From Saccharomonospora glauca K62 (lineage in GTDB: Bacteria; Actinomycetota; Actinomycetes; Mycobacteriales; Pseudonocardiaceae): 64,000 bases of DNA. This document shows positions 1 to 64,000 of this stretch, one piece after another. The stretch is taken from positions 2,073,202 to 2,137,201 of the forward strand of contig NZ_CM001484.1 of assembly GCF_000243395.2 (NCBI RefSeq), given 5' to 3'. Position numbers and translations under genes: made by a program. How positions within the stretch are numbered: position 1 is the first letter of the stretch; each line of letters starts with the position of its first letter. The notes below the pieces were generated by a model. The model was not told where the DNA came from. It saw only the letters and a list, made by a program, of their open reading frames with translations, and did no database searches.

Positions 1-411
1 GACCTTGAGCGCTCCTTTCGCCGATGCAGTGGTCACCACCAAGGTGGCCAGGCCGAAGTGCCGTTGAAGCGGACCGCGCACGGTGTCGACCGTCTGGATC
101 CGGGAGAGGGGAGCCACATGCCAGCGTTGCCAGAAATAGCCGACGCGCACGTGTACCGCGGTGTCGGTGATCTCCCAACGATGGACCGCGAACCACCACC
201 GTGGCAGCAGGATGACGGCCGGAACGGCCAGAACGGCGACCACCGCGGTGGGGCCGAACAGCCAGGGGCCGCCCATCTTGAGCACGCCGGGCACCACGGC
301 GCAGACCACCAGCACGGCCACGGCCGCGGCGAACAGGCCGGCGACCTTGGTACGCCACCACTGGACGGTGGCCCGGTGGAACCGGTTTCTCGGCGGCTTG
401 GTCGGGGGCAT
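1..411 (-). CDS. PH-domain membrane protein, YdbS/DUF304-like (3' part missing)
   Basis: The reading frame starts at an ATG (411-409) preceded by AAGGAG and runs open to base 1, so only the first 137 codons are present. A basic, Trp-rich N-terminus (RFHRATVQWWRTK) leads into two hydrophobic segments (about residues 22-40 and 52-72). These are followed by a beta-rich stretch containing WEITDTAVHVRVGYF and SRIQTVDTVRGPLQRHFG. That layout and the SRIQTV...R.GPLQR..G pattern are typical of bacterial PH (bPH_2/DUF304) proteins of the YdbS type, which are membrane proteins of poorly defined function. It is divergent from the cluster and probably lies outside it. The family is seen directly; the role is unknown. 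Confidence 0.75.
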   Translation of the reverse strand, partial: MPPTKPPRNRFHRATVQWWRTKVAGLFAAAVAVLVVCAVVPGVLKMGGPWLFGPTAVVAVLAVPAVILLPRWWFAVHRWEITDTAVHVRVGYFWQRWHVAPLSRIQTVDTVRGPLQRHFGLATLVVTTASAKGALKV

Positions 412-472
412 GGAACTCCTTCACCAATGGCGACCGCGATGTGCGCAGTGTAAGGCATCGATACCGAACGTC

Positions 473-499
473 ACCGACATCGTGCATCGGGATGTCGGT
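473..499. promoter_or_regulatory. Inverted repeat between PH-protein gene and GNAT gene
   Basis: ACCGACATC and GATGTCGGT form a perfect 9-bp inverted repeat with a 9-nt spacer. It lies 21 bp upstream of the GTG start of the GNAT gene, in the divergent gap. It could be an operator for either gene. It does not match the box repeated elsewhere in the cluster. Function is inferred from position only. Confidence 0.3.
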
Positions 500-519
500 C
501 GGCGAGAGAGGCAGGGGTT

Positions 520-1053
520 GTGGCAGCCAAGCGAGTGATCTTTCCCGTGACGTCGACCCGACGTGTGGAGTTGTGTCCGGCGACGGCCGCGGACCAGTCG
601 GAATTCTTTCGCACGGTGTTGCGGACGGGCATCGAGAGCGTGCGGCCGATGGCACGCGCGGATGGAGTGGGACCGCGTCCGAACGCGGCCTTCACGGTCC
701 GCAACCGAATGAGCGGGGAACAGCTCGGGTTCAGCCTGCTGTTCGGCCTCGACGAGGCCGGACACATTCGTTGCGGAACGTATCTCGATCCGGAACTCAA
801 CCGATTGGGACTCGGCGGGGACGCCATCGGTTTGACCATCAACTACACCTTTGCGCAATTCAATGTGGATCGAGTGATCACGGAGACCACCGAGGCGAGT
901 CTCGGCTCGTTCGGGATGCGGCCGGGGGACGAACGGGTGCTCACGGTCCTTCCCGATTTCCTGTACTTCCGGGGCCGTTACTGGAACCTCTACGGTTTCC
1001 AGGTGGAACGGCACGAGTGGGTCAGCGACGACCAGGAGATCGTCGATGATTAA
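520..1053 (+). CDS. GNAT-family N-acetyltransferase-like protein 1
   Basis: Encodes a 177-residue protein starting at GTG just after AGGGG. The fold suggested by sequence is GNAT: an N-terminal RRVELCPATAADQ strand-helix and a central GHIRCGTYLDPELNRLGLGGDAIGLTINYTF region in the place of the acetyl-CoA loop. A C-terminal strand contains FLYFRGRYWNLYGF. It is clearly paralogous to the protein at 15280-15933 (shared RR[VI].LCPA[TS]A.D and VRDATALTTNFAF-like blocks). Two such genes bracketing the cluster's left arm suggest acyl transfer to the peptide or to an amino sugar, but the substrate is not evident. The canonical Q/RxxGxG/A acetyl-CoA motif is poorly conserved, so family membership is moderately sure and function is not. 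Confidence 0.6.
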   Translation: MAAKRVIFPVTSTRRVELCPATAADQSEFFRTVLRTGIESVRPMARADGVGPRPNAAFTVRNRMSGEQLGFSLLFGLDEAGHIRCGTYLDPELNRLGLGGDAIGLTINYTFAQFNVDRVITETTEASLGSFGMRPGDERVLTVLPDFLYFRGRYWNLYGFQVERHEWVSDDQEIVDD

Positions 1054-1059
1054 GGTGTC

Positions 1060-1087
1060 GTCGTTGTCTCGCCGGCGGGACAACGAC
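1060..1087. promoter_or_regulatory. Cluster palindrome box, copy 1
   Basis: The 16-bp box GTCTCGCCGGCGGGAC (1066-1081) is extended here by GTCGTT and AACGAC to a 28-bp palindrome with one internal mismatch. It starts 6 bp after the GNAT stop codon and lies directly upstream of a possible promoter (TACGAT at 1112-1117) for the ligase operon. The same box recurs at 9147, 15963, 16007 and 35650, always between genes. A terminator role is less likely because there is no loop and no T-tract, and because the other copies sit in divergent gaps. An operator is inferred. Confidence 0.55.
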
Positions 1088-1205
1088 CTGGCCACGGGGT
1101 AATACCTGCTATACGATTCGTTCGCTCGTTTTCCTCGCCTCGTCCTCGCAGAGGATTCTTTTCATCCGGGATTCGTGCCTCAATGGAACCGAGGAGCGGT
1201 TTGTC

Positions 1206-2534
1206 GTGACGTACTCCGAACTATCGCCGGAGGAACTCCTGGCCGAGGGTTTCTTCTCACCGCGGATCACCGAGGAACCCTGGGTGGTGCGCTGGGACCG
1301 GTTCGACGGCGACCTCGCAGCCATCGAGGCCATGGTGCTCGACGCCCTCCCGGAGACGGTGGTGTTCCACACCTCCGGAACCACCGGCGCCAGTCGGGCG
1401 TGGTACCGAAAGAAGCAATTCCTCTGGGCCGAGGCCTCGATGCTGGCGAGGCTGTTGGCTCCCCGAGCGCCCGAAGCGGCGTTGTCCTTCGTGCACCCGA
1501 AACATCTCTACGGCGCGTTGAGCAGCGTTCTCGTGCCCGCGAGGCTCGGTATCCCGGTCTGGTACCGACCGCAGGTCACGGGCCAGCTGCCCCCGGTCGA
1601 CGAGCACCGTCACTGGGCGGTCATGGCCATCCCCTGGGTCTTCGCCGTGTTGCGACGGCACATGGCCTGGATTCGCTCCCTCGACCAGGTCACCGTGCTG
1701 CACGCGAGCGGCATGATCCCCGATGCCGCACTGCATTTCCTCGCCGAGGCGGGGCCGGAGCGCGCCCGCATCATCGAGGTCTTCGGCGCGACCGAGTCCG
1801 GTGGGGTCGGCACCCGGCAGTGGTCCGAGGGCGATCCGCCCGACTGGTCACTGATCGACGACGTCTCCTTCGTCGATCCGGTGGTACCGGGTGAGGGGGA
1901 GGTCCCGTTGAAGATCCGCAGTCCACGGCTTGCCTTCCTCGGGGAGAACGAGGCTCCGGACCACTGTCAGCTGGACGACTACGTACAGCGCCTCTCCGAC
2001 CGGAGCTTCCGTTTCAGCGGTCGCCGTACGAGGTTGGTGAACATCAACGGACGCCGGTTCAACTTGGACCGTCTGGAGGACCTTCTCAGCCCTGTGCTCG
2101 ACTGCGTCGACTACGCGATCCGGCCCGTGACCGATCCGGTGGTCGGGGAGCACATCGAGCTCGTGGTGGTGCTCAAGGAGCACACCGAACTGTCGGATCT
2201 CGACCTGACGACGGCGTTCGAGCGTATCGGGGTACGACCACGGCGAGTTCGTGCCGTGAAGGCGATCGACCGCACCGAGATCGGAAAGTTCCGTCGAGTC
2301 CAGAAGCCAGAATCGACTGACGCAGGAGCCTTAGAGCGTGTCTCGTTTGGATCTTGGTTGGGTTGCGGGCATGATCTTGGTTCGTGGTTGATGAGTTGTC
2401 GCGGCGGTTGGTGCCTGATGAGCTGTGGGCACTGGTCGAACCGCTGGTCCCTGCGCATCAGGTTCGTCCGCAGGGAGGCGGACGGTCGCGCGTGGATGAT
2501 CGTGCTGTGTTCACCGCGATCGTGTTCGTGCTGA
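1206..2534 (+). CDS. Adenylate-forming acyl ligase, C-terminal end altered by IS insertion
   Basis: Member of the ANL superfamily that activates a carboxylic acid as acyl-AMP. Start is GTG. Visible motifs are the P-loop HTSGTTGASR near residue 57, VFGATESGG (A5-like), FSGRRTRLVNINGRR (hinge and A8) and the catalytic Lys in TEIGKFRR close to the end. At about 377 residues it is shorter than a full CoA ligase, mainly at the N-terminus. Without the IS the frame would read GCC TTA ACG TGA, ending at 377 residues. With the IS at 2334 the frame continues into IS sequence and gains a foreign tail of about 67 residues (442 total). The catalytic Lys is retained. It probably activates an aryl acid for the free carrier protein at 16229; the ammonia-lyase downstream suggests coumarate/cinnamate or a beta-amino acid. 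The substrate is inferred. Confidence 0.75.
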   Translation: MTYSELSPEELLAEGFFSPRITEEPWVVRWDRFDGDLAAIEAMVLDALPETVVFHTSGTTGASRAWYRKKQFLWAEASMLARLLAPRAPEAALSFVHPKHLYGALSSVLVPARLGIPVWYRPQVTGQLPPVDEHRHWAVMAIPWVFAVLRRHMAWIRSLDQVTVLHASGMIPDAALHFLAEAGPERARIIEVFGATESGGVGTRQWSEGDPPDWSLIDDVSFVDPVVPGEGEVPLKIRSPRLAFLGENEAPDHCQLDDYVQRLSDRSFRFSGRRTRLVNINGRRFNLDRLEDLLSPVLDCVDYAIRPVTDPVVGEHIELVVVLKEHTELSDLDLTTAFERIGVRPRRVRAVKAIDRTEIGKFRRVQKPESTDAGALERVSFGSWLGCGHDLGSWLMSCRGGWCLMSCGHWSNRWSLRIRFVRREADGRAWMIVLCSPRSCSC

Positions 2535-2743
2535 CAAGCGGGTGCGCTTGGCGACACCTGCCACCCAGCTTCGGAGTGAAGGTCCCGACCGCGCATCGTC
2601 GCTTCACCGAGTGGACGAAAGCCGGATTATGGCGCAGGTTGCATCGCGCGGTACTCGATGAACTCGGCAGCCAGGGAATGATCGACTGGTCCCGCGCGGT
2701 CCTGGACGGAGCCTCCGTCAGGGCCAAAAGGGGGGATCTCTGA
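2384..2743 (+). CDS. IS5-family transposase, first frame (OrfA)
   Basis: The 119-residue first frame begins MVDELSRRLVPDELWALVEPLVP, the usual start of this family. It contains the DUF4096-like N-terminal domain (FVLTSGCAWRHLPPSFGVKVPTAHRRFTEW) and the first catalytic Asp in DWSRAVLDGASVRA. It stops at TGA 2741-2743, just past AAAAGGGGGG (2726-2735). A -1 shift in that run would read on as AKKGGSLTGPSPVDRG into the second frame, the known expression strategy of IS427-type elements. Alone it lacks two of the three DDE residues. Confidence 0.88.
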   Translation: MVDELSRRLVPDELWALVEPLVPAHQVRPQGGGRSRVDDRAVFTAIVFVLTSGCAWRHLPPSFGVKVPTAHRRFTEWTKAGLWRRLHRAVLDELGSQGMIDWSRAVLDGASVRAKRGDL

Positions 2744-3192
2744 CCGGTCCCAGTCCTGTGGACCGCGGGAAACCCGGCTCGAAGATCCATGCACTGTCCG
2801 ACCGGGCGGGACTGCCGCTGGCGGTCGCGATCTCGGCCGCGAACACCAACGACGCGCACGCCCTCAAACCGCTGATTCTGGCCATCCCCGCCGTGAAATC
2901 CCGGCGGGGGCCCCGCCGGCGCAAGCCGGACAAGCTCCACGCCGACAAAGCCTACGACCAGGCCGAACTCCGAGACTGGGTACGCAAGCAAGGAATCACC
3001 GTGCGCATCGCCCGCAAAGGCATCGAATCCAGCCAGAAACTCGGCAAGCACCGCTGGGTCATCGAACGATGTATCGCGTGGCTGTTCGGATACCGACGAT
3101 TGACCATACGCTACGAGCGCTACGCCAACCACTTCTGCGCCTTCCTCACTCTCGCCGCAGCCCTCACCTGCTTCAAGAAACTCGCGAAATGA
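2728..3192 (+). CDS. IS5-family transposase, second frame (OrfB, catalytic DDE part)
   Basis: This frame is entered by -1 frameshifting near 2728; an independent GTG at 2758 is possible. It encodes the DDE_Tnp_1 catalytic core: GSKIHALSDRAGLPLAV, the second Asp in LHADKAYD, and the Glu in HRWVIERCIAWL. Its TGA (3190-3192) overlaps an ATG (3189-3191) in frame with the ammonia-lyase gene, so ribosomes finishing the transposase can restart on the lyase. No internal stop is seen. Confidence 0.88.
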   Translation, partial: KGGSLTGPSPVDRGKPGSKIHALSDRAGLPLAVAISAANTNDAHALKPLILAIPAVKSRRGPRRRKPDKLHADKAYDQAELRDWVRKQGITVRIARKGIESSQKLGKHRWVIERCIAWLFGYRRLTIRYERYANHFCAFLTLAAALTCFKKLAK

Positions 3193-4715
3193 GACATGCT
3201 CTTAACGTGACCATTTCCGCCGAGAGCCGAACCGACCTGTCGCTCGACGAGATCTTCCGGAGCGCGGTGCGGGAACGCCACCTTCCCCCGTTGAGCGACG
3301 AGGAAGTGGCTCGCATGCGGGCATGCGCGGCGACGGTCGCCAAGGAACTCGCCGCCGACAAACCGATCTACGGATTGACCCAGGGGTTCGGCCCGCTGGT
3401 GCTGTTCGAAGCCGAGTCGGAGTTGGAACAGGGCGACAGTCTCATCTCCCACCTCGGCACCGCGCAGGGCGAGTCTCTCCCGCCAGAGGTGTGCCGACTC
3501 GTCGTCTGGCTGAGATTGAACAGCATGCGCAAGGGGTTCTCCGCGGTGTCGCCGGACTTCTGGAACCGGTTGGCGGAGGCGTGGAGAGCCGGATTCGTCC
3601 CGGCCATTCCCCGGCACGGCACGGTCAGCGCCAGTGGAGATCTCCAGCCACTCGCGCACGCGGCGTTGAGTCACACGGGGCGAGGGGAGGCCTGGGTGCG
3701 AGCCTCGTCCGGTGGTTGGGAGACCCGGCCGGCCGCCGAGGTGCTGGCCGACCTGGGCATCGAGCCTTTCGTCTGGCCGGTCCGGGAGGCGCTCGCCTTC
3801 GTCAACGGTACGGGAGTCAGTCTCGCGGTCGCGATCGTCAACCAGCTCTCCGCACTCACCCTCGTGCGTGCCGGTGCATTGCTGACCGGGCGGATCAACG
3901 CCCTGCTCGGCTCGAATCCCGAGCACTACGAGCCCGGAATAGGCATCGCCCGAGGCCAGGACGGTCAGCGTCGCGCGGCCCAGTGGATTCGCCGGGAGCT
4001 GCCCGGCCACGCCGAGCGTGACCCCGCTCGACCGTTGCAGGAGCCCTACAGTCTTCGGTGCGGTCCGCAGGTCCTCGGGGCGGCACTCGACCAGCTGACC
4101 TTCGCGGGTGAGGTCCTGCGTCGGGAGGCGAACGGAGTCACCGACAACCCGATCGTGTTCGAGGACCAGGTCCTGCACGGCGGCAACTTCCATGCCATGC
4201 CGGTGGGCTTCGCCTCCGAACAGACCGGACTGGCCCTGCACTCGGCGGTGTATCTGTCGGAACGCCAGCTCGGTCTGTTGGTCAGCCCGGTCACCAACGG
4301 CGATCTTCCCCCGATGCTCACCCCACGTCCGGGACGCGGCGCGGGTCTGGCCGGTGTGCAGTTGAGCGCCACGTCGTTCGTCTCCCGGATACGCCAGCTC
4401 GTGTATCCCGCTTCGCTGACCACGCTGCCGACCAACGGCTGGAACCAGGACCACGTGCCCATGGCGTTGAACGGTGCGAACTCGGTCGCCGAGGCCCTCG
4501 ACCTGGGGTGGCTGGTGATCGGCTCCCTCGGGGTGGCCGTGGCGCAACTGACGGCGATGCTGGGACGGAGCGCAGCTGCGACGGACCCGTGGGCCGAACT
4601 CGCCGAGATCTCGCCGCCCCTGGACGTGGACCGACCGATGGCCGCCGAGGTGCGCTCGGCACGTGACGTCCTGCGTCGGGCCGCGGAGGACTTGCTGACC
4701 ACGTCGCCCGCGTGA
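3189..4715 (+). CDS. MIO-type aromatic amino acid ammonia-lyase or 2,3-aminomutase
   Basis: Member of the HAL/PAL/TAL family. The self-forming MIO cofactor motif Ala-Ser-Gly is at residues 142-144 counted from the ancestral GTG at 3207 (SASGDLQPLAHA). The lid tyrosine lies in IYGLTQGFG (Tyr55). The selectivity pair after SLIS is His82-Leu83, the combination seen in tyrosine-specific enzymes. Further family motifs are FVNGTG, EPYSLRCGPQVLG, DNPIVF and NQDHVPM. Length (502) fits a bacterial enzyme. It could make 4-coumarate (lyase) or beta-tyrosine (aminomutase); sequence alone cannot decide. The IS removed the native GGAG ribosome-binding site from the GTG. The ATG at 3189, overlapping the transposase stop, now gives a 508-residue product beginning MRHALN. 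The gene overlaps the next one by GTGA at 4712. Confidence 0.85.
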   Translation: MRHALNVTISAESRTDLSLDEIFRSAVRERHLPPLSDEEVARMRACAATVAKELAADKPIYGLTQGFGPLVLFEAESELEQGDSLISHLGTAQGESLPPEVCRLVVWLRLNSMRKGFSAVSPDFWNRLAEAWRAGFVPAIPRHGTVSASGDLQPLAHAALSHTGRGEAWVRASSGGWETRPAAEVLADLGIEPFVWPVREALAFVNGTGVSLAVAIVNQLSALTLVRAGALLTGRINALLGSNPEHYEPGIGIARGQDGQRRAAQWIRRELPGHAERDPARPLQEPYSLRCGPQVLGAALDQLTFAGEVLRREANGVTDNPIVFEDQVLHGGNFHAMPVGFASEQTGLALHSAVYLSERQLGLLVSPVTNGDLPPMLTPRPGRGAGLAGVQLSATSFVSRIRQLVYPASLTTLPTNGWNQDHVPMALNGANSVAEALDLGWLVIGSLGVAVAQLTAMLGRSAAATDPWAELAEISPPLDVDRPMAAEVRSARDVLRRAAEDLLTTSPA

Positions 4716-4747
4716 ACGGTCCGACGCCACGAGGCGGGGAGGTGACG

Positions 4748-6550
4748 GTGAGTTCCGAGAGGGCCACGATGTTGCGGGCTTCGGCCTGGCGGGACCTGCT
4801 GACATACCTCGCGCCTCATCGGACGCTGGTGACGGTCGGTGCGCTGTTCACGATGTGTGGCTCGCTGGTGGGTTTGACCCAGCCGATGATGGCCAAGTGG
4901 ATCGTCGACGCGCTGGGTGAGGGCCGCGCCGTGTTGGGGCCGATCCTGTTGTTGACCGCGGCCGTCGTGGTCGGTGCCGCGTTGGCCGCGATCGGGTACT
5001 GGTTGTTGGGGCGGGTTGCCGAGTCGGTGGTCCTGACGGCCCGGACGAGCATGCTCGGACGAATCCTGCGCATGCGCTTGGCCGAGACCGGTCGGCTCCA
5101 GCCGGGCGATTTGATGTCCAGGGTCACCGCGGACACGACCTTGCTCCGGCAGTCGGTCAGCCAGACCCTCGTGGACGCGCTCAAAGGGTTGCTGATGCTG
5201 GTGGCCGTGGTGGTGGCGATGGTGCTCCTGGACGCGGTGCTGCTGTTGGTCACCGTCGCGGTGCTGGCCGTCGCGGCGTTGCTGATCGCCCTGGTCGTGC
5301 CGTTCTTCCAGCGCTACAGCGCGAAAGTGCAGGAGTCGATCGGGGACATCAACGCGGTCCTGGAACGGTTGCTCGGCGCCTTCCGGACGGTGAAGTCGTC
5401 CGGCGCCGAGCCGGGGGAGGCGGAGAAACTGCGTGTCTCCACCGACCGAGCATGGTTCTTCGGACTTCGGTTGGCGCGTCTGAGCGGGATCGTCAGCGCC
5501 GGCGCACTGCTGGCCATCCACGTCTCTTTTCTGGCGGTCCTCGGGGTGGGCGGGGCCCGTGTGGCCTCCGGTGCCATCCCCGTCGGCACTTTGATCGCGT
5601 TCCTGTTGTACCTCTTCGCGCTGATCGAGCCCGTGGCCGGGCTGATCACCGCCGCGTCCACGTTCAGCACCGGGGTGGCCGCGATACGGCGTATCCGGGA
5701 GGTCGAGCGCCTCGAGGTGGAGTCGGTGGGCGAGCGAGCCCGGTCGGGCACCGGTGACCCGCGTCCCGCCGCGTTGTCCTTCCACGACGTGCACTTCGCC
5801 TATCCCGACGGAACCGCCGTGCATCACGGGGTGTCCTTCGCGATCCCACCCGGTGGGTTGACCGCGGTGGTGGGCCCGTCGGGAGCGGGCAAGTCCACCC
5901 TCTTCTCGCTCGTCGAACGGTTCTACGACCCGGTACGGGGAAGTATCACGATGGACGGCAAGGACATCCGCGACTGGCCGCTGGTCGAGTTGCGTGCCGT
6001 CATCGGGTACGTGGAACAGGACGCGCCGGTTCTGGCGGGGACCCTGCGCGAGAACCTGGTCATGGGCGCGGTCGAGCCCATCTCGGAGGACGAGATTCGG
6101 GCCGTGCTCGAACGCACCAGGCTCACCGAGCTGGTCGACCGGCTGCCCGACGGCCTCGACAGCCGGGTCGGTCATCGGGGCAACACCCTGTCGGGAGGGG
6201 AACGTCAACGCGTCGCCATCGCGCGGGCACTCCTTCGCAAGCCGCGGTTGCTGTTGCTCGACGAAGCCACCTCGCAACTGGACGCGGTGAACGAGGCCGC
6301 GCTCCGGGACGTCGTGGTGGAGGTGGCCGCCGAGCTCACCGTCCTGGTCGTCGCCCATCGTCTGTCCACGGTGACCAAGGCCGACCGCATCCTGGTGATG
6401 GAGGCCGGGCGGATCCGGGCCGTCGGCTCGCACGAGGAGTTGGTGGCCAGTGACGAGCTGTACCGGGAATTGGCCGCGACGCAGCTTCTGGTCGCCGAGG
6501 ACGAGACCGTCGTACCGGCGGTCGGGGACGGCGTCGGTACCCCGCACTGA
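4748..6550 (+). CDS. ABC exporter, fused transmembrane and ATPase domains
   Basis: Half-transporter of about 600 residues with six predicted membrane helices (MdlB/MsbA-type) followed by a nucleotide-binding domain. Walker A is GPSGAGKST, the signature is LSGGERQR, Walker B is LLLLDEATSQLD and the switch His is in VVAHRLSTV. One gene implies a homodimer. The GTG at 4748 is preceded at 5 bp by GGGGAGG and is preferred; an in-frame GTG at 4712 overlaps the lyase stop and would add 12 residues. It forms one operon with the ligase and lyase genes and is the only obvious exporter in the cluster, so product export and self-protection are its likely job. It converges with the FAD monooxygenase gene 15 bp downstream. 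Confidence 0.85.
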   Translation: MSSERATMLRASAWRDLLTYLAPHRTLVTVGALFTMCGSLVGLTQPMMAKWIVDALGEGRAVLGPILLLTAAVVVGAALAAIGYWLLGRVAESVVLTARTSMLGRILRMRLAETGRLQPGDLMSRVTADTTLLRQSVSQTLVDALKGLLMLVAVVVAMVLLDAVLLLVTVAVLAVAALLIALVVPFFQRYSAKVQESIGDINAVLERLLGAFRTVKSSGAEPGEAEKLRVSTDRAWFFGLRLARLSGIVSAGALLAIHVSFLAVLGVGGARVASGAIPVGTLIAFLLYLFALIEPVAGLITAASTFSTGVAAIRRIREVERLEVESVGERARSGTGDPRPAALSFHDVHFAYPDGTAVHHGVSFAIPPGGLTAVVGPSGAGKSTLFSLVERFYDPVRGSITMDGKDIRDWPLVELRAVIGYVEQDAPVLAGTLRENLVMGAVEPISEDEIRAVLERTRLTELVDRLPDGLDSRVGHRGNTLSGGERQRVAIARALLRKPRLLLLDEATSQLDAVNEAALRDVVVEVAAELTVLVVAHRLSTVTKADRILVMEAGRIRAVGSHEELVASDELYRELAATQLLVAEDETVVPAVGDGVGTPH

Positions 6551-6565
6551 CGTGACACATGCCTT

Positions 6566-7816
6566 CTACTTCGTCGAGGCGGCGACGTCGTAGCTGGGGC
6601 GGTTGTTGAGCATCTCCGGATCGAACCCGGCCAGCCGCTTGTACCGAGCGGCGATCTCCTCGCGCTCGGACAACGGCAGGATGTCCTCGACGTCGTCGAA
6701 GCCCTCCGGTGCCCGCTCGTAGGCGAGCTTGATCACGAGTTCCGGGCCCCTCTGCCGATTGGACAGCGTGACCTTGGCCGTGGCGGGTCGCCGTTCGGCC
6801 TCGTACTCCTCGCACGCGGCGACCGGGTCGTCGTGCCGGGCCAGTGCGGAGGCAAGCACGCGAGCGTCCAGAATGGCTTGGGAGGCGCCGTTGGAGCCGA
6901 TGGGGTACATCGGGTGGGCGGCGTCCCCCAAGAGCGTCACGGGCCCGTGTGTCCACCGCGGAAGGGGGTCCCTGTCCACCATGGGGTACTCGTAGACCAC
7001 CGACGCGCGCCGAATCAGGTCCGGTACGTCGAGCCAGTCGAACGTCCACGTGTCGAACCAGTGCAGGAAGTCGTCCGGGGAAACTCGGCGGTTCCAGTCG
7101 CCACGCGACATAGCCTGCCGATCGAGCGGACGCTCGGCCACCCAGTTGACTTCCACCTCTCCCGTGTCGTCCGGATCGGAAATCGGGTACGCGACGAACT
7201 TCTGTACGTCGGTTCCGGCCATGATCATGGATCGGCCCCCACGATAGGGCCGCGCTCTCGTCGTGCCGCGCCACAGGACGAGTCCGTTCCACAGGGGAGC
7301 GGGCTCGGAGGGGTAGAAGCCCTTGCGCACGGCCGAGTGGATGCCATCGGCGCCGATCAACAGGTCGCACGGCCCCACGGAGGAGTCCCCGACCCGTGCG
7401 ATGACCTTTCCGTTCTCGGTCACGACGTCGGTCACCCGGTGACCGGTCCTGACGGTGTCGGGGCCGAGCCGCTCCCGAACGGCGTCCAGCAGCAACATCT
7501 GGAGACGGCCGCGGTGCACGGAGTACTGGGGCCATTTGTAGCCCGCCGCGATCCCTCGCGGTTCCGACCAGATGAGTTGGCCGCGGTGGTTGAAGTACGC
7601 CAGCTCCCCGGTGGGGACACCGATGTCGGACAGCCGAGGGGCCAGACCGAGCTCGGTGAGCTCACGCACGGCGTGGGGCAGAAGGTTGATTCCCACTCCC
7701 AGGGGGCGGATCTCCTTGGCTGCTTCGAGCACGACCACGTCCGTGATGCCCGCGGAATGCAGGCTCAGTGCCGTGGCCAGCCCGCCGATACCGCCACCGG
7801 CGATGACGACTCGCAT
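6566..7816 (-). CDS. FAD-dependent aromatic-ring monooxygenase (PhzS-like)
   Basis: Class A flavoprotein monooxygenase of 416 residues. Motifs are the N-terminal Rossmann GGGIGGLATAL, the DG motif in LLIGADGIHSAVR and the GD motif LLGDAAHPMYPIGSNGASQAI. The C-terminal block RGPELVIKLAYERAPEGFDDVEDILP is characteristic of the PhzS-type subgroup, whose members hydroxylate small aromatic or heteroaromatic substrates using NAD(P)H. GAGGAG precedes the ATG. It follows the first glycosyltransferase by 22 bp on the same strand. Probable role: hydroxylation of an aromatic residue or aryl precursor, which may create a glycosylation point. Substrate is inferred. Confidence 0.8.
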   Translation of the reverse strand: MRVVIAGGGIGGLATALSLHSAGITDVVVLEAAKEIRPLGVGINLLPHAVRELTELGLAPRLSDIGVPTGELAYFNHRGQLIWSEPRGIAAGYKWPQYSVHRGRLQMLLLDAVRERLGPDTVRTGHRVTDVVTENGKVIARVGDSSVGPCDLLIGADGIHSAVRKGFYPSEPAPLWNGLVLWRGTTRARPYRGGRSMIMAGTDVQKFVAYPISDPDDTGEVEVNWVAERPLDRQAMSRGDWNRRVSPDDFLHWFDTWTFDWLDVPDLIRRASVVYEYPMVDRDPLPRWTHGPVTLLGDAAHPMYPIGSNGASQAILDARVLASALARHDDPVAACEEYEAERRPATAKVTLSNRQRGPELVIKLAYERAPEGFDDVEDILPLSEREEIAARYKRLAGFDPEMLNNRPSYDVAASTK

Positions 7817-7838
7817 GGCAACTCCTCGTGTCTCGATG

Positions 7839-9128
7839 TCATCGGGACATGGCTAGCTTTTCCAAGTGGGGCACCAGTTCTCGCGGGGGCGGCATGGTGA
7901 GCATGTCGTCGCGCAGTGCCCTCGCGGCCACGCCGAAAGAGGGATCGTCCAGCAGCCGTGACAGATGTCGCCGAACCGCCTCCCCGGTGGCGTCAGTGTA
8001 GTATTCGCTGAGCCCGGCACGGCAGGCTTCGAGACGACGGCCCAGGATCGGAGTGTCGTGTTGTTCGGCTATCACGAGCTGGGGCACCGCTTCCAGCGCG
8101 ATGGTGTTCGTGGTGCCGAAACCGCCGTGATGGACGGCCGCGGCGCAGGTCGGGATCAGCAGCTGCAAGGGGACGAACTCCACGAGCCGGGCGTTGTCGG
8201 GAACATGGGTCAATTTCCGTTGTTCGGCGGCCGGCAACGTCGTCACGACCTCGATGTCGAGGTCGGCCAGGGAATTTAAGATCTCCTGCACGCTGATCGG
8301 ATAGCCGCCGAACTTCTCCGTGCTGAACTGACCGAGCGTCAGGCAGACGCGCGTCGTGGGGACCGGTTCCCGGAGCCAGTCGGGAGCCACCGACGTGCCG
8401 TTGTACGGAACGTATCGCATGGGAATGTGCCGCACGTCGGTGTCGAGCCGTAGCGGTGGGGCGTACTGATCGATCGTGAACTGCCCGACCACCAAAGACT
8501 CGGAGAAAACCACCCCGTGCTTGTCCGCGCACGCCGCGAGCCAGTCCCCGAACGGATCGTGCCGGTTTCCCTCCGGTTGCTCCGCGAGGAGTTTCAGGAA
8601 GTTCTGCCGGGTCCGGGCGAAGAAGTCGAGTGACCACAGTACCCGTCCATGGGCCGCGCCCACAGCTTCCGCGGCGATGGGCCCGCAATGGGTGGTGGGT
8701 TCCCAGATCACGAGATCGGGACGCCATTGCCGGGCGAAGTCCACCAGATCGTCGAGCATGGGCTCATTGATTATCCTGTACCAGGTCTTCAGGACGTCGG
8801 AATAACCGGATCGCAAGTATTCGAAATCTACGGATTCCAGCGGTTCGTCCGCTTTGTGGAATGGTGGCAGCTCGACACCGCGGATTCTGTTGAAAGCCTC
8901 CGGGTTGGCCTTGGCGAAACGCGGGGTGAGAAAACGACTCGAAACCTTCCACAGGTTGTGGTCCCGGCCCACCGGAACCGCCGTCAGGCCCGTTCCGGTG
9001 ATCACCTCGGTGAGCGCGGGCTGGCTGGCCACTCGCACCTCGTGACCGGCGGACGCCATCGCCCAAGCCAGCGGAACCATGGCGTGGAAGTGGGTCTTCT
9101 CCGAGTACGTGGCAAACAAGACACGCAT
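7839..9128 (-). CDS. Glycosyltransferase 1 (DesVII/EryCIII-like, GT1 family)
   Basis: 429 residues, GT-B fold. The N-terminus MRVLFATYSEKTHFHAMVPLAWA and VPVGRDHNLW are hallmarks of macrolide-type NDP-deoxysugar transferases. The C-terminal donor site reads TLGQFSTEKFGG...VEFVPLQLLIPTCAAAVHHGGFGTTNT with the conserved HHGG. The ATG at 9128 has GGAG 6 bp upstream; the longer frame to 9230 lacks homology and is rejected. Many relatives need a P450-like helper protein (DesVIII/EryCII type), and none is encoded nearby. It is most similar by eye to the copies at 34316 and 37857. The cluster box lies 19 bp upstream. Confidence 0.85.
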   Translation of the reverse strand: MRVLFATYSEKTHFHAMVPLAWAMASAGHEVRVASQPALTEVITGTGLTAVPVGRDHNLWKVSSRFLTPRFAKANPEAFNRIRGVELPPFHKADEPLESVDFEYLRSGYSDVLKTWYRIINEPMLDDLVDFARQWRPDLVIWEPTTHCGPIAAEAVGAAHGRVLWSLDFFARTRQNFLKLLAEQPEGNRHDPFGDWLAACADKHGVVFSESLVVGQFTIDQYAPPLRLDTDVRHIPMRYVPYNGTSVAPDWLREPVPTTRVCLTLGQFSTEKFGGYPISVQEILNSLADLDIEVVTTLPAAEQRKLTHVPDNARLVEFVPLQLLIPTCAAAVHHGGFGTTNTIALEAVPQLVIAEQHDTPILGRRLEACRAGLSEYYTDATGEAVRRHLSRLLDDPSFGVAARALRDDMLTMPPPRELVPHLEKLAMSR

Positions 9129-9434
9129 GTCTACTCCGTCGCTGATGTCTCGCCGGCGGGACGGGCCGGAAGCTCCGACTGGCTCGCCGCGCCCGTGATC
9201 GGGCCGCCTTATTCGGGGTGGTGGCGGCACCTCACCTCAAGGAGATGTGCGTTTCTTTCGAAGAGGCCTTCGGCGTCTTCCCGGTTTCCGGATTCCATCA
9301 TTCTTCGTGAATGGATTTCCGTGGCGCATGTGGTGGTCGTGAACACGAATCCGGTGGCGGCCATTATTGACCGAGAGCCACGGGTGTGTCATGTTCTCGA
9401 TGATATTTTTTCGGGTGAGTCACGGGGTGTCTCA
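9129..9434. promoter_or_regulatory. Divergent promoter region with box copy 2
   Basis: The 306-bp gap separates the glycosyltransferase (-) from the hot-dog/SDR gene (+). It holds the palindrome box GTCTCGCCGGCGGGAC at 9147-9162. It is locally AT-richer toward the + gene, where TTGACC (9367-9372), a 17-bp spacer and CATGTT (9390-9395) could form a promoter about 40 bp before the ATG. I see no gene in it. Box and promoter are read from sequence; regulation is inferred. Confidence 0.5.
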
Positions 9435-10934
9435 ATGAATGGTGTGATGATACGACTGGACACGGAGGACGTGAAACAGTTCGCCGAGGCGACCGGGGAC
9501 CGCAATCCCCAGTACCTCGATCACACCTACGCGCAACGGACGTCGTCGGGCGGGTGTGTGTTGCCCGGCGCGCTGGTCGTTCTCGCCGCGCTGTCCGTGA
9601 TCCCGGAACGGCGCCTGCGTGCCGCCTCCGGGTTGGTCGCGCGGTTCACGCGACCGTTGTTCCCCGGAAGGATCTACAGTGCCGCCCTGGTCGAGGAGGA
9701 GGGCGACCGGGCCGGGGTCGTGGTTCGCGAGGGTGAACTGCCGATGCTGAATTTCGAGTTGTCCGCGGGACCGTCGATCGCGGAAGCCGTGGTGCCGGTC
9801 AAACGCCCGACCTCCGTGGAGGCCGAGCCGTCGGCCGACTACGCCCCCGGTGAGATGTTCAACGGGGGGTACGGTGTGCTGTCCCCGGAGGCGCTTCGGG
9901 CCTTGGCCGACCGTCTCGGGGCGAAGGCGGCGCCGGACTCGTTGGTGGGAGCGCTCGGGTGGGCAAGCTGGTTTTTGGGGATGCGCGTGCCTGGGCGCGA
10001 CACCATCGTCGCCGGTATGCGGATCGGCCACGTCGAGTGTGCGGCCGAGAACGAGACGCGGTACACCGCCACCGTGAGGCAGGCCGACGCGCGAACGGGC
10101 GCGGTGGTGATCGACGTCGAGTGCCGGGGTGACGGCCGGGGCGTCGACATGGAGCTGCGGGCTTTCCGTCGTCATCGGGTGCCGACGCCGAACTGGGCTT
10201 CCGCGACCAGCGTGCTGCCTTGCAGCGAGCGATTGGCCGGGCACAACGTCCTCGTCGTGGGGGGAAGCCGGGGCATTGGGGCTTCCCTCGTCTCGGTGCT
10301 CGTGGCCCAAGGAGCCACGGTGTGGGCCACCCAGCGTGCCTCCGGGCCGGTCGAGGCGCTGAGGGCCGAGTTCGGGGAGGACCGAGTACGTCCGCTCGTG
10401 CTGGACGCGAGCGACCGGGACCTCGTGGCCGCCGGGGTCGACGTTCTCGTGCGAGCGGGAGTCCGGTTGGACGGACTGGTGCTGAGCGCCGGGCCCGCGG
10501 TGCTGGAGTCGAGCCTGCACCCGGACACGGTGACCAGCTTCCTCCAGTATGTCGACGTCAGCCTGGCCGTCGCCCTGAACCCGCTCACCGCGGTGCTGCC
10601 GCTGCTCAGGTCCGGCGCGTGGATCGTCTTTCTGTCCTCCGGCGCGGTCGACGACGTTCCCGCGCGCTATCCGCACTACTTCGTCGGGAAGTCGGCCCTG
10701 GAGGCGCTGGGCAGGTACTGTGCCATCCGGCACGAGGCCAGGGTGTTGCTGGCCAGGGCCCCGAAGATGTGGACGGATCTGTCGAACGGTCCGATGGGCG
10801 GCCGGGGGCTCGTACCGCCCGCGCGGGTCGCTTCGACGATCACCGCCTGGGTCCTCGGCGATCTTCCCGCCGACGACACCGGTGTGACCGTGCTGTCCCC
10901 CCGAGAGCTCAGCGACTGGACACCGGTCGGCTGA
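9435..10934 (+). CDS. Fused MaoC-like hot-dog dehydratase and short-chain ketoreductase
   Basis: A 499-residue two-part protein. Residues 1-~250 look like a double hot-dog MaoC/R-hydratase unit, with GDRNPQYLDHTYA matching the D-x-N-P-x-H site. Asp22, Asn24 and Pro25 are kept, but the catalytic His position is Tyr27. Residues 271-499 form an SDR domain: NVLVVGGSRGIGASL binds NAD(P)H, Ser lies in IVFLSSGAV, and Tyr415-x3-Lys419 lies in HYFVGK. Such pairs reduce a 3-ketoacyl thioester and dehydrate the alcohol. No ketosynthase is present in the window, so the acyl substrate is unclear; the free carrier protein at 16229 is a candidate carrier. The start is an ATG without a clear ribosome-binding site; a downstream ATG at 9447 is possible. 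It is transcribed alone. Confidence 0.7.
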   Translation: MNGVMIRLDTEDVKQFAEATGDRNPQYLDHTYAQRTSSGGCVLPGALVVLAALSVIPERRLRAASGLVARFTRPLFPGRIYSAALVEEEGDRAGVVVREGELPMLNFELSAGPSIAEAVVPVKRPTSVEAEPSADYAPGEMFNGGYGVLSPEALRALADRLGAKAAPDSLVGALGWASWFLGMRVPGRDTIVAGMRIGHVECAAENETRYTATVRQADARTGAVVIDVECRGDGRGVDMELRAFRRHRVPTPNWASATSVLPCSERLAGHNVLVVGGSRGIGASLVSVLVAQGATVWATQRASGPVEALRAEFGEDRVRPLVLDASDRDLVAAGVDVLVRAGVRLDGLVLSAGPAVLESSLHPDTVTSFLQYVDVSLAVALNPLTAVLPLLRSGAWIVFLSSGAVDDVPARYPHYFVGKSALEALGRYCAIRHEARVLLARAPKMWTDLSNGPMGGRGLVPPARVASTITAWVLGDLPADDTGVTVLSPRELSDWTPVG

Positions 10935-10975
10935 CGTCCCGGTCCCCGAGGCGCCTCGCGCTCGTTCGACGACGG

Positions 10976-11968
10976 TCAGATCTTCTGCACGGATGCGGCG
11001 TCGCGAATCCGGTCGATGAGTTCCGCCTGGGCCAGCGTGCCCGTGTGGTGCGGCTCCAGGTCCACGCCCTCCAACACGGCGTCGACGAAGAACGCGAGCA
11101 CATTGGCGAACTGATGGTCCGGGGGAAGAACCCGCTCCTCACGGTAGTCCTGCCGCTCGATGCGGACCACGGGCTGGTACGACTCCGGCGGAGTGAACGC
11201 CCGGTCGAGGAACAGCCGCCCGGTGCTGCCCCGAAGCTCGTAATGGGTGCGGTAGGAGTGCTCCATCCCGAAGCTCAACTGAGCCGGGATACCGGTCGTG
11301 GTGGCCAACAGGATGCTGCCGGACATCACCACGTTGGTCACGGTGTCGTACCGGAATACCGCTCCGACGACGTCGAGGCCGTGGCCGAGGAAGTGCAGGG
11401 CCGCCCGCACCGGGTAACCACCGAAGTCCAGGAACGCGCCGCCTCCGACGTCCTGCTGGTAGCGGATGTCGCCCTCGGGCTTGGGTGGGATGGTGAAGTC
11501 GCTGGCGAAACCGCGAATTTCGCCGATGGCGCCCGCGTCGAGTAGCGCGCGCACGGCGGCGTGCTGGGAGTGGTGCAGGAACATGTAGTTCTCCAACAGC
11601 ACCAGTCCGCGTTCCTTGGCCAGTTCGAGCAACCTGGCGGTGTCGGCGAGGCTCGCCGTCATCGGTTTCTCGACGAGGACGTGCTTGCCCGCCAGAAGAG
11701 TCGTCTCGACCCATTCGGCGTGCATGAGCGCCGGCAACGGGATGTAGACCGCGTCGACGTCCGGGCTGTCCAGCAACCGTTCGTATCCGGTGATCGGTCG
11801 TCCCCCGAACCGTGCGGTGAACTTCGCGGCCTTCGCGGCACGTCGGCTCGCGATGGCGACGACGTCGATGGAGGGATTGGCGACCATCGCGGGGAGAGTG
11901 CGCCGCCAGGCGATGTCCGCGCATCCCAACACGCCCATACGCAGTCGTGGGGCGTTCGCTGAATTCAT
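10976..11968 (-). CDS. NDP-hexose 3-ketoreductase (Gfo/Idh/MocA family)
   Basis: 330 residues with an N-terminal Rossmann motif MGVLGCADIAWRRTLPA, the nicotinamide-site EKP motif in HVLVEKPMT, and a C-terminal domain with DIRYQQDVGGGAFLDFGGYPV. It matches sugar-nucleotide 3-ketoreductases that follow the 2,3-dehydratase in 2,6-dideoxysugar pathways, reducing the C-3 ketone with NADPH. It is the last gene of the minus-strand sugar operon, 57 bp after the epimerase gene. The stereochemistry of its product cannot be read from sequence. Confidence 0.82.
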   Translation of the reverse strand: MNSANAPRLRMGVLGCADIAWRRTLPAMVANPSIDVVAIASRRAAKAAKFTARFGGRPITGYERLLDSPDVDAVYIPLPALMHAEWVETTLLAGKHVLVEKPMTASLADTARLLELAKERGLVLLENYMFLHHSQHAAVRALLDAGAIGEIRGFASDFTIPPKPEGDIRYQQDVGGGAFLDFGGYPVRAALHFLGHGLDVVGAVFRYDTVTNVVMSGSILLATTTGIPAQLSFGMEHSYRTHYELRGSTGRLFLDRAFTPPESYQPVVRIERQDYREERVLPPDHQFANVLAFFVDAVLEGVDLEPHHTGTLAQAELIDRIRDAASVQKI

Positions 11969-12025
11969 CTCGACAGAACTCCGCTCGGTTGTGAGGACGA
12001 GGCGCCGGTGACGCGACGATCGTGG

Positions 12026-12637
12026 TCAGAGGTCGTTCAAGCGCTCGTAGTGCGCCAGTGTGGATCGATAGTGGGGAAGCAGACCGGCCGCCGCGGCGGC
12101 GGACAAGGTGGGAGCCGCAGCGTCCTTGGCGGACATCACGGGCTCGCCGGAGAGCTTCCACGGAATGCCGAGCTCCGGGTCGAGTGGGTTGATCTCCAGC
12201 ATCGTGCCGTGCTGGTACGCCTCGGAGCAGACGAAGGTCACACAGGTGTCGTCGGTCAGGGCCTGGAACGCGTGACCGATCCCGTCGGACAGATACAGGG
12301 CCGTGCCCTGCCCGGCTTGCTGGTGGAAGACCTCGTAGCGACCGAAGGTGGGCGACCCGGTACGCAGGTCCACGGCCACGTCGAGAATTTCCCCTCGCAC
12401 GCAGGTCACGAGTTTGGCCTGCCCCGGCGGAAGCAACGTGCCGTGGATGCCACGGATGGTGTCGCGGCAGCTTATCGAGTAGTGGAACTGTCCCATTCGG
12501 AACGGGTACCCGATCGCCTCGGAGAGGTCGTCGCTGCGGAACGCCTCGTAGAAGAACCCTCGTCGGTCGAAGTGACGTTGTGCCCGGAGGTGGAACGCGT
12601 TGGGCAGTGATGTCTCGGTGATCGTCAAGCTACTCAT
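12026..12637 (-). CDS. dTDP-4-keto-6-deoxyhexose 3,5-epimerase (RmlC family)
   Basis: A 203-residue cupin-type epimerase. The catalytic His is in TIRGIHG and the conserved Tyr/His block is TALYLSDGIGHAFQALTDDT. Typical family context PGQAKLVTCVRGEILDVAVDLR is present. It inverts C-5, and usually C-3, of the 4-keto sugar, moving the pathway to L-sugars. It lies between the 2,3-dehydratase and 3-ketoreductase genes on the minus strand, 34 bp from the former. Confidence 0.88.
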   Translation of the reverse strand: MSSLTITETSLPNAFHLRAQRHFDRRGFFYEAFRSDDLSEAIGYPFRMGQFHYSISCRDTIRGIHGTLLPPGQAKLVTCVRGEILDVAVDLRTGSPTFGRYEVFHQQAGQGTALYLSDGIGHAFQALTDDTCVTFVCSEAYQHGTMLEINPLDPELGIPWKLSGEPVMSAKDAAAPTLSAAAAAGLLPHYRSTLAHYERLNDL

Positions 12638-12671
12638 GTCGGCCTGGCTCTCCGAAGCGGGAGGGAACGGG

Positions 12672-14072
12672 TCAGTACAGGGAGTGCAGACACGCCAGCA
12701 GACTGCGGGCCTCGATGTTGAGGTAGTGGCCGTGCCTGAGAAGGTCCATCAGCTGACGTACGGTCATCCAGCGGAAGTTCGGTGGTGGTTCGGCGGGCAC
12801 GTCCTCGCCGACCTCGATGATCTGGTAACGGGTCAACGCTTCGTAGAAACGTCCGCCCTCCTCGGAGAGAACCTGGTCGTAGTGCACTCGAACGTCCGGG
12901 GAACTCAAGGAGTGGCGAAGAAAGTCCTCGTGCACGGAGGAGAGTTCCTCGCCGGGGAGCAGGTGCACCGTCGGTGCCATCTCCACGAGGTCCATCAGGC
13001 CGTACTCGGGACGCGCCTGGACCAGTACGTGCAGCACTCCGTCGAATTGCCTCACCAGGAAGACCGCTCGTCCTTCCCCGCGAGGGAACAGCAACGGCTG
13101 CGTCCACCGTTTCACCTCGCGGGTTCCGGCTTCGACCGCGACCGCGATGATGCGGAAATGACGTTGGTGCTCGTCGCTGATCTCCTCCTCGCCGCGAATC
13201 CAGCCGGTCACCTTCGACAGCGGAGTCAGGCGTGCGGTCCAGTCGCAGCGAGTCTTGGCATCGGTGAACCAACTGAGGATCTCGCCGGTCGTGTGGCGAG
13301 CTCCGCCGGCGCCGCCCCCGCTGCGGCAGGAACGGATGAGCGCGGCGGTGAACTCGTCCCCGGAGTCGGTCCCACTCGGCTCGAACGGAAAACAGGACAG
13401 CACCGTACGGGCGTCCATGTTGATGAGATTGTCGATCCTGCTCAACTCGCGAAGTTGGGCGAGACTGAGCCAGCAGTAGTCCTCGTGCAGCGGGATGTCC
13501 TCGGTGACCTGCACGACCATGTTCCGGTTCCGCTTGCGCCAGAACCAGGCGCCCTGCTCCGACTGCAGCACGTCGACCAACACCTTCCCCCGGCGATGGC
13601 CAAGGAAGTACTCCAGGTACCTCGTCGCCGCACCTCGGTGGACGCGCGTGTAGTTGCTCCGCGTGGCCTGCACGGTGGGAGAGAGCTGGAGTGTGTTGAC
13701 GTTGCCCGGCTCCATCTTCGCCTGCATGAGACAGTGCAGGACGCCGTCGAACTCCTTGACGATGATCCCGAGGACGCCGATCTCCGGTTGGTTGATGACG
13801 GGCTGCGACCAGATGTCGAGACCATCGGTGCGGACCTGGAGCCCCTCGACGGTGAAGAACTTGCCGCTGGAGTGCACGAGGTTTCCCGTGTCGTCGTCGA
13901 AGGCCCAGGCATCCAGCTCCGGGAAGGAAATGCGCTCGACGGAGAAGTGGCTGGCTCGGTGACGTTGGGCCCACCACGCGTGGAACTGGTCGAGTGAGGA
14001 GCCGGGGAGGAGTCCCGGCGTCGCCGAGCGGCCGTCGTCCCGCGGTGGTGAGGTGATGAGTCGCTCCCTCAC
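12672..14072 (-). CDS. NDP-hexose 2,3-dehydratase (EvaA/TylCVI type)
   Basis: 466 residues starting at a GTG preceded by AGGAGGG at 6 bp; the upstream in-frame start at 14117 has no such site. The protein has the internally duplicated architecture of this family: two halves with related blocks (VINQPEIGVLGIIVKEFDGVLHCLMQAK... and LFPRGEGRAVFLVRQFDGVLHVLVQAR...; WFWRKRNRN and SEEGGRFYEA). The enzyme removes the 2-hydroxyl of a 4-keto-6-deoxy sugar, giving the 3,4-diketo intermediate. Its presence commits the cluster to 2-deoxysugars. Confidence 0.88.
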   Translation of the reverse strand: MRERLITSPPRDDGRSATPGLLPGSSLDQFHAWWAQRHRASHFSVERISFPELDAWAFDDDTGNLVHSSGKFFTVEGLQVRTDGLDIWSQPVINQPEIGVLGIIVKEFDGVLHCLMQAKMEPGNVNTLQLSPTVQATRSNYTRVHRGAATRYLEYFLGHRRGKVLVDVLQSEQGAWFWRKRNRNMVVQVTEDIPLHEDYCWLSLAQLRELSRIDNLINMDARTVLSCFPFEPSGTDSGDEFTAALIRSCRSGGGAGGARHTTGEILSWFTDAKTRCDWTARLTPLSKVTGWIRGEEEISDEHQRHFRIIAVAVEAGTREVKRWTQPLLFPRGEGRAVFLVRQFDGVLHVLVQARPEYGLMDLVEMAPTVHLLPGEELSSVHEDFLRHSLSSPDVRVHYDQVLSEEGGRFYEALTRYQIIEVGEDVPAEPPPNFRWMTVRQLMDLLRHGHYLNIEARSLLACLHSLY

Positions 14073-14130
14073 GATGTTCCCTCCTGTCCTCGCGGCGCCG
14101 CGACGGGCCGGTGGCACGTGATGGCTGGGG

Positions 14131-15240
14131 TCAGAGCGTGGCCAGTACCCGATGGAGTGTGTCGATCACGCGTTCCTGCTCGCTGTCGCCGAGCGAGGGA
14201 TACATGGGAAGCGAGAAGATCTGGTCGGCCGTGTTCTCCGTGACCGGAAGCGAGCCTTTGCCGTAGCCGAGGTGGGCGAATCCGGACTGAGTGTGTACCG
14301 GCCACGGATAGCTGATGTTCAGTGAGATGTCGTGCTTCTTCAGCTCCGCGATGATGCGGTCCCGTGCCGGGTGCCGCACGACGTACACGTAGTAGACGTG
14401 CTCGTTGCCGGGCGCCACGGTCGGAGTGATCAGTTCGGTTCCGGCGAACGCCTCCGCGTAGCGGGCGGCGATGGTACGGCGGCGGGCGATGTAGTCGCCG
14501 AGCCTCGTGAGCTTGCGCCGGAGGATCTCCGCCTGTACCTCGTCGAGCCTGCTGTTGTAGCCGGGGGTCTCGACCACGTAGTAGACGCTTTCCATTCCGT
14601 AGTAACGGAGGCGACGGAGCCGGGCGTCGGTCTCCGCGTCGTTGCTCAGTACGGCGCCACCGTCGCCGTACGCGCCGAGGACCTTGGTGGGGTAGAAGGA
14701 GTACGCGGCGCAGTCCCCCATCGATCCCGCAATCCGGCCGTGATAGGTGGCTCCGTGAGCCTGGGCGCAGTCCTCCAGTATGGGAAGTCCGTGCTTGCTC
14801 GCGATGGCGCGAAGAGCGTCCATGTCCACGCACTGCCCGTAGAGGTGGACGGGCAGCAGGCATTTCGTCCGTTCCGTGATGACGGACTCCACCTGGTCGA
14901 CGTTCATGAGGTACGTGTCCGGATGCACGTCGACGAAGACGGGGGTCGCGCCCACCGCGTCGATGGCGAGCACGGTGGGGGCCGCGGTGTTCGACACGGT
15001 GATGACTTCGTCGCCCGCGCCGATGCCGAGTGCTCGTAGTGCCAGCACGATGGCGTTGGTGCCGTTGTCCACCCCTACGCAGTGGGGAACACCGTGATAC
15101 GCGGCGAACTCGCGTTCGAACGCCTTCACACTCTCTCCGAGAATGAGCCGCCCGGAACGGAAAACTGTCTCGACGGCATCCATGATGTCGTCCCGCTCTT
15201 TTTCGAACTCGGGAAGGTAACCCCAGACCGACAAGGTCAT
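14131..15240 (-). CDS. DegT/DnrJ/EryC1 sugar aminotransferase
   Basis: 369 residues, PLP-dependent fold type I. The cofactor Lys lies in [27 protein letters not shown] carries the PLP-binding Asp, and [19 protein letters not shown] is a family signature. It transfers an amino group to a keto sugar, most likely at C-3 in this gene set (EvaB/DesV type), although C-4 cannot be excluded. It pairs with the N-methyltransferase at 32304 to give a dimethylamino sugar. It sits between the GNAT gene (39 bp gap) and the 2,3-dehydratase gene. Confidence 0.85.
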
Positions 15241-15279
15241 TTCGGTGTCTCACTCCCTGTGGGGAATATCGAGGGCCGG

Positions 15280-15933
15280 TCAGACGAGCTGTTTGAGGAG
15301 ATCCACTCCGAGCACGTTCCAGTCTTCGCGGTGGATGGCCAGAACCGTGACGTCCCAGGTGCAGCCGTGAAAGAAGACGTGATCCCGCAGGACGGCCTCC
15401 TCCCGCACCATCGCCGTGTGTTCCTCACCGAAGGCGAGGGACTCCACGCCCGACCTGGTGACGTGAAAGTACACCTTTCTGATACGCCACATCGAGAACG
15501 CGAAGTTCGTGGTCAAGGCCGTGGCATCGCGGACGATCCCGGAGGGCTGGTCCGTGCGGACGTTGACCTCGACCCGCACGTGACCGGCGGGGTTCGGCTC
15601 CGAGATGGTGGCGAGTCCCACGAGTTCGTCCGTCTCCTTGAGGCGAACCAGAAAGTACGCCGCCATCCCACGACCGAACCCGGAGACGAATTGGTCGATC
15701 GTGGGAAGCCCGCCGTGTCCCATCCGGAACAGCAGCTCGTAGGCCGCCGGCGCGTCGGAGGCCGAGGCGGGGCAGAGGGAGATCCGTCGTGATTCGGTAT
15801 GCGGGTACAGCATGGGGAGAAAGACCCTCGCTTCACGGTTGGGGACCGGGCGGTCGAAAGGCGGCTCCACAATGGCCGCCGAGGCGGGAAACAGCCCGTT
15901 CGGAAAGTAGTTTTCGCTTACTGTCGGAGTCAA
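15280..15933 (-). CDS. GNAT-family N-acetyltransferase-like protein 2
   Basis: Up to 217 residues from TTG at 15933; an internal ATG at 15813 would give 177. Similarity to the paralogue at 520 (RVFLP versus RVIFP, then RR[IV].LCPASA) seems to reach upstream of that ATG, so a longer start is favoured, though no ribosome-binding site is clear. A GNAT-like core is visible: DELVGLATISEPNPAGHVRVEVNVRTDQPSGIVRDAT followed by WRIRKVYFHV. It is first in the sugar operon, so it may acylate an amino sugar or a peptide amine. The cluster box lies 30 bp upstream. Substrate unknown. Confidence 0.58.
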   Translation of the reverse strand: MTPTVSENYFPNGLFPASAAIVEPPFDRPVPNREARVFLPMLYPHTESRRISLCPASASDAPAAYELLFRMGHGGLPTIDQFVSGFGRGMAAYFLVRLKETDELVGLATISEPNPAGHVRVEVNVRTDQPSGIVRDATALTTNFAFSMWRIRKVYFHVTRSGVESLAFGEEHTAMVREEAVLRDHVFFHGCTWDVTVLAIHREDWNVLGVDLLKQLV

Positions 15934-15962
15934 GGAACCGGGGTGGAAACGACGTCGGGAAC

Positions 15963-16023
15963 GTCCCGCCAGCGGGACGACGGACGACGAGGCCGAGGTC
16001 GTCGCCGTCTCGCCGGCGGGGAC
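15963..16023. promoter_or_regulatory. Cluster palindrome boxes, copies 3 and 4
   Basis: GTCCCGCCAGCGGGAC (15963-15978) and GTCTCGCCGGCGGGGAC (16007-16023, one extra G) lie 28 bp apart. They occupy the 295-bp divergent gap between the sugar operon (-) and the main NRPS operon (+). Only this gap has two copies, fitting joint control of the two largest transcription units. Operator role is inferred. Confidence 0.55.
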
Positions 16024-16133
16024 CGGAAACCGAGGTCTTTCGGGGATTCCGCGGAAACCTTGCCCGGCGGCGGATACGTGGTTACTGTCGTCCGGGTTCC
16101 GAATCCGGATAAGGATCCCGGAAATTCATTGCC

Positions 16134-16147
16134 GCCAATCGATTGGC
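16134..16147. promoter_or_regulatory. 14-bp palindrome upstream of NRPS operon
   Basis: GCCAATCGATTGGC is a perfect palindrome about 80 bp upstream of the carrier-protein start. It is unlike the cluster box and was not noticed elsewhere. It may be a second operator; there is no further support. Confidence 0.25.
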
Positions 16148-16228
16148 TGACGGTCCCCGAGACAACGGGTTCGTAATCGGAATCGTCTTTTCCCGACGGG
16201 TCCGTCGGACGAGGAGTGTGGGTAAACC

Positions 16229-16552
16229 ATGTCGGAGAACGACCGGGTACTGGTCGACGCACTCACGGATCTGGTGCGCCGTACCGCGTACCAGATCTGT
16301 GGTGAGCAACCGGGTGTACCCCAGCCGGAGCAGCTCAGCGATCTCGACTCCTTCTCGGTCGTCCAGGTGTTGCTCGAACTCGAGAAGTCGACCGAGCTGA
16401 TGTTGCTGGAGGAGCTGGGCTCCTTCCGTGGCAGTACGTTCGAGGAACTGGCCGAGAACATCGTCGAGATCGCGCGTGACCGGAACGCGACCCCCGAGCT
16501 CGCCGGACGGGTACGTGACCTCGCGTCCTCGGACCAGGCGCCCTCGGCCTGA
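16229..16552 (+). CDS. Free-standing acyl/peptidyl carrier protein
   Basis: A 107-residue acidic helical protein with LSDLDSFSVVQVLLELEKS. Ser41 in the DSF motif is the expected phosphopantetheine attachment site (usual form DSL). Helix 2 and the spacing fit carrier proteins. It begins the NRPS operon, 22 bp before the diaminopropionate synthase gene. A discrete carrier next to an NRPS whose first module lacks a C domain suggests it holds a separately activated acyl group (for example from the ligase at 1206) or a tailored amino acid. Partner is inferred. Confidence 0.75.
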   Translation: MSENDRVLVDALTDLVRRTAYQICGEQPGVPQPEQLSDLDSFSVVQVLLELEKSTELMLLEELGSFRGSTFEELAENIVEIARDRNATPELAGRVRDLASSDQAPSA

Positions 16553-16574
16553 CGACACCGGTGCGGTCGACGCG

Positions 16575-17585
16575 ATGAGGAGTGCGATCACCCGTGACGG
16601 AGTACTCGACGGTGTTCTTTCCGCCGTCGGATCGACCCCCTTGGTGCGGCTCACCCGTTTGTTCCCGAGGTCTCAAGCGCGGCTCTACGCCAAGTTGGAG
16701 GCGTTGAACCCCGGTGGCAGCGGCAAGGACCGCGCCGCCATCGGCATGGTGCTGGGCGCGATCGAATCCGGGGAACTGGTGCCCGGAGAGTCCACTGTAG
16801 TCGAGTCCAGCTCCGGAAACCTGGGGATAGGCCTCGCGCAGGTGTGTCGCCTCCACGACATCCGGTTCGTCTGCGTCGTGGACCCGAAGACCACCGCGCA
16901 GAACCTGGCCATCCTTCGTGCGTACGGTGCCGAGCTGAGCATGGTGACCGAACCCGACAACGACATGAACGACTTCCTCGCCGCACGTCTTCGCCGGGTC
17001 CGGGAGCTGCTTCGGGAGATTCCCTCCGCGGTGTGGCCGAACCAGTACGCCAACGCGCGCAACGCCCTGGCACAGCAGGAGACCATGCGCGAGATCGCGG
17101 AAGCACTCGACGGTCGGGTCGACTACCTCTTCGTGGCCACCGGCACGTGCGGAACCATCCACGGTTGCGCCGACTTCATCGCGAAACACGGGTTGTCGAC
17201 CCATATCGTGGCGGTGGACGCGGAAGGCAGCGCCATCTTCGGCGACGTCACCTGTCGTCGACTGGTGCCGGGGCACGGCGCCGCGATCAGGCCCGCTCTG
17301 TACCACGAGGGCATGGCGCACTCGGTGATGCGGATGACGGACCAGGACTGCGTGGTCGGTTGTCGGAAATTGGTCGCGACCGAGGCCATCCTCGGCGGAG
17401 GATCGACGGGAGCCGTGGTGAGCGCCGTCGAGCAACGTCTCCCCGAACTTCCCGCCGGTGCCAACTGCGTGCTGCTTCTTCCCGATCGCGGGGAACGGTA
17501 TCTGGACACCATCTATTCCGACGAGTGGGTGGACGAGAAGTTCGGTGACATCAGGCACTTGTGGAAGGAGAACACCACGTGCTGA
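16575..17585 (+). CDS. sbnA: 2,3-diaminopropionate synthesis enzyme, SbnA-like
   Basis: 336 residues, PLP-dependent beta family (cysteine-synthase fold). The Schiff-base Lys51 is in NPGGSGKDRAA, ESSSGNLG binds the substrate, and ATGTCGTIHG is the phosphate loop. SbnA-type enzymes condense O-phosphoserine with glutamate to N-(1-amino-1-carboxy-2-ethyl)glutamate, the first step to L-2,3-diaminopropionate. The adjacent SbnB homologue, overlapping by 7 bp, supports this over ordinary cysteine synthesis. The product feeds the NRPS or the carbamoyltransferase at the operon end. Confidence 0.85.
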   Translation: MRSAITRDGVLDGVLSAVGSTPLVRLTRLFPRSQARLYAKLEALNPGGSGKDRAAIGMVLGAIESGELVPGESTVVESSSGNLGIGLAQVCRLHDIRFVCVVDPKTTAQNLAILRAYGAELSMVTEPDNDMNDFLAARLRRVRELLREIPSAVWPNQYANARNALAQQETMREIAEALDGRVDYLFVATGTCGTIHGCADFIAKHGLSTHIVAVDAEGSAIFGDVTCRRLVPGHGAAIRPALYHEGMAHSVMRMTDQDCVVGCRKLVATEAILGGGSTGAVVSAVEQRLPELPAGANCVLLLPDRGERYLDTIYSDEWVDEKFGDIRHLWKENTTC

Positions 17586-18577
17586 TTCTGCGCCGCACCG
17601 ATGTGGAGGGTGTGCTCGACAAGGACCCCGACTCGGTGCTGGAGACGGTGCGTCGCGCCTATGTCGCGCACGCACGTGGACAGACCTCGGTCCCGCACTC
17701 GGTCTTCCTCCGGTTCCCCGGAAACACACGGGACCGCATCATCGCCTTACCGGCCTACGTCGGGGGTGAACGCCCGGTCGCCGCGGTGAAATGGATCGCC
17801 TCGTTCCCCGCGAACATCGACGCGGGTGTCGAGCGCGCGTCGGCCGTCATCGTGCTCAGTTCCGTCACGGACGGCAGGCCTCGAGCGGTGCTGGAGGGCG
17901 CGGTGATCTCTGCCCGCCGTACCGCGGCCGGCGCGGTGCTCGCCGCGGAGGAGCTGACCGTGGGGGCTCCCGAGACCGTGCGGTCGGGGATGAGTTTCGT
18001 CGGATGCGGGGTCATCAACTTCGAGGTGCTGCGATTCGCGCGGCACCGACTGCCGCGACTGCGCGAGGTGGCCGTGTTCGACCTCGACCCCGCACGGGCG
18101 GAGGCGTTCGCCGAACGGGCGCGCGGGCAGTGGCCGGAGATGACCGTGACGATCTGCGAGGACGTCGAGCGGGCCATGGCTTCGCACCGGTTGGTGTCGC
18201 TGGCCACCACCGCGGGGGAACCGCACCTGACCACCGAGGCCTGCCGACCCGGCACCGTGGTGCTCCACGTGTCGCTGCGCGATCTCACCGTGGAGTCGAT
18301 CCTCGCCGCGCGCAACGTCGTCGACGACGTCGACCACGTGTGCCGGGCGGCCACGTCGCTGGATCTGGCCGCGCGGGCGACCGGGAACCGCGACTTCGTG
18401 CACGCCGAGATCGGGGCCCTGCTCGACGGGACCACCCGGCTGCCCTACGACGAGGACGCCGTGACGGTGTTCTCGCCCTTCGGCCTCGGCTGTCTCGACG
18501 CGGCGCTGGCCGCGTACACCCTCGACGAGGCGGTCGGACGTGGTCTCGGCATCGACATCCCCGACTTCGTGGACTGA
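17579..18577 (+). CDS. sbnB: 2,3-diaminopropionate synthesis dehydrogenase, SbnB-like
   Basis: 332 residues of the ornithine cyclodeaminase/mu-crystallin family; GTG start with AAGGAG 8 bp upstream. The dinucleotide fold is at GMSFVGCGVINFEVLRF, and substrate-site blocks are VAAVKWIASFPANI and VISARRTAAGAVLAA. SbnB oxidatively cleaves the SbnA product with NAD+ to L-2,3-diaminopropionate, 2-oxoglutarate and ammonia. The tandem with SbnA is diagnostic for this pathway. Confidence 0.87.
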   Translation: MLILRRTDVEGVLDKDPDSVLETVRRAYVAHARGQTSVPHSVFLRFPGNTRDRIIALPAYVGGERPVAAVKWIASFPANIDAGVERASAVIVLSSVTDGRPRAVLEGAVISARRTAAGAVLAAEELTVGAPETVRSGMSFVGCGVINFEVLRFARHRLPRLREVAVFDLDPARAEAFAERARGQWPEMTVTICEDVERAMASHRLVSLATTAGEPHLTTEACRPGTVVLHVSLRDLTVESILAARNVVDDVDHVCRAATSLDLAARATGNRDFVHAEIGALLDGTTRLPYDEDAVTVFSPFGLGCLDAALAAYTLDEAVGRGLGIDIPDFVD

Positions 18578-18589
18578 GAGGAGCCAATC

Positions 18590-18790
18590 ATGTCCTCGGA
18601 CACCTATCTGGTGGTGCTGAACCACGAGGAGCAGTACTCCGTGTGGCCCGCCGATCGGGACCTGCCGGCGGGCTGGAGACCGGAAGGGACCTCGGGGACC
18701 CGTGAGGAATGCCTGGACCACATCGAACGGGTGTGGACCGACATGCGACCTCTGAGCCTGCGGCGGCGGATGGACGACGAGTCCCGCTGA
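18590..18790 (+). CDS. MbtH-like NRPS accessory protein
   Basis: 66 residues with the full family signature: [15 protein letters not shown], and a C-terminal [10 protein letters not shown]. MbtH proteins bind adenylation domains and are often required for their solubility and activity. It lies 12 bp after the SbnB homologue and just before the first NRPS gene, so its partners are the A domains encoded immediately downstream. AGAGGAG precedes the ATG. Confidence 0.95.
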
Positions 18791-18817
18791 CGTTGTCGGA
18801 AACGAGCCGAGGTGACG

Positions 18818-21800
18818 ATGAACGGATTCGAGGGCTGGGCGGGGGGCCTGCCCGAGCGAGTCGCACGGCAGGCCGCGGCGACGCCGGACGCCGTCGCGGT
18901 TTCCTGCGACGGGGGCGCCCTGACCTACCGGGAACTCGACGAGGCGGCGAACCGGCTGGCGCACCATCTTCTCCTGCGCGGTGTCCGGCGCGACGACGTC
19001 GTCGGCGTGTGCTTGCCCCGGCGGCCGCGTCTCGTGGTGGCGTTGTTGGGCATCCAGCGAGCCGGTGCCGCGTTCCTGCCCCTGAGCGCCGAACACCCGG
19101 TGGAGCGGATGAGCCGGATGCTCACCACCGCCGGTGCGCGGCTGCTGGTGGTCGACACCGACCCGCCCGTCGCCGTGACCGGGATCGACGTGCTGCGCCT
19201 GGCCGAGGAACAGCCTCGCATCGATGCCTCGCCCGGCAAGCACGCCCCGGTGGAGACCGACCCCGAGGCGTTGGCCTACGTCATGTTCACCTCCGGCTCC
19301 ACCGGCGTGCCGAAGGGGGTGGCCGTCCCGCATCGCGGAATTGCCAATCGCGTGGACTGGGCGGTCACCCGGTACGCGTTCGGCAGCGGCGACCGCATGC
19401 TGCAGAAGACGTCGCTGGCGTTCGACGCCTCCGTGTGGGAGTTCTTCGGGCCACTCGTCTCGGGCGGCACCGTGGTGTTGCCTCCGGAAGGTGTCGAACG
19501 CGATCCGGCCGCCATGGCCGATGTCCTCGCCTCGGAGGACATCACGGTGTTGCAGGGCGTGCCGACCTTCCTCCGGACGTTGGCCGACGAGCCGATGCTG
19601 GGGAAATGCCCTTCCCTGAGGCTGATCTTCTCGGCGGGGGAGCCGTTGTCGGGCGATTTGGCCGCGCGTCTGGCGGCGCGTACCGGTGCGACGGTGGTCA
19701 ACACCTATGGGCCCACGGAGTGCTCCATCGACGTCACCTTCCGGGAGTACGACGGCACGCCCTCCCGGACCGTTCCCATCGGACATCCGCTGAGCGAGAC
19801 CCGCGTGACCGTCCTCGATCCGTCGGGGGCCCCGGCCGACCGGGGTGAGCTGTACGTGTCGGGAGCCGGACTCGCCAGGGGCTACGTGGGACAGCCGCGG
19901 TTGACGGCGGCGAGGTTCGTCCCGGACCCGTTCGGCCCGCCGGGAGCTCGTGCGTATCGGACCGGTGACGTGGTACGGCGCCGCCCGGAGGACGGGGCAC
20001 TGGAGTTCCTCGGCCGAACCGATGACCAGGTCAAGATCCGCGGTATCCGGGTCGAACCCGCCGAGGTGGAGGCGGTGTTGGCGCAACACCCCGGAGTGGC
20101 GTCGGCCGCCGTGGTGCCGCGACCGGGACCCGGAGGTACGGCTCGGCTGGTGGGGTACGTGGTCCCGCGCTCGGAGGCCCCGAGCCACGAGGAGCTCCGG
20201 AAGCATCTGCTGCGGCAGCTCCCCGAGGCCTACGTGCCCTCGGTGTTCGTCACGATGCCCGCGTTCCCGGTGACGCTCAGCGGGAAGATCGACCGGGCCG
20301 CGTTGCCCGACCCCGCCCCGACGCGGGCCCCGGTCGGCCCCGAACCCCGGACCTCGCTGGAGCGGACGGTCGCGAGCGTGTTCGCCGAGGTGCTCGAGGT
20401 CGACGCCGTCGGACTCGACGACGACTTCTTCCTCCTGGGAGGTCATTCGCTGCTTGCGATCCGGGTGGCGACGAGACTCAGGTCCGCGCTGGGGGTCGTC
20501 GTGCCGGTACGCGTCGTGTTCGAGGAACGCACGGTAGGTGGGCTCGCCGCCCGGCTGAAGGGGGCGAGCGCCGAGGGGCCACGGGAGATCCGCGTGCTCG
20601 ATCCCGAGGAACGGGCTCGCCCCCTCCCGCTGTCGTTCGCGCAGCAACGGTTGTGGCTGCTCGACCAGCTCAACCCCGGAAGCACGATGTACCAGGTGAG
20701 GTGGGCGGCGCGGCTGGTCGGTCCGGTGGACGTCGACGCGCTGACCGTGGCGGTGCGGGGATTGGTGGCCCGGCACGAGATCCTCCGAACCCGGTACGGG
20801 TGCCGGCCCGACGGGGTGCCCGTGCAGACGGTGGTGGAGTCGACGGGGGAGCTCCGACTCGTCGAGGTCGACGAGGACGTGGACGCGGTCATCGAGGACC
20901 TGACGAGCCGGCCGTTCGACCTCGCCGAGGACCTGCCTCTGCGGGCGTACCTCCTCCGGGTGGACTCACGTGATCACATGCTGCTTCTGGTGATGCCGCA
21001 CATCGTCACCGACGAGTGGTCGGAGGCGATCATGGTGCGGGAATTGTCCGAACTGTACTCGGCGCACGTCGAAGGGCGGCTGCCGAACCTCGACCGCCCG
21101 GCGGCACACTACGTGGACTACGCGGTGTGGCAGCGGGAGCACCTGTCCGACGAGATCGTCGCCCACGAACTCGACTTCTGGCGGCGGCAGTTGTCCGGGC
21201 TCGAACCGTTGGAGCTTCCGACGGACCGGCCTCGGCAAGCCGTTCGGGACCGCCGGGGTGCCGTGGTCCGGCACCTCGTGCCCGCCGAGACGGCGCGGCC
21301 CTTGCTCACGTTGGGGCGGCAGCACGGCGCCACGCCGTTCATGACCTTCCTCGGCGTGTTCTACGCGCTGCTTGCCCGGTACACCGGCATCAAGGATCTC
21401 GCGGTCGGCACTGTGATGTCCGGGCGAGGACACCCGGCATTGGAATCGACCCTCGGATTCTTCGCCAACACCGTCGTGCTGCGGGTCGACGTGAGCGACG
21501 ACCCGGACACCCACGCGTTGCTGGCCAGGGTCAGGGACCGCTCCCTCGACGGCTTCGGACACGGCGAACTGCCCTTCGACCGTGTCGTGGAAGAGCTTGC
21601 CCCGGAGCGGGACCCGGACCGGTCCCCACTGGTCGACGTGACGTTCGGGGTGCGGGAGCAGCCCGCCGAGCGGTTGCGGTTGCCCAGTGTGGACGTGCGC
21701 CGGGTCGAGGTGGACCAGACGACGGCGAAGTTCGATCTGACCATGATCCTGGTGGCCGACGGCGACGGTGGATACCGGATGGAGATCGAGTACGCCACCG

Positions 21801-23764
21801 AGCTGTTCACCGAGGAGACCGTCCGGCGGCTGGCTTCCCACTTCACCACGCTCACCGAGGCGATGGTCGCCAGGCCCGACCTGCCGATCAGTCGGTTGTC
21901 GCTCATGGACTCGCAACAGCGGTGGCGGCAGCTTCGGGAATGGAATCCCCCTCGGTGTCCCGTCGTCGAGGAGAGCGCCTACGAGGCGTTCGCCGAGCAG
22001 GCCGCGCGCACCCCGGACGCGACCGCCGTGGTGTTCGGGGACGTCACGTTCACCTACGCTGCCCTCGCCGCGCAGGCGGAAGCGCTCGCGCTGCGGCTGG
22101 CAGAGCTGGGGGTCGGGCCCGAGGCACCGGTGGCGGTGGTGCTCGAACGGTCCCCGAGGGTGGTGGCGGTGCTTCTGGGGGTGCTGCGGGCGGGCGGTGT
22201 GTATGTCCCGCTCGACCCGGAGCTGCCCGAGTCGCGCCTGACCGAACTGAGGGACGACCTCGGCGCGAAGGTGGTGATCACGGACCGGCGTTGCGCTGTG
22301 CCCGCTTCCGTGCTGGGCGCGCCCCTGCTGTTCCTCGACGAGCCGCTGGACCCGAGACCCGCGCGACTTCCCGACGGTGACCCGGACCGGCTGGCCTACA
22401 TGGTCTACACGTCCGGTTCGACCGGACGGCCGAAAGCTGTCATGATCACGAACAAGGCCTTCACCCACCATGCCAGGGTGATAGCCGCGGCGCTCGGGTA
22501 CCGCTCCGACGAACGGGTCCTGTTGAATGCGCCGCTGCACTTCGACCCCGCGTTGGAGCAGGTGCTCGCACCGCTGCTGCTGGGTGCGACCGTGGTGGTC
22601 GGCGAACCGGGGCTGGTCGCCCCCGACGAACTTCCCGACCGCATCGCCGAGGCGGCCGTGACCCAGGTGGCCATCGCCCCCGCGTACTTCCGCGAGGTGG
22701 TGAGGAGTCTGCGTCCGGGGGACCCACGCATGGCCACGGTACGGACCATGGTGGTCGCCGGGGACGTGGTCACCCATGACGACGCGCGGCGGTGGGCGGA
22801 CCTCGGTCTTGCCGCCGGGCTAACCGTCCTTTACGGACAGACCGAGACCACGATCGCCGCGACGACGTATTCGGCGGGAGAGCGGGACCTGCTCACGGAG
22901 GCGTCGGAGACGGCGCTCCCCATCGGCCGGCCGGTGCCGGGAACCCGAATCCACGTCCTCGACGAGCACCTGGAACCGGTACCGGTCGGAGTGCCGGGGG
23001 AGATCTACCTGGGTGGCATCCGGCTCGCCCGTGGGTTCTGGCGGCAACCTCGGCAGACGGCCGATCGGTTCGTCCCGGATCCGCACGGCGACGAGCCCGG
23101 TGAACGGCTCTACCGAACCGGCGATCGGGGCCGATACCGGGCGGACGGGACACTGGAGTTCCTCGGCCGCGTCGACTCCCAGGTCAAGATCCGGGGTTTC
23201 CGGGTGGAACTCGGCGAGATCGAGGCGGTGCTGACGCGCCATCCCGCCGTACGGATGGCGGCCGCGGCGGTGCACACGATGCCGGACGGCGGACGTCGAT
23301 TGGTCGGCTACGTGGTCCCGGAACCCGACACCCCGGCCCCTGCCGCTTCGGAGCTGCGTTCCTACTCACGGGCCCGGCTCCCCGAGTACATGGTGCCGAC
23401 TTTCTTCGTCACACTGCCGGAACTGCCGCGCTTCGCGAGCCAGAAAGTGAACCGCAAGGCGCTCCCGAAGCCGGAGGTCTCCTCGGAGGAGGACTTCGTC
23501 GCCCCCCGAGACGAGGTCGAGGAGGCCATCGCCGAGGCATGGTCCGAGGTCCTGGGGGTCACCCGGATCGGTGTCGAGCAGGAGTTCTTCGACCTGGGAG
23601 GCCATTCGCTGCTCGCCACCCGGTTGGCCGCGCGGTTACGGGACATGTTCGGCATCGAGGTCCCACTCCGTCTGCTCTTCGAGGCCACCACCGTCAGCGC
23701 GCAGGCGGCCGCGCTCGAACGGCTCGCCGAAGCCGAGGACGATCACGCAGCCACAGCGACCTAG
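18818..23764 (+). CDS. Nonribosomal peptide synthetase 1 (A-T-C-A-T)
   Basis: 1648 residues; ATG with GAGG 5 bp upstream. Module 1 starts directly with an A domain (about 10-500) and T domain (Ser544 in GGHSLLA), so it initiates the chain. Its eight-residue pocket plus Lys, aligned by eye to GrsA, reads DAWQFATIDK, close to the Gln code DAWQFGLIDK. Module 2 has C (about 600-1030), A (1040-1540) and T (Ser1597). The C-domain HHxxxDG motif is PHIVTDE (His728 kept, first His and Gly lost). The second A pocket reads DPEAVALIAK, an unusual code resembling, from memory, that of the beta-tyrosine domain SgcC1 at several positions. No epimerase or TE is present, and the chain passes to the next protein. 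Predicted order: ureidoalanine or Gln-like residue, then possibly a beta-amino acid. Confidence 0.88.
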
Positions 23765-23775
23765 GGAAGACGACG

Positions 23776-26700
23776 ATGAGCTCTGAATTGCCGAAGCGTG
23801 AGACCGGCCGTGGCGCGAAGCTCCTGCGGGACCGGCTGCGGCAGCGGTCCGGGGAGTCGACGTCGAGCGACCCGATCGTTCCGGTGGCGGCGCGTACCGG
23901 GACGGTGCCGTTGTCGTTCGGGCAACGCCGGTTGTGGGTGCTCGACCAGCTGCGTCCGGGGAGCACCGAGTACCTGATGCCCATGGCGTTCCGGCTTCGT
24001 GGCGACATCTCCGGACTGGACCTGCGGGGCGCGTTGACCGAGCTGATCCGTCGCCGCGAGATCCTCCGTACTCGGTACACCGTCGACGACGCCGGGAACC
24101 CCGTGCAGACGATCGACCCTCCCTACGAGGTCGAGCTCACCCACACCGACCTGACCGGCGCGAGCGACGACGAGCTGGACGCCCTGCTGCACACGGATCT
24201 CAGCCGTCCCATCGATCTCGCCACGGGACCGGTCCTGCGAGCCCGCCTCATTCGGCTGGGGGAGCGGGAACACGTCCTGTCGCTGGTGCTCCATCACATC
24301 GCCGCCGACGGATGGTCGGGAAGCCTGCTGGCCGGGGAACTCGCCGCGTTGTGCGCGGGCGAGGACCTGCCCGAACCGACACTGCAATACGCCGATTTCG
24401 CGATCTGGCAGCGGGCCCACGCGTCCGGCGAGTGGTGGGAACGGGGAATGGACTACTGGGTGCGGCAGCTCCGGGACCTGCCCGAGCTGGAGCTGCCCAC
24501 CGATCGGCCTCGGCCCGCCGTGTGGGACCCCGCCGGTGCCACGGTGACGTTCCACATCCCCACCGACCTCGCCGCCGCGTCCGCTCGGCTGGCGGGTGAA
24601 CACCGAGCGACGGTCTTTATGACATACCTGGCGGCGTTCTGGGCTTTGCTGCACCGCTACACCGGGCAGACCGACTTCGCGGTCGGCAGCCCGGTGGCGG
24701 GAAGGACGCGGGCCGAGACCCATGACGTGATCGGGTTCTTCCTCAACACCCTGGTACTGCGCGCGGATGTGACCGGCGACCTCTCGTTCCGGGACCTTCT
24801 CCAGCGGGCGAGAACGACAGCGCTCGACGCGTACGAACACCAGGACGTGCCGTTCGAACGCGTGGTGGACGCCATGGGGGTCGCCCGTGACCTGTCCACG
24901 CACCCGTTGGTCGGGGTGAACTTCATCCTCCAGAACAACGAGCCGTTCCGCTTCGAGGCGGGAGCCGTCACCGGGGAACTCGTTCCGGTCGAACAGCGGC
25001 AGGCTCAGTTCGACCTCACCTGGACCCTCGAGGAACAACCGGACGGATCGGTGCTCGGCCACGTCACCTATGCCCACGCGCTGTTCGACCGCGACACCGC
25101 CGAGCGGATGGGAACCCACTACGTTCACCTGCTCCGGGCCGCGGTCTCGCGGCCCGACACCCGGATCGGCGACCTTCCCCTGCTCGACGAGGCCGAGACA
25201 CGCCATTTGCTTCGCCCCGCGTTGATGGTGGCGGAGAGCTCGCCCTGCCTGCACGACCGCTTCGCGGAACAGGCCCGACTGCGCCCGGACGCGACGGCGC
25301 TGGTGTTCCGGGGCGAGCGGCTTTCATACTCCGAATTGGACACACGCGCGAATCGGTTGGCCCACCGGCTCCGATCGCTCGGGGTCGGGCGTGAGGATCT
25401 GGTGGGAATCTGCCTCCACCGCGGAACGGACATGATTATTGCCATCCTCGCGGTGCTCAAGGCGGGCGCGGCGTACCTGCCCATGGACCCGGCGCATCCC
25501 GTCGAACGGATCGGCTTCATGATCAGCGACGCCGCGGTCAAGGTCCTGCTGACCCAGCGGGACCTGCGGGAACTGGTGTCCGCGTCCGAGGCGCCGGTGA
25601 TCGTGCTCGACGACCCGGAGGAGCGGGGCAGGACGGCGCTTTTCTCCGAGCGAGCCCCGACGGTCGCCTCACATCCCGACGATTTGGCCTATGTCATCTA
25701 CACCTCGGGGTCGACCGGTCGCCCGAAGGGCGTGCAGGTCAGCCACGCGAACGTCGTCCGGTTGCTGACCGCGAACGAGGAGGAGTACCGGTTCGGTCCC
25801 CTGGACGTGTGGCCGCTGTTCCACTCCTACGCCTTCGACGTCTCCGTCTGGGAGATCTGGGGTGCGTTCCTGTACGGTGGCCGGCTGGTGGTCGTCCCCC
25901 ATGACGTCACTCGCTCGCCGTGGGACTTCGCCCGGCTCCTGGCCGACGAAGGCGTGACGGTGCTGAACCAGACTCCCTCCGCGTTCGGCAACCTGATCGA
26001 GCTGGTGCGTCGTGACGACCCCGTGCTCGATCGGCTGTCGCTGCGGCTGGTCATCTTCGCGGGGGAGAAGCTCGACGTGGGCCAGTTGAAGCCGTGGTGG
26101 GACCGTTTCGGGGACCGAAAGCCGTTGCTGGTCAACAAGTACGGCATCACCGAGATCACCGTGCACGCGACGTACCGAGCGCTCGGGATCGAGGATCTGG
26201 AAGGGGAGCGCAGCCCCATCGGCCGTCCGATCCGCGACCTGACGTTGTACGTGCTCGACGATCGACTGCGTCCCGTGCCGGTCGGCGTCCCCGGCGAGAT
26301 CTACGTCGGTGGCCCCGGTGTCACCCGAGGTTATCTGAATCGTCCCGCGTTGACGGCGCAGCGGTTCGTGCCCGACCCCTACGGTCCGCCCGGTTCCCGG
26401 CTGTATCGGTCCGGGGACAAGGCCAAGGTGCTCGCGAACGGCGACATCGCGTTCCTGGGGCGTTTCGACAACCAGGTGAAAATCCGCGGTTTTCGCGTCG
26501 AGCTGGGCGAGGTCGAAGCCTGTCTTGCCGATCACCCCGATCTCAAGGCCGCCGTGGTCACCGTGCATCGGTCCGACGCGGGCACGAACGAGTTGGTGGC
26601 GTACGTGGTACCGAAGGACGGGGTCACGGTCAGCGCGCCCGAGATACGTGCCGCGTTGGCCGAGCGGCTACCCGCCTACATGGTGCCCGGCATCGTGATG

Positions 26701-29700
26701 ACGGTGCCGAAGTTCCCGCTGACGGCCAACGGCAAGCTCGACATGGCCGCGTTGCCGCGCCCCGACCGGTCGGCACAGGACCCGAACGAGGCGTTCGTCG
26801 CGCCGCGCAACGAGACCGAACGTGCCCTCGCCGAGATCTGGGCCGAGGTGCTGGGCGTGCGGCGAGTCGGTATCCACGACAACTTCTTCGCCTTCGGTGG
26901 AGACTCCATTCACGCCGTCCGACTGGTCGGCAGGATGCGGAGCCGAGGGTTCGACTACGCCGTGCAGGACCTGTTCCGCCACCAAAGCATTGCCGAGCTC
27001 GTGGGTTCCGGCGCCGGGTCCGGAGCCGACGAGGGCGGTATCGCGCCGTTCGCGCTCATCAGCGAGGAACAGCGTGCGGAGCTGCCGGACACGGTCGTGG
27101 ACGCGTATCCGATGTCTCGCGTCCAGGCCGGCATGGTCTACGAGATGTTGGCGGATTCCGACCGGAGCAACTACCACAACGTCACGAGTTACCTCATCCG
27201 CGACGACGGCGAGTTCGACCCCGAGGCGTTGCACGGCGCGGTGAGGCAGGTGGTCGCGAACCACGAGGTGTTGCGGACCTCGTTCGACCTCGCCACGTCG
27301 TTGCAATGGGTGCATGCCGCCGCCGAACCGGAATTCGGCCACGAGGACCTCCGTTCCCTGAGCGAGGCGGAGCAGCGGGCTCGGATGGACGAGTTCCGCG
27401 GGCGGGAGCGAGCCAGGTTGTTCGATCTCTCGAAAGCACCGTTGATCAGGGTGCACGCTCACCGGGTCGCCGACGATCGCTTCTTCCTGACGTTGACCGA
27501 GCACCACGCCGTGCTCGACGGCTGGAGCCACAATTCCGTCATCTCCGAACTCGTGGCCGGTTACCGGGCGCTCCGTGACGGCGGCGAGCCGCCCGCGGCA
27601 CCGGCCACCGCCGTTCGCTTCGCCGACTTCATCGACCAGGAGTTGAAGAGCCTCGCCGGCACCGCGGACCGGCAATTCTGGGCCGAGCAACTGAAGGACT
27701 CCACCAAGCTCGTGATCCCGCCGTCCTGGGCCGATCCCGACGGCCCCGGTGACTACCACCTGAGAGTGCCGTACGGGCATCTACGGGATCGACTCCAGGA
27801 CCTGGCCCTGGCGGCCGGTGCTTCGTTGAAGAGTGTGCTGCTCGCGGCGCATCTGGCCGTGTGCCGCACGTTCGCGGAGGGCGACGGGTTCCACTCCGGT
27901 CTCCTGTGCAACGGACGTACTGAGGCGGAGGGTGGCGATCAGGTTCGGGGCATGTTCCTCAACCCGGTGCCCTTCGTGGCGCCGTCCGGCGCCCGGACCT
28001 GGCGGGAGCTGGTGCAGGCGGTGTTCGCCCAGGAGGTCGCCCTGTGGCCCCATCGTCGGTATCCCATGCCGCAACTTCAGGTGGAGTTCGGCAAGGGCGA
28101 TCGGCTGATCGAGGTCGCCTTCAACTACCTCGACTTCCACGTGCTCGACCGGACCGCGGTCGACACCTCGGCCAGCATCGACATCGCTCTCAACGAATTC
28201 CCCCTGTGCGTGTTGACCGAGGACGGGGACCTGGTCCTCATCGCCAAGTCGGAGTGGATCGGCGAGAAGTACACGGCCCTGCTCGCACGGATGTTCGAGC
28301 GGGTACTGGAACTGATGGCCACGAACCCCGACGGCAGCACCGCGGTGTCGCTCCTGCCGGAGGACGAACGGTCCCGGCTGCTGACGGAGGGCAATGACAA
28401 CTGGGAGGACCCCCCGGACCTCACGGTGCCCGAGCACATCGTCCGGCACGCCGCGCACAGTCCCGACGCGGTCGCCGTCGAGTCCGGCGCCGAGCGGTTG
28501 ACCTATCGGCAACTGTGGCGACGTGCGAACGCGTTCGGTGAGCGGCTTCATGCGGCCGGGGTGCGCCGGGGGCAGCTCGTGGGGCTCTGCCTGCCACAGC
28601 GGACCGACCTGGTCGCGGCGGCGCTCGGTGTGGTGAACCTCGGGGCGGCGTACGTTCCGGTCGATCCGGACCACCCCGACGAACGCGTCACGTCGATCCT
28701 GCGCGACGCCGGAGTGCGGGTGGTGGTGGCCGACCGCGACTTCCCCGACCCGCTGGTGACGATACGGCCGTCCTCGGTGCCCGAGAGCGGGGGAGAAGCC
28801 GGTGAGACGGAGCTTCCCCCGGCATGCTCCCCGCACCCGGAGGACCTCGTCTACGTGGTGCACACCTCGGGCTCCAGCGGCCGTCCCAAGGGCGTCATGG
28901 TGAGGCATCTGGCGCTGGCGGAGCGGGTGCGGTCGATGACGCGGGACATGGATCTGGGGCCGGACGATGTGGTGGTGTCCGTGGTGCCCACGGTGACCGA
29001 CGTCTGGCAGATGGACATGTTCGTGGCCCTGGCCGCGGGAAGCAGGCTCGTCCTCGCCGGTATCGACTACGCCAGGGACCCGGTGTCGCTGGCCGCGCTG
29101 CTGCGGTCGAGCGGGGCCACGCTCATGCAGGCCTCGCCCACCACGTGGCGCATGCTCGACGAATCGGGATGGGTCGCGCCACCGGGCTTCCACCGCGTGT
29201 CCGGCGGAGAGGCGTTGGGGGCGGAGCTCGTCGACCGTTTCGGGAACACCGAGACCGGGGTCTGGGACATGTACGGGCCCGCCGAGGTGACCATGTTCTG
29301 CTTCGGCTCGCGGTACACCGCGAGTTCCGGAGCGCAGTGGGTGCCGGCCACCAACACGGTGGCCTACGTGCTCGACGACGACCTCGAACCGGTACCCGTC
29401 GGGGTGCCCGGCCAGATCTTCGTCGGAGGTACCGGCTTGGCACGAGGCTACCTGGGCCGCCCGGCGGCCACCGCCGCCGCGTTCCTGCCCGACCACCTGA
29501 CCGGCGTGCCCGGCGGGCGGATGTACGCCACGGGTGACATCGGACGTCGACTCCCCGACGGTCGAATCGAGGTCCTCGGACGCCGCGACCATCAGGTGAA
29601 GATCCGTGGTTTCCGGGTCGAGCTCGGTGAGGTCGAGGCCGCCCTCGTGGCCCACCCCGGGGTGCGTGCCGCGGTGGTCCACCCCGTGACCGATTCGGAA

Positions 29701-31005
29701 GGTGTCAAACGACTCGCCGCGTACCTGATTCCCAACGGGGACCCGGTCCCGCCCGCCGAGCTCGCCGCCTTCCTCACCCGGACCCTGCCCGGATACATGG
29801 TGCCGACCTATTTCCTGTCGTTGGACGCGTTCCCCCGGCTCGCCAACGGCAAGGTGAATCGCGACGCACTCCCGGTTCCCGACGGCGGTCGTCCGGACGC
29901 GGTCAGTCCGTACCGGCCTCCCGAGGGGGAACTGGAGGAGCGCATCGCCGAGGTCTGGGCCGAGGTACTGGGGCTCGAACGAGTGGGCCGGGACGACGAC
30001 TTCTACGCGCTGGGCGGACATTCCCTGCTCACCATGCGGATCATCGCTCGCCTGTCCCGGCAATACGGGATCACGTTGGGCTTCCGGGACTTCCTGCGAC
30101 ACCGGACCGTTCGCGGTCTGGCCGAAGCCGTCGCCGTTCCGGACCCGCGGTCGTCGTTGCTCTGGCTCGGGAACACCGGCACTGCCACACCCTTGTTCTG
30201 CGTGCATCCCGGTGGCGGGAGCGCCCACTGGTACCGGGAGCTGGCCGAGGTGTACACCGCCCGACGTCCGTTGGCCGCGTTCGAATGGTCCGGGACCAAC
30301 GGGGAGGAGGCGGCCCCGAGCAGCCTCGCCGACGTGGCGGCGAGGTACGTGGCGGAGCTGAAGGAAGTCCGACCGGCGGGACCGTGCCCCATTCTGGGCT
30401 GGTGCGGTTCCAGCGGCATCGCGTGGGAGATGGCACGTCGGCTGCATGCCGAGGGGCGGGAACCCCAGCTGATCCTCATCGATCCGATCGAGTACCCCTC
30501 CACCCGCGTGAACCCGTTGGCGGAGAACGTGGCGTTGCTCCGCCGCGCCGAGTCGTTGCTCGACGTCGTGCGCGAGGAGGAGCCGGAGGGCGCCCGGCGG
30601 GACTCCGTGAGGGCCGAACTGATCCAACTGCTGTCCGTGATCACCGACGACGGCACCACGGTGTTCGACCCCGACGAGCTGGATCTCGACCTGGTCCACG
30701 GCTGGGCCGATCGCCTGCGGTCGTGGCGGGAGATGGCCGAACTCCGATTGCGATACCGTTTCCCCGAGTACGCGGGCTCGGTACACATCCTCGTGTGCGA
30801 GGAGCTGCTTCGGGGCGGGTACGAGGACATCGTCGGCCAGTCGTTCGACTCTTACCTGGATCACTGGCGCGGACTCGCCGGGGGAGGAGTCCGAGTGCGA
30901 AGCATTCCGGGGAATCACCGCACGGCGTTGCTGCCGCCCCACGTTTCCACATTGGCCGACACCGTGGCCGCCATTATCGACGGCTCCGACACCGTGGAGG
31001 GTTGA
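23776..31005 (+). CDS. Nonribosomal peptide synthetase 2 (C-A-T-C-A-T-TE)
   Basis: 2409 residues. Module 3: C (HHIAADG at 173-179), A with code DVWNIAKVHK (closest to the Thr code DFWNIGMVHK, but Lys at position 322 is odd) and T (Ser1044, GGDSI). Module 4: a distinct C domain beginning DAYPMSRVQAGMVYEML with HHAVLDG at 1243-1249. Its A domain has a divergent core (PTVTDVWQMDMF, TLMQASPTTW) and approximate code DVMQVGMMFK. T has Ser2083. The terminal thioesterase has GWCGSSG, placing Cys2210 where Ser is usual, with Asp2236 and His2381. It releases the finished peptide by hydrolysis, cyclisation or transfer. The start is the ATG 11 bp after the first NRPS gene (GGGAAG upstream). A-domain codes are hand alignments. 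Confidence 0.88.
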   Translation: MSSELPKRETGRGAKLLRDRLRQRSGESTSSDPIVPVAARTGTVPLSFGQRRLWVLDQLRPGSTEYLMPMAFRLRGDISGLDLRGALTELIRRREILRTRYTVDDAGNPVQTIDPPYEVELTHTDLTGASDDELDALLHTDLSRPIDLATGPVLRARLIRLGEREHVLSLVLHHIAADGWSGSLLAGELAALCAGEDLPEPTLQYADFAIWQRAHASGEWWERGMDYWVRQLRDLPELELPTDRPRPAVWDPAGATVTFHIPTDLAAASARLAGEHRATVFMTYLAAFWALLHRYTGQTDFAVGSPVAGRTRAETHDVIGFFLNTLVLRADVTGDLSFRDLLQRARTTALDAYEHQDVPFERVVDAMGVARDLSTHPLVGVNFILQNNEPFRFEAGAVTGELVPVEQRQAQFDLTWTLEEQPDGSVLGHVTYAHALFDRDTAERMGTHYVHLLRAAVSRPDTRIGDLPLLDEAETRHLLRPALMVAESSPCLHDRFAEQARLRPDATALVFRGERLSYSELDTRANRLAHRLRSLGVGREDLVGICLHRGTDMIIAILAVLKAGAAYLPMDPAHPVERIGFMISDAAVKVLLTQRDLRELVSASEAPVIVLDDPEERGRTALFSERAPTVASHPDDLAYVIYTSGSTGRPKGVQVSHANVVRLLTANEEEYRFGPLDVWPLFHSYAFDVSVWEIWGAFLYGGRLVVVPHDVTRSPWDFARLLADEGVTVLNQTPSAFGNLIELVRRDDPVLDRLSLRLVIFAGEKLDVGQLKPWWDRFGDRKPLLVNKYGITEITVHATYRALGIEDLEGERSPIGRPIRDLTLYVLDDRLRPVPVGVPGEIYVGGPGVTRGYLNRPALTAQRFVPDPYGPPGSRLYRSGDKAKVLANGDIAFLGRFDNQVKIRGFRVELGEVEACLADHPDLKAAVVTVHRSDAGTNELVAYVVPKDGVTVSAPEIRAALAERLPAYMVPGIVMTVPKFPLTANGKLDMAALPRPDRSAQDPNEAFVAPRNETERALAEIWAEVLGVRRVGIHDNFFAFGGDSIHAVRLVGRMRSRGFDYAVQDLFRHQSIAELVGSGAGSGADEGGIAPFALISEEQRAELPDTVVDAYPMSRVQAGMVYEMLADSDRSNYHNVTSYLIRDDGEFDPEALHGAVRQVVANHEVLRTSFDLATSLQWVHAAAEPEFGHEDLRSLSEAEQRARMDEFRGRERARLFDLSKAPLIRVHAHRVADDRFFLTLTEHHAVLDGWSHNSVISELVAGYRALRDGGEPPAAPATAVRFADFIDQELKSLAGTADRQFWAEQLKDSTKLVIPPSWADPDGPGDYHLRVPYGHLRDRLQDLALAAGASLKSVLLAAHLAVCRTFAEGDGFHSGLLCNGRTEAEGGDQVRGMFLNPVPFVAPSGARTWRELVQAVFAQEVALWPHRRYPMPQLQVEFGKGDRLIEVAFNYLDFHVLDRTAVDTSASIDIALNEFPLCVLTEDGDLVLIAKSEWIGEKYTALLARMFERVLELMATNPDGSTAVSLLPEDERSRLLTEGNDNWEDPPDLTVPEHIVRHAAHSPDAVAVESGAERLTYRQLWRRANAFGERLHAAGVRRGQLVGLCLPQRTDLVAAALGVVNLGAAYVPVDPDHPDERVTSILRDAGVRVVVADRDFPDPLVTIRPSSVPESGGEAGETELPPACSPHPEDLVYVVHTSGSSGRPKGVMVRHLALAERVRSMTRDMDLGPDDVVVSVVPTVTDVWQMDMFVALAAGSRLVLAGIDYARDPVSLAALLRSSGATLMQASPTTWRMLDESGWVAPPGFHRVSGGEALGAELVDRFGNTETGVWDMYGPAEVTMFCFGSRYTASSGAQWVPATNTVAYVLDDDLEPVPVGVPGQIFVGGTGLARGYLGRPAATAAAFLPDHLTGVPGGRMYATGDIGRRLPDGRIEVLGRRDHQVKIRGFRVELGEVEAALVAHPGVRAAVVHPVTDSEGVKRLAAYLIPNGDPVPPAELAAFLTRTLPGYMVPTYFLSLDAFPRLANGKVNRDALPVPDGGRPDAVSPYRPPEGELEERIAEVWAEVLGLERVGRDDDFYALGGHSLLTMRIIARLSRQYGITLGFRDFLRHRTVRGLAEAVAVPDPRSSLLWLGNTGTATPLFCVHPGGGSAHWYRELAEVYTARRPLAAFEWSGTNGEEAAPSSLADVAARYVAELKEVRPAGPCPILGWCGSSGIAWEMARRLHAEGREPQLILIDPIEYPSTRVNPLAENVALLRRAESLLDVVREEEPEGARRDSVRAELIQLLSVITDDGTTVFDPDELDLDLVHGWADRLRSWREMAELRLRYRFPEYAGSVHILVCEELLRGGYEDIVGQSFDSYLDHWRGLAGGGVRVRSIPGNHRTALLPPHVSTLADTVAAIIDGSDTVEG

Positions 31006-31010
31006 ACGAC

Positions 31011-31928
31011 ATGGCACGCGACATCATCTCACTCCGCGACTTGTCCGACGAGGACATCGAATGGATCGTCCGACGCGGTGCGGAGATCGCCACGAATCGC
31101 CGGACGTGGGGAGAACCCCTGCGGGACAAGGTGATCGGGATCTACTTCAGCAAGACCTCGACCCGCACCCGTACCGCTTTCACCACGGGAGCGTTACGGC
31201 TCGGCGCGCGAGTGATCACCTACGGGCCGGGGGACCTCCAACTCAACACGGGCGAGTCACTGGAGGACACCGCACGGGTGCTCGGTGACATGCTCGACGG
31301 ACTGGTGGTCCGTACCGCGGGGCCGGTGGCCGAGATGCGCACCCTGGCCGAACACTGCGGCTCGGTGGTCAACGCGATGAGCGAGGACGAACATCCCACC
31401 CAGGCACTCGCCGACCTGACCACGCTACGTCAGCGCTTCGGCGAGATCGCCGGACTGCGAGTGCTGTACGTCGGCGAGGGGAACAACACCGCGGCCGCGC
31501 TCGCGCTCGCTCTGCCCCGTTTCGAGGGCGTGTCCTTGGAGCTGCGCACGCCGAAGGGTTACGGACTGGCTCCGGAAGTGCTGGCCGAAGCCCGCACGTT
31601 GGCGGACACGTACGGGAGCACGGTGGAAGAACGGCACCACATGGACTCGCTACCGCGAGCGATGGATGTGGTCTATACCACGAGGTGGCAGACCACCGGA
31701 ACGAGCAAGTCGGACCCGAACTGGCGGCAAGCCTTCGAACCGTTCCGGGTCGATGCCGACGTGGTGGGGAATTACCCGAAGGCCGTCGTCATGCACGACC
31801 TTCCCGCCCACCGCGGGGAGGAGATCACCGCCGAGGTGTTGGACGGGCCGTCGAGTATCGCGTTCGAACAAGCTCGGAACAAGCTCTACAGCGCCATGGC
31901 CGCCCTCGAATGGTGTCACGGTCGATGA
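31011..31928 (+). CDS. Carbamoyltransferase of the ornithine carbamoyltransferase family, altered acceptor site
   Basis: 305 residues. Carbamoyl-phosphate motifs are intact: Ser50-Thr-Arg-Thr53 (SKTSTRTRTAF) and His128-Pro-Thr-Gln131. The ornithine-binding HCLP motif is changed to HDLP (VVMHDLPAHRGEE), and the SMG loop region reads TRWQTTGTSKSD. This suggests an acceptor other than ornithine. Five base pairs after the NRPS and in one operon with diaminopropionate genes, the likely reaction is carbamoylation of the side-chain amine of diaminopropionate (free or peptide-bound) to ureidoalanine. This is analogous to carbamoyltransferases of the viomycin/capreomycin pathways. Family is certain; acceptor is inferred. 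Confidence 0.85.
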   Translation: MARDIISLRDLSDEDIEWIVRRGAEIATNRRTWGEPLRDKVIGIYFSKTSTRTRTAFTTGALRLGARVITYGPGDLQLNTGESLEDTARVLGDMLDGLVVRTAGPVAEMRTLAEHCGSVVNAMSEDEHPTQALADLTTLRQRFGEIAGLRVLYVGEGNNTAAALALALPRFEGVSLELRTPKGYGLAPEVLAEARTLADTYGSTVEERHHMDSLPRAMDVVYTTRWQTTGTSKSDPNWRQAFEPFRVDADVVGNYPKAVVMHDLPAHRGEEITAEVLDGPSSIAFEQARNKLYSAMAALEWCHGR

Positions 31929-31977
31929 GCGTCAGTGGCGCGACCCGAGCTGCCCCGCCGGGTCGCGCCACTGACGC
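31929..31977. terminator. Strong hairpin terminator ending the NRPS operon
   Basis: An 18-bp perfect inverted repeat (GCGTCAGTGGCGCGACCC and its complement) with a 13-nt loop begins directly after the carbamoyltransferase stop codon and ends 3 bp before the stop of the convergent small membrane protein gene. It lacks a long T-tract, as is common in actinomycetes. It probably terminates transcription from both sides. Confidence 0.8.
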
Positions 31978-31979
31978 GT

Positions 31980-32240
31980 TCAGGAGTCCTTCTTGCCGCG
32001 TCGTTTCACGGCTTCGAGAGCCCCGACGATGACCAGGGCGCCCACGATGATCAGCGCGGGAAGGAGTACGGCCAAAGACCCGGTCTGCTCGCCGAAGAGT
32101 GTCGTGAACAGGCCGCCGTGGTCATCGCTGGTGAGGTACTGAACGAGGGGGATCACGCCGAGGGGTATCGCCGCCAGGACAACCACGGTTTGGATTAAAT
32201 CAACCGCTTTCTTGTTGCTCTGTCCCGAGTCGTTCGCCAT
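31980..32240 (-). CDS. Small membrane protein with two transmembrane segments, function unknown
   Basis: 86 residues from an ATG with GGAGGG 7 bp upstream (an in-frame start at 32279 is less likely). There is a polar N-terminus (MANDSGQSNKK), a first hydrophobic segment VVVLAAIPLGVIPLVQYL, a loop SDDHGGLFTTLFGEQTG and a second segment LAVLLPALIIVGALVIVGALEA. A basic tail KRRGKKDS follows. I do not recognise the family. It is enclosed by cluster genes and convergent with the NRPS operon; it could be structural or a bystander. Confidence 0.65.
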   Translation of the reverse strand: MANDSGQSNKKAVDLIQTVVVLAAIPLGVIPLVQYLTSDDHGGLFTTLFGEQTGSLAVLLPALIIVGALVIVGALEAVKRRGKKDS

Positions 32241-32303
32241 GCAGGTCCCTCCAGGCTGTGGTTCGACGATTGGTTTCACGATATCAGAACGTGACCAAAG
32301 GAT

Positions 32304-33026
32304 GTGAGAACGTTCGTGTACGAAAGCACTTATGTCGATGTGTACGACCTTGTCATGCGGAACCGTCCGAAAGATTACGAAAAAGAGGCGGCCAGCGTCG
32401 TCGAGGTGATTAGGGAGCGTAATGGCTCTGCTCGTTCACTGCTGGACGTGGCGTGTGGAACCGGCCTTCATCTTCGCTATCTGGCCGACGCGTTCGACTC
32501 GGTCGAGGGGGTCGATCTGTCGCCCGACATGCTTGCACTGGCGCGGAAGCGCATTCCACGGGCCACGTTCAGTCAGGGTGACATGAGAACTTTGGACCGT
32601 GGTGCGAAATTCTCGGCCGTGACGTGCCTTTTCGCGATCCCGCATCTGAGTTCCGAAAAAGAACTGAAAAAAACCGTGAGGTCGCTGGTCGACCATCTCG
32701 AACCCGGCGGTGTCGTCGTCGTCGAGCCGTGGTTCACCCCGGAACAGTTCCTTCCGGGATACATCGCCAGTGATGTCGTGAAGGACGGAGATCGGGTCGT
32801 ACACCGGCTGTCGCATTCGGTTCTGGTCGGGCCGCAAGAGGTGAAGATGACCATACACTACGCCGTCGCGGAAACCGATAGAGGAATTCGGAACGTCACC
32901 CGAACAGTTGACATGACGCTGTTCACCGACGCGCAGTACGAGGAGGCGTTCCGGGACGCCGGATGCGCGGCCGAGTTCCTGCCGTTGCCGGCGTTCACCA
33001 GAGGGGTGTGGGTCGCTCAACGGTGA
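32304..33026 (+). CDS. Amino-sugar N,N-dimethyltransferase (DesVI-like)
   Basis: About 240 residues, class I SAM methyltransferase. LLDVACGTGLHLRYLADAF is motif I, and VEGVDLSPDMLALARKR, FSQGDMRTL and LEPGGVVVVEPWFTPE match the DesVI/TylM1 family closely. These enzymes methylate the amine of an NDP-3-amino-trideoxyhexose twice. GTG at 32304 has AAAGGA upstream; GTG 32316 is also possible and aligns better with DesVI. With the DegT aminotransferase at 14131 it implies a dimethylamino sugar. It is divergent from the small membrane protein (63-bp gap) and convergent with glycosyltransferase 2. Confidence 0.85.
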   Translation: MRTFVYESTYVDVYDLVMRNRPKDYEKEAASVVEVIRERNGSARSLLDVACGTGLHLRYLADAFDSVEGVDLSPDMLALARKRIPRATFSQGDMRTLDRGAKFSAVTCLFAIPHLSSEKELKKTVRSLVDHLEPGGVVVVEPWFTPEQFLPGYIASDVVKDGDRVVHRLSHSVLVGPQEVKMTIHYAVAETDRGIRNVTRTVDMTLFTDAQYEEAFRDAGCAAEFLPLPAFTRGVWVAQR

Positions 33027-33047
33027 GTCGGCGGTCGCCGGAACCGC

Positions 33048-34313
33048 TCAACTTCGGACCACCGGGCGGGGGCCGTGAGCGGCCACGGCTTCCAGGGTGC
33101 CGACCAGCTCCAGCGGCGTCGGCGCACGGAGCATCTCGTCCCGTAGCCGGGCTGCTCCGTGCGTGAACGACGGTTCCTCCAACAGACGGAGTACGTTCGC
33201 GCGTACGTCACTCGTGGTCATCGTGCTCGTGTCGAGTGCGATCCCCGCCCCTCGGCGAGCGAAGCGACGGGCCAACTCGGGAGCGTCGAATTCCCAGGGC
33301 AGGACGAGCTGGGGCACGGCGTGTCTCGCCGTGGTGAGCAGCGTGCCGGGGCCGCCGTGATGGACGACGACCGAGCACGTGGGCGCCAGGGCCTGCAAGG
33401 GGACGTACGACACCACCGTGGTGTTCGACGGTACGCGGGTGAGCGCACGTTGCTCCGACTCGGCGATAGCGGCGACCACGTCGATGTCGAGATCGGCGAG
33501 CGAGTCGAGGATCTCCTGGACCTTCAGGTTGTAACTTCCGAACCGGGAGACCGCCGTGATGCCCAGGGTGACGGCGACCCGTGGTCGCTTCGGAGGAGTT
33601 CGCAGCCAGTCGGGCACCACGGCGCGTCCCCCGTAGGGGACGTACTGCATCGGCAGGTAACGCAGCCCCGGTGCCGTCATTCGCATCGACTCCGGGAGCG
33701 TGTCGACGGTGAACATCCCGGTGACGAGAGTCTCATCGAATTCGATGCCGTACCGGGTGGCGTAGGCGGCCAACCACTCGCCGAGCGGGTCCGCTCCACC
33801 CGTGGGACACAGGGCGGAGAAGCGGGCCCGCGTGACCCCGAAGACGTCGATGCTCCACAGGACCCGGCCGTGGACGGCCCCACTCGCGGCCGCCGCGACG
33901 GAGCCGGCGTAGGTCGTGGGCTCCCACAGCACCAGATCCGGACGCCAGTACCGGGCGAAGTCGACCAGCCCCGAGATGAGGGGGAAGTTGGCCATCTTGT
34001 GCCACCAACGCACCGCCGTCTCGTACCCGCTGCGCATCGACTCCATGTCGAGGGCGTCGTCGGAGAGGACGGCCGCGTCGTAGGGAGGCAACAGCCCGGT
34101 CACCGCGGAGGCCTGCTCGGGGCGGAGGAGCCGGGAGAAACCGTCGTCCCGGCCCACCGGGACGGCGAGCAACCCGGCATCGGTGATCACACGAGTGAAC
34201 GCCGGGGTGCTGGCGACCCGGACGTCGTGCCCGGCCGCACGCAGTGCCCAGGCCAAGGGCACCATCGACAGCAACACGCTGCGATCGGCGTACGTGGTGA
34301 GGAGGACGCGCAC
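33048..34313 (-). CDS. Glycosyltransferase 2 (DesVII/EryCIII-like)
   Basis: 421 residues, GT-B. The N-terminus is MRVLLTTYADRSVLLSMVPLAWALRAAGHDVRVAS. The donor site is VVSYVPLQALAPTCSVVVHHGGPGT. The acceptor-side region differs most from the other three copies: VPVGRDDGFSRLL replaces the usual DHNLW, and a shorter LLPPYDAAVLSDD segment follows. Different sugar or acceptor specificity is therefore likely. It starts 2 bp after the stop of glycosyltransferase 3, so the two are co-translated. Confidence 0.85.
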   Translation of the reverse strand: MRVLLTTYADRSVLLSMVPLAWALRAAGHDVRVASTPAFTRVITDAGLLAVPVGRDDGFSRLLRPEQASAVTGLLPPYDAAVLSDDALDMESMRSGYETAVRWWHKMANFPLISGLVDFARYWRPDLVLWEPTTYAGSVAAAASGAVHGRVLWSIDVFGVTRARFSALCPTGGADPLGEWLAAYATRYGIEFDETLVTGMFTVDTLPESMRMTAPGLRYLPMQYVPYGGRAVVPDWLRTPPKRPRVAVTLGITAVSRFGSYNLKVQEILDSLADLDIDVVAAIAESEQRALTRVPSNTTVVSYVPLQALAPTCSVVVHHGGPGTLLTTARHAVPQLVLPWEFDAPELARRFARRGAGIALDTSTMTTSDVRANVLRLLEEPSFTHGAARLRDEMLRAPTPLELVGTLEAVAAHGPRPVVRS

Positions 34314-34315
34314 GA

Positions 34316-35611
34316 TCAGCTCCCCCCTTCCCGTGCGAGGGACTCCAGTCGGGGGACCACCTCGGTCGGGGTGGGCATGGCGAGCATCTCCTCACGCAGT
34401 GTCTCCGCCGCCTTCCGGAAAGCCGGCTCGGTGAGCAGCCGGAGCACGTGGTCCCGCACCACGTCGCCGCTGACGTCGGTGTAGTACACCGTCAGTCCCG
34501 CGCCGTAGGCGGCGAGACGATTGCACACGGGCGGGTTGTCGTGCTGTTCCGGGATGGTGAGCTGGGGAACTCCGGCGAGGGCGGTCGTGTTGATCGTGCC
34601 GAAGGCGCCGTGGTTGACGGCCGCCGCGCAGGTCGGCATCAAGGCGTTGAGCGGAACGAACGGGACCATGCGGACGTTCTCGGGCACCGACCCGATCTCC
34701 TGCTGTACCTTCTCCGCCACGGTCGCCACCACCTCGGCGTCTATATCGGACAGCGCTTCGAGGATCTCGTCCACCTTCACGGGATAGCCGCCGAAACGCT
34801 GGGTGGCCGAGACACCGAGGGTGAAGCACACCCGTTGCCTCTCGGGCGGCTCCCGCAGCCATTCGGGAACCACCGACACGCCGTTGTAGGGCACGTATCG
34901 CATCGGCAGATAGTCGATGTCGGCCCGCAGTTGCAAGGGCGTCGGGTACTGGTCGATCGTGAGGTGACCGGTGACCATGTCCTCCGAGAACTCGGCACCG
35001 TAGGCCTCCACCGACGCGGCGAGCCATTCCCCGAGGGGATCGGTTCGCCCGGCTTCCGGGCGTTGCCGGGCCAGCGTGCGGTAGTGCTCCCTGGTCTTGC
35101 CGAAGATGTCGAGGCACCAGGGGATGCGCACGTGCGGTACCCCGATGGCCTTCGCCGCGATGGGACCGGCGTAGGTGGCCTGCTCCCAGACGATCAGGTC
35201 GGGGCGCCAGTACCGGGCGAACTCCACGAGTTCGGCCGTCATGGGCTCGTTGACCACGCGATACCAGCGATCGACCACCGTTCGGTAGCCCGTGACGAGG
35301 TGGTCCCAGGACACTTCCTCCGTCGGGAGATCCGCCGTGTCGAACGGGGGCAGGTCCACCGCCCGGACCTGCCGGTACAGCTCCGGACGCGTCCGGGCGA
35401 GACGGGAGTTGAGGAAGCGGTCGGCGATCTTCCACAGATTGTGGTCCCGGCCCACCGGGACGGCGGTCAGTCCGCTGTTGGTGATCACGTCGACGAGTGC
35501 GGGTTGACTGGCGACACGCACCTCGTGGCCGGCGCCGAGCAACGCCCATGCCAACGGAACCATCGCGTGGAAATGGGTCTTCTCCGAGTAGGTCGCGAAA
35601 AGGATGCGCAT
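34316..35611 (-). CDS. Glycosyltransferase 3 (DesVII/EryCIII-like)
   Basis: 431 residues starting at ATG 35611 (MRILFATYSEKTHFHAMVPLAWA). It shares with glycosyltransferase 1 nearly the same N-terminus, VPVGRDHNLWK and the donor-site block FVPLNALMPTCAAAVNHGAFGT. Here the usual HHGG is NHGA, a substitution in the donor pyrophosphate-binding loop. It also has the SEDMVTGHLTIDQYPTPLQL block. Duplication within the cluster is evident. First gene of a two-gene operon; the cluster box lies 39 bp upstream. Confidence 0.85.
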   Translation of the reverse strand: MRILFATYSEKTHFHAMVPLAWALLGAGHEVRVASQPALVDVITNSGLTAVPVGRDHNLWKIADRFLNSRLARTRPELYRQVRAVDLPPFDTADLPTEEVSWDHLVTGYRTVVDRWYRVVNEPMTAELVEFARYWRPDLIVWEQATYAGPIAAKAIGVPHVRIPWCLDIFGKTREHYRTLARQRPEAGRTDPLGEWLAASVEAYGAEFSEDMVTGHLTIDQYPTPLQLRADIDYLPMRYVPYNGVSVVPEWLREPPERQRVCFTLGVSATQRFGGYPVKVDEILEALSDIDAEVVATVAEKVQQEIGSVPENVRMVPFVPLNALMPTCAAAVNHGAFGTINTTALAGVPQLTIPEQHDNPPVCNRLAAYGAGLTVYYTDVSGDVVRDHVLRLLTEPAFRKAAETLREEMLAMPTPTEVVPRLESLAREGGS

Positions 35612-35649
35612 TGTGCTCCACTCTCGACGGATGCGTTCACGACGTTGGC

Positions 35650-35665
35650 GTCCCGCCGGCGAGAC
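35650..35665. promoter_or_regulatory. Cluster palindrome box, copy 5
   Basis: GTCCCGCCGGCGAGAC, the exact reverse complement of the copies at 1066 and 9147, lies in the 222-bp divergent gap between glycosyltransferase 3 (-) and the aldo/keto reductase (+). Confidence 0.55.
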
Positions 35666-35833
35666 GCTCGCGGAAGGTCTACGGCGCTTCGGCTTTTCCC
35701 ATGGTGGCGCCACGGGCGATCCTGGTCGGTCGCTCGCCGTGATTCAACCGAAGGTATCGGAGGAATGGCTTTTCTGTAGTACTTTCCTGACACCGCACAT
35801 GCCCACCTGAGTCGAAATCAGGATGGATATGAC

Positions 35834-36799
35834 ATGCCTGAAGAACTGACCTCCGGTGCTCTGCGACTGAGCCGGATGGGGCTTGGATGCACCTCGATTT
35901 CGCACGGATACCGTCCGACGGCGGCCGAACAAGAGGAGTCGATCCGCGTTATTCACCGCGCCCTCGATCTCGGTGTCTCGGTCTTCGACACCGCCGACGT
36001 CTACGGCCCGTACAGCAACGAACGGATGCTCGGCCGTGGACTCAAGGGGCGAAGGTCCCGGGCGGTGATCGCCACGAAGGTGGGCCTGGTGGCGCAACCC
36101 GACGGTAAACTCAGCCGCAACGGTCATCCGCGGCACATTCGCGCGGCTTGTGAGAACTCGCTCAGCCGGCTGCAGACTGACGTCATCGATCTCTACCAGT
36201 TGCATCGCGTCGATCCCGACGTGCCGTTGGAGGAGACGTGGGGAGCGATGGCGGAGCTGGTGCACGAGGGGAAGGTCAGGGGACTCGGCATCTCGCACGC
36301 CAGCGTGGAGGAACTGGAGCGGGTCCACGCGTTGTTCCCGATCAGCGCCGTGCAGTACGAACTGTCCATCTGGGCCCCTCACAGCCGGGAAGTGTTGCAG
36401 TGGTGCGAACGAACCAGGACTCCGTTCCTGGCTTTCTCCCCACTGGGGCGCGGTTTCCTCGCCGGTCAGGTGGACCCTTCGAAACTCGACAGTCGTGATC
36501 CTCGCACTCGTGACCCGCGATTTTCCCGACAAGCCTACGAGGCGAACAAAGCCATCGTGGAAGGTATCGCTCGGGTGGCCGCCCGGTTGAACGCCACTCC
36601 CGCCCAGGTGTCCATCGCCTGGGTTTTGGCGCAGAGCGATCTGGTCGTACCGATTCCGGCGACGAAACGATTGCGTTGGCTCGAACAGAACGTGGCCGCT
36701 GCGGATCTGAAACTCAGCGAGGAGGACTTGCGCGAACTCTCGGAACTGCCCGAGGCCGTGGGCAGGATGAGATGGGACTACGCCCGTTCGGGCCGCTGA
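35834..36799 (+). CDS. Aldo/keto reductase
   Basis: 321 residues, (beta/alpha)8 AKR. The catalytic tetrad is visible as Asp and Tyr in FDTADVYGP, Lys in VIATKVG and His in LYQLHRVDP. NADPH-binding elements are FSPLGRGFL and IPATKRLRWLEQN. In deoxysugar clusters AKRs of the EryBII/TylCII kind reduce C-2/C-3 of the 3,4-diketo sugar, giving the opposite C-3 configuration from the Gfo/Idh-type ketoreductase. That would fit two different sugars, but the sequence also resembles general AKRs, so the role is inferred. First gene of a five-gene + operon. Confidence 0.8.
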   Translation: MPEELTSGALRLSRMGLGCTSISHGYRPTAAEQEESIRVIHRALDLGVSVFDTADVYGPYSNERMLGRGLKGRRSRAVIATKVGLVAQPDGKLSRNGHPRHIRAACENSLSRLQTDVIDLYQLHRVDPDVPLEETWGAMAELVHEGKVRGLGISHASVEELERVHALFPISAVQYELSIWAPHSREVLQWCERTRTPFLAFSPLGRGFLAGQVDPSKLDSRDPRTRDPRFSRQAYEANKAIVEGIARVAARLNATPAQVSIAWVLAQSDLVVPIPATKRLRWLEQNVAAADLKLSEEDLRELSELPEAVGRMRWDYARSGR

Positions 36800-36837
36800 A
36801 AGTGCCACCGCGCAGTCGTTCGGACAAGGAGAAACCT

Positions 36838-37842
36838 GTGACAGGCGGGCTTACGGAACCGTTGGTCGTCGTACTCGGTGCGTCCGGCCTCGTGGGAACG
36901 GCGGTGGTGAGGGAGCTGTCGAGTCGTCCGGTGCGACTGCGGCTCGTGGGGCGCAGACCCATGACGGTGGCGGACGGTCGTCGGGCGAAGATCGAGGTCC
37001 GTCGGGCCGACCTCGCCGAGCCGGGTGCGGTGGCGGAGGCCGTCGCCGGTGCCGACGTGGTCGTGCACCTCGTGGCCCATACCGCGGGTTCCGCGACCTG
37101 GCGGGTCTCCTCGAACGACGAAATCGCCGAGCGGGTCAACCTCGGTCTGGTGCTCGATCTCATCGAGGCGTTCCGGACGCGTCCCGCGGGTGGTGAACCA
37201 CCGATCGTCCTCTTCGCCGGTTCGATGTCGCAGTGCGGGAAAGCCGGCATCGACCGCATCGACGAGTCCATCCCGGACTTCCCCCTGACCACCTACGACC
37301 GTCACAAGATGGAGGCCGAGAACGCCCTCAAGGCCGCCACGGCCGACAACGTGGTGAGGGGTGTCGTCCTTCGCCTGGCGACGTTGTTCGGTCAGGGCAC
37401 CGACTCCGCGACTCTGGACAAGGGGCTCGTCTCGACGATGATCCGGCGAGCGCTCGCCGGACTGCCGCTGACGATGTGGCACGACGGGAGCGTCACCAGG
37501 GACCTGGTCTGCAGCGACGACGTGGCCCGCGCGTTCGTCGCGGCGATGGACAACGCGGACGCCCTCGTGGGACGGCATTGGCTGGTGGGCACGGGACACG
37601 CCGTGTCGGTGAAGGAGTTGTTCGACCGGATCGCGGACACCGTCGCCGAGGTGACGGGGAGGCCGCGGGTCCCGGTGCTTCGGGTGGCTCCTCCGGATCA
37701 TGCCAGCCCCACTGACTTCCTCGATTTCGCGCTGAATCCCACAGCGTTCCAAGAGGCGAGTGGGTGGAGAGCGACGATCAGATGGGACGAGGCTCTCGTT
37801 CGTACCGTGTCCGCCATCGCTTCCGGCGCCTCCGACACCTGA
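36838..37842 (+). CDS. NDP-hexose 4-ketoreductase (extended SDR)
   Basis: 334 residues; GTG with AAGGAG 7 bp upstream. Motifs are GASGLVG for NAD(P)H and the catalytic Tyr-x3-Lys in TYDRHKMEAE. The C-terminal region VTRDLVCSDDVARAFVAAMDNA is usual for this family. It reduces the C-4 ketone as the last step of NDP-deoxysugar synthesis. It follows the aldo/keto reductase by 38 bp and precedes glycosyltransferase 4 by 14 bp. Confidence 0.83.
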   Translation: MTGGLTEPLVVVLGASGLVGTAVVRELSSRPVRLRLVGRRPMTVADGRRAKIEVRRADLAEPGAVAEAVAGADVVVHLVAHTAGSATWRVSSNDEIAERVNLGLVLDLIEAFRTRPAGGEPPIVLFAGSMSQCGKAGIDRIDESIPDFPLTTYDRHKMEAENALKAATADNVVRGVVLRLATLFGQGTDSATLDKGLVSTMIRRALAGLPLTMWHDGSVTRDLVCSDDVARAFVAAMDNADALVGRHWLVGTGHAVSVKELFDRIADTVAEVTGRPRVPVLRVAPPDHASPTDFLDFALNPTAFQEASGWRATIRWDEALVRTVSAIASGASDT

Positions 37843-37856
37843 GGGAAGGACGAGCC

Positions 37857-39164
37857 GTGCGTGTCCTGTTCGCCACCTACGCCGAGAAGACTCACTTCCT
37901 GAGCATGGTGCCGCTGGCCTGGGCCCTGCGCTCGTCCGGACACGACGTCCGGGTCGCCAGCCAGCCGGAACTCGTCGACGTGATCACGGACGCGGGCTTG
38001 CCCGCCGTGCCGGTCGGGACCGATCACAACCTCTGGGTGGCGGTCCGACGACTTCTCAACGAGAGGTTCGCCCGCTTCGACCCCGAGGGGTACGCGGCGA
38101 TGCGGATGGGGCGGACGCCGCCGTTCGATCTTCCCTCGGACCCCGGTCGGATCACTCCCGACTACTTGCGGGCGGCGGACGAGGACATGGCCGCGATGGC
38201 ACGAATGATCAACTCCTCCATGGTCGACGACCTGGTGACGTTCGCCCGGCAGTGGCGGCCCGAGTTGGTGATCTGGGAACCGACTACGTACTGCGCGGCG
38301 ATCGCGGCACGGGCGGTGGGGGCCACGCATGTCCGCTTCCTGTGGGGGCCGGACCACTACGGTGCAGTGCGTTCGAGCTTCCTGCGGGCGCGGCTGGATT
38401 GCGACGCGCTGGGCGGGTGGATCGGTGAACGGGCACATCGTCACGGCGTGTCGTTCTCCGAGGACCTGGTGACCGGACAGGCGACGCTGGACCAGTTGCC
38501 GCCGCCCCTGCGCAGGCGCGGTGAGCTCACCTACCTTCCGCTTCGCTACGTGCCGTACGGAGGCCGTGCCGTGGTGCCCGACTGGCTCCGGGATCGACCC
38601 GGACGTCGGCGGGTCGCATTGACCTTGGGGCTCAGCGCGACCGAGAGGTTCGACGGTTACGTGATTCCCGTCCCGGAGATCCTGCGGGCACTGGGCGACG
38701 TCGACGTCGAGGTGGTCGCCACGATCGCCGAATCGGAGCAGGCGAGTCTCGGGGAACTCCCCGACAACGTGCGGGTGGTGGCGTTCACGCCGCTGCACGC
38801 GTTGCTCTCCACGTGCGACGCCGTGATCCACCACGGGGGTGCGGGCACCGTGGCGACCACCACTCTGCTCGGGATTCCTCAGCTGGTGATCCCCGACCAG
38901 GGAGACGGGGAACACGCGGCACGCCGGTTGGCCGAACACGGAGCGGGATTGATGGTGCAACCCGGTGCCGCGGACGGCGCCACCGTCCGGGACGGGGTTT
39001 CCGCGTTGCTGGACGATCCCGCTTTCGCCGCGCGTGCCAAGGACCTGCGCGAGGACGTGCTGCGTCTTCCCCCGCCGAACGAGGTGGCCGATCGGCTGGT
39101 GCAAATCGCCGGAGCGGCGGGAGCCGGACAGCGAACGAGACGGACCGATGCGGAGGCGTGTTGA
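37857..39164 (+). CDS. Glycosyltransferase 4 (DesVII/EryCIII-like)
   Basis: 435 residues from GTG 37857 (VRVLFATYAEKTHFLSMVPLAWALRSSGHDVRVASQPE). The TDHNLW, VPYGGRAVVPDWL and VVAFTPLHALLSTCDAVIHHGGAGT blocks place it with the other three. It is the only glycosyltransferase on the + strand and lies in an operon with sugar reductases and the aminotransferase. Its stop codon overlaps the next start as TGATG. Confidence 0.86.
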   Translation: MRVLFATYAEKTHFLSMVPLAWALRSSGHDVRVASQPELVDVITDAGLPAVPVGTDHNLWVAVRRLLNERFARFDPEGYAAMRMGRTPPFDLPSDPGRITPDYLRAADEDMAAMARMINSSMVDDLVTFARQWRPELVIWEPTTYCAAIAARAVGATHVRFLWGPDHYGAVRSSFLRARLDCDALGGWIGERAHRHGVSFSEDLVTGQATLDQLPPPLRRRGELTYLPLRYVPYGGRAVVPDWLRDRPGRRRVALTLGLSATERFDGYVIPVPEILRALGDVDVEVVATIAESEQASLGELPDNVRVVAFTPLHALLSTCDAVIHHGGAGTVATTTLLGIPQLVIPDQGDGEHAARRLAEHGAGLMVQPGAADGATVRDGVSALLDDPAFAARAKDLREDVLRLPPPNEVADRLVQIAGAAGAGQRTRRTDAEAC

Positions 39165-40366
39165 TGACCGAAGACGACAGGAGCGGCGCCGGTGCAGCCC
39201 GTGAGCCGTACTCGAAGCGCGCGCGTGACGTGCCGAGCGGTGGTCTCGTCACGTTGCTCGGCAGCGACCAAGCCCGCACCGCGGTGGACCTCGCGACCGG
39301 GACTCCCGCCGCACCGAAACCGGCCGACCAGCTGGTCGACGCCGCGTGCTCCATGCTGCGAGCCGGAGTCCATCAGTACGAGGCTCCGGCGGGGAATGCC
39401 GAACTCCGGTCCCGGATCGCCGGATCCTTCACCACGCCGGCCGATCCGGACACCGAGATAACGGTCACCGTGGGAGGGACCGAGGCGCTGTTCGTGGCAC
39501 TACTGTCCATTATAGACCCCGGTGACGAGGTCGTGATCTTCGACCCTTACTACGACAACTTCCTCGGGTCACTGGCCCTGGCCGGTGCGATCCCCCGATT
39601 CGTTCCCCTGCGAGCACCGGAATGGCGGTTCGACCCCGCCGAGCTCGCTGCCGCGTTCACCCCGCGCACGAAGGCGGTGCTCCTCAACACCCCACACAAC
39701 CCCACCGGAAGGGTCCTCGATCGGGAGGAACTGGACCACCTCGCCGCGCTGTGCGAGAAGTGGGGCGCCTTGGTGATCAGTGACGAGGTGTATTCGGCCT
39801 ACACCTACGACGACCACACGCACGTGTCCCTCGCGGACGTGCCGGCGCTGGCGCAGCGCAGCATCGTGGTCGGCAGCCTTTCGAAAAGTCATGCCTTGAG
39901 CGGGTGGCGGATGGGATTTCTGCGAGCCGCTCCGGAGCACACCCGTGTGCTCCGGCAGGTCCACATCGCGGTCACCGGAGGTACGGCGGCGCCCCTGCAG
40001 CGAGCCGTGGTGAATTCGGGGGTGCTGGAGCCGGGAGCGTGGCGGCCGGCGGACGAATTGCAGAAGGCCCGCGACCGGGTGATCGAGATCTTCTCCGGAA
40101 TCGGGTTGAAGTGCTGTCGGCCGCAGGGAGGTTGCTACGTGATGGCCGACGTGCGTCCCGTGACGAACGGTGACTGTCATGATTTCGCCACGGCGTTGCT
40201 CGACCACGCCGGGGTTCTGGTGGTGCCGAGCACCGTGCTGTTCGCCGAGCCCGCCGACGGCAACGCGTACGTCCGTATCGCTTTCAACAAGTCCGAGACG
40301 TTGATCGAGGAAGCCGCCCGACGCATCGAACGCGCGCGGCGCACCTGGCCGTTGGCGACCGTGTGA
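39164..40366 (+). CDS. Class I/II PLP aminotransferase
   Basis: 400 residues, aspartate-aminotransferase fold. The PLP Lys is in VGSLSKSHALSGWRMGF. NTPHNPTGRV, VISDEVYSAYTYDD and the C-terminal Arg in AYVRIAFNKSE are present. The N-terminus (PSGGLVTLLGSDQARTAVDLATGTPAAP) is usual for amino acid rather than sugar aminotransferases. It overlaps glycosyltransferase 4 by one base and precedes the MppJ-like methyltransferase. The pair suggests reversible conversion between an aromatic amino acid and its 2-keto acid, allowing methylation at the beta carbon in between. Confidence 0.82.
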   Translation: MTEDDRSGAGAAREPYSKRARDVPSGGLVTLLGSDQARTAVDLATGTPAAPKPADQLVDAACSMLRAGVHQYEAPAGNAELRSRIAGSFTTPADPDTEITVTVGGTEALFVALLSIIDPGDEVVIFDPYYDNFLGSLALAGAIPRFVPLRAPEWRFDPAELAAAFTPRTKAVLLNTPHNPTGRVLDREELDHLAALCEKWGALVISDEVYSAYTYDDHTHVSLADVPALAQRSIVVGSLSKSHALSGWRMGFLRAAPEHTRVLRQVHIAVTGGTAAPLQRAVVNSGVLEPGAWRPADELQKARDRVIEIFSGIGLKCCRPQGGCYVMADVRPVTNGDCHDFATALLDHAGVLVVPSTVLFAEPADGNAYVRIAFNKSETLIEEAARRIERARRTWPLATV

Positions 40367-40410
40367 GTCGCCGTCCCCTTTGTGTTCCCCAACCCGTCCG
40401 GAGGCAACTC

Positions 40411-41412
40411 GTGACCACCACCGACAACGGCCGCCGGGAGCTCTCGGTCGCTGATATGTTCAACTCCACCGTCGCGGCGGCCGCGCTCGGTGCCGCGTGG
40501 GAACTGGGAGCTTTGGACGAGCTCCACCGCGTGGGAGCCCTCGACGTCGACTCGTTCGCGACCGAGGGAGAACTCCATCTTCCTTCGGTCGAGGAGATGT
40601 TTCGCGCGCTGGCGTCGGTCGGGATCGTCGAGCGGGACAACCGCAAGGTCCGGCCCGGCCGGGCGTTCGCCGCGGCCTACCGGGCGAAGCCCCTCTTCTA
40701 CTGGCTGTGGCAGGGCTCGGGCGAGTTGTTCGCCAGGATGCCCGCGTTGCTCCGTAACGCCAACCGCATCGGTACCTTCTACCACCGGGACGCCAAGGCG
40801 GTCAGCTACGCGAGCCGACAGGCCAACGCCACGTTCTTCGACCCGGTGTTCCGGCAGGCGATGAGGCCGCTCGAAGGCCGCTTCTCCACGGTCGTCGACC
40901 TCGGGTCGGGGAGCGGCGAGCGCGTGATCCAAATCGCGGAGGAGAATCCCGCCGTTCGGGCGTACGGGCTCGACATCGCCGACGAGGTCGTCGCGATGGC
41001 GAACGAGGAGGCCGAGAGGCGGGGGTTGGCCGACCGGGTCACATTCCTCACCGCCGACGTGCGCGAGCTGTCGCCTCGTCCCGAGTTCGCCGGGACGGAA
41101 CTGCTCACCTGCTTCATGATGGGCCACGACCTGTGGCCGAGGGACGAGGCGATCGTTTCCCTGCGCAGACTGCGTGAGCTGTTCCCGAACGTCCGACGGT
41201 TCCTTCTGGGGGACACGGTGCGGACGGTCGGCATCCCCGACGAGGAGATTCCGGTCTTCACCCTCGGTTTCGAGCTCGGGCACACGTTGATGGGCCAGTA
41301 CTTGCCCACGGCGGAGGAGTGGCGAGGGGTGTTCGCCGAGGGAGGATGGCGCTGCGTCGGTGAACACGGCAGCGACGTGTTGGCGGGCACGGTGGTGTTC
41401 GAGCTGGAGTGA
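40411..41412 (+). CDS. MppJ-like 2-keto-acid beta-C-methyltransferase
   Basis: 333 residues; GTG with GGAGG 7 bp upstream. Residues 1-~110 form a winged-helix dimerisation domain, followed by a SAM fold with VVDLGSGSGERVIQIAEE. The blocks VADMFNSTVAAAALGAAWELGALDEL, WQGSGELFARMP, TCFMMGHDLWP and TRTVGIPD-like VRTVGIPDEEIPVFTLGFELGH are very close to what I remember of MppJ of mannopeptimycin. MppJ is an iron-dependent enzyme that methylates phenylpyruvate at the beta carbon. Two His (MMGHD, ELGH) are in the positions expected for metal binding. Expected product: a beta-methylated aryl pyruvate, then aminated by the neighbouring aminotransferase. Last cluster gene on this side. Confidence 0.82.
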   Translation: MTTTDNGRRELSVADMFNSTVAAAALGAAWELGALDELHRVGALDVDSFATEGELHLPSVEEMFRALASVGIVERDNRKVRPGRAFAAAYRAKPLFYWLWQGSGELFARMPALLRNANRIGTFYHRDAKAVSYASRQANATFFDPVFRQAMRPLEGRFSTVVDLGSGSGERVIQIAEENPAVRAYGLDIADEVVAMANEEAERRGLADRVTFLTADVRELSPRPEFAGTELLTCFMMGHDLWPRDEAIVSLRRLRELFPNVRRFLLGDTVRTVGIPDEEIPVFTLGFELGHTLMGQYLPTAEEWRGVFAEGGWRCVGEHGSDVLAGTVVFELE

Positions 41413-41446
41413 AGGCCGTGTGACGTACTCGCCCGTGCGGGACCGG

Positions 41447-41941
41447 CTACCCCGCGGTGGGAACGACCAGGTCGTCGATCTGCGACATGGCCTCGCGCAT
41501 GCCTTCCTCCATGCCCATCGTGAGCAGCTGTTCGAGCTGGTCGGCGCTGTCGAAACGTGACACCGTGGTCATGCGGGTGCCGGAGTCGGTGGGCTCCAGG
41601 GTCACCACGCAGTGGATGGTGGGCATGTCGGGGGAAGGTTCGCCGTTGTCGTCGGCGAAGCCGTCGTCGAACTCCAGGCGGTGGGGTGCCTCGATGGCGG
41701 TGATTCGCCACCAGCCGTGCGCCTTGTCGCCGTCGGGGCCCGTCATGTGGTAACGCGAACGACCGCCGACGGTGAAGTCGTGCTGCTCGAACGTCGCGGG
41801 CCAGGACGGAGGGCCCCACCAGCGTTCGAGTTGCCGCGGGTCCTCCCAGATCCGCCAGATCCGGTTGACGTCGGCCGGGAACTCGGCGACGAACGTGAGG
41901 GTCAGGGCTTCGGTGTCCTTGTGGACGTGGGTGACCGGCAT
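41447..41941 (-). CDS. SRPBCC/AHSA1-domain protein
   Basis: 164 residues with the Aha1/CalC-like START fold: FPADVNRIWRIWEDPRQLERWWGPPSWPATFEQHDFTVGGRSRYHM is a characteristic beginning, followed by WWRITAIEAPHRLEFDDGF. Such proteins bind small hydrophobic ligands; most have no assigned role. It lies 9 bp after an ArsR regulator gene, a frequent two-gene unit in actinomycetes. Probably outside the biosynthetic cluster, although some homologues (CalC) are self-resistance proteins. Confidence 0.82.
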   Translation of the reverse strand: MPVTHVHKDTEALTLTFVAEFPADVNRIWRIWEDPRQLERWWGPPSWPATFEQHDFTVGGRSRYHMTGPDGDKAHGWWRITAIEAPHRLEFDDGFADDNGEPSPDMPTIHCVVTLEPTDSGTRMTTVSRFDSADQLEQLLTMGMEEGMREAMSQIDDLVVPTAG

Positions 41942-41950
41942 TGCTGGCTC

Positions 41951-42289
41951 CTAGGTGTCGTCTTCGGATACGAGGTCGTCGATGGCTCGGACACGGTGAC
42001 GCCAGAGTTCCTCGTACGTGTCGAGCAGACGCGCGGCCTTGCGCAGGGCGTCGAGGTTGCCGCGAACGAGCTGTTCCCTGCCGCGGCGTTGCTTAACCAC
42101 CAGCGCCGCGCGTTCGAGCACGGCCACGTGTTTCTGTACCGCGGCGAAGCTCATGTCGTATCGACGCGCGAGCGAGGAGATCGACTGTTCCCGCTGCAGC
42201 ACCGTTGCGACGATGTCGCGCCGGGTCGCGTCGGCGAGCCCGTGGAAGAGGCGGTTCGCCTCCGTGTCCCCGAGACCATCTACAACCAT
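41951..42289 (-). CDS. ArsR-family transcriptional regulator
   Basis: 112 residues, winged helix: LFHGLADATRRDIVATVLQREQSISSLARRYDMSFAAVQKHVAVLERAALV. No metal-binding Cys motif is seen, as in the subgroup paired with SRPBCC proteins. The ATG at 42289 lies inside a palindrome, so the mRNA may be leaderless and the gene autoregulated. The longer frame to 42391 is rejected for this reason. Confidence 0.83.
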   Translation of the reverse strand: MVVDGLGDTEANRLFHGLADATRRDIVATVLQREQSISSLARRYDMSFAAVQKHVAVLERAALVVKQRRGREQLVRGNLDALRKAARLLDTYEELWRHRVRAIDDLVSEDDT

Positions 42290-42298
42290 GTGGTTGTA
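42281..42298. promoter_or_regulatory. Operator palindrome covering the ArsR start codon
   Basis: TACAACCA-TG-TGGTTGTA is a perfect 8-bp inverted repeat around two central bases and contains the start codon. The ACAACCA..TGGTTGT form is common upstream of ArsR/SRPBCC pairs, as I recall. Binding would block transcription start directly. Confidence 0.6.
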
Positions 42299-42459
42299 CG
42301 TTAGGCGTCGATGGGGCGGGGCGCAATTTCGGCGCTGAACGGCCGTCGGCGACCGTCGCCGCGCGTGGGCGGGCCCCCGTCGGGGTAGCACCGACTGAAG
42401 GTGCCGAGGACGACGCCACGGGCCTCGCCGTGGCGCGAGTCGACGGGGAGGAGCGAGCT

Positions 42460-42795
42460 GTGAGTACTCGCGCGGTGGACGAGATCTGGCAGGACTGGAA
42501 CGACGCCGTCAACATGACGGCCGAGGAGCTGGAGGACTGGCTGGAGACCCCCGAGTCGCGCAGTGTCGGTGACAAGAGTGACGACGAGGAGTCGACGGGG
42601 CACCGGTCCGGGCGGCGCATCGTGCGGTTGCTGCGCACGAAGAAGAACGAGCTCGACGAGGACGACGCCGCCCACATGCGGAAGGTGGTCTCGTACGTGC
42701 ACCGGCATCTCGCGCAACGTCCGGACGGCGACGTGTCGCACACGCCGTGGCGGTACTCGCTGATGAACTGGGGTCACGATCCGTTGAAGGACTGA
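42460..42795 (+). CDS. DUF3140 domain protein
   Basis: 111 residues; GTG preceded by GGAG. The sequence AVNMTAEELEDWLETPESRSVG, GRRIVRLLRTKKNELDEDD and HMRKVVSYVHRHLAQRPDGDV...WRYSLMNWGHDPLK is the conserved DUF3140 pattern, a small soluble actinobacterial protein of unknown function. It stands alone, divergent from the ArsR gene. Confidence 0.85.
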   Translation: MSTRAVDEIWQDWNDAVNMTAEELEDWLETPESRSVGDKSDDEESTGHRSGRRIVRLLRTKKNELDEDDAAHMRKVVSYVHRHLAQRPDGDVSHTPWRYSLMNWGHDPLKD

Positions 42796-43167
42796 TCCGT
42801 CGCGCCGGACGCGGGGTGTGTCAATTGACGAGGCGCGGCGACCAAATAGTTAATTTGTGTACCAAAATGGTCCGGCGGTACTGTGACGGTGCTCATGGAT
42901 TCCGTGGCCGGAGCGTGACCGACACTGGTCGAGAGGTGGTCGTCCTCTCGACGGAAGGGTCCGACGGTCAAAGCTCTCGTGGTGCTCGCCTTGGCGGTTG
43001 TCCGAGGTGTAAGCAATGTCGGGATGGTTGACCGACACTTCCGAATTCTCGCGCGAGACCTGGGTCACACTCCCCAAAAGTAGTAAATGTGTTTACTATG
43101 CAGGGGACGAGTGACCGCCACGGGTTCCGTGGTAACGCTCGCGTGGTGGCTTACAAGGAGGTTGGTC
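42796..43167. promoter_or_regulatory. Gene-free promoter region of the homogentisate operon
   Basis: The 372 bp contain an AT-rich patch (around 42843-42870) and no convincing gene. Near its end, TAGTAAA-TGTG-TTTACTA (43081-43098) is a 7-bp inverted repeat whose right half merges with a good -10 hexamer TACTAT (43094-43099). This makes it a likely operator over the promoter. The region ends with AAGGAGG before the hmgA start. The controlling protein is not encoded next to it. Confidence 0.5.
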
Positions 43168-44367
43168 ATGGCGTACTACCGTCGGGTGGGCGTGGTCCCG
43201 CCGAAACGGCACACGCAGCACCGCGATGAGGCCGGCAAGCTCTACTACGAGGAGCTGATGGGGGAGGAGGGCTTCTCGTCCGACTCCTCCCTGCTGTATC
43301 ACCGCCACATTCCCTCGGCGATCGTGGATTCCCGGGTGTGGGAGCTGCCGGACCAGACCACCACGCCGAACCACCCGCTGCGGCCGCGGCATTTGAAGCT
43401 GCACGACCTGTTCCCCGGTGAGGGTTGGCGGGACACCGACGTGGTCACCGGGCGGCGGTTGGTGCTGGGCAACGCCGACGTCCGGCTGTCCTATGTGGTG
43501 GCCGGCACCGACTCGCCGTTGTACCGCAACGCCATCGGTGACGAGGTGGTGTACGTCGAGTCGGGTGAGGCGGTGGTGGAGACCGTCTTCGGCGCGTTGC
43601 CCGCCAAGCAGGGCGACTACGTGGTGCTGCCGAGGGCGACCACACACCGGTGGCTTCCCCGTGGCGAGCAGCCGCTGCGGGCGTATGTGATCGAGGCGAA
43701 CAGCCATGTCGCGCCGCCGAAGCGTTACCTGTCGCGGTACGGCCAGTTCCTGGAGCACTCGCCGTACTGCGAACGCGACCTGCACGGACCGTCGGAGGTC
43801 CTGCTCGCCGAGGGCAGTGACGTCGAGGTGTACGTGAAGCATCGCGGCCCCGGAGGCATCGCGGGGTCGGTGATGGTGTATCCGCAGCACCCGTTCGACG
43901 TGGTCGGCTGGGACGGCTGCCTGTACCCGTACACGTTCAGCGTCTACGACTTCGAACCGATCACCGGCCGGGTGCACCAGCCGCCGCCCGTGCACCAGGT
44001 GTTCGAGGGCCACAACTTCGTGGTGTGCAACTTCGTGCCGCGCAAGGTGGACTACCACCCGAAGGCGATCCCCGTCCCGTACTACCACTCCAACGTGGAC
44101 TCCGACGAGATCATGTTCTACTGCGGCGGTGACTACGAGGCCCGCAAGGGGTCGGGCATCGGCCAGGGATCGGTCTCGGTGCATCCGGGCGGGCATTCAC
44201 ACGGCCCGCAGCCGGGCGCGTACGAGCGCAGTATCGGGGTGGAGTTCTTCGACGAGCTCGCCGTCATGGTCGACACCTTCCGCCCGCTGGAGCTGGGTGA
44301 GGGCGGTCTGGCGTGCGAGGACCGGAACTACGCCTGGACCTGGGCCGGACGGGGACCGAAGCAGTGA
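43168..44367 (+). CDS. hmgA: Homogentisate 1,2-dioxygenase
   Basis: 399 residues, double-cupin iron dioxygenase. It opens the aromatic ring of homogentisate to maleylacetoacetate in tyrosine/phenylalanine breakdown. Features are YPQHPFDVVGWDGCLYPYTFSVYDFEPITGR, HNFVVCNFVPRK, PYYHSNVDSDEIMFYCGGDYEAR and HPGGHSHGPQPG, which supply the iron-binding His/Glu set. It begins an operon whose five genes all overlap by 4 bp (GTGA or ATGA). Strong ribosome-binding site AAGGAGG. Confidence 0.92.
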   Translation: MAYYRRVGVVPPKRHTQHRDEAGKLYYEELMGEEGFSSDSSLLYHRHIPSAIVDSRVWELPDQTTTPNHPLRPRHLKLHDLFPGEGWRDTDVVTGRRLVLGNADVRLSYVVAGTDSPLYRNAIGDEVVYVESGEAVVETVFGALPAKQGDYVVLPRATTHRWLPRGEQPLRAYVIEANSHVAPPKRYLSRYGQFLEHSPYCERDLHGPSEVLLAEGSDVEVYVKHRGPGGIAGSVMVYPQHPFDVVGWDGCLYPYTFSVYDFEPITGRVHQPPPVHQVFEGHNFVVCNFVPRKVDYHPKAIPVPYYHSNVDSDEIMFYCGGDYEARKGSGIGQGSVSVHPGGHSHGPQPGAYERSIGVEFFDELAVMVDTFRPLELGEGGLACEDRNYAWTWAGRGPKQ

Positions 44368-45242
44368 CCACGCCGGCTCTTCCCGCGTTCGCCCGAGGAC
44401 TGTGCGACGACGCGGCGATCTTCCCGCCGGGGCTGGCGCCGCTGTCCGAGGCCGTCCCCGCGCACGTCCGACACGTCGGCTCGCCGTACGCCGAACTGGT
44501 CGGTCCGCTGGTCGTCTCGGCCGCGTCCCTGGAGGAGCTGGCGGGGCTGGTGCCCGTCGAGGACGGACACCAGCTCGACCTGGCGGTGACCCTGCCCGAG
44601 GGGCCGTCGGGGCTGCCCGAGGTGCTCGGGGCCGTCTCGGCGCTGCCGGTGCGCCTCCGCGCGCTGGAGGTGGCGGTGCCCGCTCCGATGACCGCGGCCG
44701 CTCTCGTCGAGGCCCTCGACGCGGCGGGCGTCGACGAGACCGTGGAGGTGTTCGTCGAGGTCCCGCGCGACGAACGCAGGCCGGAGATCATCGCCGCGTT
44801 GCCGGACACCCGGTACCGGGCGAAGTTCCGCACCGGCGGGGTGAAGGCCGAGCTGTATCCCGACGAGGCCGAGCTGGCCACGGCGATCGAGGCCGTCGTG
44901 GCCGCCGGTGTGCCGTACAAGGCGACCGCGGGCCTTCACCACGCCATCCGTAACACCGATCCGGAGACCGGTTTCGAGCAGCACGGGTTCCTCAATCTGC
45001 TGCTGGCCACCGACGCCGCGCTGCGCGGTGCGGACACCGACGAGCTGGTGCGCCTTCTCGCCGACCGCGACGGCGCGGCGATCGCCGCGCGCGTGGCGGC
45101 CCTGCCCGAGGAGAGGGTGCTCGCCACACGAGCGGCCTTCCGTTCGTTCGGAACGTGCAGCATCAGCGACCCGCTCACCGAGCTGATCGCGCTGGGGCTG
45201 CTGCCGGAATCGGTGTCGCCCACCTACGAAAGGACCGTATGA
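44364..45242 (+). CDS. Conserved protein of unknown function in the homogentisate operon
   Basis: 292 residues; the GTG overlaps the hmgA stop (GTGA). I do not recognise a named family. Visible are an N-terminal LPAFARGLCDDAAIFPPGLAPL block, alternating beta/alpha segments (LRALEVAVPAPMTAAALVEAL, VDETVEVFVEVPRDERRPEIIAAL) and KFRTGGVKAELYPDEAELATAIEAVVAAGVPYKATAGLHHAIRN. Together these suggest a TIM-barrel-like fold with conserved Lys, His and Arg residues. Its strict position between hmgA and fahA suggests the missing isomerase step or a repair role, but nothing in the sequence proves it. Confidence 0.7.
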   Translation: MTTPALPAFARGLCDDAAIFPPGLAPLSEAVPAHVRHVGSPYAELVGPLVVSAASLEELAGLVPVEDGHQLDLAVTLPEGPSGLPEVLGAVSALPVRLRALEVAVPAPMTAAALVEALDAAGVDETVEVFVEVPRDERRPEIIAALPDTRYRAKFRTGGVKAELYPDEAELATAIEAVVAAGVPYKATAGLHHAIRNTDPETGFEQHGFLNLLLATDAALRGADTDELVRLLADRDGAAIAARVAALPEERVLATRAAFRSFGTCSISDPLTELIALGLLPESVSPTYERTV

Positions 45243-46423
45243 CCACCATCGAGATCCCCGACGGTTCGCCGTTCGGGCCGAACAACCTGCCCTACGGCGT
45301 GTTCTCCACCCCCGGCACCGCGCCTCGGGTGGGCGTCCGGGTGGGAGACTTCGTCGTCGACCTCGCCGCGGCACTCGGCGACGACGTGTTCGCCCGGCCG
45401 TCGCTGAACGCCTTCATGGCGCAGGGCCACGCGCGCTGGGTGGAGGTGCGCGAGCGGATCGTCGAGCTCGTCTCCGGCGACGTGCCCGATGCGGCCGTCC
45501 ACGCCGTCGGGGACGTGACACTCCACCTGCCGGTGGAGGTCGGCGACTACGTCGACTTCTACGCCTCGGAACACCACGCCACCAACCTCGGCAAGCTGTT
45601 CCGGCCCGGTTCCCCGCCGCTGATGCCGAACTGGAAGCACCTTCCCGTCGGCTACCACGGACGTGCGGGCACCGTGATCCCGTCCGGGATCGACATCGTG
45701 CGCCCGTGCGGTCAGCGCAAGGCTCCCGATCAGGACACCCCCACGTTCGGGGAGAGCCGGCGACTGGACATCGAGGCCGAGCTGGGCTTCATCGTGGGCA
45801 CCGGCTCGGAACTCGGGACCCCCGTGTCGACCGACGAGTTCGCCGAGCGGGTGTTCGGCGTGGTCGTCCTCAACGACTGGTCGGCGCGTGACATTCAGGC
45901 GTGGGAGTACGTGCCGCTCGGTCCGTTCCTCGGCAAGAGCTTCGCCACCTCCGTCTCGCCGTGGGTGGTGCCGCTGCTCGCCCTGGAGGCGGCCAGGGTC
46001 CCCACCCCGACGCAGAACCCGGAGCCGCTTCCTTATCTGAAGGAGACCTCGCCGTGGGGACTGGACATCGAGCTGGAGGTGGAGCTGAACGGCCAGGTCG
46101 TCAGCCGCCCGCCGTACCGGGAGATGTACTGGTCGCCCGCGCAGATGCTGGCGCACCTGACGGTCAACGGGGCGTCCACGCGCACCGGTGACCTGTTCGC
46201 CTCCGGCACGATCTCCGGGCCCGAACGCGATCAGCGCGGCGCCTTCATCGAGATCACCTGGGGAGGCCGGGAGCCACTGTCGGTGGGCGGGGAGGAACGG
46301 ACGTTTTTGCAGGACGGCGACGAGGTCGTTCTCCGGGCCACCGCCCCCGGCGTGGGCGGCGGCCGGATCTCCTTCGGTGAGGTCCGCACGCGCATCCTGC
46401 CCGCGAAGGGACGGGAGAAGTGA
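45239..46423 (+). CDS. fahA: Fumarylacetoacetase
   Basis: 394 residues; hydrolyses fumarylacetoacetate to fumarate and acetoacetate. An N-terminal SH3-like part (NNLPYGVFS...GVRVGDFVVDLAAAL) is followed by the catalytic FAH domain. The latter contains VDFYASEHHATNLGKLFRPGSPPLMPNWKHLPVGYHGRAGTVIPSG (His-dependent catalysis), DIEAELGFIVG, VVLNDWSARDIQAWEYVPLGPFLGKSF and ERDQRGAFIEITWGG. ATGA overlap with the preceding gene. Confidence 0.93.
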   Translation: MTTIEIPDGSPFGPNNLPYGVFSTPGTAPRVGVRVGDFVVDLAAALGDDVFARPSLNAFMAQGHARWVEVRERIVELVSGDVPDAAVHAVGDVTLHLPVEVGDYVDFYASEHHATNLGKLFRPGSPPLMPNWKHLPVGYHGRAGTVIPSGIDIVRPCGQRKAPDQDTPTFGESRRLDIEAELGFIVGTGSELGTPVSTDEFAERVFGVVVLNDWSARDIQAWEYVPLGPFLGKSFATSVSPWVVPLLALEAARVPTPTQNPEPLPYLKETSPWGLDIELEVELNGQVVSRPPYREMYWSPAQMLAHLTVNGASTRTGDLFASGTISGPERDQRGAFIEITWGGREPLSVGGEERTFLQDGDEVVLRATAPGVGGGRISFGEVRTRILPAKGREK

Positions 46424-47190
46424 CGAACAAGGTGGTCGCCACCGCCGCCGAGGCGGTGGCGGACATCCCCAGTGGCGCGTCGTTGGCGGTCGGCGGATTC
46501 GGGTTGTGCGGCATCCCGGACACGTTGATCGCCGCTCTCGCGCAAGGGGAGGCCACCGACCTGGAGGTGTTCTCCAACAACTGCGGCGTCGACGGCCAAG
46601 GCCTCGGCGTCCTGCTGGAGGCCGGACGCATCCGCAGGGTCACCGCCTCCTACGTCGGGGAAAACAAGGAGTTCGCCCGCCAGTATCTTGCCGGCGAGCT
46701 GGAGGTGGAGCTGACCCCGCAGGGCACACTCGCCGAACGACTGCGTGCGGGCGGCGCGGGCATCCCCGCGTTCTACACGCCCGCGGGCGTCGGAACGCCC
46801 GTCGGGGACGGGGGCTTGCCGTGGCGGTACGACGCCGAGGGCAACGTCGTGGTGGCCTCGCCCCCGAAGGAGGTCCGGGAGTTCGACGGCAAACGGTACT
46901 TGCTGGAGAAGGCGATCGTCGCCGACTTCGCGTTGGTGCACGCCGAGGTCGGGGACACGCACGGGAACCTGGTCTTCAACAAGACCGCGATGAACTTCAA
47001 CCCCCTCGCCGCGATGGCGGGGCGGATCACCATCGCGGAGGTGGAACGGTTGGTGGAACCGGGCGAACTCGACCCCGCGCGAGTGCACCTGCCCGGAGTC
47101 TTCGTCCAGCGCATCGTCCACACCGGACCTCAGGACAAGCGGATCGAGAAGCGCACCGTGCGCCGGGCTGAGGAGGGCTCGCGGCCATGA
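46420..47190 (+). CDS. scoA: 3-oxoacid CoA-transferase, subunit A
   Basis: 256 residues with the family signature [17 protein letters not shown] and [19 protein letters not shown], then [28 protein letters not shown]. With subunit B it moves CoA from succinyl-CoA to acetoacetate, so the acetoacetate released by FahA is activated. GTGA overlap with fahA. Confidence 0.92.
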
Positions 47191-47840
47191 CCGACACGAC
47201 CGCCGGGTGGTCCCGACGGGAGATGGCAGCCAGGGCCGCGAGGGAACTGCGGCCCGGCGAGTACGTCAATCTCGGGATCGGACTGCCCACGTTGATCCCC
47301 AACCACCTGCCCGAGGGCGTGGACGTGGTGCTGCACAGCGAGAACGGGATCCTGGGCACGGGTCCGTACCCGCTGGAGGACGAGGTCGACGCCGATCTGA
47401 TCAACGCGGGGAAGGAGACGGTGACGGTGAACCCCGGCGCCGCCTACTTCGATTCCGCGTTGTCGTTCGGCATGATCCGGGGCGGACACATCGACACGGC
47501 GGTGCTGGGCGGCATGCAGGTGTCCGTCACAGGTGACCTGGCGAACTGGATGGTGCCCGGCAAGATGGTCAAGGGCATGGGCGGTGCGATGGACCTCGTG
47601 CACGGTGCCCGCCGGGTCATCGTGCTGATGGAACACACTGCCAAGGACGGCAGTCCGAAAATCCTCACCGAGTGCACGCTGCCGCTGACGGGCGAACGCG
47701 TCGTGCAGCGGATCATCACGAACCTGGCCGTGCTAGACGTCGAGGATGTCCCCGAGGGTGGGTTGGTGCTCCGGGAACTCGCCCCCGGCGTGACCACCGA
47801 CCAGGTGGTCGCCGCCACCGGAGCGCCCGTCATGATCTGA
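47187..47840 (+). CDS. scoB: 3-oxoacid CoA-transferase, subunit B
   Basis: 217 residues with the catalytic Glu in [16 protein letters not shown] (SENG motif). [34 protein letters not shown] and [19 protein letters not shown] are standard. ATGA overlap with subunit A. Last gene of the homogentisate operon. Confidence 0.93.
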
Positions 47841-47859
47841 CCCGCCCCGCCTCGACGAA

Positions 47860-47896
47860 GGCCCACCCGGCGGAAGCCGCCGGGTGGGCCTTTCTT
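47860..47896. terminator. Rho-independent terminator after scoB
   Basis: A 14-bp perfect stem (GGCCCACCCGGCGG with its complement at 47877-47890), loop AAG, followed by TTTCTTT. It lies between convergent genes and also has AA on the other side, so it may act in both directions. Confidence 0.88.
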
Positions 47897-47919
47897 TCGG
47901 GGGGCGGGGAGAGGGAGAG

Positions 47920-49269
47920 TCAGCTTTCGACTTCGTCGAGATCGATGCCCCGCGATTCCCGGCTCGTCGCCACCGCCACGAACGTGATCGCCATCGTGAT
48001 CACCAGGTACGCGATGACCGCGCCCACCCCGAAGTTCTCGATGAGCCACACGGCGATGAATGGGGCGGGAGCACCCGCGAAGATCGACGACCCCTGGAAC
48101 ACCAGCGAGGAACCCGCGTAGCGGTAGCGCGTGGGGAACAGCTCGGTGATCCACGCGGCCTCGGGGCCCGCGAGCATGCCGTGGAAGAACGCGCCCACGC
48201 ACACCCCGACCCACAGCAGGGGCACGCTTTCGAAGTGCACCAGCCAGAAGAAGACCGGTGCCCACGCGATCAGCACGCCGGTCGGGACCAGCATCGCCTT
48301 CTTGCGGCCGACGCGGTCGGACCACGCGCCTCCGCCGATCATGCCGACGAACTGGAACACCGACGCGAAGGTGACCGCCAGTGTCACGTCACCACGGTCG
48401 AAGTCGAAGTACGAGGTGGCATAGGCGATGACGAACGTCGTGTAGACGTAGAACGCGATGTTCTCGCCCAGCCGTTGTCCGAGGCCGTGCAGCACCTGAC
48501 GCGGCCGCCGCAGCGCGAGCACGATGCTCGACTTCTTCTGCTTCTCGGCGGATTTCCGCGCCGCCTGGTCCTGCGCCCGGCGGAACACCGGCGATTCCTC
48601 GACGCCGCGACGGACCCAGAAGCCGATCACCAGCAGCGGAATGGCCAAAAGGAACGCCACGCGCCAACCCCACGACTCGAACGCGGCGTCGGTGGTGCTC
48701 ATGGACAGCACGGTGATCACCAGGGTGGCCAGGACGGTGCCCGCGGGAGCACCGGCCTGCGGCCACGAGGCCCAGAAACCACGACGTTTGGGCTCACCGT
48801 ACTCGCTGACGAGCAGCACGGCGGCACCGAACTCCCCACCGAGTGCGAAGCCCTGGATCAGCCGCAGCAGCACCAGCAGGACCGTGGCCATGATGCCGAT
48901 GTCGTGGTAGGTCGGGAGCAACCCGATGGCCGCCGTCGCCGTGCCCAGGAGCAGGAATGTCACCACGAGCATGGGTTTACGGCCGAATCGGTCGCCGAGG
49001 TGGCCGAACACGACGCCGCCCAAGGGGCGGGCGACGAACCCGAGCCCCTGGGTCGCCAGCGCCATCAGCAGACTGGTGATGCCGTTGTCGTTCGGGAAGA
49101 ACAGCGGGCCGAGCACCGTGGCCGCGAGCACGCCGTAGATGGCGAAGTCGTACCACTCCAGCAAGGCACCGGCCATGCTGCCGGTCAGCACCCGCTTGAA
49201 CATGCGCGAGGTCGTGGGACCACCGCTCCCGCCGGCGCCGGTGGGGATTGAGTCAACGGCTGATGCCAC
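47920..49269 (-). CDS. Metabolite:H+ symporter, MHS family (MFS)
   Basis: 449 residues, 12 predicted helices. MHS signatures are GALLEWYDFAIYG in helix 1, FGHLGDRFGRKPMLV in loop 2-3, and RLIQGFALGGEFGAAVLLVSEYGEPKRRGFWAS. Relatives (ProP, ShiA, KgtP) import organic acids or zwitterions by proton symport. It lies 123 bp downstream of the P450 gene on the same strand, so it probably imports that enzyme's substrate. Not part of the peptide cluster. Confidence 0.85.
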   Translation of the reverse strand: MASAVDSIPTGAGGSGGPTTSRMFKRVLTGSMAGALLEWYDFAIYGVLAATVLGPLFFPNDNGITSLLMALATQGLGFVARPLGGVVFGHLGDRFGRKPMLVVTFLLLGTATAAIGLLPTYHDIGIMATVLLVLLRLIQGFALGGEFGAAVLLVSEYGEPKRRGFWASWPQAGAPAGTVLATLVITVLSMSTTDAAFESWGWRVAFLLAIPLLVIGFWVRRGVEESPVFRRAQDQAARKSAEKQKKSSIVLALRRPRQVLHGLGQRLGENIAFYVYTTFVIAYATSYFDFDRGDVTLAVTFASVFQFVGMIGGGAWSDRVGRKKAMLVPTGVLIAWAPVFFWLVHFESVPLLWVGVCVGAFFHGMLAGPEAAWITELFPTRYRYAGSSLVFQGSSIFAGAPAPFIAVWLIENFGVGAVIAYLVITMAITFVAVATSRESRGIDLDEVES

Positions 49270-49392
49270 CTGAGGTTCCTTTCACCTACTGTGCGGGCCG
49301 CCCCTTTGCGGCCCGGAGTCCGGGGGTGGGAGGTCGCGCGGTGTGCCGTCGCGCGGCGGGTCCGCCTTCACCGCGCGACCTCTCGGACGACG

Positions 49393-51747
49393 TCACAGCT
49401 CAAGCGTCAGCGTGTCGCCACAGGCGCGGGAGCAGCACGTCATCAGCTTGTTGTTGAGTGCTCGTTCCGACTTGGTGAGCACCATGTCGCGGTGGTCGAT
49501 CTCGCCGGAGACGACACCGACCTCACAGGTGCCGCACAAGCCTTCCTCGCAGTCGCTCGGCACGTCGATGTTGGCGGCGCGCAGCGCGGCGAGGACGGTC
49601 TGGTCCGGGGCGACCCGGACGGTGATGCCGGAATCGGCCAGTTTGAGGTCGAAGGCGTGTTCCTTCTCGGGATCGAGTTCGCCCAGATCGCTGGAGAAGT
49701 GCTCCACGCGTAGCGACTCCTCGGGCCAGTGCGTGGTGGCGTCGGCGAGCGCGTCGAGCAGGCGTTGCGGCCCGCAGGCATAGACCTTGGTGTCCTCGCG
49801 GGGCTCGGCCAGCAGCGACGCGACGTCGAGGCGGGTGCCCTCGTCGGAGACGTGCAGCACGAGTCGATCCCCGTGGTCGCGCACGACGCGGTCGAGCATC
49901 GCCATCGCACCGCGGGAGGAACCGCAGTAGTGGAACTCGTACTCCTTGCCCTCGCGGCGGGCGTGGTCGGCCATCGCCAGGATGGGGGTGATGCCGATGC
50001 CGCCGGCGACGAAGAGGTAGCGCGGTGCGTCGGGGTCCAATTTGAAGTGATTACGCGGCCCACGCATCTGCAGGGTGCTACCGACTCTCAGGTTCTCGTG
50101 CACGAAGCGGGAGCCGCCTCGACTCTCGGGGTCCTTCAGCACCGCGATCTGGTAGGCCGAGCGATCGTCCGGGTCCCCGCACAGCGAGTACTGGCGCGAA
50201 AGATCGCCGAGTTCGAGGTCGACGTGCGAGCCGGGGGACCACTTCGGCAGCGGCCTGCCGTGGACGTCGGCGAGCGTGATCCGCACGATGTCGTCGGTCT
50301 CGCGGGCGATGTCGCGCACCGTCATCGTGCGGGTGATGGAGCGTTTGGACGGTTGCCCGATCTTGATCTTGAGCTTCCGGTCGAGAATCTCGGGGTTGGT
50401 CCGCTCGGGATTCTTCGCCGGGTCCCACTGCACCCACAGCTGTTGCGGGCCCCGAAACGAGGTGTTGGGCAGGTAGGTGAACTCCTGGTCCGGCACCAAC
50501 TCCAGGTGCGGTAGCCGGGTGGTGAGCTCCTCCAGGAAGATCTGGATCTCCATGCGGGCGAGGTTCTTGCCCATGCACTGGTGTGCCCCGTATCCGAAGC
50601 TCAGGTGGTCGCTGGCGTTCTCGCGGCGGATGTCGAGTTCGTCGGGGTTGTCGAAGAATCGTTCGTCGTGGTTGGCGGAGGTGTTGACGATCAACAGCTT
50701 GCCGCCCTTGGGGATCTCGACGTCACCGATCTTGGTGTCCTTCGTGGCCACGCGACGCCACGCGATGATCGAACCGGAGAACCGCAGGCACTCCTCGACG
50801 GTGTTGGGGATCAGATTCGGGTCGTCGCAGATCTCTTCCCAGAGCGTCCGGTGTTCCAGCAGGAGTTTGATGGCGTTGGTGGCGGCGAGCGCGGTGGTCT
50901 CGTGAGCGGCCACGATCCCGGCCATCATCATCGAGTGCAGGTAGGAGTCGGTGATGATGTCGGGCATCTCGGGCTGGAGCCGGATGCCGTACTGCATCCA
51001 TCCCGGCCCCGAGGGGTCCTCGCGCATCTTGTCGAGGATCTTGCCCGCGTACTGCCAGAACTTACCGACGTTCTCGGCGATCGCGACCTGTTCCTCCGGG
51101 GCGGGACGGCCCCAGGTGTTCAGGGTGTGGGCCACGGAGTACCGGCGCAGGGTCTCGTGGTCCTCCTCGGGGACACCGAGGAAGTGCAGGGCGACCGTCA
51201 GCGGGACCTCGTAGAGCATCTCGTCGACGAGTTCGGCCCTGCCGTTGTTGATGAAGCGATCGACATGCTCGCGCACCAGGCGGCGCACCATCGGCTCGTG
51301 GTGAGCCAGGGCCGGAGGGGTGAAGGGCTCCATCAGCGCGCGGCGCCGGGGCATGTGCGCGGGTTCGTCCTCGTTGACGAGCGTGCGGTCCATCGCGTAG
51401 TCGTACTTGGCGAGTACCGCGTTCGCCTCGTCGCCGAACGGGGTGATCTTCTCCAGCGCGTTGGCGGGCGAGAACGTGATGTTGTCGCGGAAGACCGCTT
51501 TCACGTCCTCGTACCGGGTGACCACCCAGTAACCCAGCTTGGGGCTGTAGAACACCGGCTCCTCGTCGCGGGACCAGCGCAGCGAACTCGGAGGGTCTTG
51601 CTGGTAGGGCCCGGTGAACGGATCGAAGGCGGCCGCGTTGGCCGAGACGGGACATCCCGTGGGGCTGAGCCGGGAGTGGTCGACGGGGCAACCGGTGGCC
51701 TTCGCGCCCTTTCCTTGGTCGGTGGCAGTGGCCGACTCCGCGCCCAT
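49393..51747 (-). CDS. Self-sufficient cytochrome P450, CYP116B type (P450-FMN reductase-ferredoxin fusion)
   Basis: 784 residues in one chain. The P450 domain (about 1-450) has the heme Cys391 in FGYGAHQCMGKN, ExxR in VEECLRF (E-x2-R), and AAHETTALA on helix I. Next is a phthalate-dioxygenase-reductase-like module: RQYSLCGDP binds FMN and FVAGGIGITPILAM binds NADH. A C-terminal plant-type 2Fe-2S domain follows (CEEGLCGTC with the fourth Cys near TCCSRAC). This is the P450RhF architecture, needing only NAD(P)H and O2. The ATG has GGAGGGAG upstream. Its substrate is unknown; a transporter and an amidohydrolase are neighbours. Confidence 0.92.
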   Translation of the reverse strand: MGAESATATDQGKGAKATGCPVDHSRLSPTGCPVSANAAAFDPFTGPYQQDPPSSLRWSRDEEPVFYSPKLGYWVVTRYEDVKAVFRDNITFSPANALEKITPFGDEANAVLAKYDYAMDRTLVNEDEPAHMPRRRALMEPFTPPALAHHEPMVRRLVREHVDRFINNGRAELVDEMLYEVPLTVALHFLGVPEEDHETLRRYSVAHTLNTWGRPAPEEQVAIAENVGKFWQYAGKILDKMREDPSGPGWMQYGIRLQPEMPDIITDSYLHSMMMAGIVAAHETTALAATNAIKLLLEHRTLWEEICDDPNLIPNTVEECLRFSGSIIAWRRVATKDTKIGDVEIPKGGKLLIVNTSANHDERFFDNPDELDIRRENASDHLSFGYGAHQCMGKNLARMEIQIFLEELTTRLPHLELVPDQEFTYLPNTSFRGPQQLWVQWDPAKNPERTNPEILDRKLKIKIGQPSKRSITRTMTVRDIARETDDIVRITLADVHGRPLPKWSPGSHVDLELGDLSRQYSLCGDPDDRSAYQIAVLKDPESRGGSRFVHENLRVGSTLQMRGPRNHFKLDPDAPRYLFVAGGIGITPILAMADHARREGKEYEFHYCGSSRGAMAMLDRVVRDHGDRLVLHVSDEGTRLDVASLLAEPREDTKVYACGPQRLLDALADATTHWPEESLRVEHFSSDLGELDPEKEHAFDLKLADSGITVRVAPDQTVLAALRAANIDVPSDCEEGLCGTCEVGVVSGEIDHRDMVLTKSERALNNKLMTCCSRACGDTLTLEL

Positions 51748-51785
51748 AAGACTCCCTCCATACAGCGTTGTACAGGGTTTTTACT

Positions 51786-51819
51786 TTTATCGAACACATC
51801 TGTTCGGTATTAGATACCG
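51786..51819. promoter_or_regulatory. Inverted repeats upstream of the P450 gene
   Basis: CGAACacatctGTTCG is followed directly by GGTATtagATACC in the AT-rich promoter region 40-75 bp upstream of the P450 start. Their position suggests operator sites for an unidentified regulator. Confidence 0.4.
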
Positions 51820-51909
51820 AGGGAGCCTAAGACGGCCCGACACGACGGTCAAGGCATTGTTCGTGCGCCACCGTCGTCTCGATGCCGAGTCGTAGCGGAG
51901 GGCGACGGT

Positions 51910-53223
51910 TCAGGTAGCGAGGGTGTTCTTGTGGATGTGGCCGTCCTTGATGATCACGCGCAGATTGGTGTCGGGATCGCCGAGGAGGCCGAGGTCTCGC
52001 GTCGGATCGCCCTCGACCAGCAGCATGTCGGCCCACGCGCCCTCGGCGATCACGCCGAGGTGGTTGTGGTGGGGAGCCTCGGCGCCCTCGGTGCCCGTGG
52101 GGATCTGGTAGGGATCACGAGGACCCGAGAGCCGGAACAACTCGGCGTTGCCCGAGGTGGCGATCTTCAGGCCCTCCATCGAGCTGCCGCAGAGCGTGGC
52201 CAGGCGGGTCAACATCTCGCTCTGCCTGCCGCTCTTGTTCGGGGCCAACATCAGGTCGGTACCGAAGGCAACCTTCACGCCGTGCTTCAGCGCCCACTCG
52301 AACGTCCGCCGGACACCCGCGCACACCCGACGGTTCTTCTCGGCCGACTCCGGATCGGGATAGCTGTGGTCGTCCTCGACGAACGGTTGCGTGCTCAGCC
52401 AGACGCCGTGGTCGGCCATGTACTTGATGTCGTCCTCACCCGCCAGTTGCCCGTGCTCGATCACCGCGACCCCGGCGTCGACCGCCCGCCTGATGCCCCG
52501 TCCCGTGTAGACGTGCACGCACACGTAGGTGCCCCAGTCGGTGGCCGCCTCGACCGCGGCACGCATCTCGTCGGCGGTGAACTGCAGGACGTCCAGCGGG
52601 TCGTAGGCCGAGGCGACCCCGCCCCCGGCCATCAACTTGATCTGGGACGCACCGCGCTTGAGCTGTTCCCGAACCGCGGCGAGGACCTGTGCCCGTCCGT
52701 TCGCGACCCGCATGGCCCCGAGTTCCTCGGCGCGGGCCTGGGTTCCGCCGAGCACGGTGGGCCGGTCGTAGACCATGCCGAAGTCGCCGTGCCCGGCGGT
52801 CTGTGAGATGCCCGCCTGGCTCGGATAGATCCGGGGCCCCGGCAGCACACCGGCGTCGATCAGCCGTTTCAGATCGGCCGTGTCCCCGGCCATGTCGCGG
52901 ATGGTGGTGAACCCCCGTAGCAGCATCGCCCGTGCCTCGGCGGCGGCCGTGAGGTAGCTGAGCCCGGTACCCCCGGCGAGCAAGGCGGTGGAGGTGGCCC
53001 CGATCAGCATCACGTGCGCGTGGGCGTCACTGAGTCCCGGAATCAGGGTTCGGCCACCCGCGTCGATCACGACGTCGGCGTCGGTCGACGCGGGTTCGCC
53101 CGAGCCGACGTGCACGATCTTGCGGCCCTCGACCCTCACGTGCCCGGTCCGCACCTCGTCGTTCACGCCGTCGAAGATGCGCGCGTTGCGGATGAGGATG
53201 CTCGACCGTTGTTCTCCCGGCAT
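51910..53223 (-). CDS. Metal-dependent amidohydrolase (imidazolonepropionase/prolidase-like group)
   Basis: 437 residues. Beta-sandwich ends flank a TIM barrel. Metal ligands are visible as His-x-His in GLSDAHAHV, the carboxylated Lys in QIKLMAGGG, His in VHVYTG, His in VIEHGQL and Asp in FGTDLML. This subgroup includes Xaa-Pro/Xaa-Arg peptidases and ochratoxin-type amide hydrolases; the substrate cannot be read. It could act on the same xenobiotic or peptide as the neighbouring P450, but has its own promoter gap of 162 bp. Confidence 0.85.
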   Translation of the reverse strand: MPGEQRSSILIRNARIFDGVNDEVRTGHVRVEGRKIVHVGSGEPASTDADVVIDAGGRTLIPGLSDAHAHVMLIGATSTALLAGGTGLSYLTAAAEARAMLLRGFTTIRDMAGDTADLKRLIDAGVLPGPRIYPSQAGISQTAGHGDFGMVYDRPTVLGGTQARAEELGAMRVANGRAQVLAAVREQLKRGASQIKLMAGGGVASAYDPLDVLQFTADEMRAAVEAATDWGTYVCVHVYTGRGIRRAVDAGVAVIEHGQLAGEDDIKYMADHGVWLSTQPFVEDDHSYPDPESAEKNRRVCAGVRRTFEWALKHGVKVAFGTDLMLAPNKSGRQSEMLTRLATLCGSSMEGLKIATSGNAELFRLSGPRDPYQIPTGTEGAEAPHHNHLGVIAEGAWADMLLVEGDPTRDLGLLGDPDTNLRVIIKDGHIHKNTLAT

Positions 53224-53239
53224 GGCGTGCCCTCCGTGC

Positions 53240-53812
53240 TCAGTCCTCGATCCGTACGTCGCGGACGCCGGGAACCGTGCGCACCAGGCTGGTCACCACG
53301 TGTCGTTCGGCGGTGTCGGTGAACTCGCCCCTGACGACCGCGACGTTGTCGGTCACCTCCACCGACCACTGCCTCCGGTGTCCGCTGTAGGCGTCGAGGA
53401 CCTCCTGCGCGTACGACGTCACGATGTCGTCCGGCCGCACGAGCGGACGCAACACGTCCCGGCGGCTTACGATGCCGACGAGCACCCCGTCCTCCGCCAC
53501 CGGCAGGCTTCGCCGCCGATCGGTGAGCATGAGCCGGGCGACGTCGGCGACGTCGGTGTTCGGCGACACGACCTCCACGGGACTCGTCATCACCTCACCG
53601 ACCCGCGGGGAGGACACGCCGGGATCGCCCTTCGCCCGCTCCGCGGCGCGGAGCGCGTCGCCCTCGGTCATCAGCCCGACCACGTGCTGTTCGGCGTCGA
53701 CCACGGGCAGACTGGCGAAGCCACCCTCGGTCAGTTTCACGACCGCGTCCACCAACAGTGAGTCGGCCGTCGTCGTCACGACGGGCCTCGACATGATGTC
53801 GGACGCCTGCAT
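53240..53812 (-). CDS. Two CBS domains plus BON domain protein
   Basis: 190 residues. The first CBS is DIMSRPVVTTTADSLLVDAVVKL...LPVVDAEQHVVGLMTEGD, the second is VGEVMTSPVEVVSPNTDVADVARLM...LPVAEDGVLVGIVSRRDVLR. A C-terminal BON domain follows (WSVEVTDNVAVVRGEFTDTAERHVVTSLVRTVPGVRDV). CBS pairs sense adenine nucleotides. Proteins of this shape are common in actinobacteria without an assigned role. It lies 16 bp upstream of the amidohydrolase gene on the same strand. Confidence 0.88.
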   Translation of the reverse strand: MQASDIMSRPVVTTTADSLLVDAVVKLTEGGFASLPVVDAEQHVVGLMTEGDALRAAERAKGDPGVSSPRVGEVMTSPVEVVSPNTDVADVARLMLTDRRRSLPVAEDGVLVGIVSRRDVLRPLVRPDDIVTSYAQEVLDAYSGHRRQWSVEVTDNVAVVRGEFTDTAERHVVTSLVRTVPGVRDVRIED

Positions 53813-53925
53813 GCCGCCACCCCTCCCTGTCCGTGCCTCGGATCAGCTTTCCCGTCCCCGCCCCCGTCGTCGAAGGGACTTAGGTCCCGAAGACCGAGGC
53901 GCACCCGCGCCGACACCACCGGGCC

Positions 53926-54657
53926 TCACCCCGGAGCGACGCGGTGGAGCGCCAGCGCGTCCCAGCGATGCACCACGGCGTCCGTCGGCGCGCACACCAG
54001 CCGCCCCACCCGCGGGCGAGGACCGGACGGTGCTTCCTCACCGCGGAGCCGGGCCTCCACGAAGGAACGCAGCCGTTCGCCGCAGCGCCGGTAGAAGCGC
54101 AACTGGGTGCGACGGCCGAACAGCTTCCATCCCAGGAGCGTGACGCGCCCCAAGGTCGGCGCGCCCTGCGAGTAGCTGGACACCACGAACTCCACCGCAC
54201 CCGAACGTCGGTGCTTCACCACCTCGTAGGTGACCTTGCCCCGCTCCAGGTGGCCGTCCAACGTCTCGTACGCCCACCCCCAGGACCTGTCCCCGTTGTC
54301 GCGGGTCTCGTCGACCACGGCGGTGATCCGAACACCGCAGTAGAAGTGCATCAGGTGGAACCGGGCCTCCAACAGCATGTTCCGGCCGAGGAGCGGGGTC
54401 GCGGGGTCGTACACCGCGCGCACGATCTCCGGCGGTGAGAACTCGTAGTCCCGCACCAGCCGACAGGCCAGCTCCCACGACCCGCCCGGTTCGGGAGCAC
54501 CCGGCCGTTCCGCGGGCAGATCGCAGCGATGGGTGTCGATGTTCCACGCCGGGCGGCGTACCTCGTCGACCGAGTAGTTGATGTCCGCGTCGGCGAGGTC
54601 TCGCCATACCCGCGCGGTGTCCAGGCGGCCGAAGACCCAGTCGCGCGTGGGAGTCAC
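53926..54657 (-). CDS. DUF1990-family protein
   Basis: 243 residues. SPPEIVRAVYDPATPLLGRNMLLEARF and WGWAYETLDGHLERGKVTYEV...VEFVVSSYSQGAPTLGRVTLLGWKLFGRRTQLRFYRRCGERL fit DUF1990, soluble proteins of unknown function. Its GTG overlaps the stop codon of the small upstream gene (GTGA), so the two are coupled. Confidence 0.75.
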   Translation of the reverse strand: MTPTRDWVFGRLDTARVWRDLADADINYSVDEVRRPAWNIDTHRCDLPAERPGAPEPGGSWELACRLVRDYEFSPPEIVRAVYDPATPLLGRNMLLEARFHLMHFYCGVRITAVVDETRDNGDRSWGWAYETLDGHLERGKVTYEVVKHRRSGAVEFVVSSYSQGAPTLGRVTLLGWKLFGRRTQLRFYRRCGERLRSFVEARLRGEEAPSGPRPRVGRLVCAPTDAVVHRWDALALHRVAPG

Positions 54658-54866
54658 TCGACGTCCCGTAGCGATTCGCCGATCAACCACATCGTCGGCG
54701 GCCAGAGCCCCACGAAGAGCGCCCGCCGCTCGGCGTTGCCCCGCTGGGACTGGTCCACCGTCTTGGCGCGTACCCACAGCCCGACACACAGCGAGATCGT
54801 GAACAGCGACGCCACGTGGAAGTGGATGCTGCGCAGACCTGCTCGGTGCAGTAACCGAATCACCAT
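54654..54866 (-). CDS. Small hydrophobic protein, function unknown
   Basis: 70 residues: basic start MVIRLLHRAGLR, a hydrophobic stretch IHFHVASLFTISLCVGLWV, then a polar middle and FVGLWPPTMWLIGESL. One or two membrane passes are likely. Translation is coupled to the DUF1990 gene downstream. Homologues not recognised. Confidence 0.6.
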   Translation of the reverse strand: MVIRLLHRAGLRSIHFHVASLFTISLCVGLWVRAKTVDQSQRGNAERRALFVGLWPPTMWLIGESLRDVE

Positions 54867-54956
54867 GTGCCCTCCTCATCGGCTTGTGTCGGCGCGCCCG
54901 GCGCGGGTACTCGGTCTGTACCCGTTTCTCGTCGTTCATCGACCTGGAGGACGCCG

Positions 54957-55661
54957 ATGTCGCGATCTCGGCGAGCGGTCACCGTGGTCACGCGGTGGTT
55001 GGTGGGGATCGCGCTCGTCACCTGGCGCTACCTTTGGGAGACCACTCCGCTGTACCGGTACGAGTGCCCCGGCGACGACCGGGACGGTCCGCCCCCGATC
55101 CCGCCCGAGGTGGTGGACGACGGCGCGCAGTTGGTCACCGACGGCCACGGTCCGTTCTTCCATCGGCGGTTCGGCGTCCGTATCGCGGACGCCGACCTCA
55201 CCGCCGAACGCCTCATCGACCGCGTCGTCCACGACTTCAAACACTTCGTGCCCACCGAGGTGGTCGACATCCACTCCGGCGGGAGCACGGGCAAGGGACT
55301 CGATGTCGGTGACGAACTCCTGGTGGAGATGCCGGGGCCGTGGAACGGCCCGGTGCGGGTGGCGCATCGGGACGCCACGTCGTTGCGGCTGGTGACCCTG
55401 CGCGGGCATCTGGAGGCGGGACAGGTGCAGTTCAGCGCTCACGAGGACGGCCCGGACCTGGTGTTCGAGATCGAGCTGTGGGCCCGGCCCGCCAGCCGCC
55501 TCGTGCACCTGCTCTACTCCCGGCTGCGGCTGGCCAAGGAGGTGCAGCTCAACATGTGGGTGCGGTTCTGCCTGGCCGCGGTCGAGACGTCCGGGGGACG
55601 GCTGCTCGACGGAGTGCGCATCGACACCCGCCGGTGCGAGCCCGCCGTGGCGGGGTGCTGA
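54957..55661 (+). CDS. DUF1990-family protein, membrane-anchored
   Basis: 234 residues; ATG with GGAGG 6 bp upstream. After an N-terminal helix (VVTRWLVGIALVTWRYL) comes GPFFHRRFGVRI...VGDELLVEMPGPWNGPVRV and VTLRGHLEAGQVQFSAHEDGPDLVFEIELWARPASRLVHLLYSRLRLAKEVQLNMWVRF, a typical DUF1990 sequence. It is divergent from the other DUF1990 gene (90-bp gap), suggesting a shared function or regulator. Confidence 0.78.
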   Translation: MSRSRRAVTVVTRWLVGIALVTWRYLWETTPLYRYECPGDDRDGPPPIPPEVVDDGAQLVTDGHGPFFHRRFGVRIADADLTAERLIDRVVHDFKHFVPTEVVDIHSGGSTGKGLDVGDELLVEMPGPWNGPVRVAHRDATSLRLVTLRGHLEAGQVQFSAHEDGPDLVFEIELWARPASRLVHLLYSRLRLAKEVQLNMWVRFCLAAVETSGGRLLDGVRIDTRRCEPAVAGC

Positions 55662-55694
55662 AGGCCCGGCCAATCCCCGGTGCGCGGGAGGACG

Positions 55695-56087
55695 TCAGTA
55701 GTCGTCGCGGCCGGTGAACTGTTCCTCCAGGAGTTCGGCGGAGCCGGTCACCAATTCCAGCGGATCGACGAACTCGTTGATGTCGAGGTTGATCAAGGGC
55801 AGGGAGTGCCGCAGGACGAGATGCTCTCCCATGAGCACGAGTCCGCCGACCACGATGGTATTGCCGATCTCGGTGAGCACTTCCCGGAGGTCGACCTGAT
55901 CGACGCGGGCGAACGGCGTCGCGATCTGGACCCATTCCTCCTTGCGGTCGAGGATCTCCCTGGCGATGACCACGACCTGTGCCCGGTCGTCGTCGTAGGA
56001 GAGTCGGATTCGGATCTCGTCCGGCTCCTCCCGGACCACGTGATAACTCTGGCGGATGTAGGCAGCCAGGTCGTCCCACGTCGCCAT
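55695..56087 (-). CDS. YbjN/type III chaperone-like small protein
   Basis: 130 residues with AAGGAG upstream of the ATG. MATWDDLAAYIRQSYHVVREEPDEIRIRL...VVVIAREILDRKEEWVQIATPFARVDQVDLREVL resembles actinobacterial YbjN-like, chaperone-fold proteins. No catalytic motif; function unknown. Confidence 0.62.
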   Translation of the reverse strand: MATWDDLAAYIRQSYHVVREEPDEIRIRLSYDDDRAQVVVIAREILDRKEEWVQIATPFARVDQVDLREVLTEIGNTIVVGGLVLMGEHLVLRHSLPLINLDINEFVDPLELVTGSAELLEEQFTGRDDY

Positions 56088-56168
56088 CCGGACTCCTTCC
56101 CCCAGTGCGTCGACGGGCTTACGGCGCCCGGTGATCGAGACTAGCGCGTCCGGGGGCAAGATCGGGGC

Positions 56169-56720
56169 GTGAAACGTCGCTTTCTCGCTCTGCCCCTGGC
56201 GGTCGCGCTGAGTGCCTGTACCGCAGAGCCGGAGCCGCCCGCGCCACCCCCGACGCCGTCGGAAACCTCCACGGCGCCCACCTGCCCGGACAGCGGGGTG
56301 CGCGTGTCGGTGGGCGTGGAGGAGGCGGCGATGGGGGTGCGGGTGCTCGGTCTCGACCTCATCAACTGTGGTGACGAGCCCTACCACCTCGACGGCTACC
56401 CGTCGTTGCGGGTGCTCGACGCCGAGGGAAAGCCGTTGGACGTCCGGGTCCGGCACGGTGCGGAGGGGATCGCCACCATCGACAGGTTCGAGGAACCGCC
56501 CGAGCCGCTGACCCTGCGGCCGGGCGACGGGGCCGGGGCACACGTCGTGTGGCGCAACACCACCACGAGCGGTACCCCGGCGGTCGGCGACACGTTGGTG
56601 CTCGCGCCCGTGGCGGGCCGGCCGTGGCAGCCCGTGGAGCTGGACGACCGGTTCCCGCACGGATTGCACCTCGATCTGGGTGACACGGGCACGCTCGGGG
56701 TGAGTGCGTGGCGCCGATGA
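56169..56720 (+). CDS. Lipoprotein with DUF4232-like domain
   Basis: 183 residues. A lipoprotein signal (MKRRFLALPLAVALSAC, lipobox LSAC) precedes a Pro-rich linker and a beta domain VRVSVGVEEAAMGVRVLGLDLINCGDEPYHLDGYPSLRVLD...VWRNTTT. This looks like DUF4232, a secreted beta-sandwich of unknown role. Start is GTG. Confidence 0.75.
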   Translation: MKRRFLALPLAVALSACTAEPEPPAPPPTPSETSTAPTCPDSGVRVSVGVEEAAMGVRVLGLDLINCGDEPYHLDGYPSLRVLDAEGKPLDVRVRHGAEGIATIDRFEEPPEPLTLRPGDGAGAHVVWRNTTTSGTPAVGDTLVLAPVAGRPWQPVELDDRFPHGLHLDLGDTGTLGVSAWRR

Positions 56721-56735
56721 CGAGGCGACCGGAGG

Positions 56736-58214
56736 TCAGTGGGCCGGGTCGACCTCCAACTCCTCGGCCGCGTGGTCGCCGTGGGATTCGGCGGGGGCGC
56801 CGCGACGGACGAACAGGGCCGTGACCACCGCGGCGATCGCGACGCAGCCGGCCGCGACGAACGCGGTGTGGAGCCCGTCGGCGTCGGGACTCACGGCGTC
56901 GGGGGCGCTGCCCAGCGCGGCCACGGTGACGAAGACGGCCGTGCCCAGGGCGCCGGCGACCTGCTGCAGCGTGGACAGGATCGCGCTGCCGTGGGAGTGC
57001 AGGTGATCGGGCAGCACGCCCAGCGACTCGGTCATCAGCGGGGTCATCATCAGCGACAGCCCCACCATGAACACGACGTGGATGCCGATCACGAACGTGA
57101 GCGGGGACGACGGGCCGAGCGTGGTGAACAACCACAACGCCGTGGCCATCGCGATCGCGCCGGGGAGCACGAGGGGACGCGGCCCGAGCCGGTCGTACAA
57201 CGCCCCCACCGGACGTCCCAGGAACCCGAGGATCAGCCCTCCGGGCAGCACCGCGAGCCCGCTGACGAACGTGGTGGTGCCCAGCACCGTCTGCAGGTAG
57301 AGCGGCAGCATGATCGAGCCGACGCCCAACAGACAGATGAACAGCAGACCGGCCAAGGTCACGCCGAGCACGAAGTTGCGGTACGTGAACGGCCGCAGGT
57401 CGAGCAGGGCTCGGTCGTCGCGTTGCAGGCGGAGCTGCCGGTAGGTGAACGTGGTGAGCGCGGCGACGCCGACCACGACGGGCACCCAGGGCGGCAGCGT
57501 GTGCGTGCCGCCACCCGATTCGCCGATCGAGGCGAGGCCGTAGAGGAGGCCGCCGAACCCGAGCGCGGACAGCAGCACCGACACGACGTCGAGCGGTACC
57601 TTCCTGGTGTGGCTGTCCAGGTGGAACCGAGCCGCGCCCACGGTCAGGGCGATCACCGCCAACGGCAGCACGAGCCAGAACATCCAGCGCCAGCCCAGGG
57701 ACGACAGCAGGGCGCCGCCGATGGTGGGGCCCACGGCCGGGGCGACGGCGATGACGATGGTGATCGTGCCCATCGTCGCGCCCCGCCGCTCGGGCGGTAC
57801 GAGGCGCATCACCGAGGTCATGAGCAGCGGCACCATCACGGCGGTCCCGCAGGCCTGCACCACTCGACCGACCAGCAGGACGCCGAAGCCGGGGGCCAGG
57901 GCACTGAGCAACGTGCCGGTGCTGAACAGGCTCAGCGACGCCAGGAAGATGTGTCGAGGGGTGAAGCGTTCGAGCAGGAAACCGGTCATCGGGATGACGA
58001 CCGCCATCGTCAACAGGAACCCGCTGGTCAACCACTGCACCGTGGTGGTGGTGACTCCCAACTCGACGGTCAGGTCGCGGAGCGCGACACTCAGGATCGT
58101 CTCGTTGAGAATCATGACGAACGCCGAGGTGACCAACACCGCGATCAACGCGTTGTTCCGGGCGGTGGGATCGCGGTCGGGCGCCCCCGGTCTCGGGCGT
58201 GCTCTGTCAGTCAT
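56736..58214 (-). CDS. Multidrug exporter, DHA2 family (14-helix MFS)
   Basis: 492 residues from ATG 58214. The motif LNETILSVALRDL in helix 1 and the repeated transport motif of QacA/EmrB transporters (FMILNETI, RVVQACGTAVMVPLLMT, GPTIGGALLSSLGWRWMFWLVLPL) identify a proton-driven drug exporter. The longer frame to 58442 has no family similarity. No adjacent regulator. It is too far from the peptide cluster to assign as its exporter. Confidence 0.85.
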   Translation of the reverse strand: MTDRARPRPGAPDRDPTARNNALIAVLVTSAFVMILNETILSVALRDLTVELGVTTTTVQWLTSGFLLTMAVVIPMTGFLLERFTPRHIFLASLSLFSTGTLLSALAPGFGVLLVGRVVQACGTAVMVPLLMTSVMRLVPPERRGATMGTITIVIAVAPAVGPTIGGALLSSLGWRWMFWLVLPLAVIALTVGAARFHLDSHTRKVPLDVVSVLLSALGFGGLLYGLASIGESGGGTHTLPPWVPVVVGVAALTTFTYRQLRLQRDDRALLDLRPFTYRNFVLGVTLAGLLFICLLGVGSIMLPLYLQTVLGTTTFVSGLAVLPGGLILGFLGRPVGALYDRLGPRPLVLPGAIAMATALWLFTTLGPSSPLTFVIGIHVVFMVGLSLMMTPLMTESLGVLPDHLHSHGSAILSTLQQVAGALGTAVFVTVAALGSAPDAVSPDADGLHTAFVAAGCVAIAAVVTALFVRRGAPAESHGDHAAEELEVDPAH

Positions 58215-58654
58215 GAAGATGGCAACCTTGTCACACGAGTAGGTTCGCGACGGGACTGGTGGAGACGCCGGAACGAAACACGGTGTCACGGCACTGACTC
58301 CCCCGATCATCGAGCCTAGCCCGGACGGACGAGCGGCAGCGACGTATTTTCCGCTCGCCCGTCGTGGTCTTCGTCCCAGCGGCACCGACTCCTCACCAGC
58401 AGCCGACGTCGAGGTGACGCCGACCACCACGCCGCTCGTCACCTCGTCGGGGACGGGGAACGCACACGAGCGCGTCGTGGTCGGTGAGCGGCGACGTCAG
58501 GAGAGCGAGGTCGGCGGCGTCCGCCCGTACGGACGTGGCGGCCGGTGGTGTGGACCCGCCGCCACGGAAACGGCTGTGGCCGTGTGCCCACGGGTGCTCG
58601 CCTCGTCGGCCACCCGCGAGCCGACCGTTCCCGTGGAGCCGAGGCCGAGCGGCC
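58215..58654. other. Non-coding gap between two exporter genes
   Basis: No gene is supported in these 440 bp. The part next to 58214 should hold the promoter of the DHA2 exporter. A 10-bp stem (AGGCCGAGCG at 58642-58651, complement 58659-58668) overlaps the end of the EamA gene and may be its terminator. GC-rich open frames here look like chance. Confidence 0.5.
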
Positions 58655-59587
58655 TCATCGCTCGGCCTTTTCCACCGGGGCGTCGCCGAGGGGAGAGCGG
58701 GTGCGGGGTGTCCACTGCCCGGCCGTGACGGCCACGAGGGCGAGGGCGAAGCCGACGAGCTGGACGCTTCCCAACGTCTGGTGCAGGACCAGGGCCCCGA
58801 GCAGCGCGGCGACGACCGGCGAGAGCGGGCTCAACAGCGCGACCGACGTGACGGGCAGCGTGGCGAGGCCGCGGAACCACACGACGTAGGCGAGGAGTCC
58901 ACCGACGAGCCCCAGCCAGAGGTAGCCGAGGACGGCGGGGCCGTCGACGGAGGACGGGACGCCTTCGACGACGAGAGTGACGGGAAGGAGGAACAGACCA
59001 CCGCTGGTGAGCAACCACGAGGCGAACGCGGTGGGGCTCACGTCGTCCGGTCGGCCCCACCGCTTCGTGAGGATGACACCGACCGCCATGCTCACCGCAC
59101 TGCCCAGTGCCGCGAGCACGCCGACGAGGTCGAACGCCGCCGCCTCCGGGCGCAGCACCACCATCGCCACCCCGGCGACACCGGCGACCGCCCACGCGAC
59201 CCGCCAGACCGGCGGTCGTTCGCGGAGCACCGGAATGGCCAGGACCACGACGATCAGGGGCTGGGTCGCGCCCAGGATGGCCGCCACGCCGCCGGGCAGC
59301 CGCTCGGCGGCGACGAACAGCAGCGGGAAGAACAGGCCGATGTTGAGGACGCCGAGTACCGCCGCGCGGGTCCACCACACACCACGCGGCAGTGTACGGG
59401 CCAGCGCGAGTCCGAGGAGTCCGGCGGGAAGGGCGCGCACGAGGGAGTCGAAGAGCGGATGGCCCCTGGGCAACCATTCCGTGGTCACCACGTAGGTCGT
59501 GCCCCACACCACGGGGGCCAACGCCGTGCTCGCAAGGTGTCTCGCCCGGCCGGAGCGGGCCGGGGAGGAAAGCAGCTGACTGGTCAT
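58655..59587 (-). CDS. EamA-family (DMT) exporter
   Basis: 310 residues, ten predicted helices in two EamA repeats: VVWGTTYVVTTEWLPRGHPLF...RALPAGLL and LPVTSVALLSPLSPVVAALLGALVLHQTLGSVQLVGFALALVAV. Such proteins export amino acids or other small metabolites. Divergent from a LysR gene with 78 bp between, so probably controlled by it. Confidence 0.85.
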   Translation of the reverse strand: MTSQLLSSPARSGRARHLASTALAPVVWGTTYVVTTEWLPRGHPLFDSLVRALPAGLLGLALARTLPRGVWWTRAAVLGVLNIGLFFPLLFVAAERLPGGVAAILGATQPLIVVVLAIPVLRERPPVWRVAWAVAGVAGVAMVVLRPEAAAFDLVGVLAALGSAVSMAVGVILTKRWGRPDDVSPTAFASWLLTSGGLFLLPVTLVVEGVPSSVDGPAVLGYLWLGLVGGLLAYVVWFRGLATLPVTSVALLSPLSPVVAALLGALVLHQTLGSVQLVGFALALVAVTAGQWTPRTRSPLGDAPVEKAER

Positions 59588-59611
59588 GCCCTCAGTCTTC
59601 GGGCTGTTGAT

Positions 59612-59633
59612 CAATGAGTCCAACACATCATTG
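59612..59633. promoter_or_regulatory. Likely LysR operator between EamA exporter and LysR gene
   Basis: CAATGA-N10-TCATTG is an inverted repeat in the AT-rich divergent gap, with further TGATCA words around it. The shape matches LysR-type recognition sites (dyad with a T-N11-A core). Inferred from position. Confidence 0.5.
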
Positions 59634-59665
59634 TGATCACATCGATCGTGTTCGATCATGAATAG

Positions 59666-60544
59666 ATGGAATTGCAGCAACTGCGATACGTACTCGCCGT
59701 GGCGGAGACGAGGAGTTTCACCAGGGCTGCCGAGCGATGCCACGTGGTGCAGTCGGCACTGAGCCACCAGATCGCGCGTCTGGAGCGGGAACTGGGTGGT
59801 CGCTTGTTCGAGCGGACCAGTCGCCGGGTTCGGCTCACCGCCGCGGGAGAGGCGTTCCTGCCCGCGGCGCGCCAGTGTCTCGACGCCGCCGAGCGGGCGG
59901 CGGCCGCCGTCGCGGCCGCGCTCGGGGAGGTGCGCGGACAGTTGAACGTGGGGGTAATCCCCACCGTCGCGGCCGTCGACCTGCCGTCCCTGCTCAAGGA
60001 GTTCCGGATGCGCTACCCGAAGGCACGGGTCGCGCTGCGCGTGGGAAGCAGCCCGGAACTCGCAGAGCAGGTGAGGCGGGCCGAACTCGACCTCGCCTTC
60101 CTCGGACTTCCCGCCACCACCGAACCGCGAGGAGTCGAGGTGCACGAGTTCGGCCGCGATCGGCACGTCGCCGTGGTCGCCCCGGGGCATCCCCTCGCCG
60201 AGGCCGAGGAGATCGAACTGAGTCGGCTCGCCTCGGAGGTCTTCGTCGACTTCCCGGCCGGCTCGGCGGGCCGTGCGCAGTCCGACCTGGCCTTCGAGGC
60301 CGCCGGTATCGACCGGGAGGTCGCGCTGGAGGTCGGCGCGGTCGACATCATGGTCGAGCTGGTGCGGCGGGGACTCGGCGTGACGATGCTTCCCTCGACG
60401 TTCGTCACCGGATTGAGCGGGATCGCCACGATCCCGGTGAGCGACGCCCCGCAACGCGTCGAGTATCTGGTGTGGAGCCGTTCCGAGCCGAGGCCCGCCG
60501 CCACGGCGTTCCTCGGTCTGCTCGGCCTGCCCACCGGTTCGTGA
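59666..60544 (+). CDS. LysR-family transcriptional regulator
   Basis: 292 residues. The N-terminal helix-turn-helix is MELQQLRYVLAVAETRSFTRAAERCHVVQSALSHQIARLERELGGRLFERTSRRVRLT. An effector-binding domain with VGVIPTVAAVDLPSLLKEFR and VAVVAPGHPLAE follows. It most likely regulates the divergent EamA exporter. No link to the peptide cluster 18 kb away is evident. Confidence 0.9.
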   Translation: MELQQLRYVLAVAETRSFTRAAERCHVVQSALSHQIARLERELGGRLFERTSRRVRLTAAGEAFLPAARQCLDAAERAAAAVAAALGEVRGQLNVGVIPTVAAVDLPSLLKEFRMRYPKARVALRVGSSPELAEQVRRAELDLAFLGLPATTEPRGVEVHEFGRDRHVAVVAPGHPLAEAEEIELSRLASEVFVDFPAGSAGRAQSDLAFEAAGIDREVALEVGAVDIMVELVRRGLGVTMLPSTFVTGLSGIATIPVSDAPQRVEYLVWSRSEPRPAATAFLGLLGLPTGS

Positions 60545-60617
60545 ACGTCGGACGGTCGTTTTGCCGGAACAGCAAGAAAGTTGGTCGACGGCACCGCCGG
60601 AGTCCCACCCTGGGTTC

Positions 60618-61268
60618 ATGACGACGCATCGCCATGAACCCGACCAACGTTCCACGGCGCGGTACTGGGACGACTTCTACGCCGAGAAGGACACCGTGTG
60701 GAGCGGCAAACCCAACGAACTGCTCGTGCGGCAGGTGGCGGACCTGCCGCCCGGCACCGCGCTCGACCTCGGTTGCGGCGAGGGAGGCGATGCCCTCTGG
60801 CTCGCCGAACGCGGCTGGCGCGTCACCGCCGTGGACGTGTCGGACGTGGCGTTGCGACGTGGGGCCGCGCACGCGGTGGCGGCCGGGGTCGCCTCCCGGA
60901 TCACCTGGCAACGTCACGACCTCGCCGAGTCGTTTCCCGAGGGCACGTTCGACCTGGTGTCCGCGCAGTTCCTGCACTCCCCGGTCGCCGAGGAGGGCGA
61001 GCGCGAGAGCGTGCTGCGGCGGGCCACCTCCGCCGTCGCGCCCGGTGGAGTGCTGCTTATCGGCAGCCACGCCGGATGGCCGTCGTGGGTGACCTCGCCT
61101 CCGTTCGAGTACCGGTTCCCGACCGTGCGCGAGATCGTGGACGCGCTGCGCCTGCCGCCTCGCGGCTGGACCGTGGAGGTCGCCGAACTCGTCGAGACCG
61201 AGTTGCCCGACCCCGAGGGTGGACCCGGTCACCGCACCGACAGCGTGGTGCGGGTGCGCCGCCTCTAG
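60618..61268 (+). CDS. Class I SAM-dependent methyltransferase (TehB-like)
   Basis: 216 residues. YWDDFYAEKDTVWSGKPNELLVRQV, ALDLGCGEGGDALWLAERGWRVTAVDVS and WQRHDLAESFPEGTFDLVSAQFLHSP are usual for small methyltransferases of the TehB/thiopurine-like group. Substrate unknown. Confidence 0.8.
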   Translation: MTTHRHEPDQRSTARYWDDFYAEKDTVWSGKPNELLVRQVADLPPGTALDLGCGEGGDALWLAERGWRVTAVDVSDVALRRGAAHAVAAGVASRITWQRHDLAESFPEGTFDLVSAQFLHSPVAEEGERESVLRRATSAVAPGGVLLIGSHAGWPSWVTSPPFEYRFPTVREIVDALRLPPRGWTVEVAELVETELPDPEGGPGHRTDSVVRVRRL

Positions 61269-61432
61269 TCCGGGGTCCCTCCCGCGTGGCGGCCCCGTCG
61301 CGCGCATTGTCCGCTTTCCCGATCTCGGGTCAAGGGTGCTGGCAAAACTCTGCCGACGACCGGGCGCAAAACCGGCGGAATTCGTACACTTCGGACGCCG
61401 AAGCGGAGAGCGAGACGGACTGGGAGCGATTT

Positions 61433-62398
61433 GTGTGCGCATCGTGTGACGGCGTGGACCGGACAGACCAGGAGTCACGAGGCGACGGACTGTCCCGGCG
61501 GGCGTTGCTGATGGGTACGGGACTCGGGATCGGACTCGGTGTCCTGGGGCTCGGTCTACCCGTCGCGCGGGCCGCGACGGCCCGGAACGGGGCGTGGTGC
61601 AATCCCGCGCTCGGATACTTCCCCAACGGCGGTCACTTCGGTGCTCCCAGGGGCGGGGCGTCACACGCGGGACAGGACGTCACGAACTCCACCGGCACGG
61701 CCGTGTACGCGGCGGCGGCGGGCACGGTGATCCGTCGCCAGTGGGGCGGTGGGCTCGCCGGGCGTACCGGCAACGGGATCGTCATCTCCCACGGCGGGAA
61801 CCTCTACACCTACTACGGACACCTCAACGCCTACCGGGTGTCGCTGAACCAGAAGGTGTCGGCCGGACAGCGCATCGGCGACATGGGGGCCACGGGCAAC
61901 GTCACCGGTCCACACCTGCATTTCGAGACCCACGCCGGCGGACTCGGCGCGGTGGTCGACCCGGTGACGTTCATGTCCGCCCGCGGGGTCGACCTCGGTG
62001 GCGGGTGGCCGAGCCTCGACCCCGGCGCGAGCGGCCAGCGCGTGCGGGTGATCCAGCACCTGCTCAACCAGCGTGGACACGGCCTGGTGGTGGACGGTTC
62101 GTTCGGCTCGGTCACCACGAGCGCCGTGAAGCGTTTCCAGAGCGCGAGTGGCCTGGTCTCCGACGGTCAGGTGGGGCCGAAGACGTGGCCGAAACTCGTC
62201 TACTCGCTGCAGCAGGGCGCGAACGGACACCACGTGAGGGGACTGCAGACGGCGTTGAACAAACGCGGTGCGGGGCTCGTCGTCGACGGCGACTTCGGGT
62301 CCGTCACCAACACCGCCGTCCGCAACTTCCAAAGTGTCAACCGCTTGGTCGTCGACGGACTCGCGGGCGCGATCACCTGGCGGGCACTCGTCGGCTGA
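61433..62398 (+). CDS. Secreted M23 peptidase with two peptidoglycan-binding domains
   Basis: 321 residues from GTG (GGGAG 6 bp upstream). A Tat-type signal (LSRRALLMGTGLGIGLGVLGLG...ARA) is followed by a LytM domain. Zinc ligands are seen in HAGQDVTN and HLHFETH. Two PG_binding_1 repeats follow (RVRVIQHLLNQRGHGLVVDGSFGSVT..., HVRGLQTALNKRGAGLVVDGDFGSVT...). It should cut peptide cross-links in the cell wall outside the cell. Confidence 0.88.
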   Translation: MCASCDGVDRTDQESRGDGLSRRALLMGTGLGIGLGVLGLGLPVARAATARNGAWCNPALGYFPNGGHFGAPRGGASHAGQDVTNSTGTAVYAAAAGTVIRRQWGGGLAGRTGNGIVISHGGNLYTYYGHLNAYRVSLNQKVSAGQRIGDMGATGNVTGPHLHFETHAGGLGAVVDPVTFMSARGVDLGGGWPSLDPGASGQRVRVIQHLLNQRGHGLVVDGSFGSVTTSAVKRFQSASGLVSDGQVGPKTWPKLVYSLQQGANGHHVRGLQTALNKRGAGLVVDGDFGSVTNTAVRNFQSVNRLVVDGLAGAITWRALVG

Positions 62399-62512
62399 TC
62401 GTCCGGAACGGACGAATCGGGGGCCACCACGACTCGATGGTGGCCCCCCGACGGGCCGGTCCCGACTTTCGAGGGTTGTCCGGCACGTTCGCGCTCGGCC
62501 AGCCTCACGGGC

Positions 62513-63763
62513 ATGGGCTCATTACGTCGGGGAATTACCGCGGCAGCGGGACTGTTGTTACTTGCCTCGGCCGTGCCGGCGGGCGCGGCGCAGCACGACG
62601 GCGATCGTGGTCTCTACGCGGTCCGCGGAACGGATAAGGCCGATCGGACGGCGATCGCGCGGTCCGGTGTCGATGTCTGGGGCGTCCGAGGCGACACCCT
62701 GACCTTCGCCGCGGATTCCGCGCAGGCGCAGGCATTGCGCGGTCAGGGCTTCGAGCTGGAGAAGGTCGGTGACGTCGACGCTCTGCTCGCCGAGCGCAAT
62801 CCCGACGTGCGGACCGCGGTCGACGAATTCCCGCCCGGCGACGAGGGCTACCACACCTACACCGAGCTCACCGAGGTGCTGGAGCAGGCCGTCGCCGACC
62901 ACGCAGACATCGCCTCGCTGTCGAGCGTGGGCGACTCGTACGAGGGTCGCGCGCTGCACCTGATCAAGATCAGCGACAACGTCGCGCAGGACGAGGACGA
63001 ACCCGAGGTGCTGTTCACGTGCAACCAGCACGCCAGGGAACACCTGACCACGGAAATGTGCCTGCGGATCGTCGAGCGCTTCACCGACGAGTACGGCAGC
63101 GACCCCACGGTCACCGAACTCGTTAACACCCGCGAGATCTACGTCATCCCAACCGTCAACCCGGACGGCGCCGAGTACGACATCGAGGGCGGCCGGTACA
63201 AGGGCTGGCGGAAGAACCGGCAGGGCAGCGGCACCGACCTGAACCGCAACTGGGGCTACCAGTGGGGTTGCTGCGGTGGCTCCAGCGGCTCGCCGTCCAG
63301 CGAGACCTACCGCGGTCCGTCCGCGTTCTCCGCGCCCGAGACGGCGGCCGTCAAGGCGTTCGTCGACTCCAGGGTCGTCGGCGGCGTCCAGCAGATCAAG
63401 GCCCACCTCGACTTCCACAGTTACTCGGAGCTGGTCCTGTGGCCCTACGGCTACACGTACGACGACTCGAACGAGACGATGTCGCCCGAGGAGGCCGAGC
63501 GTTTCCGGGAAGTGGGCGAGGCGCTCGCGGCGAGCAACGGCTACACGCCGCAGCAGTCCAGCGATCTCTACATCACCGACGGCTCGATCAACGACTGGAT
63601 GTGGGCCGAGCACGGCATTCTCAGCCTGACGTTCGAGATGTACCCGTCCGGCGGCGGTGGTTTGGACGGGTTCTACCCGCCCGACGAGCGCATCGAGCCC
63701 GAGACCGAGCGCAACGACGAGGCCGTGGAGATCCTGCTCACCGAAGCGGGTAACCAGGGCTGA
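62513..63763 (+). CDS. Secreted M14 zinc carboxypeptidase
   Basis: 416 residues with a Sec signal (RRGITAAAGLLLLASAVPAGAA). A propeptide-like region (to about 105) precedes the catalytic domain. Zinc ligands are His and Glu in NQHAREHL and His in LDFHSYSEL. The substrate-binding Arg is in TDLNRNWGY and the catalytic Glu in LTFEMYPSGGGG. It is like carboxypeptidase T and removes C-terminal residues from peptides outside the cell. Confidence 0.9.
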   Translation: MGSLRRGITAAAGLLLLASAVPAGAAQHDGDRGLYAVRGTDKADRTAIARSGVDVWGVRGDTLTFAADSAQAQALRGQGFELEKVGDVDALLAERNPDVRTAVDEFPPGDEGYHTYTELTEVLEQAVADHADIASLSSVGDSYEGRALHLIKISDNVAQDEDEPEVLFTCNQHAREHLTTEMCLRIVERFTDEYGSDPTVTELVNTREIYVIPTVNPDGAEYDIEGGRYKGWRKNRQGSGTDLNRNWGYQWGCCGGSSGSPSSETYRGPSAFSAPETAAVKAFVDSRVVGGVQQIKAHLDFHSYSELVLWPYGYTYDDSNETMSPEEAERFREVGEALAASNGYTPQQSSDLYITDGSINDWMWAEHGILSLTFEMYPSGGGGLDGFYPPDERIEPETERNDEAVEILLTEAGNQG

Positions 63764-63777
63764 CGTCGACCGGACCG

Positions 63778-63810
63778 GGGGCGGTGGCGCGATCCGTCAC
63801 CGCCCCTTTT
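63778..63810 (+). terminator. Rho-independent terminator after the carboxypeptidase gene
   Basis: GGGGCGGTG and CACCGCCCC form a 9-bp stem with an 11-nt loop, followed by TTTT, 14 bp after the stop codon. Confidence 0.8.
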
Positions 63811-63822
63811 CCCGTCCCGGAG

Positions 63823-64000
63823 TCACGAGGCGGTGCAGCGAGGGCACGGCGCGTCGACGTCCGGCACGAGGTGGTGGCACTCGGGGTGGAAGAACCGCCG
63901 GGACGCCCACCGGAGCGGCCCGACGACTCCGGCGACCAGCACGACCAGCCCGAGCAGCACCCAGCCCGTCACGAGGAGGGCCAGCCCGAAGGCGAACCCG
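63823..64000 (-). CDS. Partial membrane protein with C-terminal Cys/His cluster
   Basis: An open frame enters from the right edge and ends at TGA 63825-63823, giving the last 58 residues. A hydrophobic segment (LALLVTGWVLLGLVVLVAGVVG) is followed by HPECHHLVPDVDAPCPRCTAS, where Cys/His spacing suggests a small zinc site. The 5' end lies outside the window; family not recognised. Confidence 0.5.
   Translation of the reverse strand, partial: GFAFGLALLVTGWVLLGLVVLVAGVVGPLRWASRRFFHPECHHLVPDVDAPCPRCTAS

Follow-up and report, generated by a model that had tools for sequence, protein, structure and literature searches.

The stretch of DNA analysed (the window) comprises 64,000 nucleotides of Saccharomonospora glauca K62 (contig NZ_CM001484.1, positions 2,073,202 to 2,137,201). 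Positions 520–41412 hold two NRPS genes, an SbnA/SbnB pair, an OTC-family carbamoyltransferase, an MIO lyase, an MppJ-like methyltransferase, seven deoxysugar genes and four glycosyltransferases (Table 1). This is the full set of elements claimed by a previous reading of the letters alone (the sequence-only reading), all confirmed here by profile matches and gene calls. That reading had described a single 41-kb block. The elements do lie within these limits and the downstream end seems to be near 41412, with AHSA1- and ArsR-type genes and aromatic-catabolism genes beyond it, but the window cuts the cluster, which continues for about 9 kb upstream of it, beyond 520. The upstream part encodes an SARP-type regulator, a second 3,5-epimerase, a TcaB9-like sugar C-methyltransferase (614 bits to TcaB9), an RmlA-type protein, a tryptophan 5-halogenase type protein (best solved match a tryptophan 5-halogenase, 908 bits, full length), a flavin reductase and an antiporter. 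The adjacent halogenase and C-methyltransferase genes are just outside the window and were hence invisible to the sequence-only reading.

Table 1. Cluster features by position within the window; percentages are identities to counterparts in genome G856 or Streptomyces atratus OK807.
Feature	Position	Strand	Remarks
GNAT-like acyltransferase 1	535..1053	+	weak Pfam match, below cut-off
AMP-binding, short 4-coumarate-CoA-ligase-like	1206..2534	+	69% G856, 76% S. atratus
IS element	about 2334..3201 (ends judged by eye)	+	transposase frames 2507–2743, 2758–3192
MIO aromatic amino acid lyase, probably tyrosine ammonia-lyase	3189..4715 (start 3189 or 3207)	+	77% G856, 84% S. atratus
ABC exporter, permease/ATPase fused	4712..6550	+	74% G856
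FAD-dependent monooxygenase	6566..7816	-	NF005720; 72% G856
Glycosyltransferase 4, EryCIII-type	7839..9128	-	66% G856, 75% S. atratus, reciprocal best
MaoC-like + SDR fusion protein, candidate for HHPP making	9435..10934	+	in 3 of 10 clusters compared; 60% G856
Gfo/Idh/MocA sugar 3-ketoreductase	10976..11968	-	69% G856
dTDP-sugar 3,5-epimerase	12026..12637	-	64% G856, non-reciprocal
NDP-hexose 2,3-dehydratase	12672..14117	-	71% G856
DegT/DnrJ/EryC1 sugar aminotransferase	14131..15240	-	80% G856
GNAT-like protein 2	15280..15933	-	no family match
SbnA-type 2,3-diaminopropionate biosynthesis enzyme	16575..17585 (start uncertain)	+	TIGR03945, above cut-off
SbnB-type 2,3-diaminopropionate biosynthesis enzyme	17561..18577	+	TIGR03944, above cut-off
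MbtH-like protein	18590..18790	+	83% G856 (tblastn)
NRPS1, A1-T-C2-A2-T	18812..23764	+	domains, codes, A-domain tree
NRPS2, C3-A3-T-C4-A4-T-TE	23776..31005	+	domains, codes, A-domain tree
OTC-family carbamoyltransferase, probable diaminopropionate transcarbamylase	31002..31928	+	73% G856
Aminosugar N-methyltransferase	32304..33026	+	41% G856, 56% S. atratus
Glycosyltransferase 1, EryCIII-type	33048..34313	-	TIGR04516; 68% S. atratus, reciprocal; 52% G856, non-reciprocal
Glycosyltransferase 2, EryCIII-type	34316..35611	-	TIGR04516; 60% G856, non-reciprocal
Aldo-keto reductase, deoxysugar type	35876..36799	+	no close counterpart in G856 cluster
NAD-epimerase family sugar 4-ketoreductase	36862..37842	+	55% G856
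Glycosyltransferase 3, EryCIII-type	37857..39164	+	TIGR04516; 52% G856, non-reciprocal
Class I/II aminotransferase, paired with methyltransferase	39158..40366	+	64% G856
MppJ-like alpha-keto-acid beta-C-methyltransferase	40363..41412	+	GH motifs of MppJ retained; 63% G856

The nearest characterised compound is saarvienin A, described in 2025 as HHPP-Dap-(beta-methyl-chloro-Trp)-Dap-D-Phe with urea-joined Dap (2,3-diaminopropionate) side chains and five sugars, N-monomethyl sugars among them (PMC12171682). It gives a ring fragment ion of m/z 451.149 in MS/MS and is active against vancomycin- and daptomycin-resistant Gram-positive bacteria (PMC12171682). BGC14 of Amycolatopsis sp. YIM10 is its candidate cluster, an assignment that the authors call unvalidated (PMC12171682). 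Judging from statements in the main text of that paper, a cluster in a 10.3-Mb genome (G856) is probably BGC14, and G856 is probably YIM10. It fits the description in its four- plus two-module NRPSs, with Cys replacing the first His of HHxxxDG (CHAILDG) in one C domain of the two-module protein, its halogenase beside a methyltransferase, its Dap genes, its aromatic lyase with AMP-binding protein, its four glycosyltransferases and an O-methyltransferase of the TylF type, matching the O-methylated sugar. No further glycosyltransferases were found in the 20 kb upstream of it.

Most genes of the K62 cluster have orthologues in G856, largely at 55–80% identity. Reciprocal best matches were obtained for the MIO, AMP-binding, ABC, MaoC-SDR, aminotransferase, MppJ-like, DegT and 2,3-dehydratase proteins and the OTC-family enzyme (Table 1), for SbnA (75%), SbnB (69%) and both NRPSs (61% and 64%), and upstream for the C-methyltransferase (74%), halogenase (78%), flavin reductase (64%) and antiporter (62%). 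Together with the RmlA-type gene (71%), two GNAT-like genes, the aminosugar set and four glycosyltransferases, these make up what is common to the window's cluster and BGC14 (probably G856). The FAD-dependent monooxygenase was likewise a reciprocal best match. The first GNAT-like protein gave no match in a PDB search up to E=1, and is 75% identical to its S. atratus and 65% to its G856 counterpart, the latter encoded directly ahead of the AMP-binding gene; the second was present in all 10 clusters compared, the weakest being that of N. terrae (39%). In contrast, the NRPS modules number 2+2 here and 4+2 in BGC14, with HHAVLDG here and CH there in the last C domain; as traits of a single published cluster, the 4+2 layout and CHxxxDG are not treated here as diagnostic of the kind. 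The glycosyltransferases correspond only partly one-to-one, three of the four, like the 3,5-epimerase at 12026, not being reciprocal best matches. Additions relative to BGC14 are the second 3,5-epimerase, the aldo-keto reductase and the SARP-type regulator, the last two without any counterpart in the G856 cluster, whereas the TylF-type O-methyltransferase and a response regulator of G856 were not found in the cluster studied here. The predicted product therefore probably lacks the O-methyl group of saarvienin.

We are fairly confident that the block represents most of a gene cluster directing synthesis of a glycopeptide antibiotic of the saarvienin type. Since most of its genes have orthologues in the G856 cluster, which fits BGC14, a saarvienin congener is the most likely product. 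It is very probably a peptide antibiotic decorated with sugars and akin to saarvienin A, made by a four-module form of the assembly line. The glycosylated tetrapeptide with Dap and a beta-methylated aromatic residue, as foreseen by the sequence-only reading, agrees with that compound. Its statement that no described compound has this exact gene set did not hold: saarvienin A and its candidate cluster (PMC12171682) supply, at the cluster level, the very match to a known product that it had named as counting against it, and the cluster is a further member of a kind already known.

Other relatives were also compared. Streptomyces atratus OK807 (L019, L109-L111) shares the 2+2 NRPS arrangement and nearly the same gene order from the first GNAT gene to the N-methyltransferase, at 56–84% identity, but has a threonine code at A3 and lacks the halogenase, a close MppJ homologue and SbnB in the stretch fetched; we know of no product of this cluster. 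Several of the related clusters carry 7 to 10 glycosyltransferase genes, and some a sulfotransferase and a NodU-type carbamoyltransferase. We know of no description of this wider group, in a literature searched by chemistry and by the strain YIM10, largely outside subscription journals. Biffamycin A of Streptomyces is also a small glycosylated tetrapeptide with chlorinated tryptophan made by two dimodular NRPSs, but its SurE-type cyclisation, mannose and cyclo-Ile-Trp-Lys-Gly core without Dap set its 17-gene cluster apart, by description, as another kind (PMC13285481).

Gene content, orthology, module order and codes were read directly from the sequence, and from these we infer every chemical step of the pathway proposed here, above all the urea closure. 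SbnA and SbnB, both above curated cut-offs, form a Dap biosynthesis pair and would supply L-2,3-diaminopropionate. In all 100 rows of its alignment the OTC-family enzyme shows STRTR and HPTQ, which we take to be the transcarbamylase motifs for carbamoyl phosphate; it lacks the ornithine DxxxSMG loop, with YTTRWQTTG in the same place, and RWxTTG and HDLP stand at the sites of the OTCase motifs in all 100 rows. It is a probable diaminopropionate transcarbamylase, resembling enzymes that convert Dap into ureidoalanine, and may be the source of the urea carbon. According to a review, Dap transcarbamylases are known from the viomycin and zwittermicin clusters, where Dap genes and such an enzyme accompany NRPSs and lead to beta-ureidoalanine (PMC4581275). 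Unlike there, a ureidodehydroalanine peptide is not expected here, and VioL and ZmaT are likened by description, not by sequence. Carbamoylation of Dap would give ureidoalanine for loading by A1; a link from its ureido carbon to the side-chain amine of residue 3, formed as ammonia is lost, would then close a urea macrocycle. No urea-closure enzyme was identified in the gene set.

For the aromatic units, the MIO lyase and the coumarate-ligase-like enzyme, perhaps with the MaoC-SDR protein, would make a hydroxyphenyl acyl unit for the N-terminus, which is HHPP in saarvienin; no enzyme attaching it to residue 1 was pinpointed in the gene set. The methyltransferase matched MppJ of mannopeptimycin (PDB 4kib) over its full length (E=2.9e-121), with FMMGHD and GFELGH aligned and their histidines, presumably metal-binding in the MppJ type, retained. 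Unlike MppJ, it probably acts on an indolepyruvate-type substrate, by analogy with saarvienin A. With the aminotransferase it would beta-methylate the aromatic keto acid, and the upstream halogenase would chlorinate the ring.

The two NRPSs contain four A, three C and four T domains and a terminal TE, and no additional condensation-type (epimerisation) domain was found in them. The codes are DAWQFATID (A1), DPEAVALIA (A2), DVWNIAKVH (A3) and DVMQ-GMMF (A4), with two, two and four differences from G856 over 9 positions for A2, A3 and A4. The A1 code, presumably glutamine-like, was found in eight of the 10 clusters compared, with DAWQLATID in G856 and DALQFATVD in S. abikoensis. A2 would load the beta-methylated, chlorinated aromatic residue, A3 a second Dap or a close analogue and A4 the last residue, before the TE frees the chain. 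A4 is, as we take it, unlike a phenylalanine domain, and A3 has lysine where that of G856 has methionine; residues 3 and 4 may therefore differ from those of saarvienin.

The seven deoxysugar genes are those of the Gfo/Idh reductase, 3,5-epimerase, 2,3-dehydratase, DegT aminotransferase, N-methyltransferase, aldo-keto reductase and NAD-epimerase-type reductase. Of these, the epimerase, dehydratase, aminotransferase, N-methyltransferase and 4-ketoreductase, counted with the upstream 3-C-methyltransferase, provide a deoxyaminosugar set of the eremosamine kind. All three glycosyltransferases scanned with TIGR04516 (activator-dependent glycosyltransferases) exceeded its curated cut-off, glycosyltransferase 4 being scanned with Pfam only. 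The four would add a chain including N-methylated 3-amino-3-C-methyl-2,3,6-trideoxy-L-hexoses and a 2,6-dideoxy sugar. The dimethylamino sugars expected by the sequence-only reading are possible, as the closest solved relatives of the N-methyltransferase are dTDP-3-aminosugar N,N-dimethyltransferases, but those of saarvienin A are N-monomethyl sugars.

The same reading had expected ureidoalanine in the product. Carbamoylated Dap fits saarvienin A, but probably as an intermediate, its carbonyl finally forming the urea that links two Dap residues. A peptide in which the ureidoalanine side chain stays free and no bridge forms would suit the presumed meaning of the A1 code, ureidoalanine being isosteric with glutamine; moreover, A3 of S. 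atratus and two Herbidospora clusters has DFWN(I/V)GMVH, which we take to be a threonine code, and a Dap-Dap urea is therefore not expected at that position there. We consider this outcome unlikely, since both Dap side chains of saarvienin A, the sole characterised compound, are tied up in the urea, the cluster fitting that compound has the same OTC-family enzyme and a nearly identical A1 code, and A3 of the window is closer in the A-domain tree to that of G856 (69%) than to the threonine types. It is less likely again that the MIO enzyme, correctly recognised earlier, is an aminomutase and that A2 accepts the beta-amino acid it makes, in the manner of C-1027-type pathways. Tyrosine aminomutase structures do occur among its closest solved proteins, after histidine ammonia-lyases, and it scored 233 bits against TIGR03832 (tyrosine 2,3-aminomutase), but this is far below the cut-off of 501; the lyase models also stayed below their own cut-offs. 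Its segment SHLGTAQ aligns gap-free with a His-Leu pair that we take to mark tyrosine ammonia-lyases, and it has NQD where solved HAL has NQED, the residue roles at both sites being presumed. In both S. atratus and G856 its gene overlaps the one for the 4-coumarate-ligase-like protein, that pair was assigned to HHPP (PMC12171682), and saarvienin A has no beta-amino acid of that kind. A tyrosine ammonia-lyase feeding, with its ligase-like partner, the sugar-bearing hydroxyphenyl acyl unit is more likely.

For BGC14, skipping of the last C domain (CHxxxDG) was put forward as a possibility, giving six modules minus one residue (PMC12171682); a four-module version would then make a shorter, different peptide. 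This seems rather improbable, because eight of the 10 clusters compared have another residue for the first His of the motif in their last C domain (Cys in six, Phe in two). Among the eight are the five-module cluster of N. terrae and that of S. abikoensis, which otherwise has modules of another type. HH is kept only by the window and S. atratus, both without modules 1-2. When 53 A domains were placed in one tree, the four modules of the window paired one-to-one with G856 modules 3–6, and modules 1-2 of the six-module relative therefore look dispensable. The codes of modules 1-2 in the six-module clusters, presumably glycine- and asparagine-like, denote residues absent from saarvienin A, and the G856 starter C domain has lost its motif (HQSAGGA). 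Whether the K62 cluster works at all was also considered. An IS element lies between the coumarate-ligase-like and lyase genes and could have cut their operon, and the last ~66 residues of the former read into it; its transposase frame 2758-3192 occurs near-identically in six places in the genome, this copy included, and no repeat of 12 or more bases was found. C2 also has PHIVTDE instead of HHxxxDG (HHIAADG and HHAVLDG in NRPS2), which might impair one of the four modules. However, both IS-flanking genes are nearly whole, the ligase keeps its IGKFRR stretch, and the remaining cluster genes are open frames with high third-position G+C, so a non-functional cluster is not what we expect.

Taken together, we tentatively propose, as quite possible rather than probable, that the urea macrocycle of the family arises from ureidoalanine, with the Dap transcarbamylase pre-installing the carbonyl, a glutamine-like A domain loading it and a further step swapping ammonia for the second Dap amine, that a new congener is made here on a natural minimal four-module line, and that a wider group of relatives exists. 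The related clusters show a family spread over several actinomycete genera, with varying residues, sugars and tailoring. The apparent dispensability of modules 1-2 bears on the published module-skipping idea, and the stripped-down four-module form helps to show which assembly-line parts matter. This compact relative, in a 4.56-Mb genome, offers a simpler system for testing the BGC14 assignment, the source of the urea carbon and module skipping. If the proposal is true, S. glauca K62 would make a new saarvienin congener on a natural minimal assembly line.

The sequence-only reading had predicted a heavily glycosylated tetrapeptide with ureidoalanine and beta-modified aromatic residues, and the gene set on which it was built proved to be present. 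Four NRPS modules with a TE, SbnA and SbnB (both above the NCBIfam cut-offs), an OTC-family carbamoyltransferase, an MIO lyase, an MppJ-like methyltransferase, seven deoxysugar genes and four EryCIII-type glycosyltransferases were all found in the window (C1:2073202-2137201; the genome has 4.56 Mb on two contigs; window G+C 67.8%, with high third-position G+C in the genes). The cluster is large and nearly complete, and a compact saarvienin-type system is the best explanation for it. The predicted chemistry largely stands; the proposal of an undescribed compound class does not, saarvienin A having been published in 2025 (PMC12171682). Biffamycin A was rejected as the nearest system, its cluster being of another kind according to the part of its description available.

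The window edge truncates the cluster, which continues upstream, where 20 kb were examined (locus L141, G000:C1:2053202-2073201). Its right end seems to lie near 41.4 kb, because homogentisate-dioxygenase-like, fumarylacetoacetase-like and CoA-transferase genes follow.

Features of the S. glauca cluster and related sites (window positions unless a contig or locus is named)
Feature	Position	Observation
SARP-type regulator	within about -9 kb to window start	
Second dTDP-sugar 3,5-epimerase	within about -9 kb to window start	
Sugar C-methyltransferase	within about -9 kb to window start	top solved match TcaB9, 3ndi, 614 bits; TcaB9 group also includes entries titled sugar 3-C-methyl transferase
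Tryptophan halogenase	within about -9 kb to window start	top solved match tryptophan 5-halogenase 2wet, 908 bits
Flavin reductase	within about -9 kb to window start	
Na/H antiporter	within about -9 kb to window start	
RmlA-type nucleotidyltransferase	within about -9 kb to window start	
bPH_2 protein	spans window start edge	
GNAT1 (acyltransferase-like)	535-1053	
IS element	2334-3201	
MIO lyase	about 3189-4715	
NRPS1	18812-23764	
NRPS2	23776-31005	
OTC-family carbamoyltransferase	31002-31928	
Glycosyltransferases	33048-39164, 7839-9128	activator-dependent family; EryCII-like activator not noticed among cluster genes scanned
Genes beyond the right end	43087-47840	
Cytochrome P450 domain fused to C-terminal 2Fe-2S ferredoxin domain	49393-51747	outside cluster
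dTDP-glucose 4,6-dehydratase	C1:654565	elsewhere in genome; above cut-off
Two further multi-module NRPS loci	G000:C1:2266971-2293766, 2433261-2443715	same genome
Group II intron maturase gene	L109:9148-10446	in the S. atratus cluster

Relatives were collected by searching genome contigs with the OTC-family protein, and of the 199 stretches confirmed, the 80 best were kept. Ten clusters with enough NRPS in view were compared: those of the window, Streptomyces atratus OK807, Nocardiopsis terrae, Herbidospora yilanensis, H. sakaeratensis, H. galbida, Prauserella cavernicola, Salinispora pacifica, S. abikoensis and the relative genome G856. The S. abikoensis cluster has the A1 type in common with the window, its other three modules being of another type. 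Excluded from the counts were G667 and G687, which hold the lyase and sugar genes and no such NRPS in the pieces examined, and G189 (L010, L108), represented by short pieces only.

Saarvienin A is a tetrapeptide, Dap-(beta-methyl-chloro-Trp)-Dap-D-Phe (Dap, 2,3-diaminopropionate), in which the first Dap bears a 4-hydroxyphenyllactic unit (HHPP), a urea links the side chains of both Dap, and HHPP carries an eremosamine-rhamnose-N-methyleremosamine-digitoxose-N,O-dimethyleremosamine chain (PMC12171682). Its authors proposed BGC14, which has a four-module NRPS and a two-module NRPS, the latter with a C domain where Cys replaces the first His of HHxxxDG, as well as halogenase and methyltransferase genes that are coupled, four glycosyltransferases, Dap genes, seven aminosugar genes (N- and O-methylation included) and an aromatic lyase together with an AMP-binding protein; validation is still in progress according to them, and the string 'carbamoyl' is absent from the main text (PMC12171682). 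The G856 cluster encodes a 4221-aa four-module and a 2409-aa two-module NRPS, the last C domain of which reads CHAILDG, a halogenase adjoining a C-methyltransferase, four glycosyltransferases (each EryCIII-type according to Pfam) and a TylF-type O-methyltransferase. Since it is consistent with the checkable main-text statements of PMC12171682, we infer that it is BGC14 of Amycolatopsis sp. YIM10. A single feature is insufficient for this identification, because CHxxxDG is present in five of the compared clusters besides G856. The extra 20 kb before the G856 AMP-binding gene hold GNAT1, genes for an RmlA-type protein and a histidine kinase, and bPH_2 genes; with them the glycosyltransferase count stays at four.

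Reciprocal best hits between the window and G856 were mostly 55-80% identical, with the 4-ketoreductase at the bottom of this range (55%); the small frame 31980-32240 reached 46% and the N-methyltransferase, which is nearest to dTDP-3-amino-3,6-dideoxyglucose N,N-dimethyltransferases, 41%. Best but non-reciprocal matches were obtained for the 3,5-epimerase (12026) and three glycosyltransferases (33048, 34316 and 37857), the sole G856 match of the aldo-keto reductase (27%) lay outside the cluster, and the regulator, bPH_2, IS and 16229-16552 frames had no match in the reciprocal protein comparison. MbtH (83%), the RmlA-type gene (71%) and GNAT1 (65%) were recovered in G856 by tblastn. The idea that GNAT1 and the RmlA-type gene are extra to the window cluster was rejected, both being found upstream of the G856 cluster. 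These two genes are common to the window and G856; the O-methyltransferase is not, the TylF-type gene of G856 being unmatched across the 84 kb of the window region examined.

To compare the NRPS modules, a tree was built from 53 A domains, two non-cluster A-type domains and four duplicate window rows having been left out. Window A1-A4 grouped one each with G856 modules 3, 4, 5 and 6, with clade support of at least 100/97. The codes, read from a MAFFT alignment of these domains at positions from GrsA numbering, were DAWQFATID vs DAWQLATID (A1, window vs G856), DPEAVALIA vs DPEAIALIF (A2), DVWNIAKVH vs DVWNVAMVH (A3) and DVMQ-GMMF vs DVLI-GMVY (A4, of uncertain register, VTWQVGMMF being an alternative by-eye reading). 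Other clusters have A2 codes such as DVDENGTVT, DLEFQGSIV and similar, which we take to be diamine-like, and the family is therefore variable at that position. In the six-module clusters, module 1 has the code DILQLGLVW, presumably glycine-like, and module 2 DLTKVGSVA, presumably asparagine-like; module 1 is missing from N. terrae, and neither is present in the window or in S. atratus.

On the simplest reading, modules 3-6 build the Dap-aromatic-Dap-X core and modules 1-2 are not required. In a reading published as a possibility for the six-module NRPS, the last C domain is skipped instead, and the replaced first histidine of its motif would be the mark; however, this replacement is widespread, affecting 8/10 clusters (six with Cys, two with Phe), and the window, from which modules 1-2 are absent, has modules that fall with G856 modules 3-6. 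What counts against the simplest reading is the atypical window C2 motif, PHIVTDE, with C2 likewise atypical in S. atratus (HHILTDD) and G856 (HHIVCDV). The G856 starter C domain lacks the motif (HQSAGGA); GNAT1 was rejected as a stand-in for such a domain, since G856 has a GNAT1 copy beside its degenerate one.

The OTC-family enzyme retains STRTR and HPTQ, whereas RWxTTG stands where OTCases have their ornithine loop, and HDLP where they have HCLP, in 100/100 rows (the window, the 80 loci of the contig scan and 19 loci of a family sample), which are not independent because they were chosen by similarity and several come from the same genomes. In the part of PMC4581275 available, L-2,3-diaminopropionate transcarbamylases of the viomycin and zwittermicin clusters are described as yielding beta-ureidoalanine, homologues as common in Streptomyces, and a diaminobutyrate transcarbamylase is also named. 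Judged by its sequence, the window enzyme would fit either a Dap or a diaminobutyrate enzyme. A1-type codes (DAWQ[CFS]ATID) were found in 6/72 other loci among the best 80 of 199 (L048, L068, L078, L082, L083 and L089); four of these have SbnA within the locus, three of the four also SbnB, and at many other OTC-family loci the A1-type code was not in view. Ureidoalanine is an isostere of glutamine. A1 may load ureidoalanine, consistent with the co-occurring A1-type codes. The viomycin/capreomycin group, as far as described in the available parts of PMC12400406 and PMC9403184, resembles the window in its Dap genes and transcarbamylase; it was rejected, the capreomycidine synthase model TIGR03947 scoring 137 bits on the window aminotransferase against a cut-off of 390.9. 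By-eye presence/absence across the clusters gave no clear candidate for a urea-closing enzyme.

A four-base overlap joins the MIO gene to a short coumarate-ligase-like gene in both S. atratus and G856. In the window this junction is occupied by an IS element that has, by eye, imperfect 11-bp ends and a 3-bp direct repeat; its larger transposase frame occurs at six near-identical genome places (window copy counted), and the frames on both sides stay nearly whole. A beta-amino acid from the MIO enzyme was set aside, TIGR03832 giving 233 bits against a cut-off of 501. In the stretches examined, 3/10 clusters (window, S. atratus, G856) have a MaoC-SDR protein, and from this co-occurrence we would guess that it converts a coumaroyl unit to HHPP. 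SbnB and a halogenase were absent from the S. atratus stretch examined.

The OTC-family protein is more widespread than the lyase in the genome samples: it was detected in 61/390 genomes of the family (E<=1e-85) and 16/394 of the class (E<=1e-60), and the lyase in 4/397 of an order-level sample (E<=1e-120, own genome counted), one of the four at only 49% identity. EryCIII-type glycosyltransferases (at least 45%) numbered 8 in H. yilanensis (L117-L120), 8 in H. sakaeratensis (L137-L140), 5 in Salinispora pacifica (L125-L128), 7 in S. abikoensis (L133-L136), 10 in Prauserella (L121-L124; some partial, the stretch being truncated at its edge) and 10 in G667 (L171-L174) in the stretches examined. 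A sulfotransferase and a NodU-type carbamoyltransferase occur in these two Herbidospora and Salinispora, and an HpaB-type hydroxylase in both Herbidospora, S. abikoensis and G667. We know of no product for these glycosyltransferase-rich clusters. At other loci among the best 80 (L028, L030, L041, L051, L060, L063 and others) such a carbamoyltransferase adjoins NRPS genes with the codes DVWNVAMVH/DFWNVGMVH, presumably Thr-like, and DLP-VAEVG; these are perhaps a separate cluster family.

What the analysis adds is the four-module architecture, the carbamoyltransferase as a candidate urea source, and the set of relatives.
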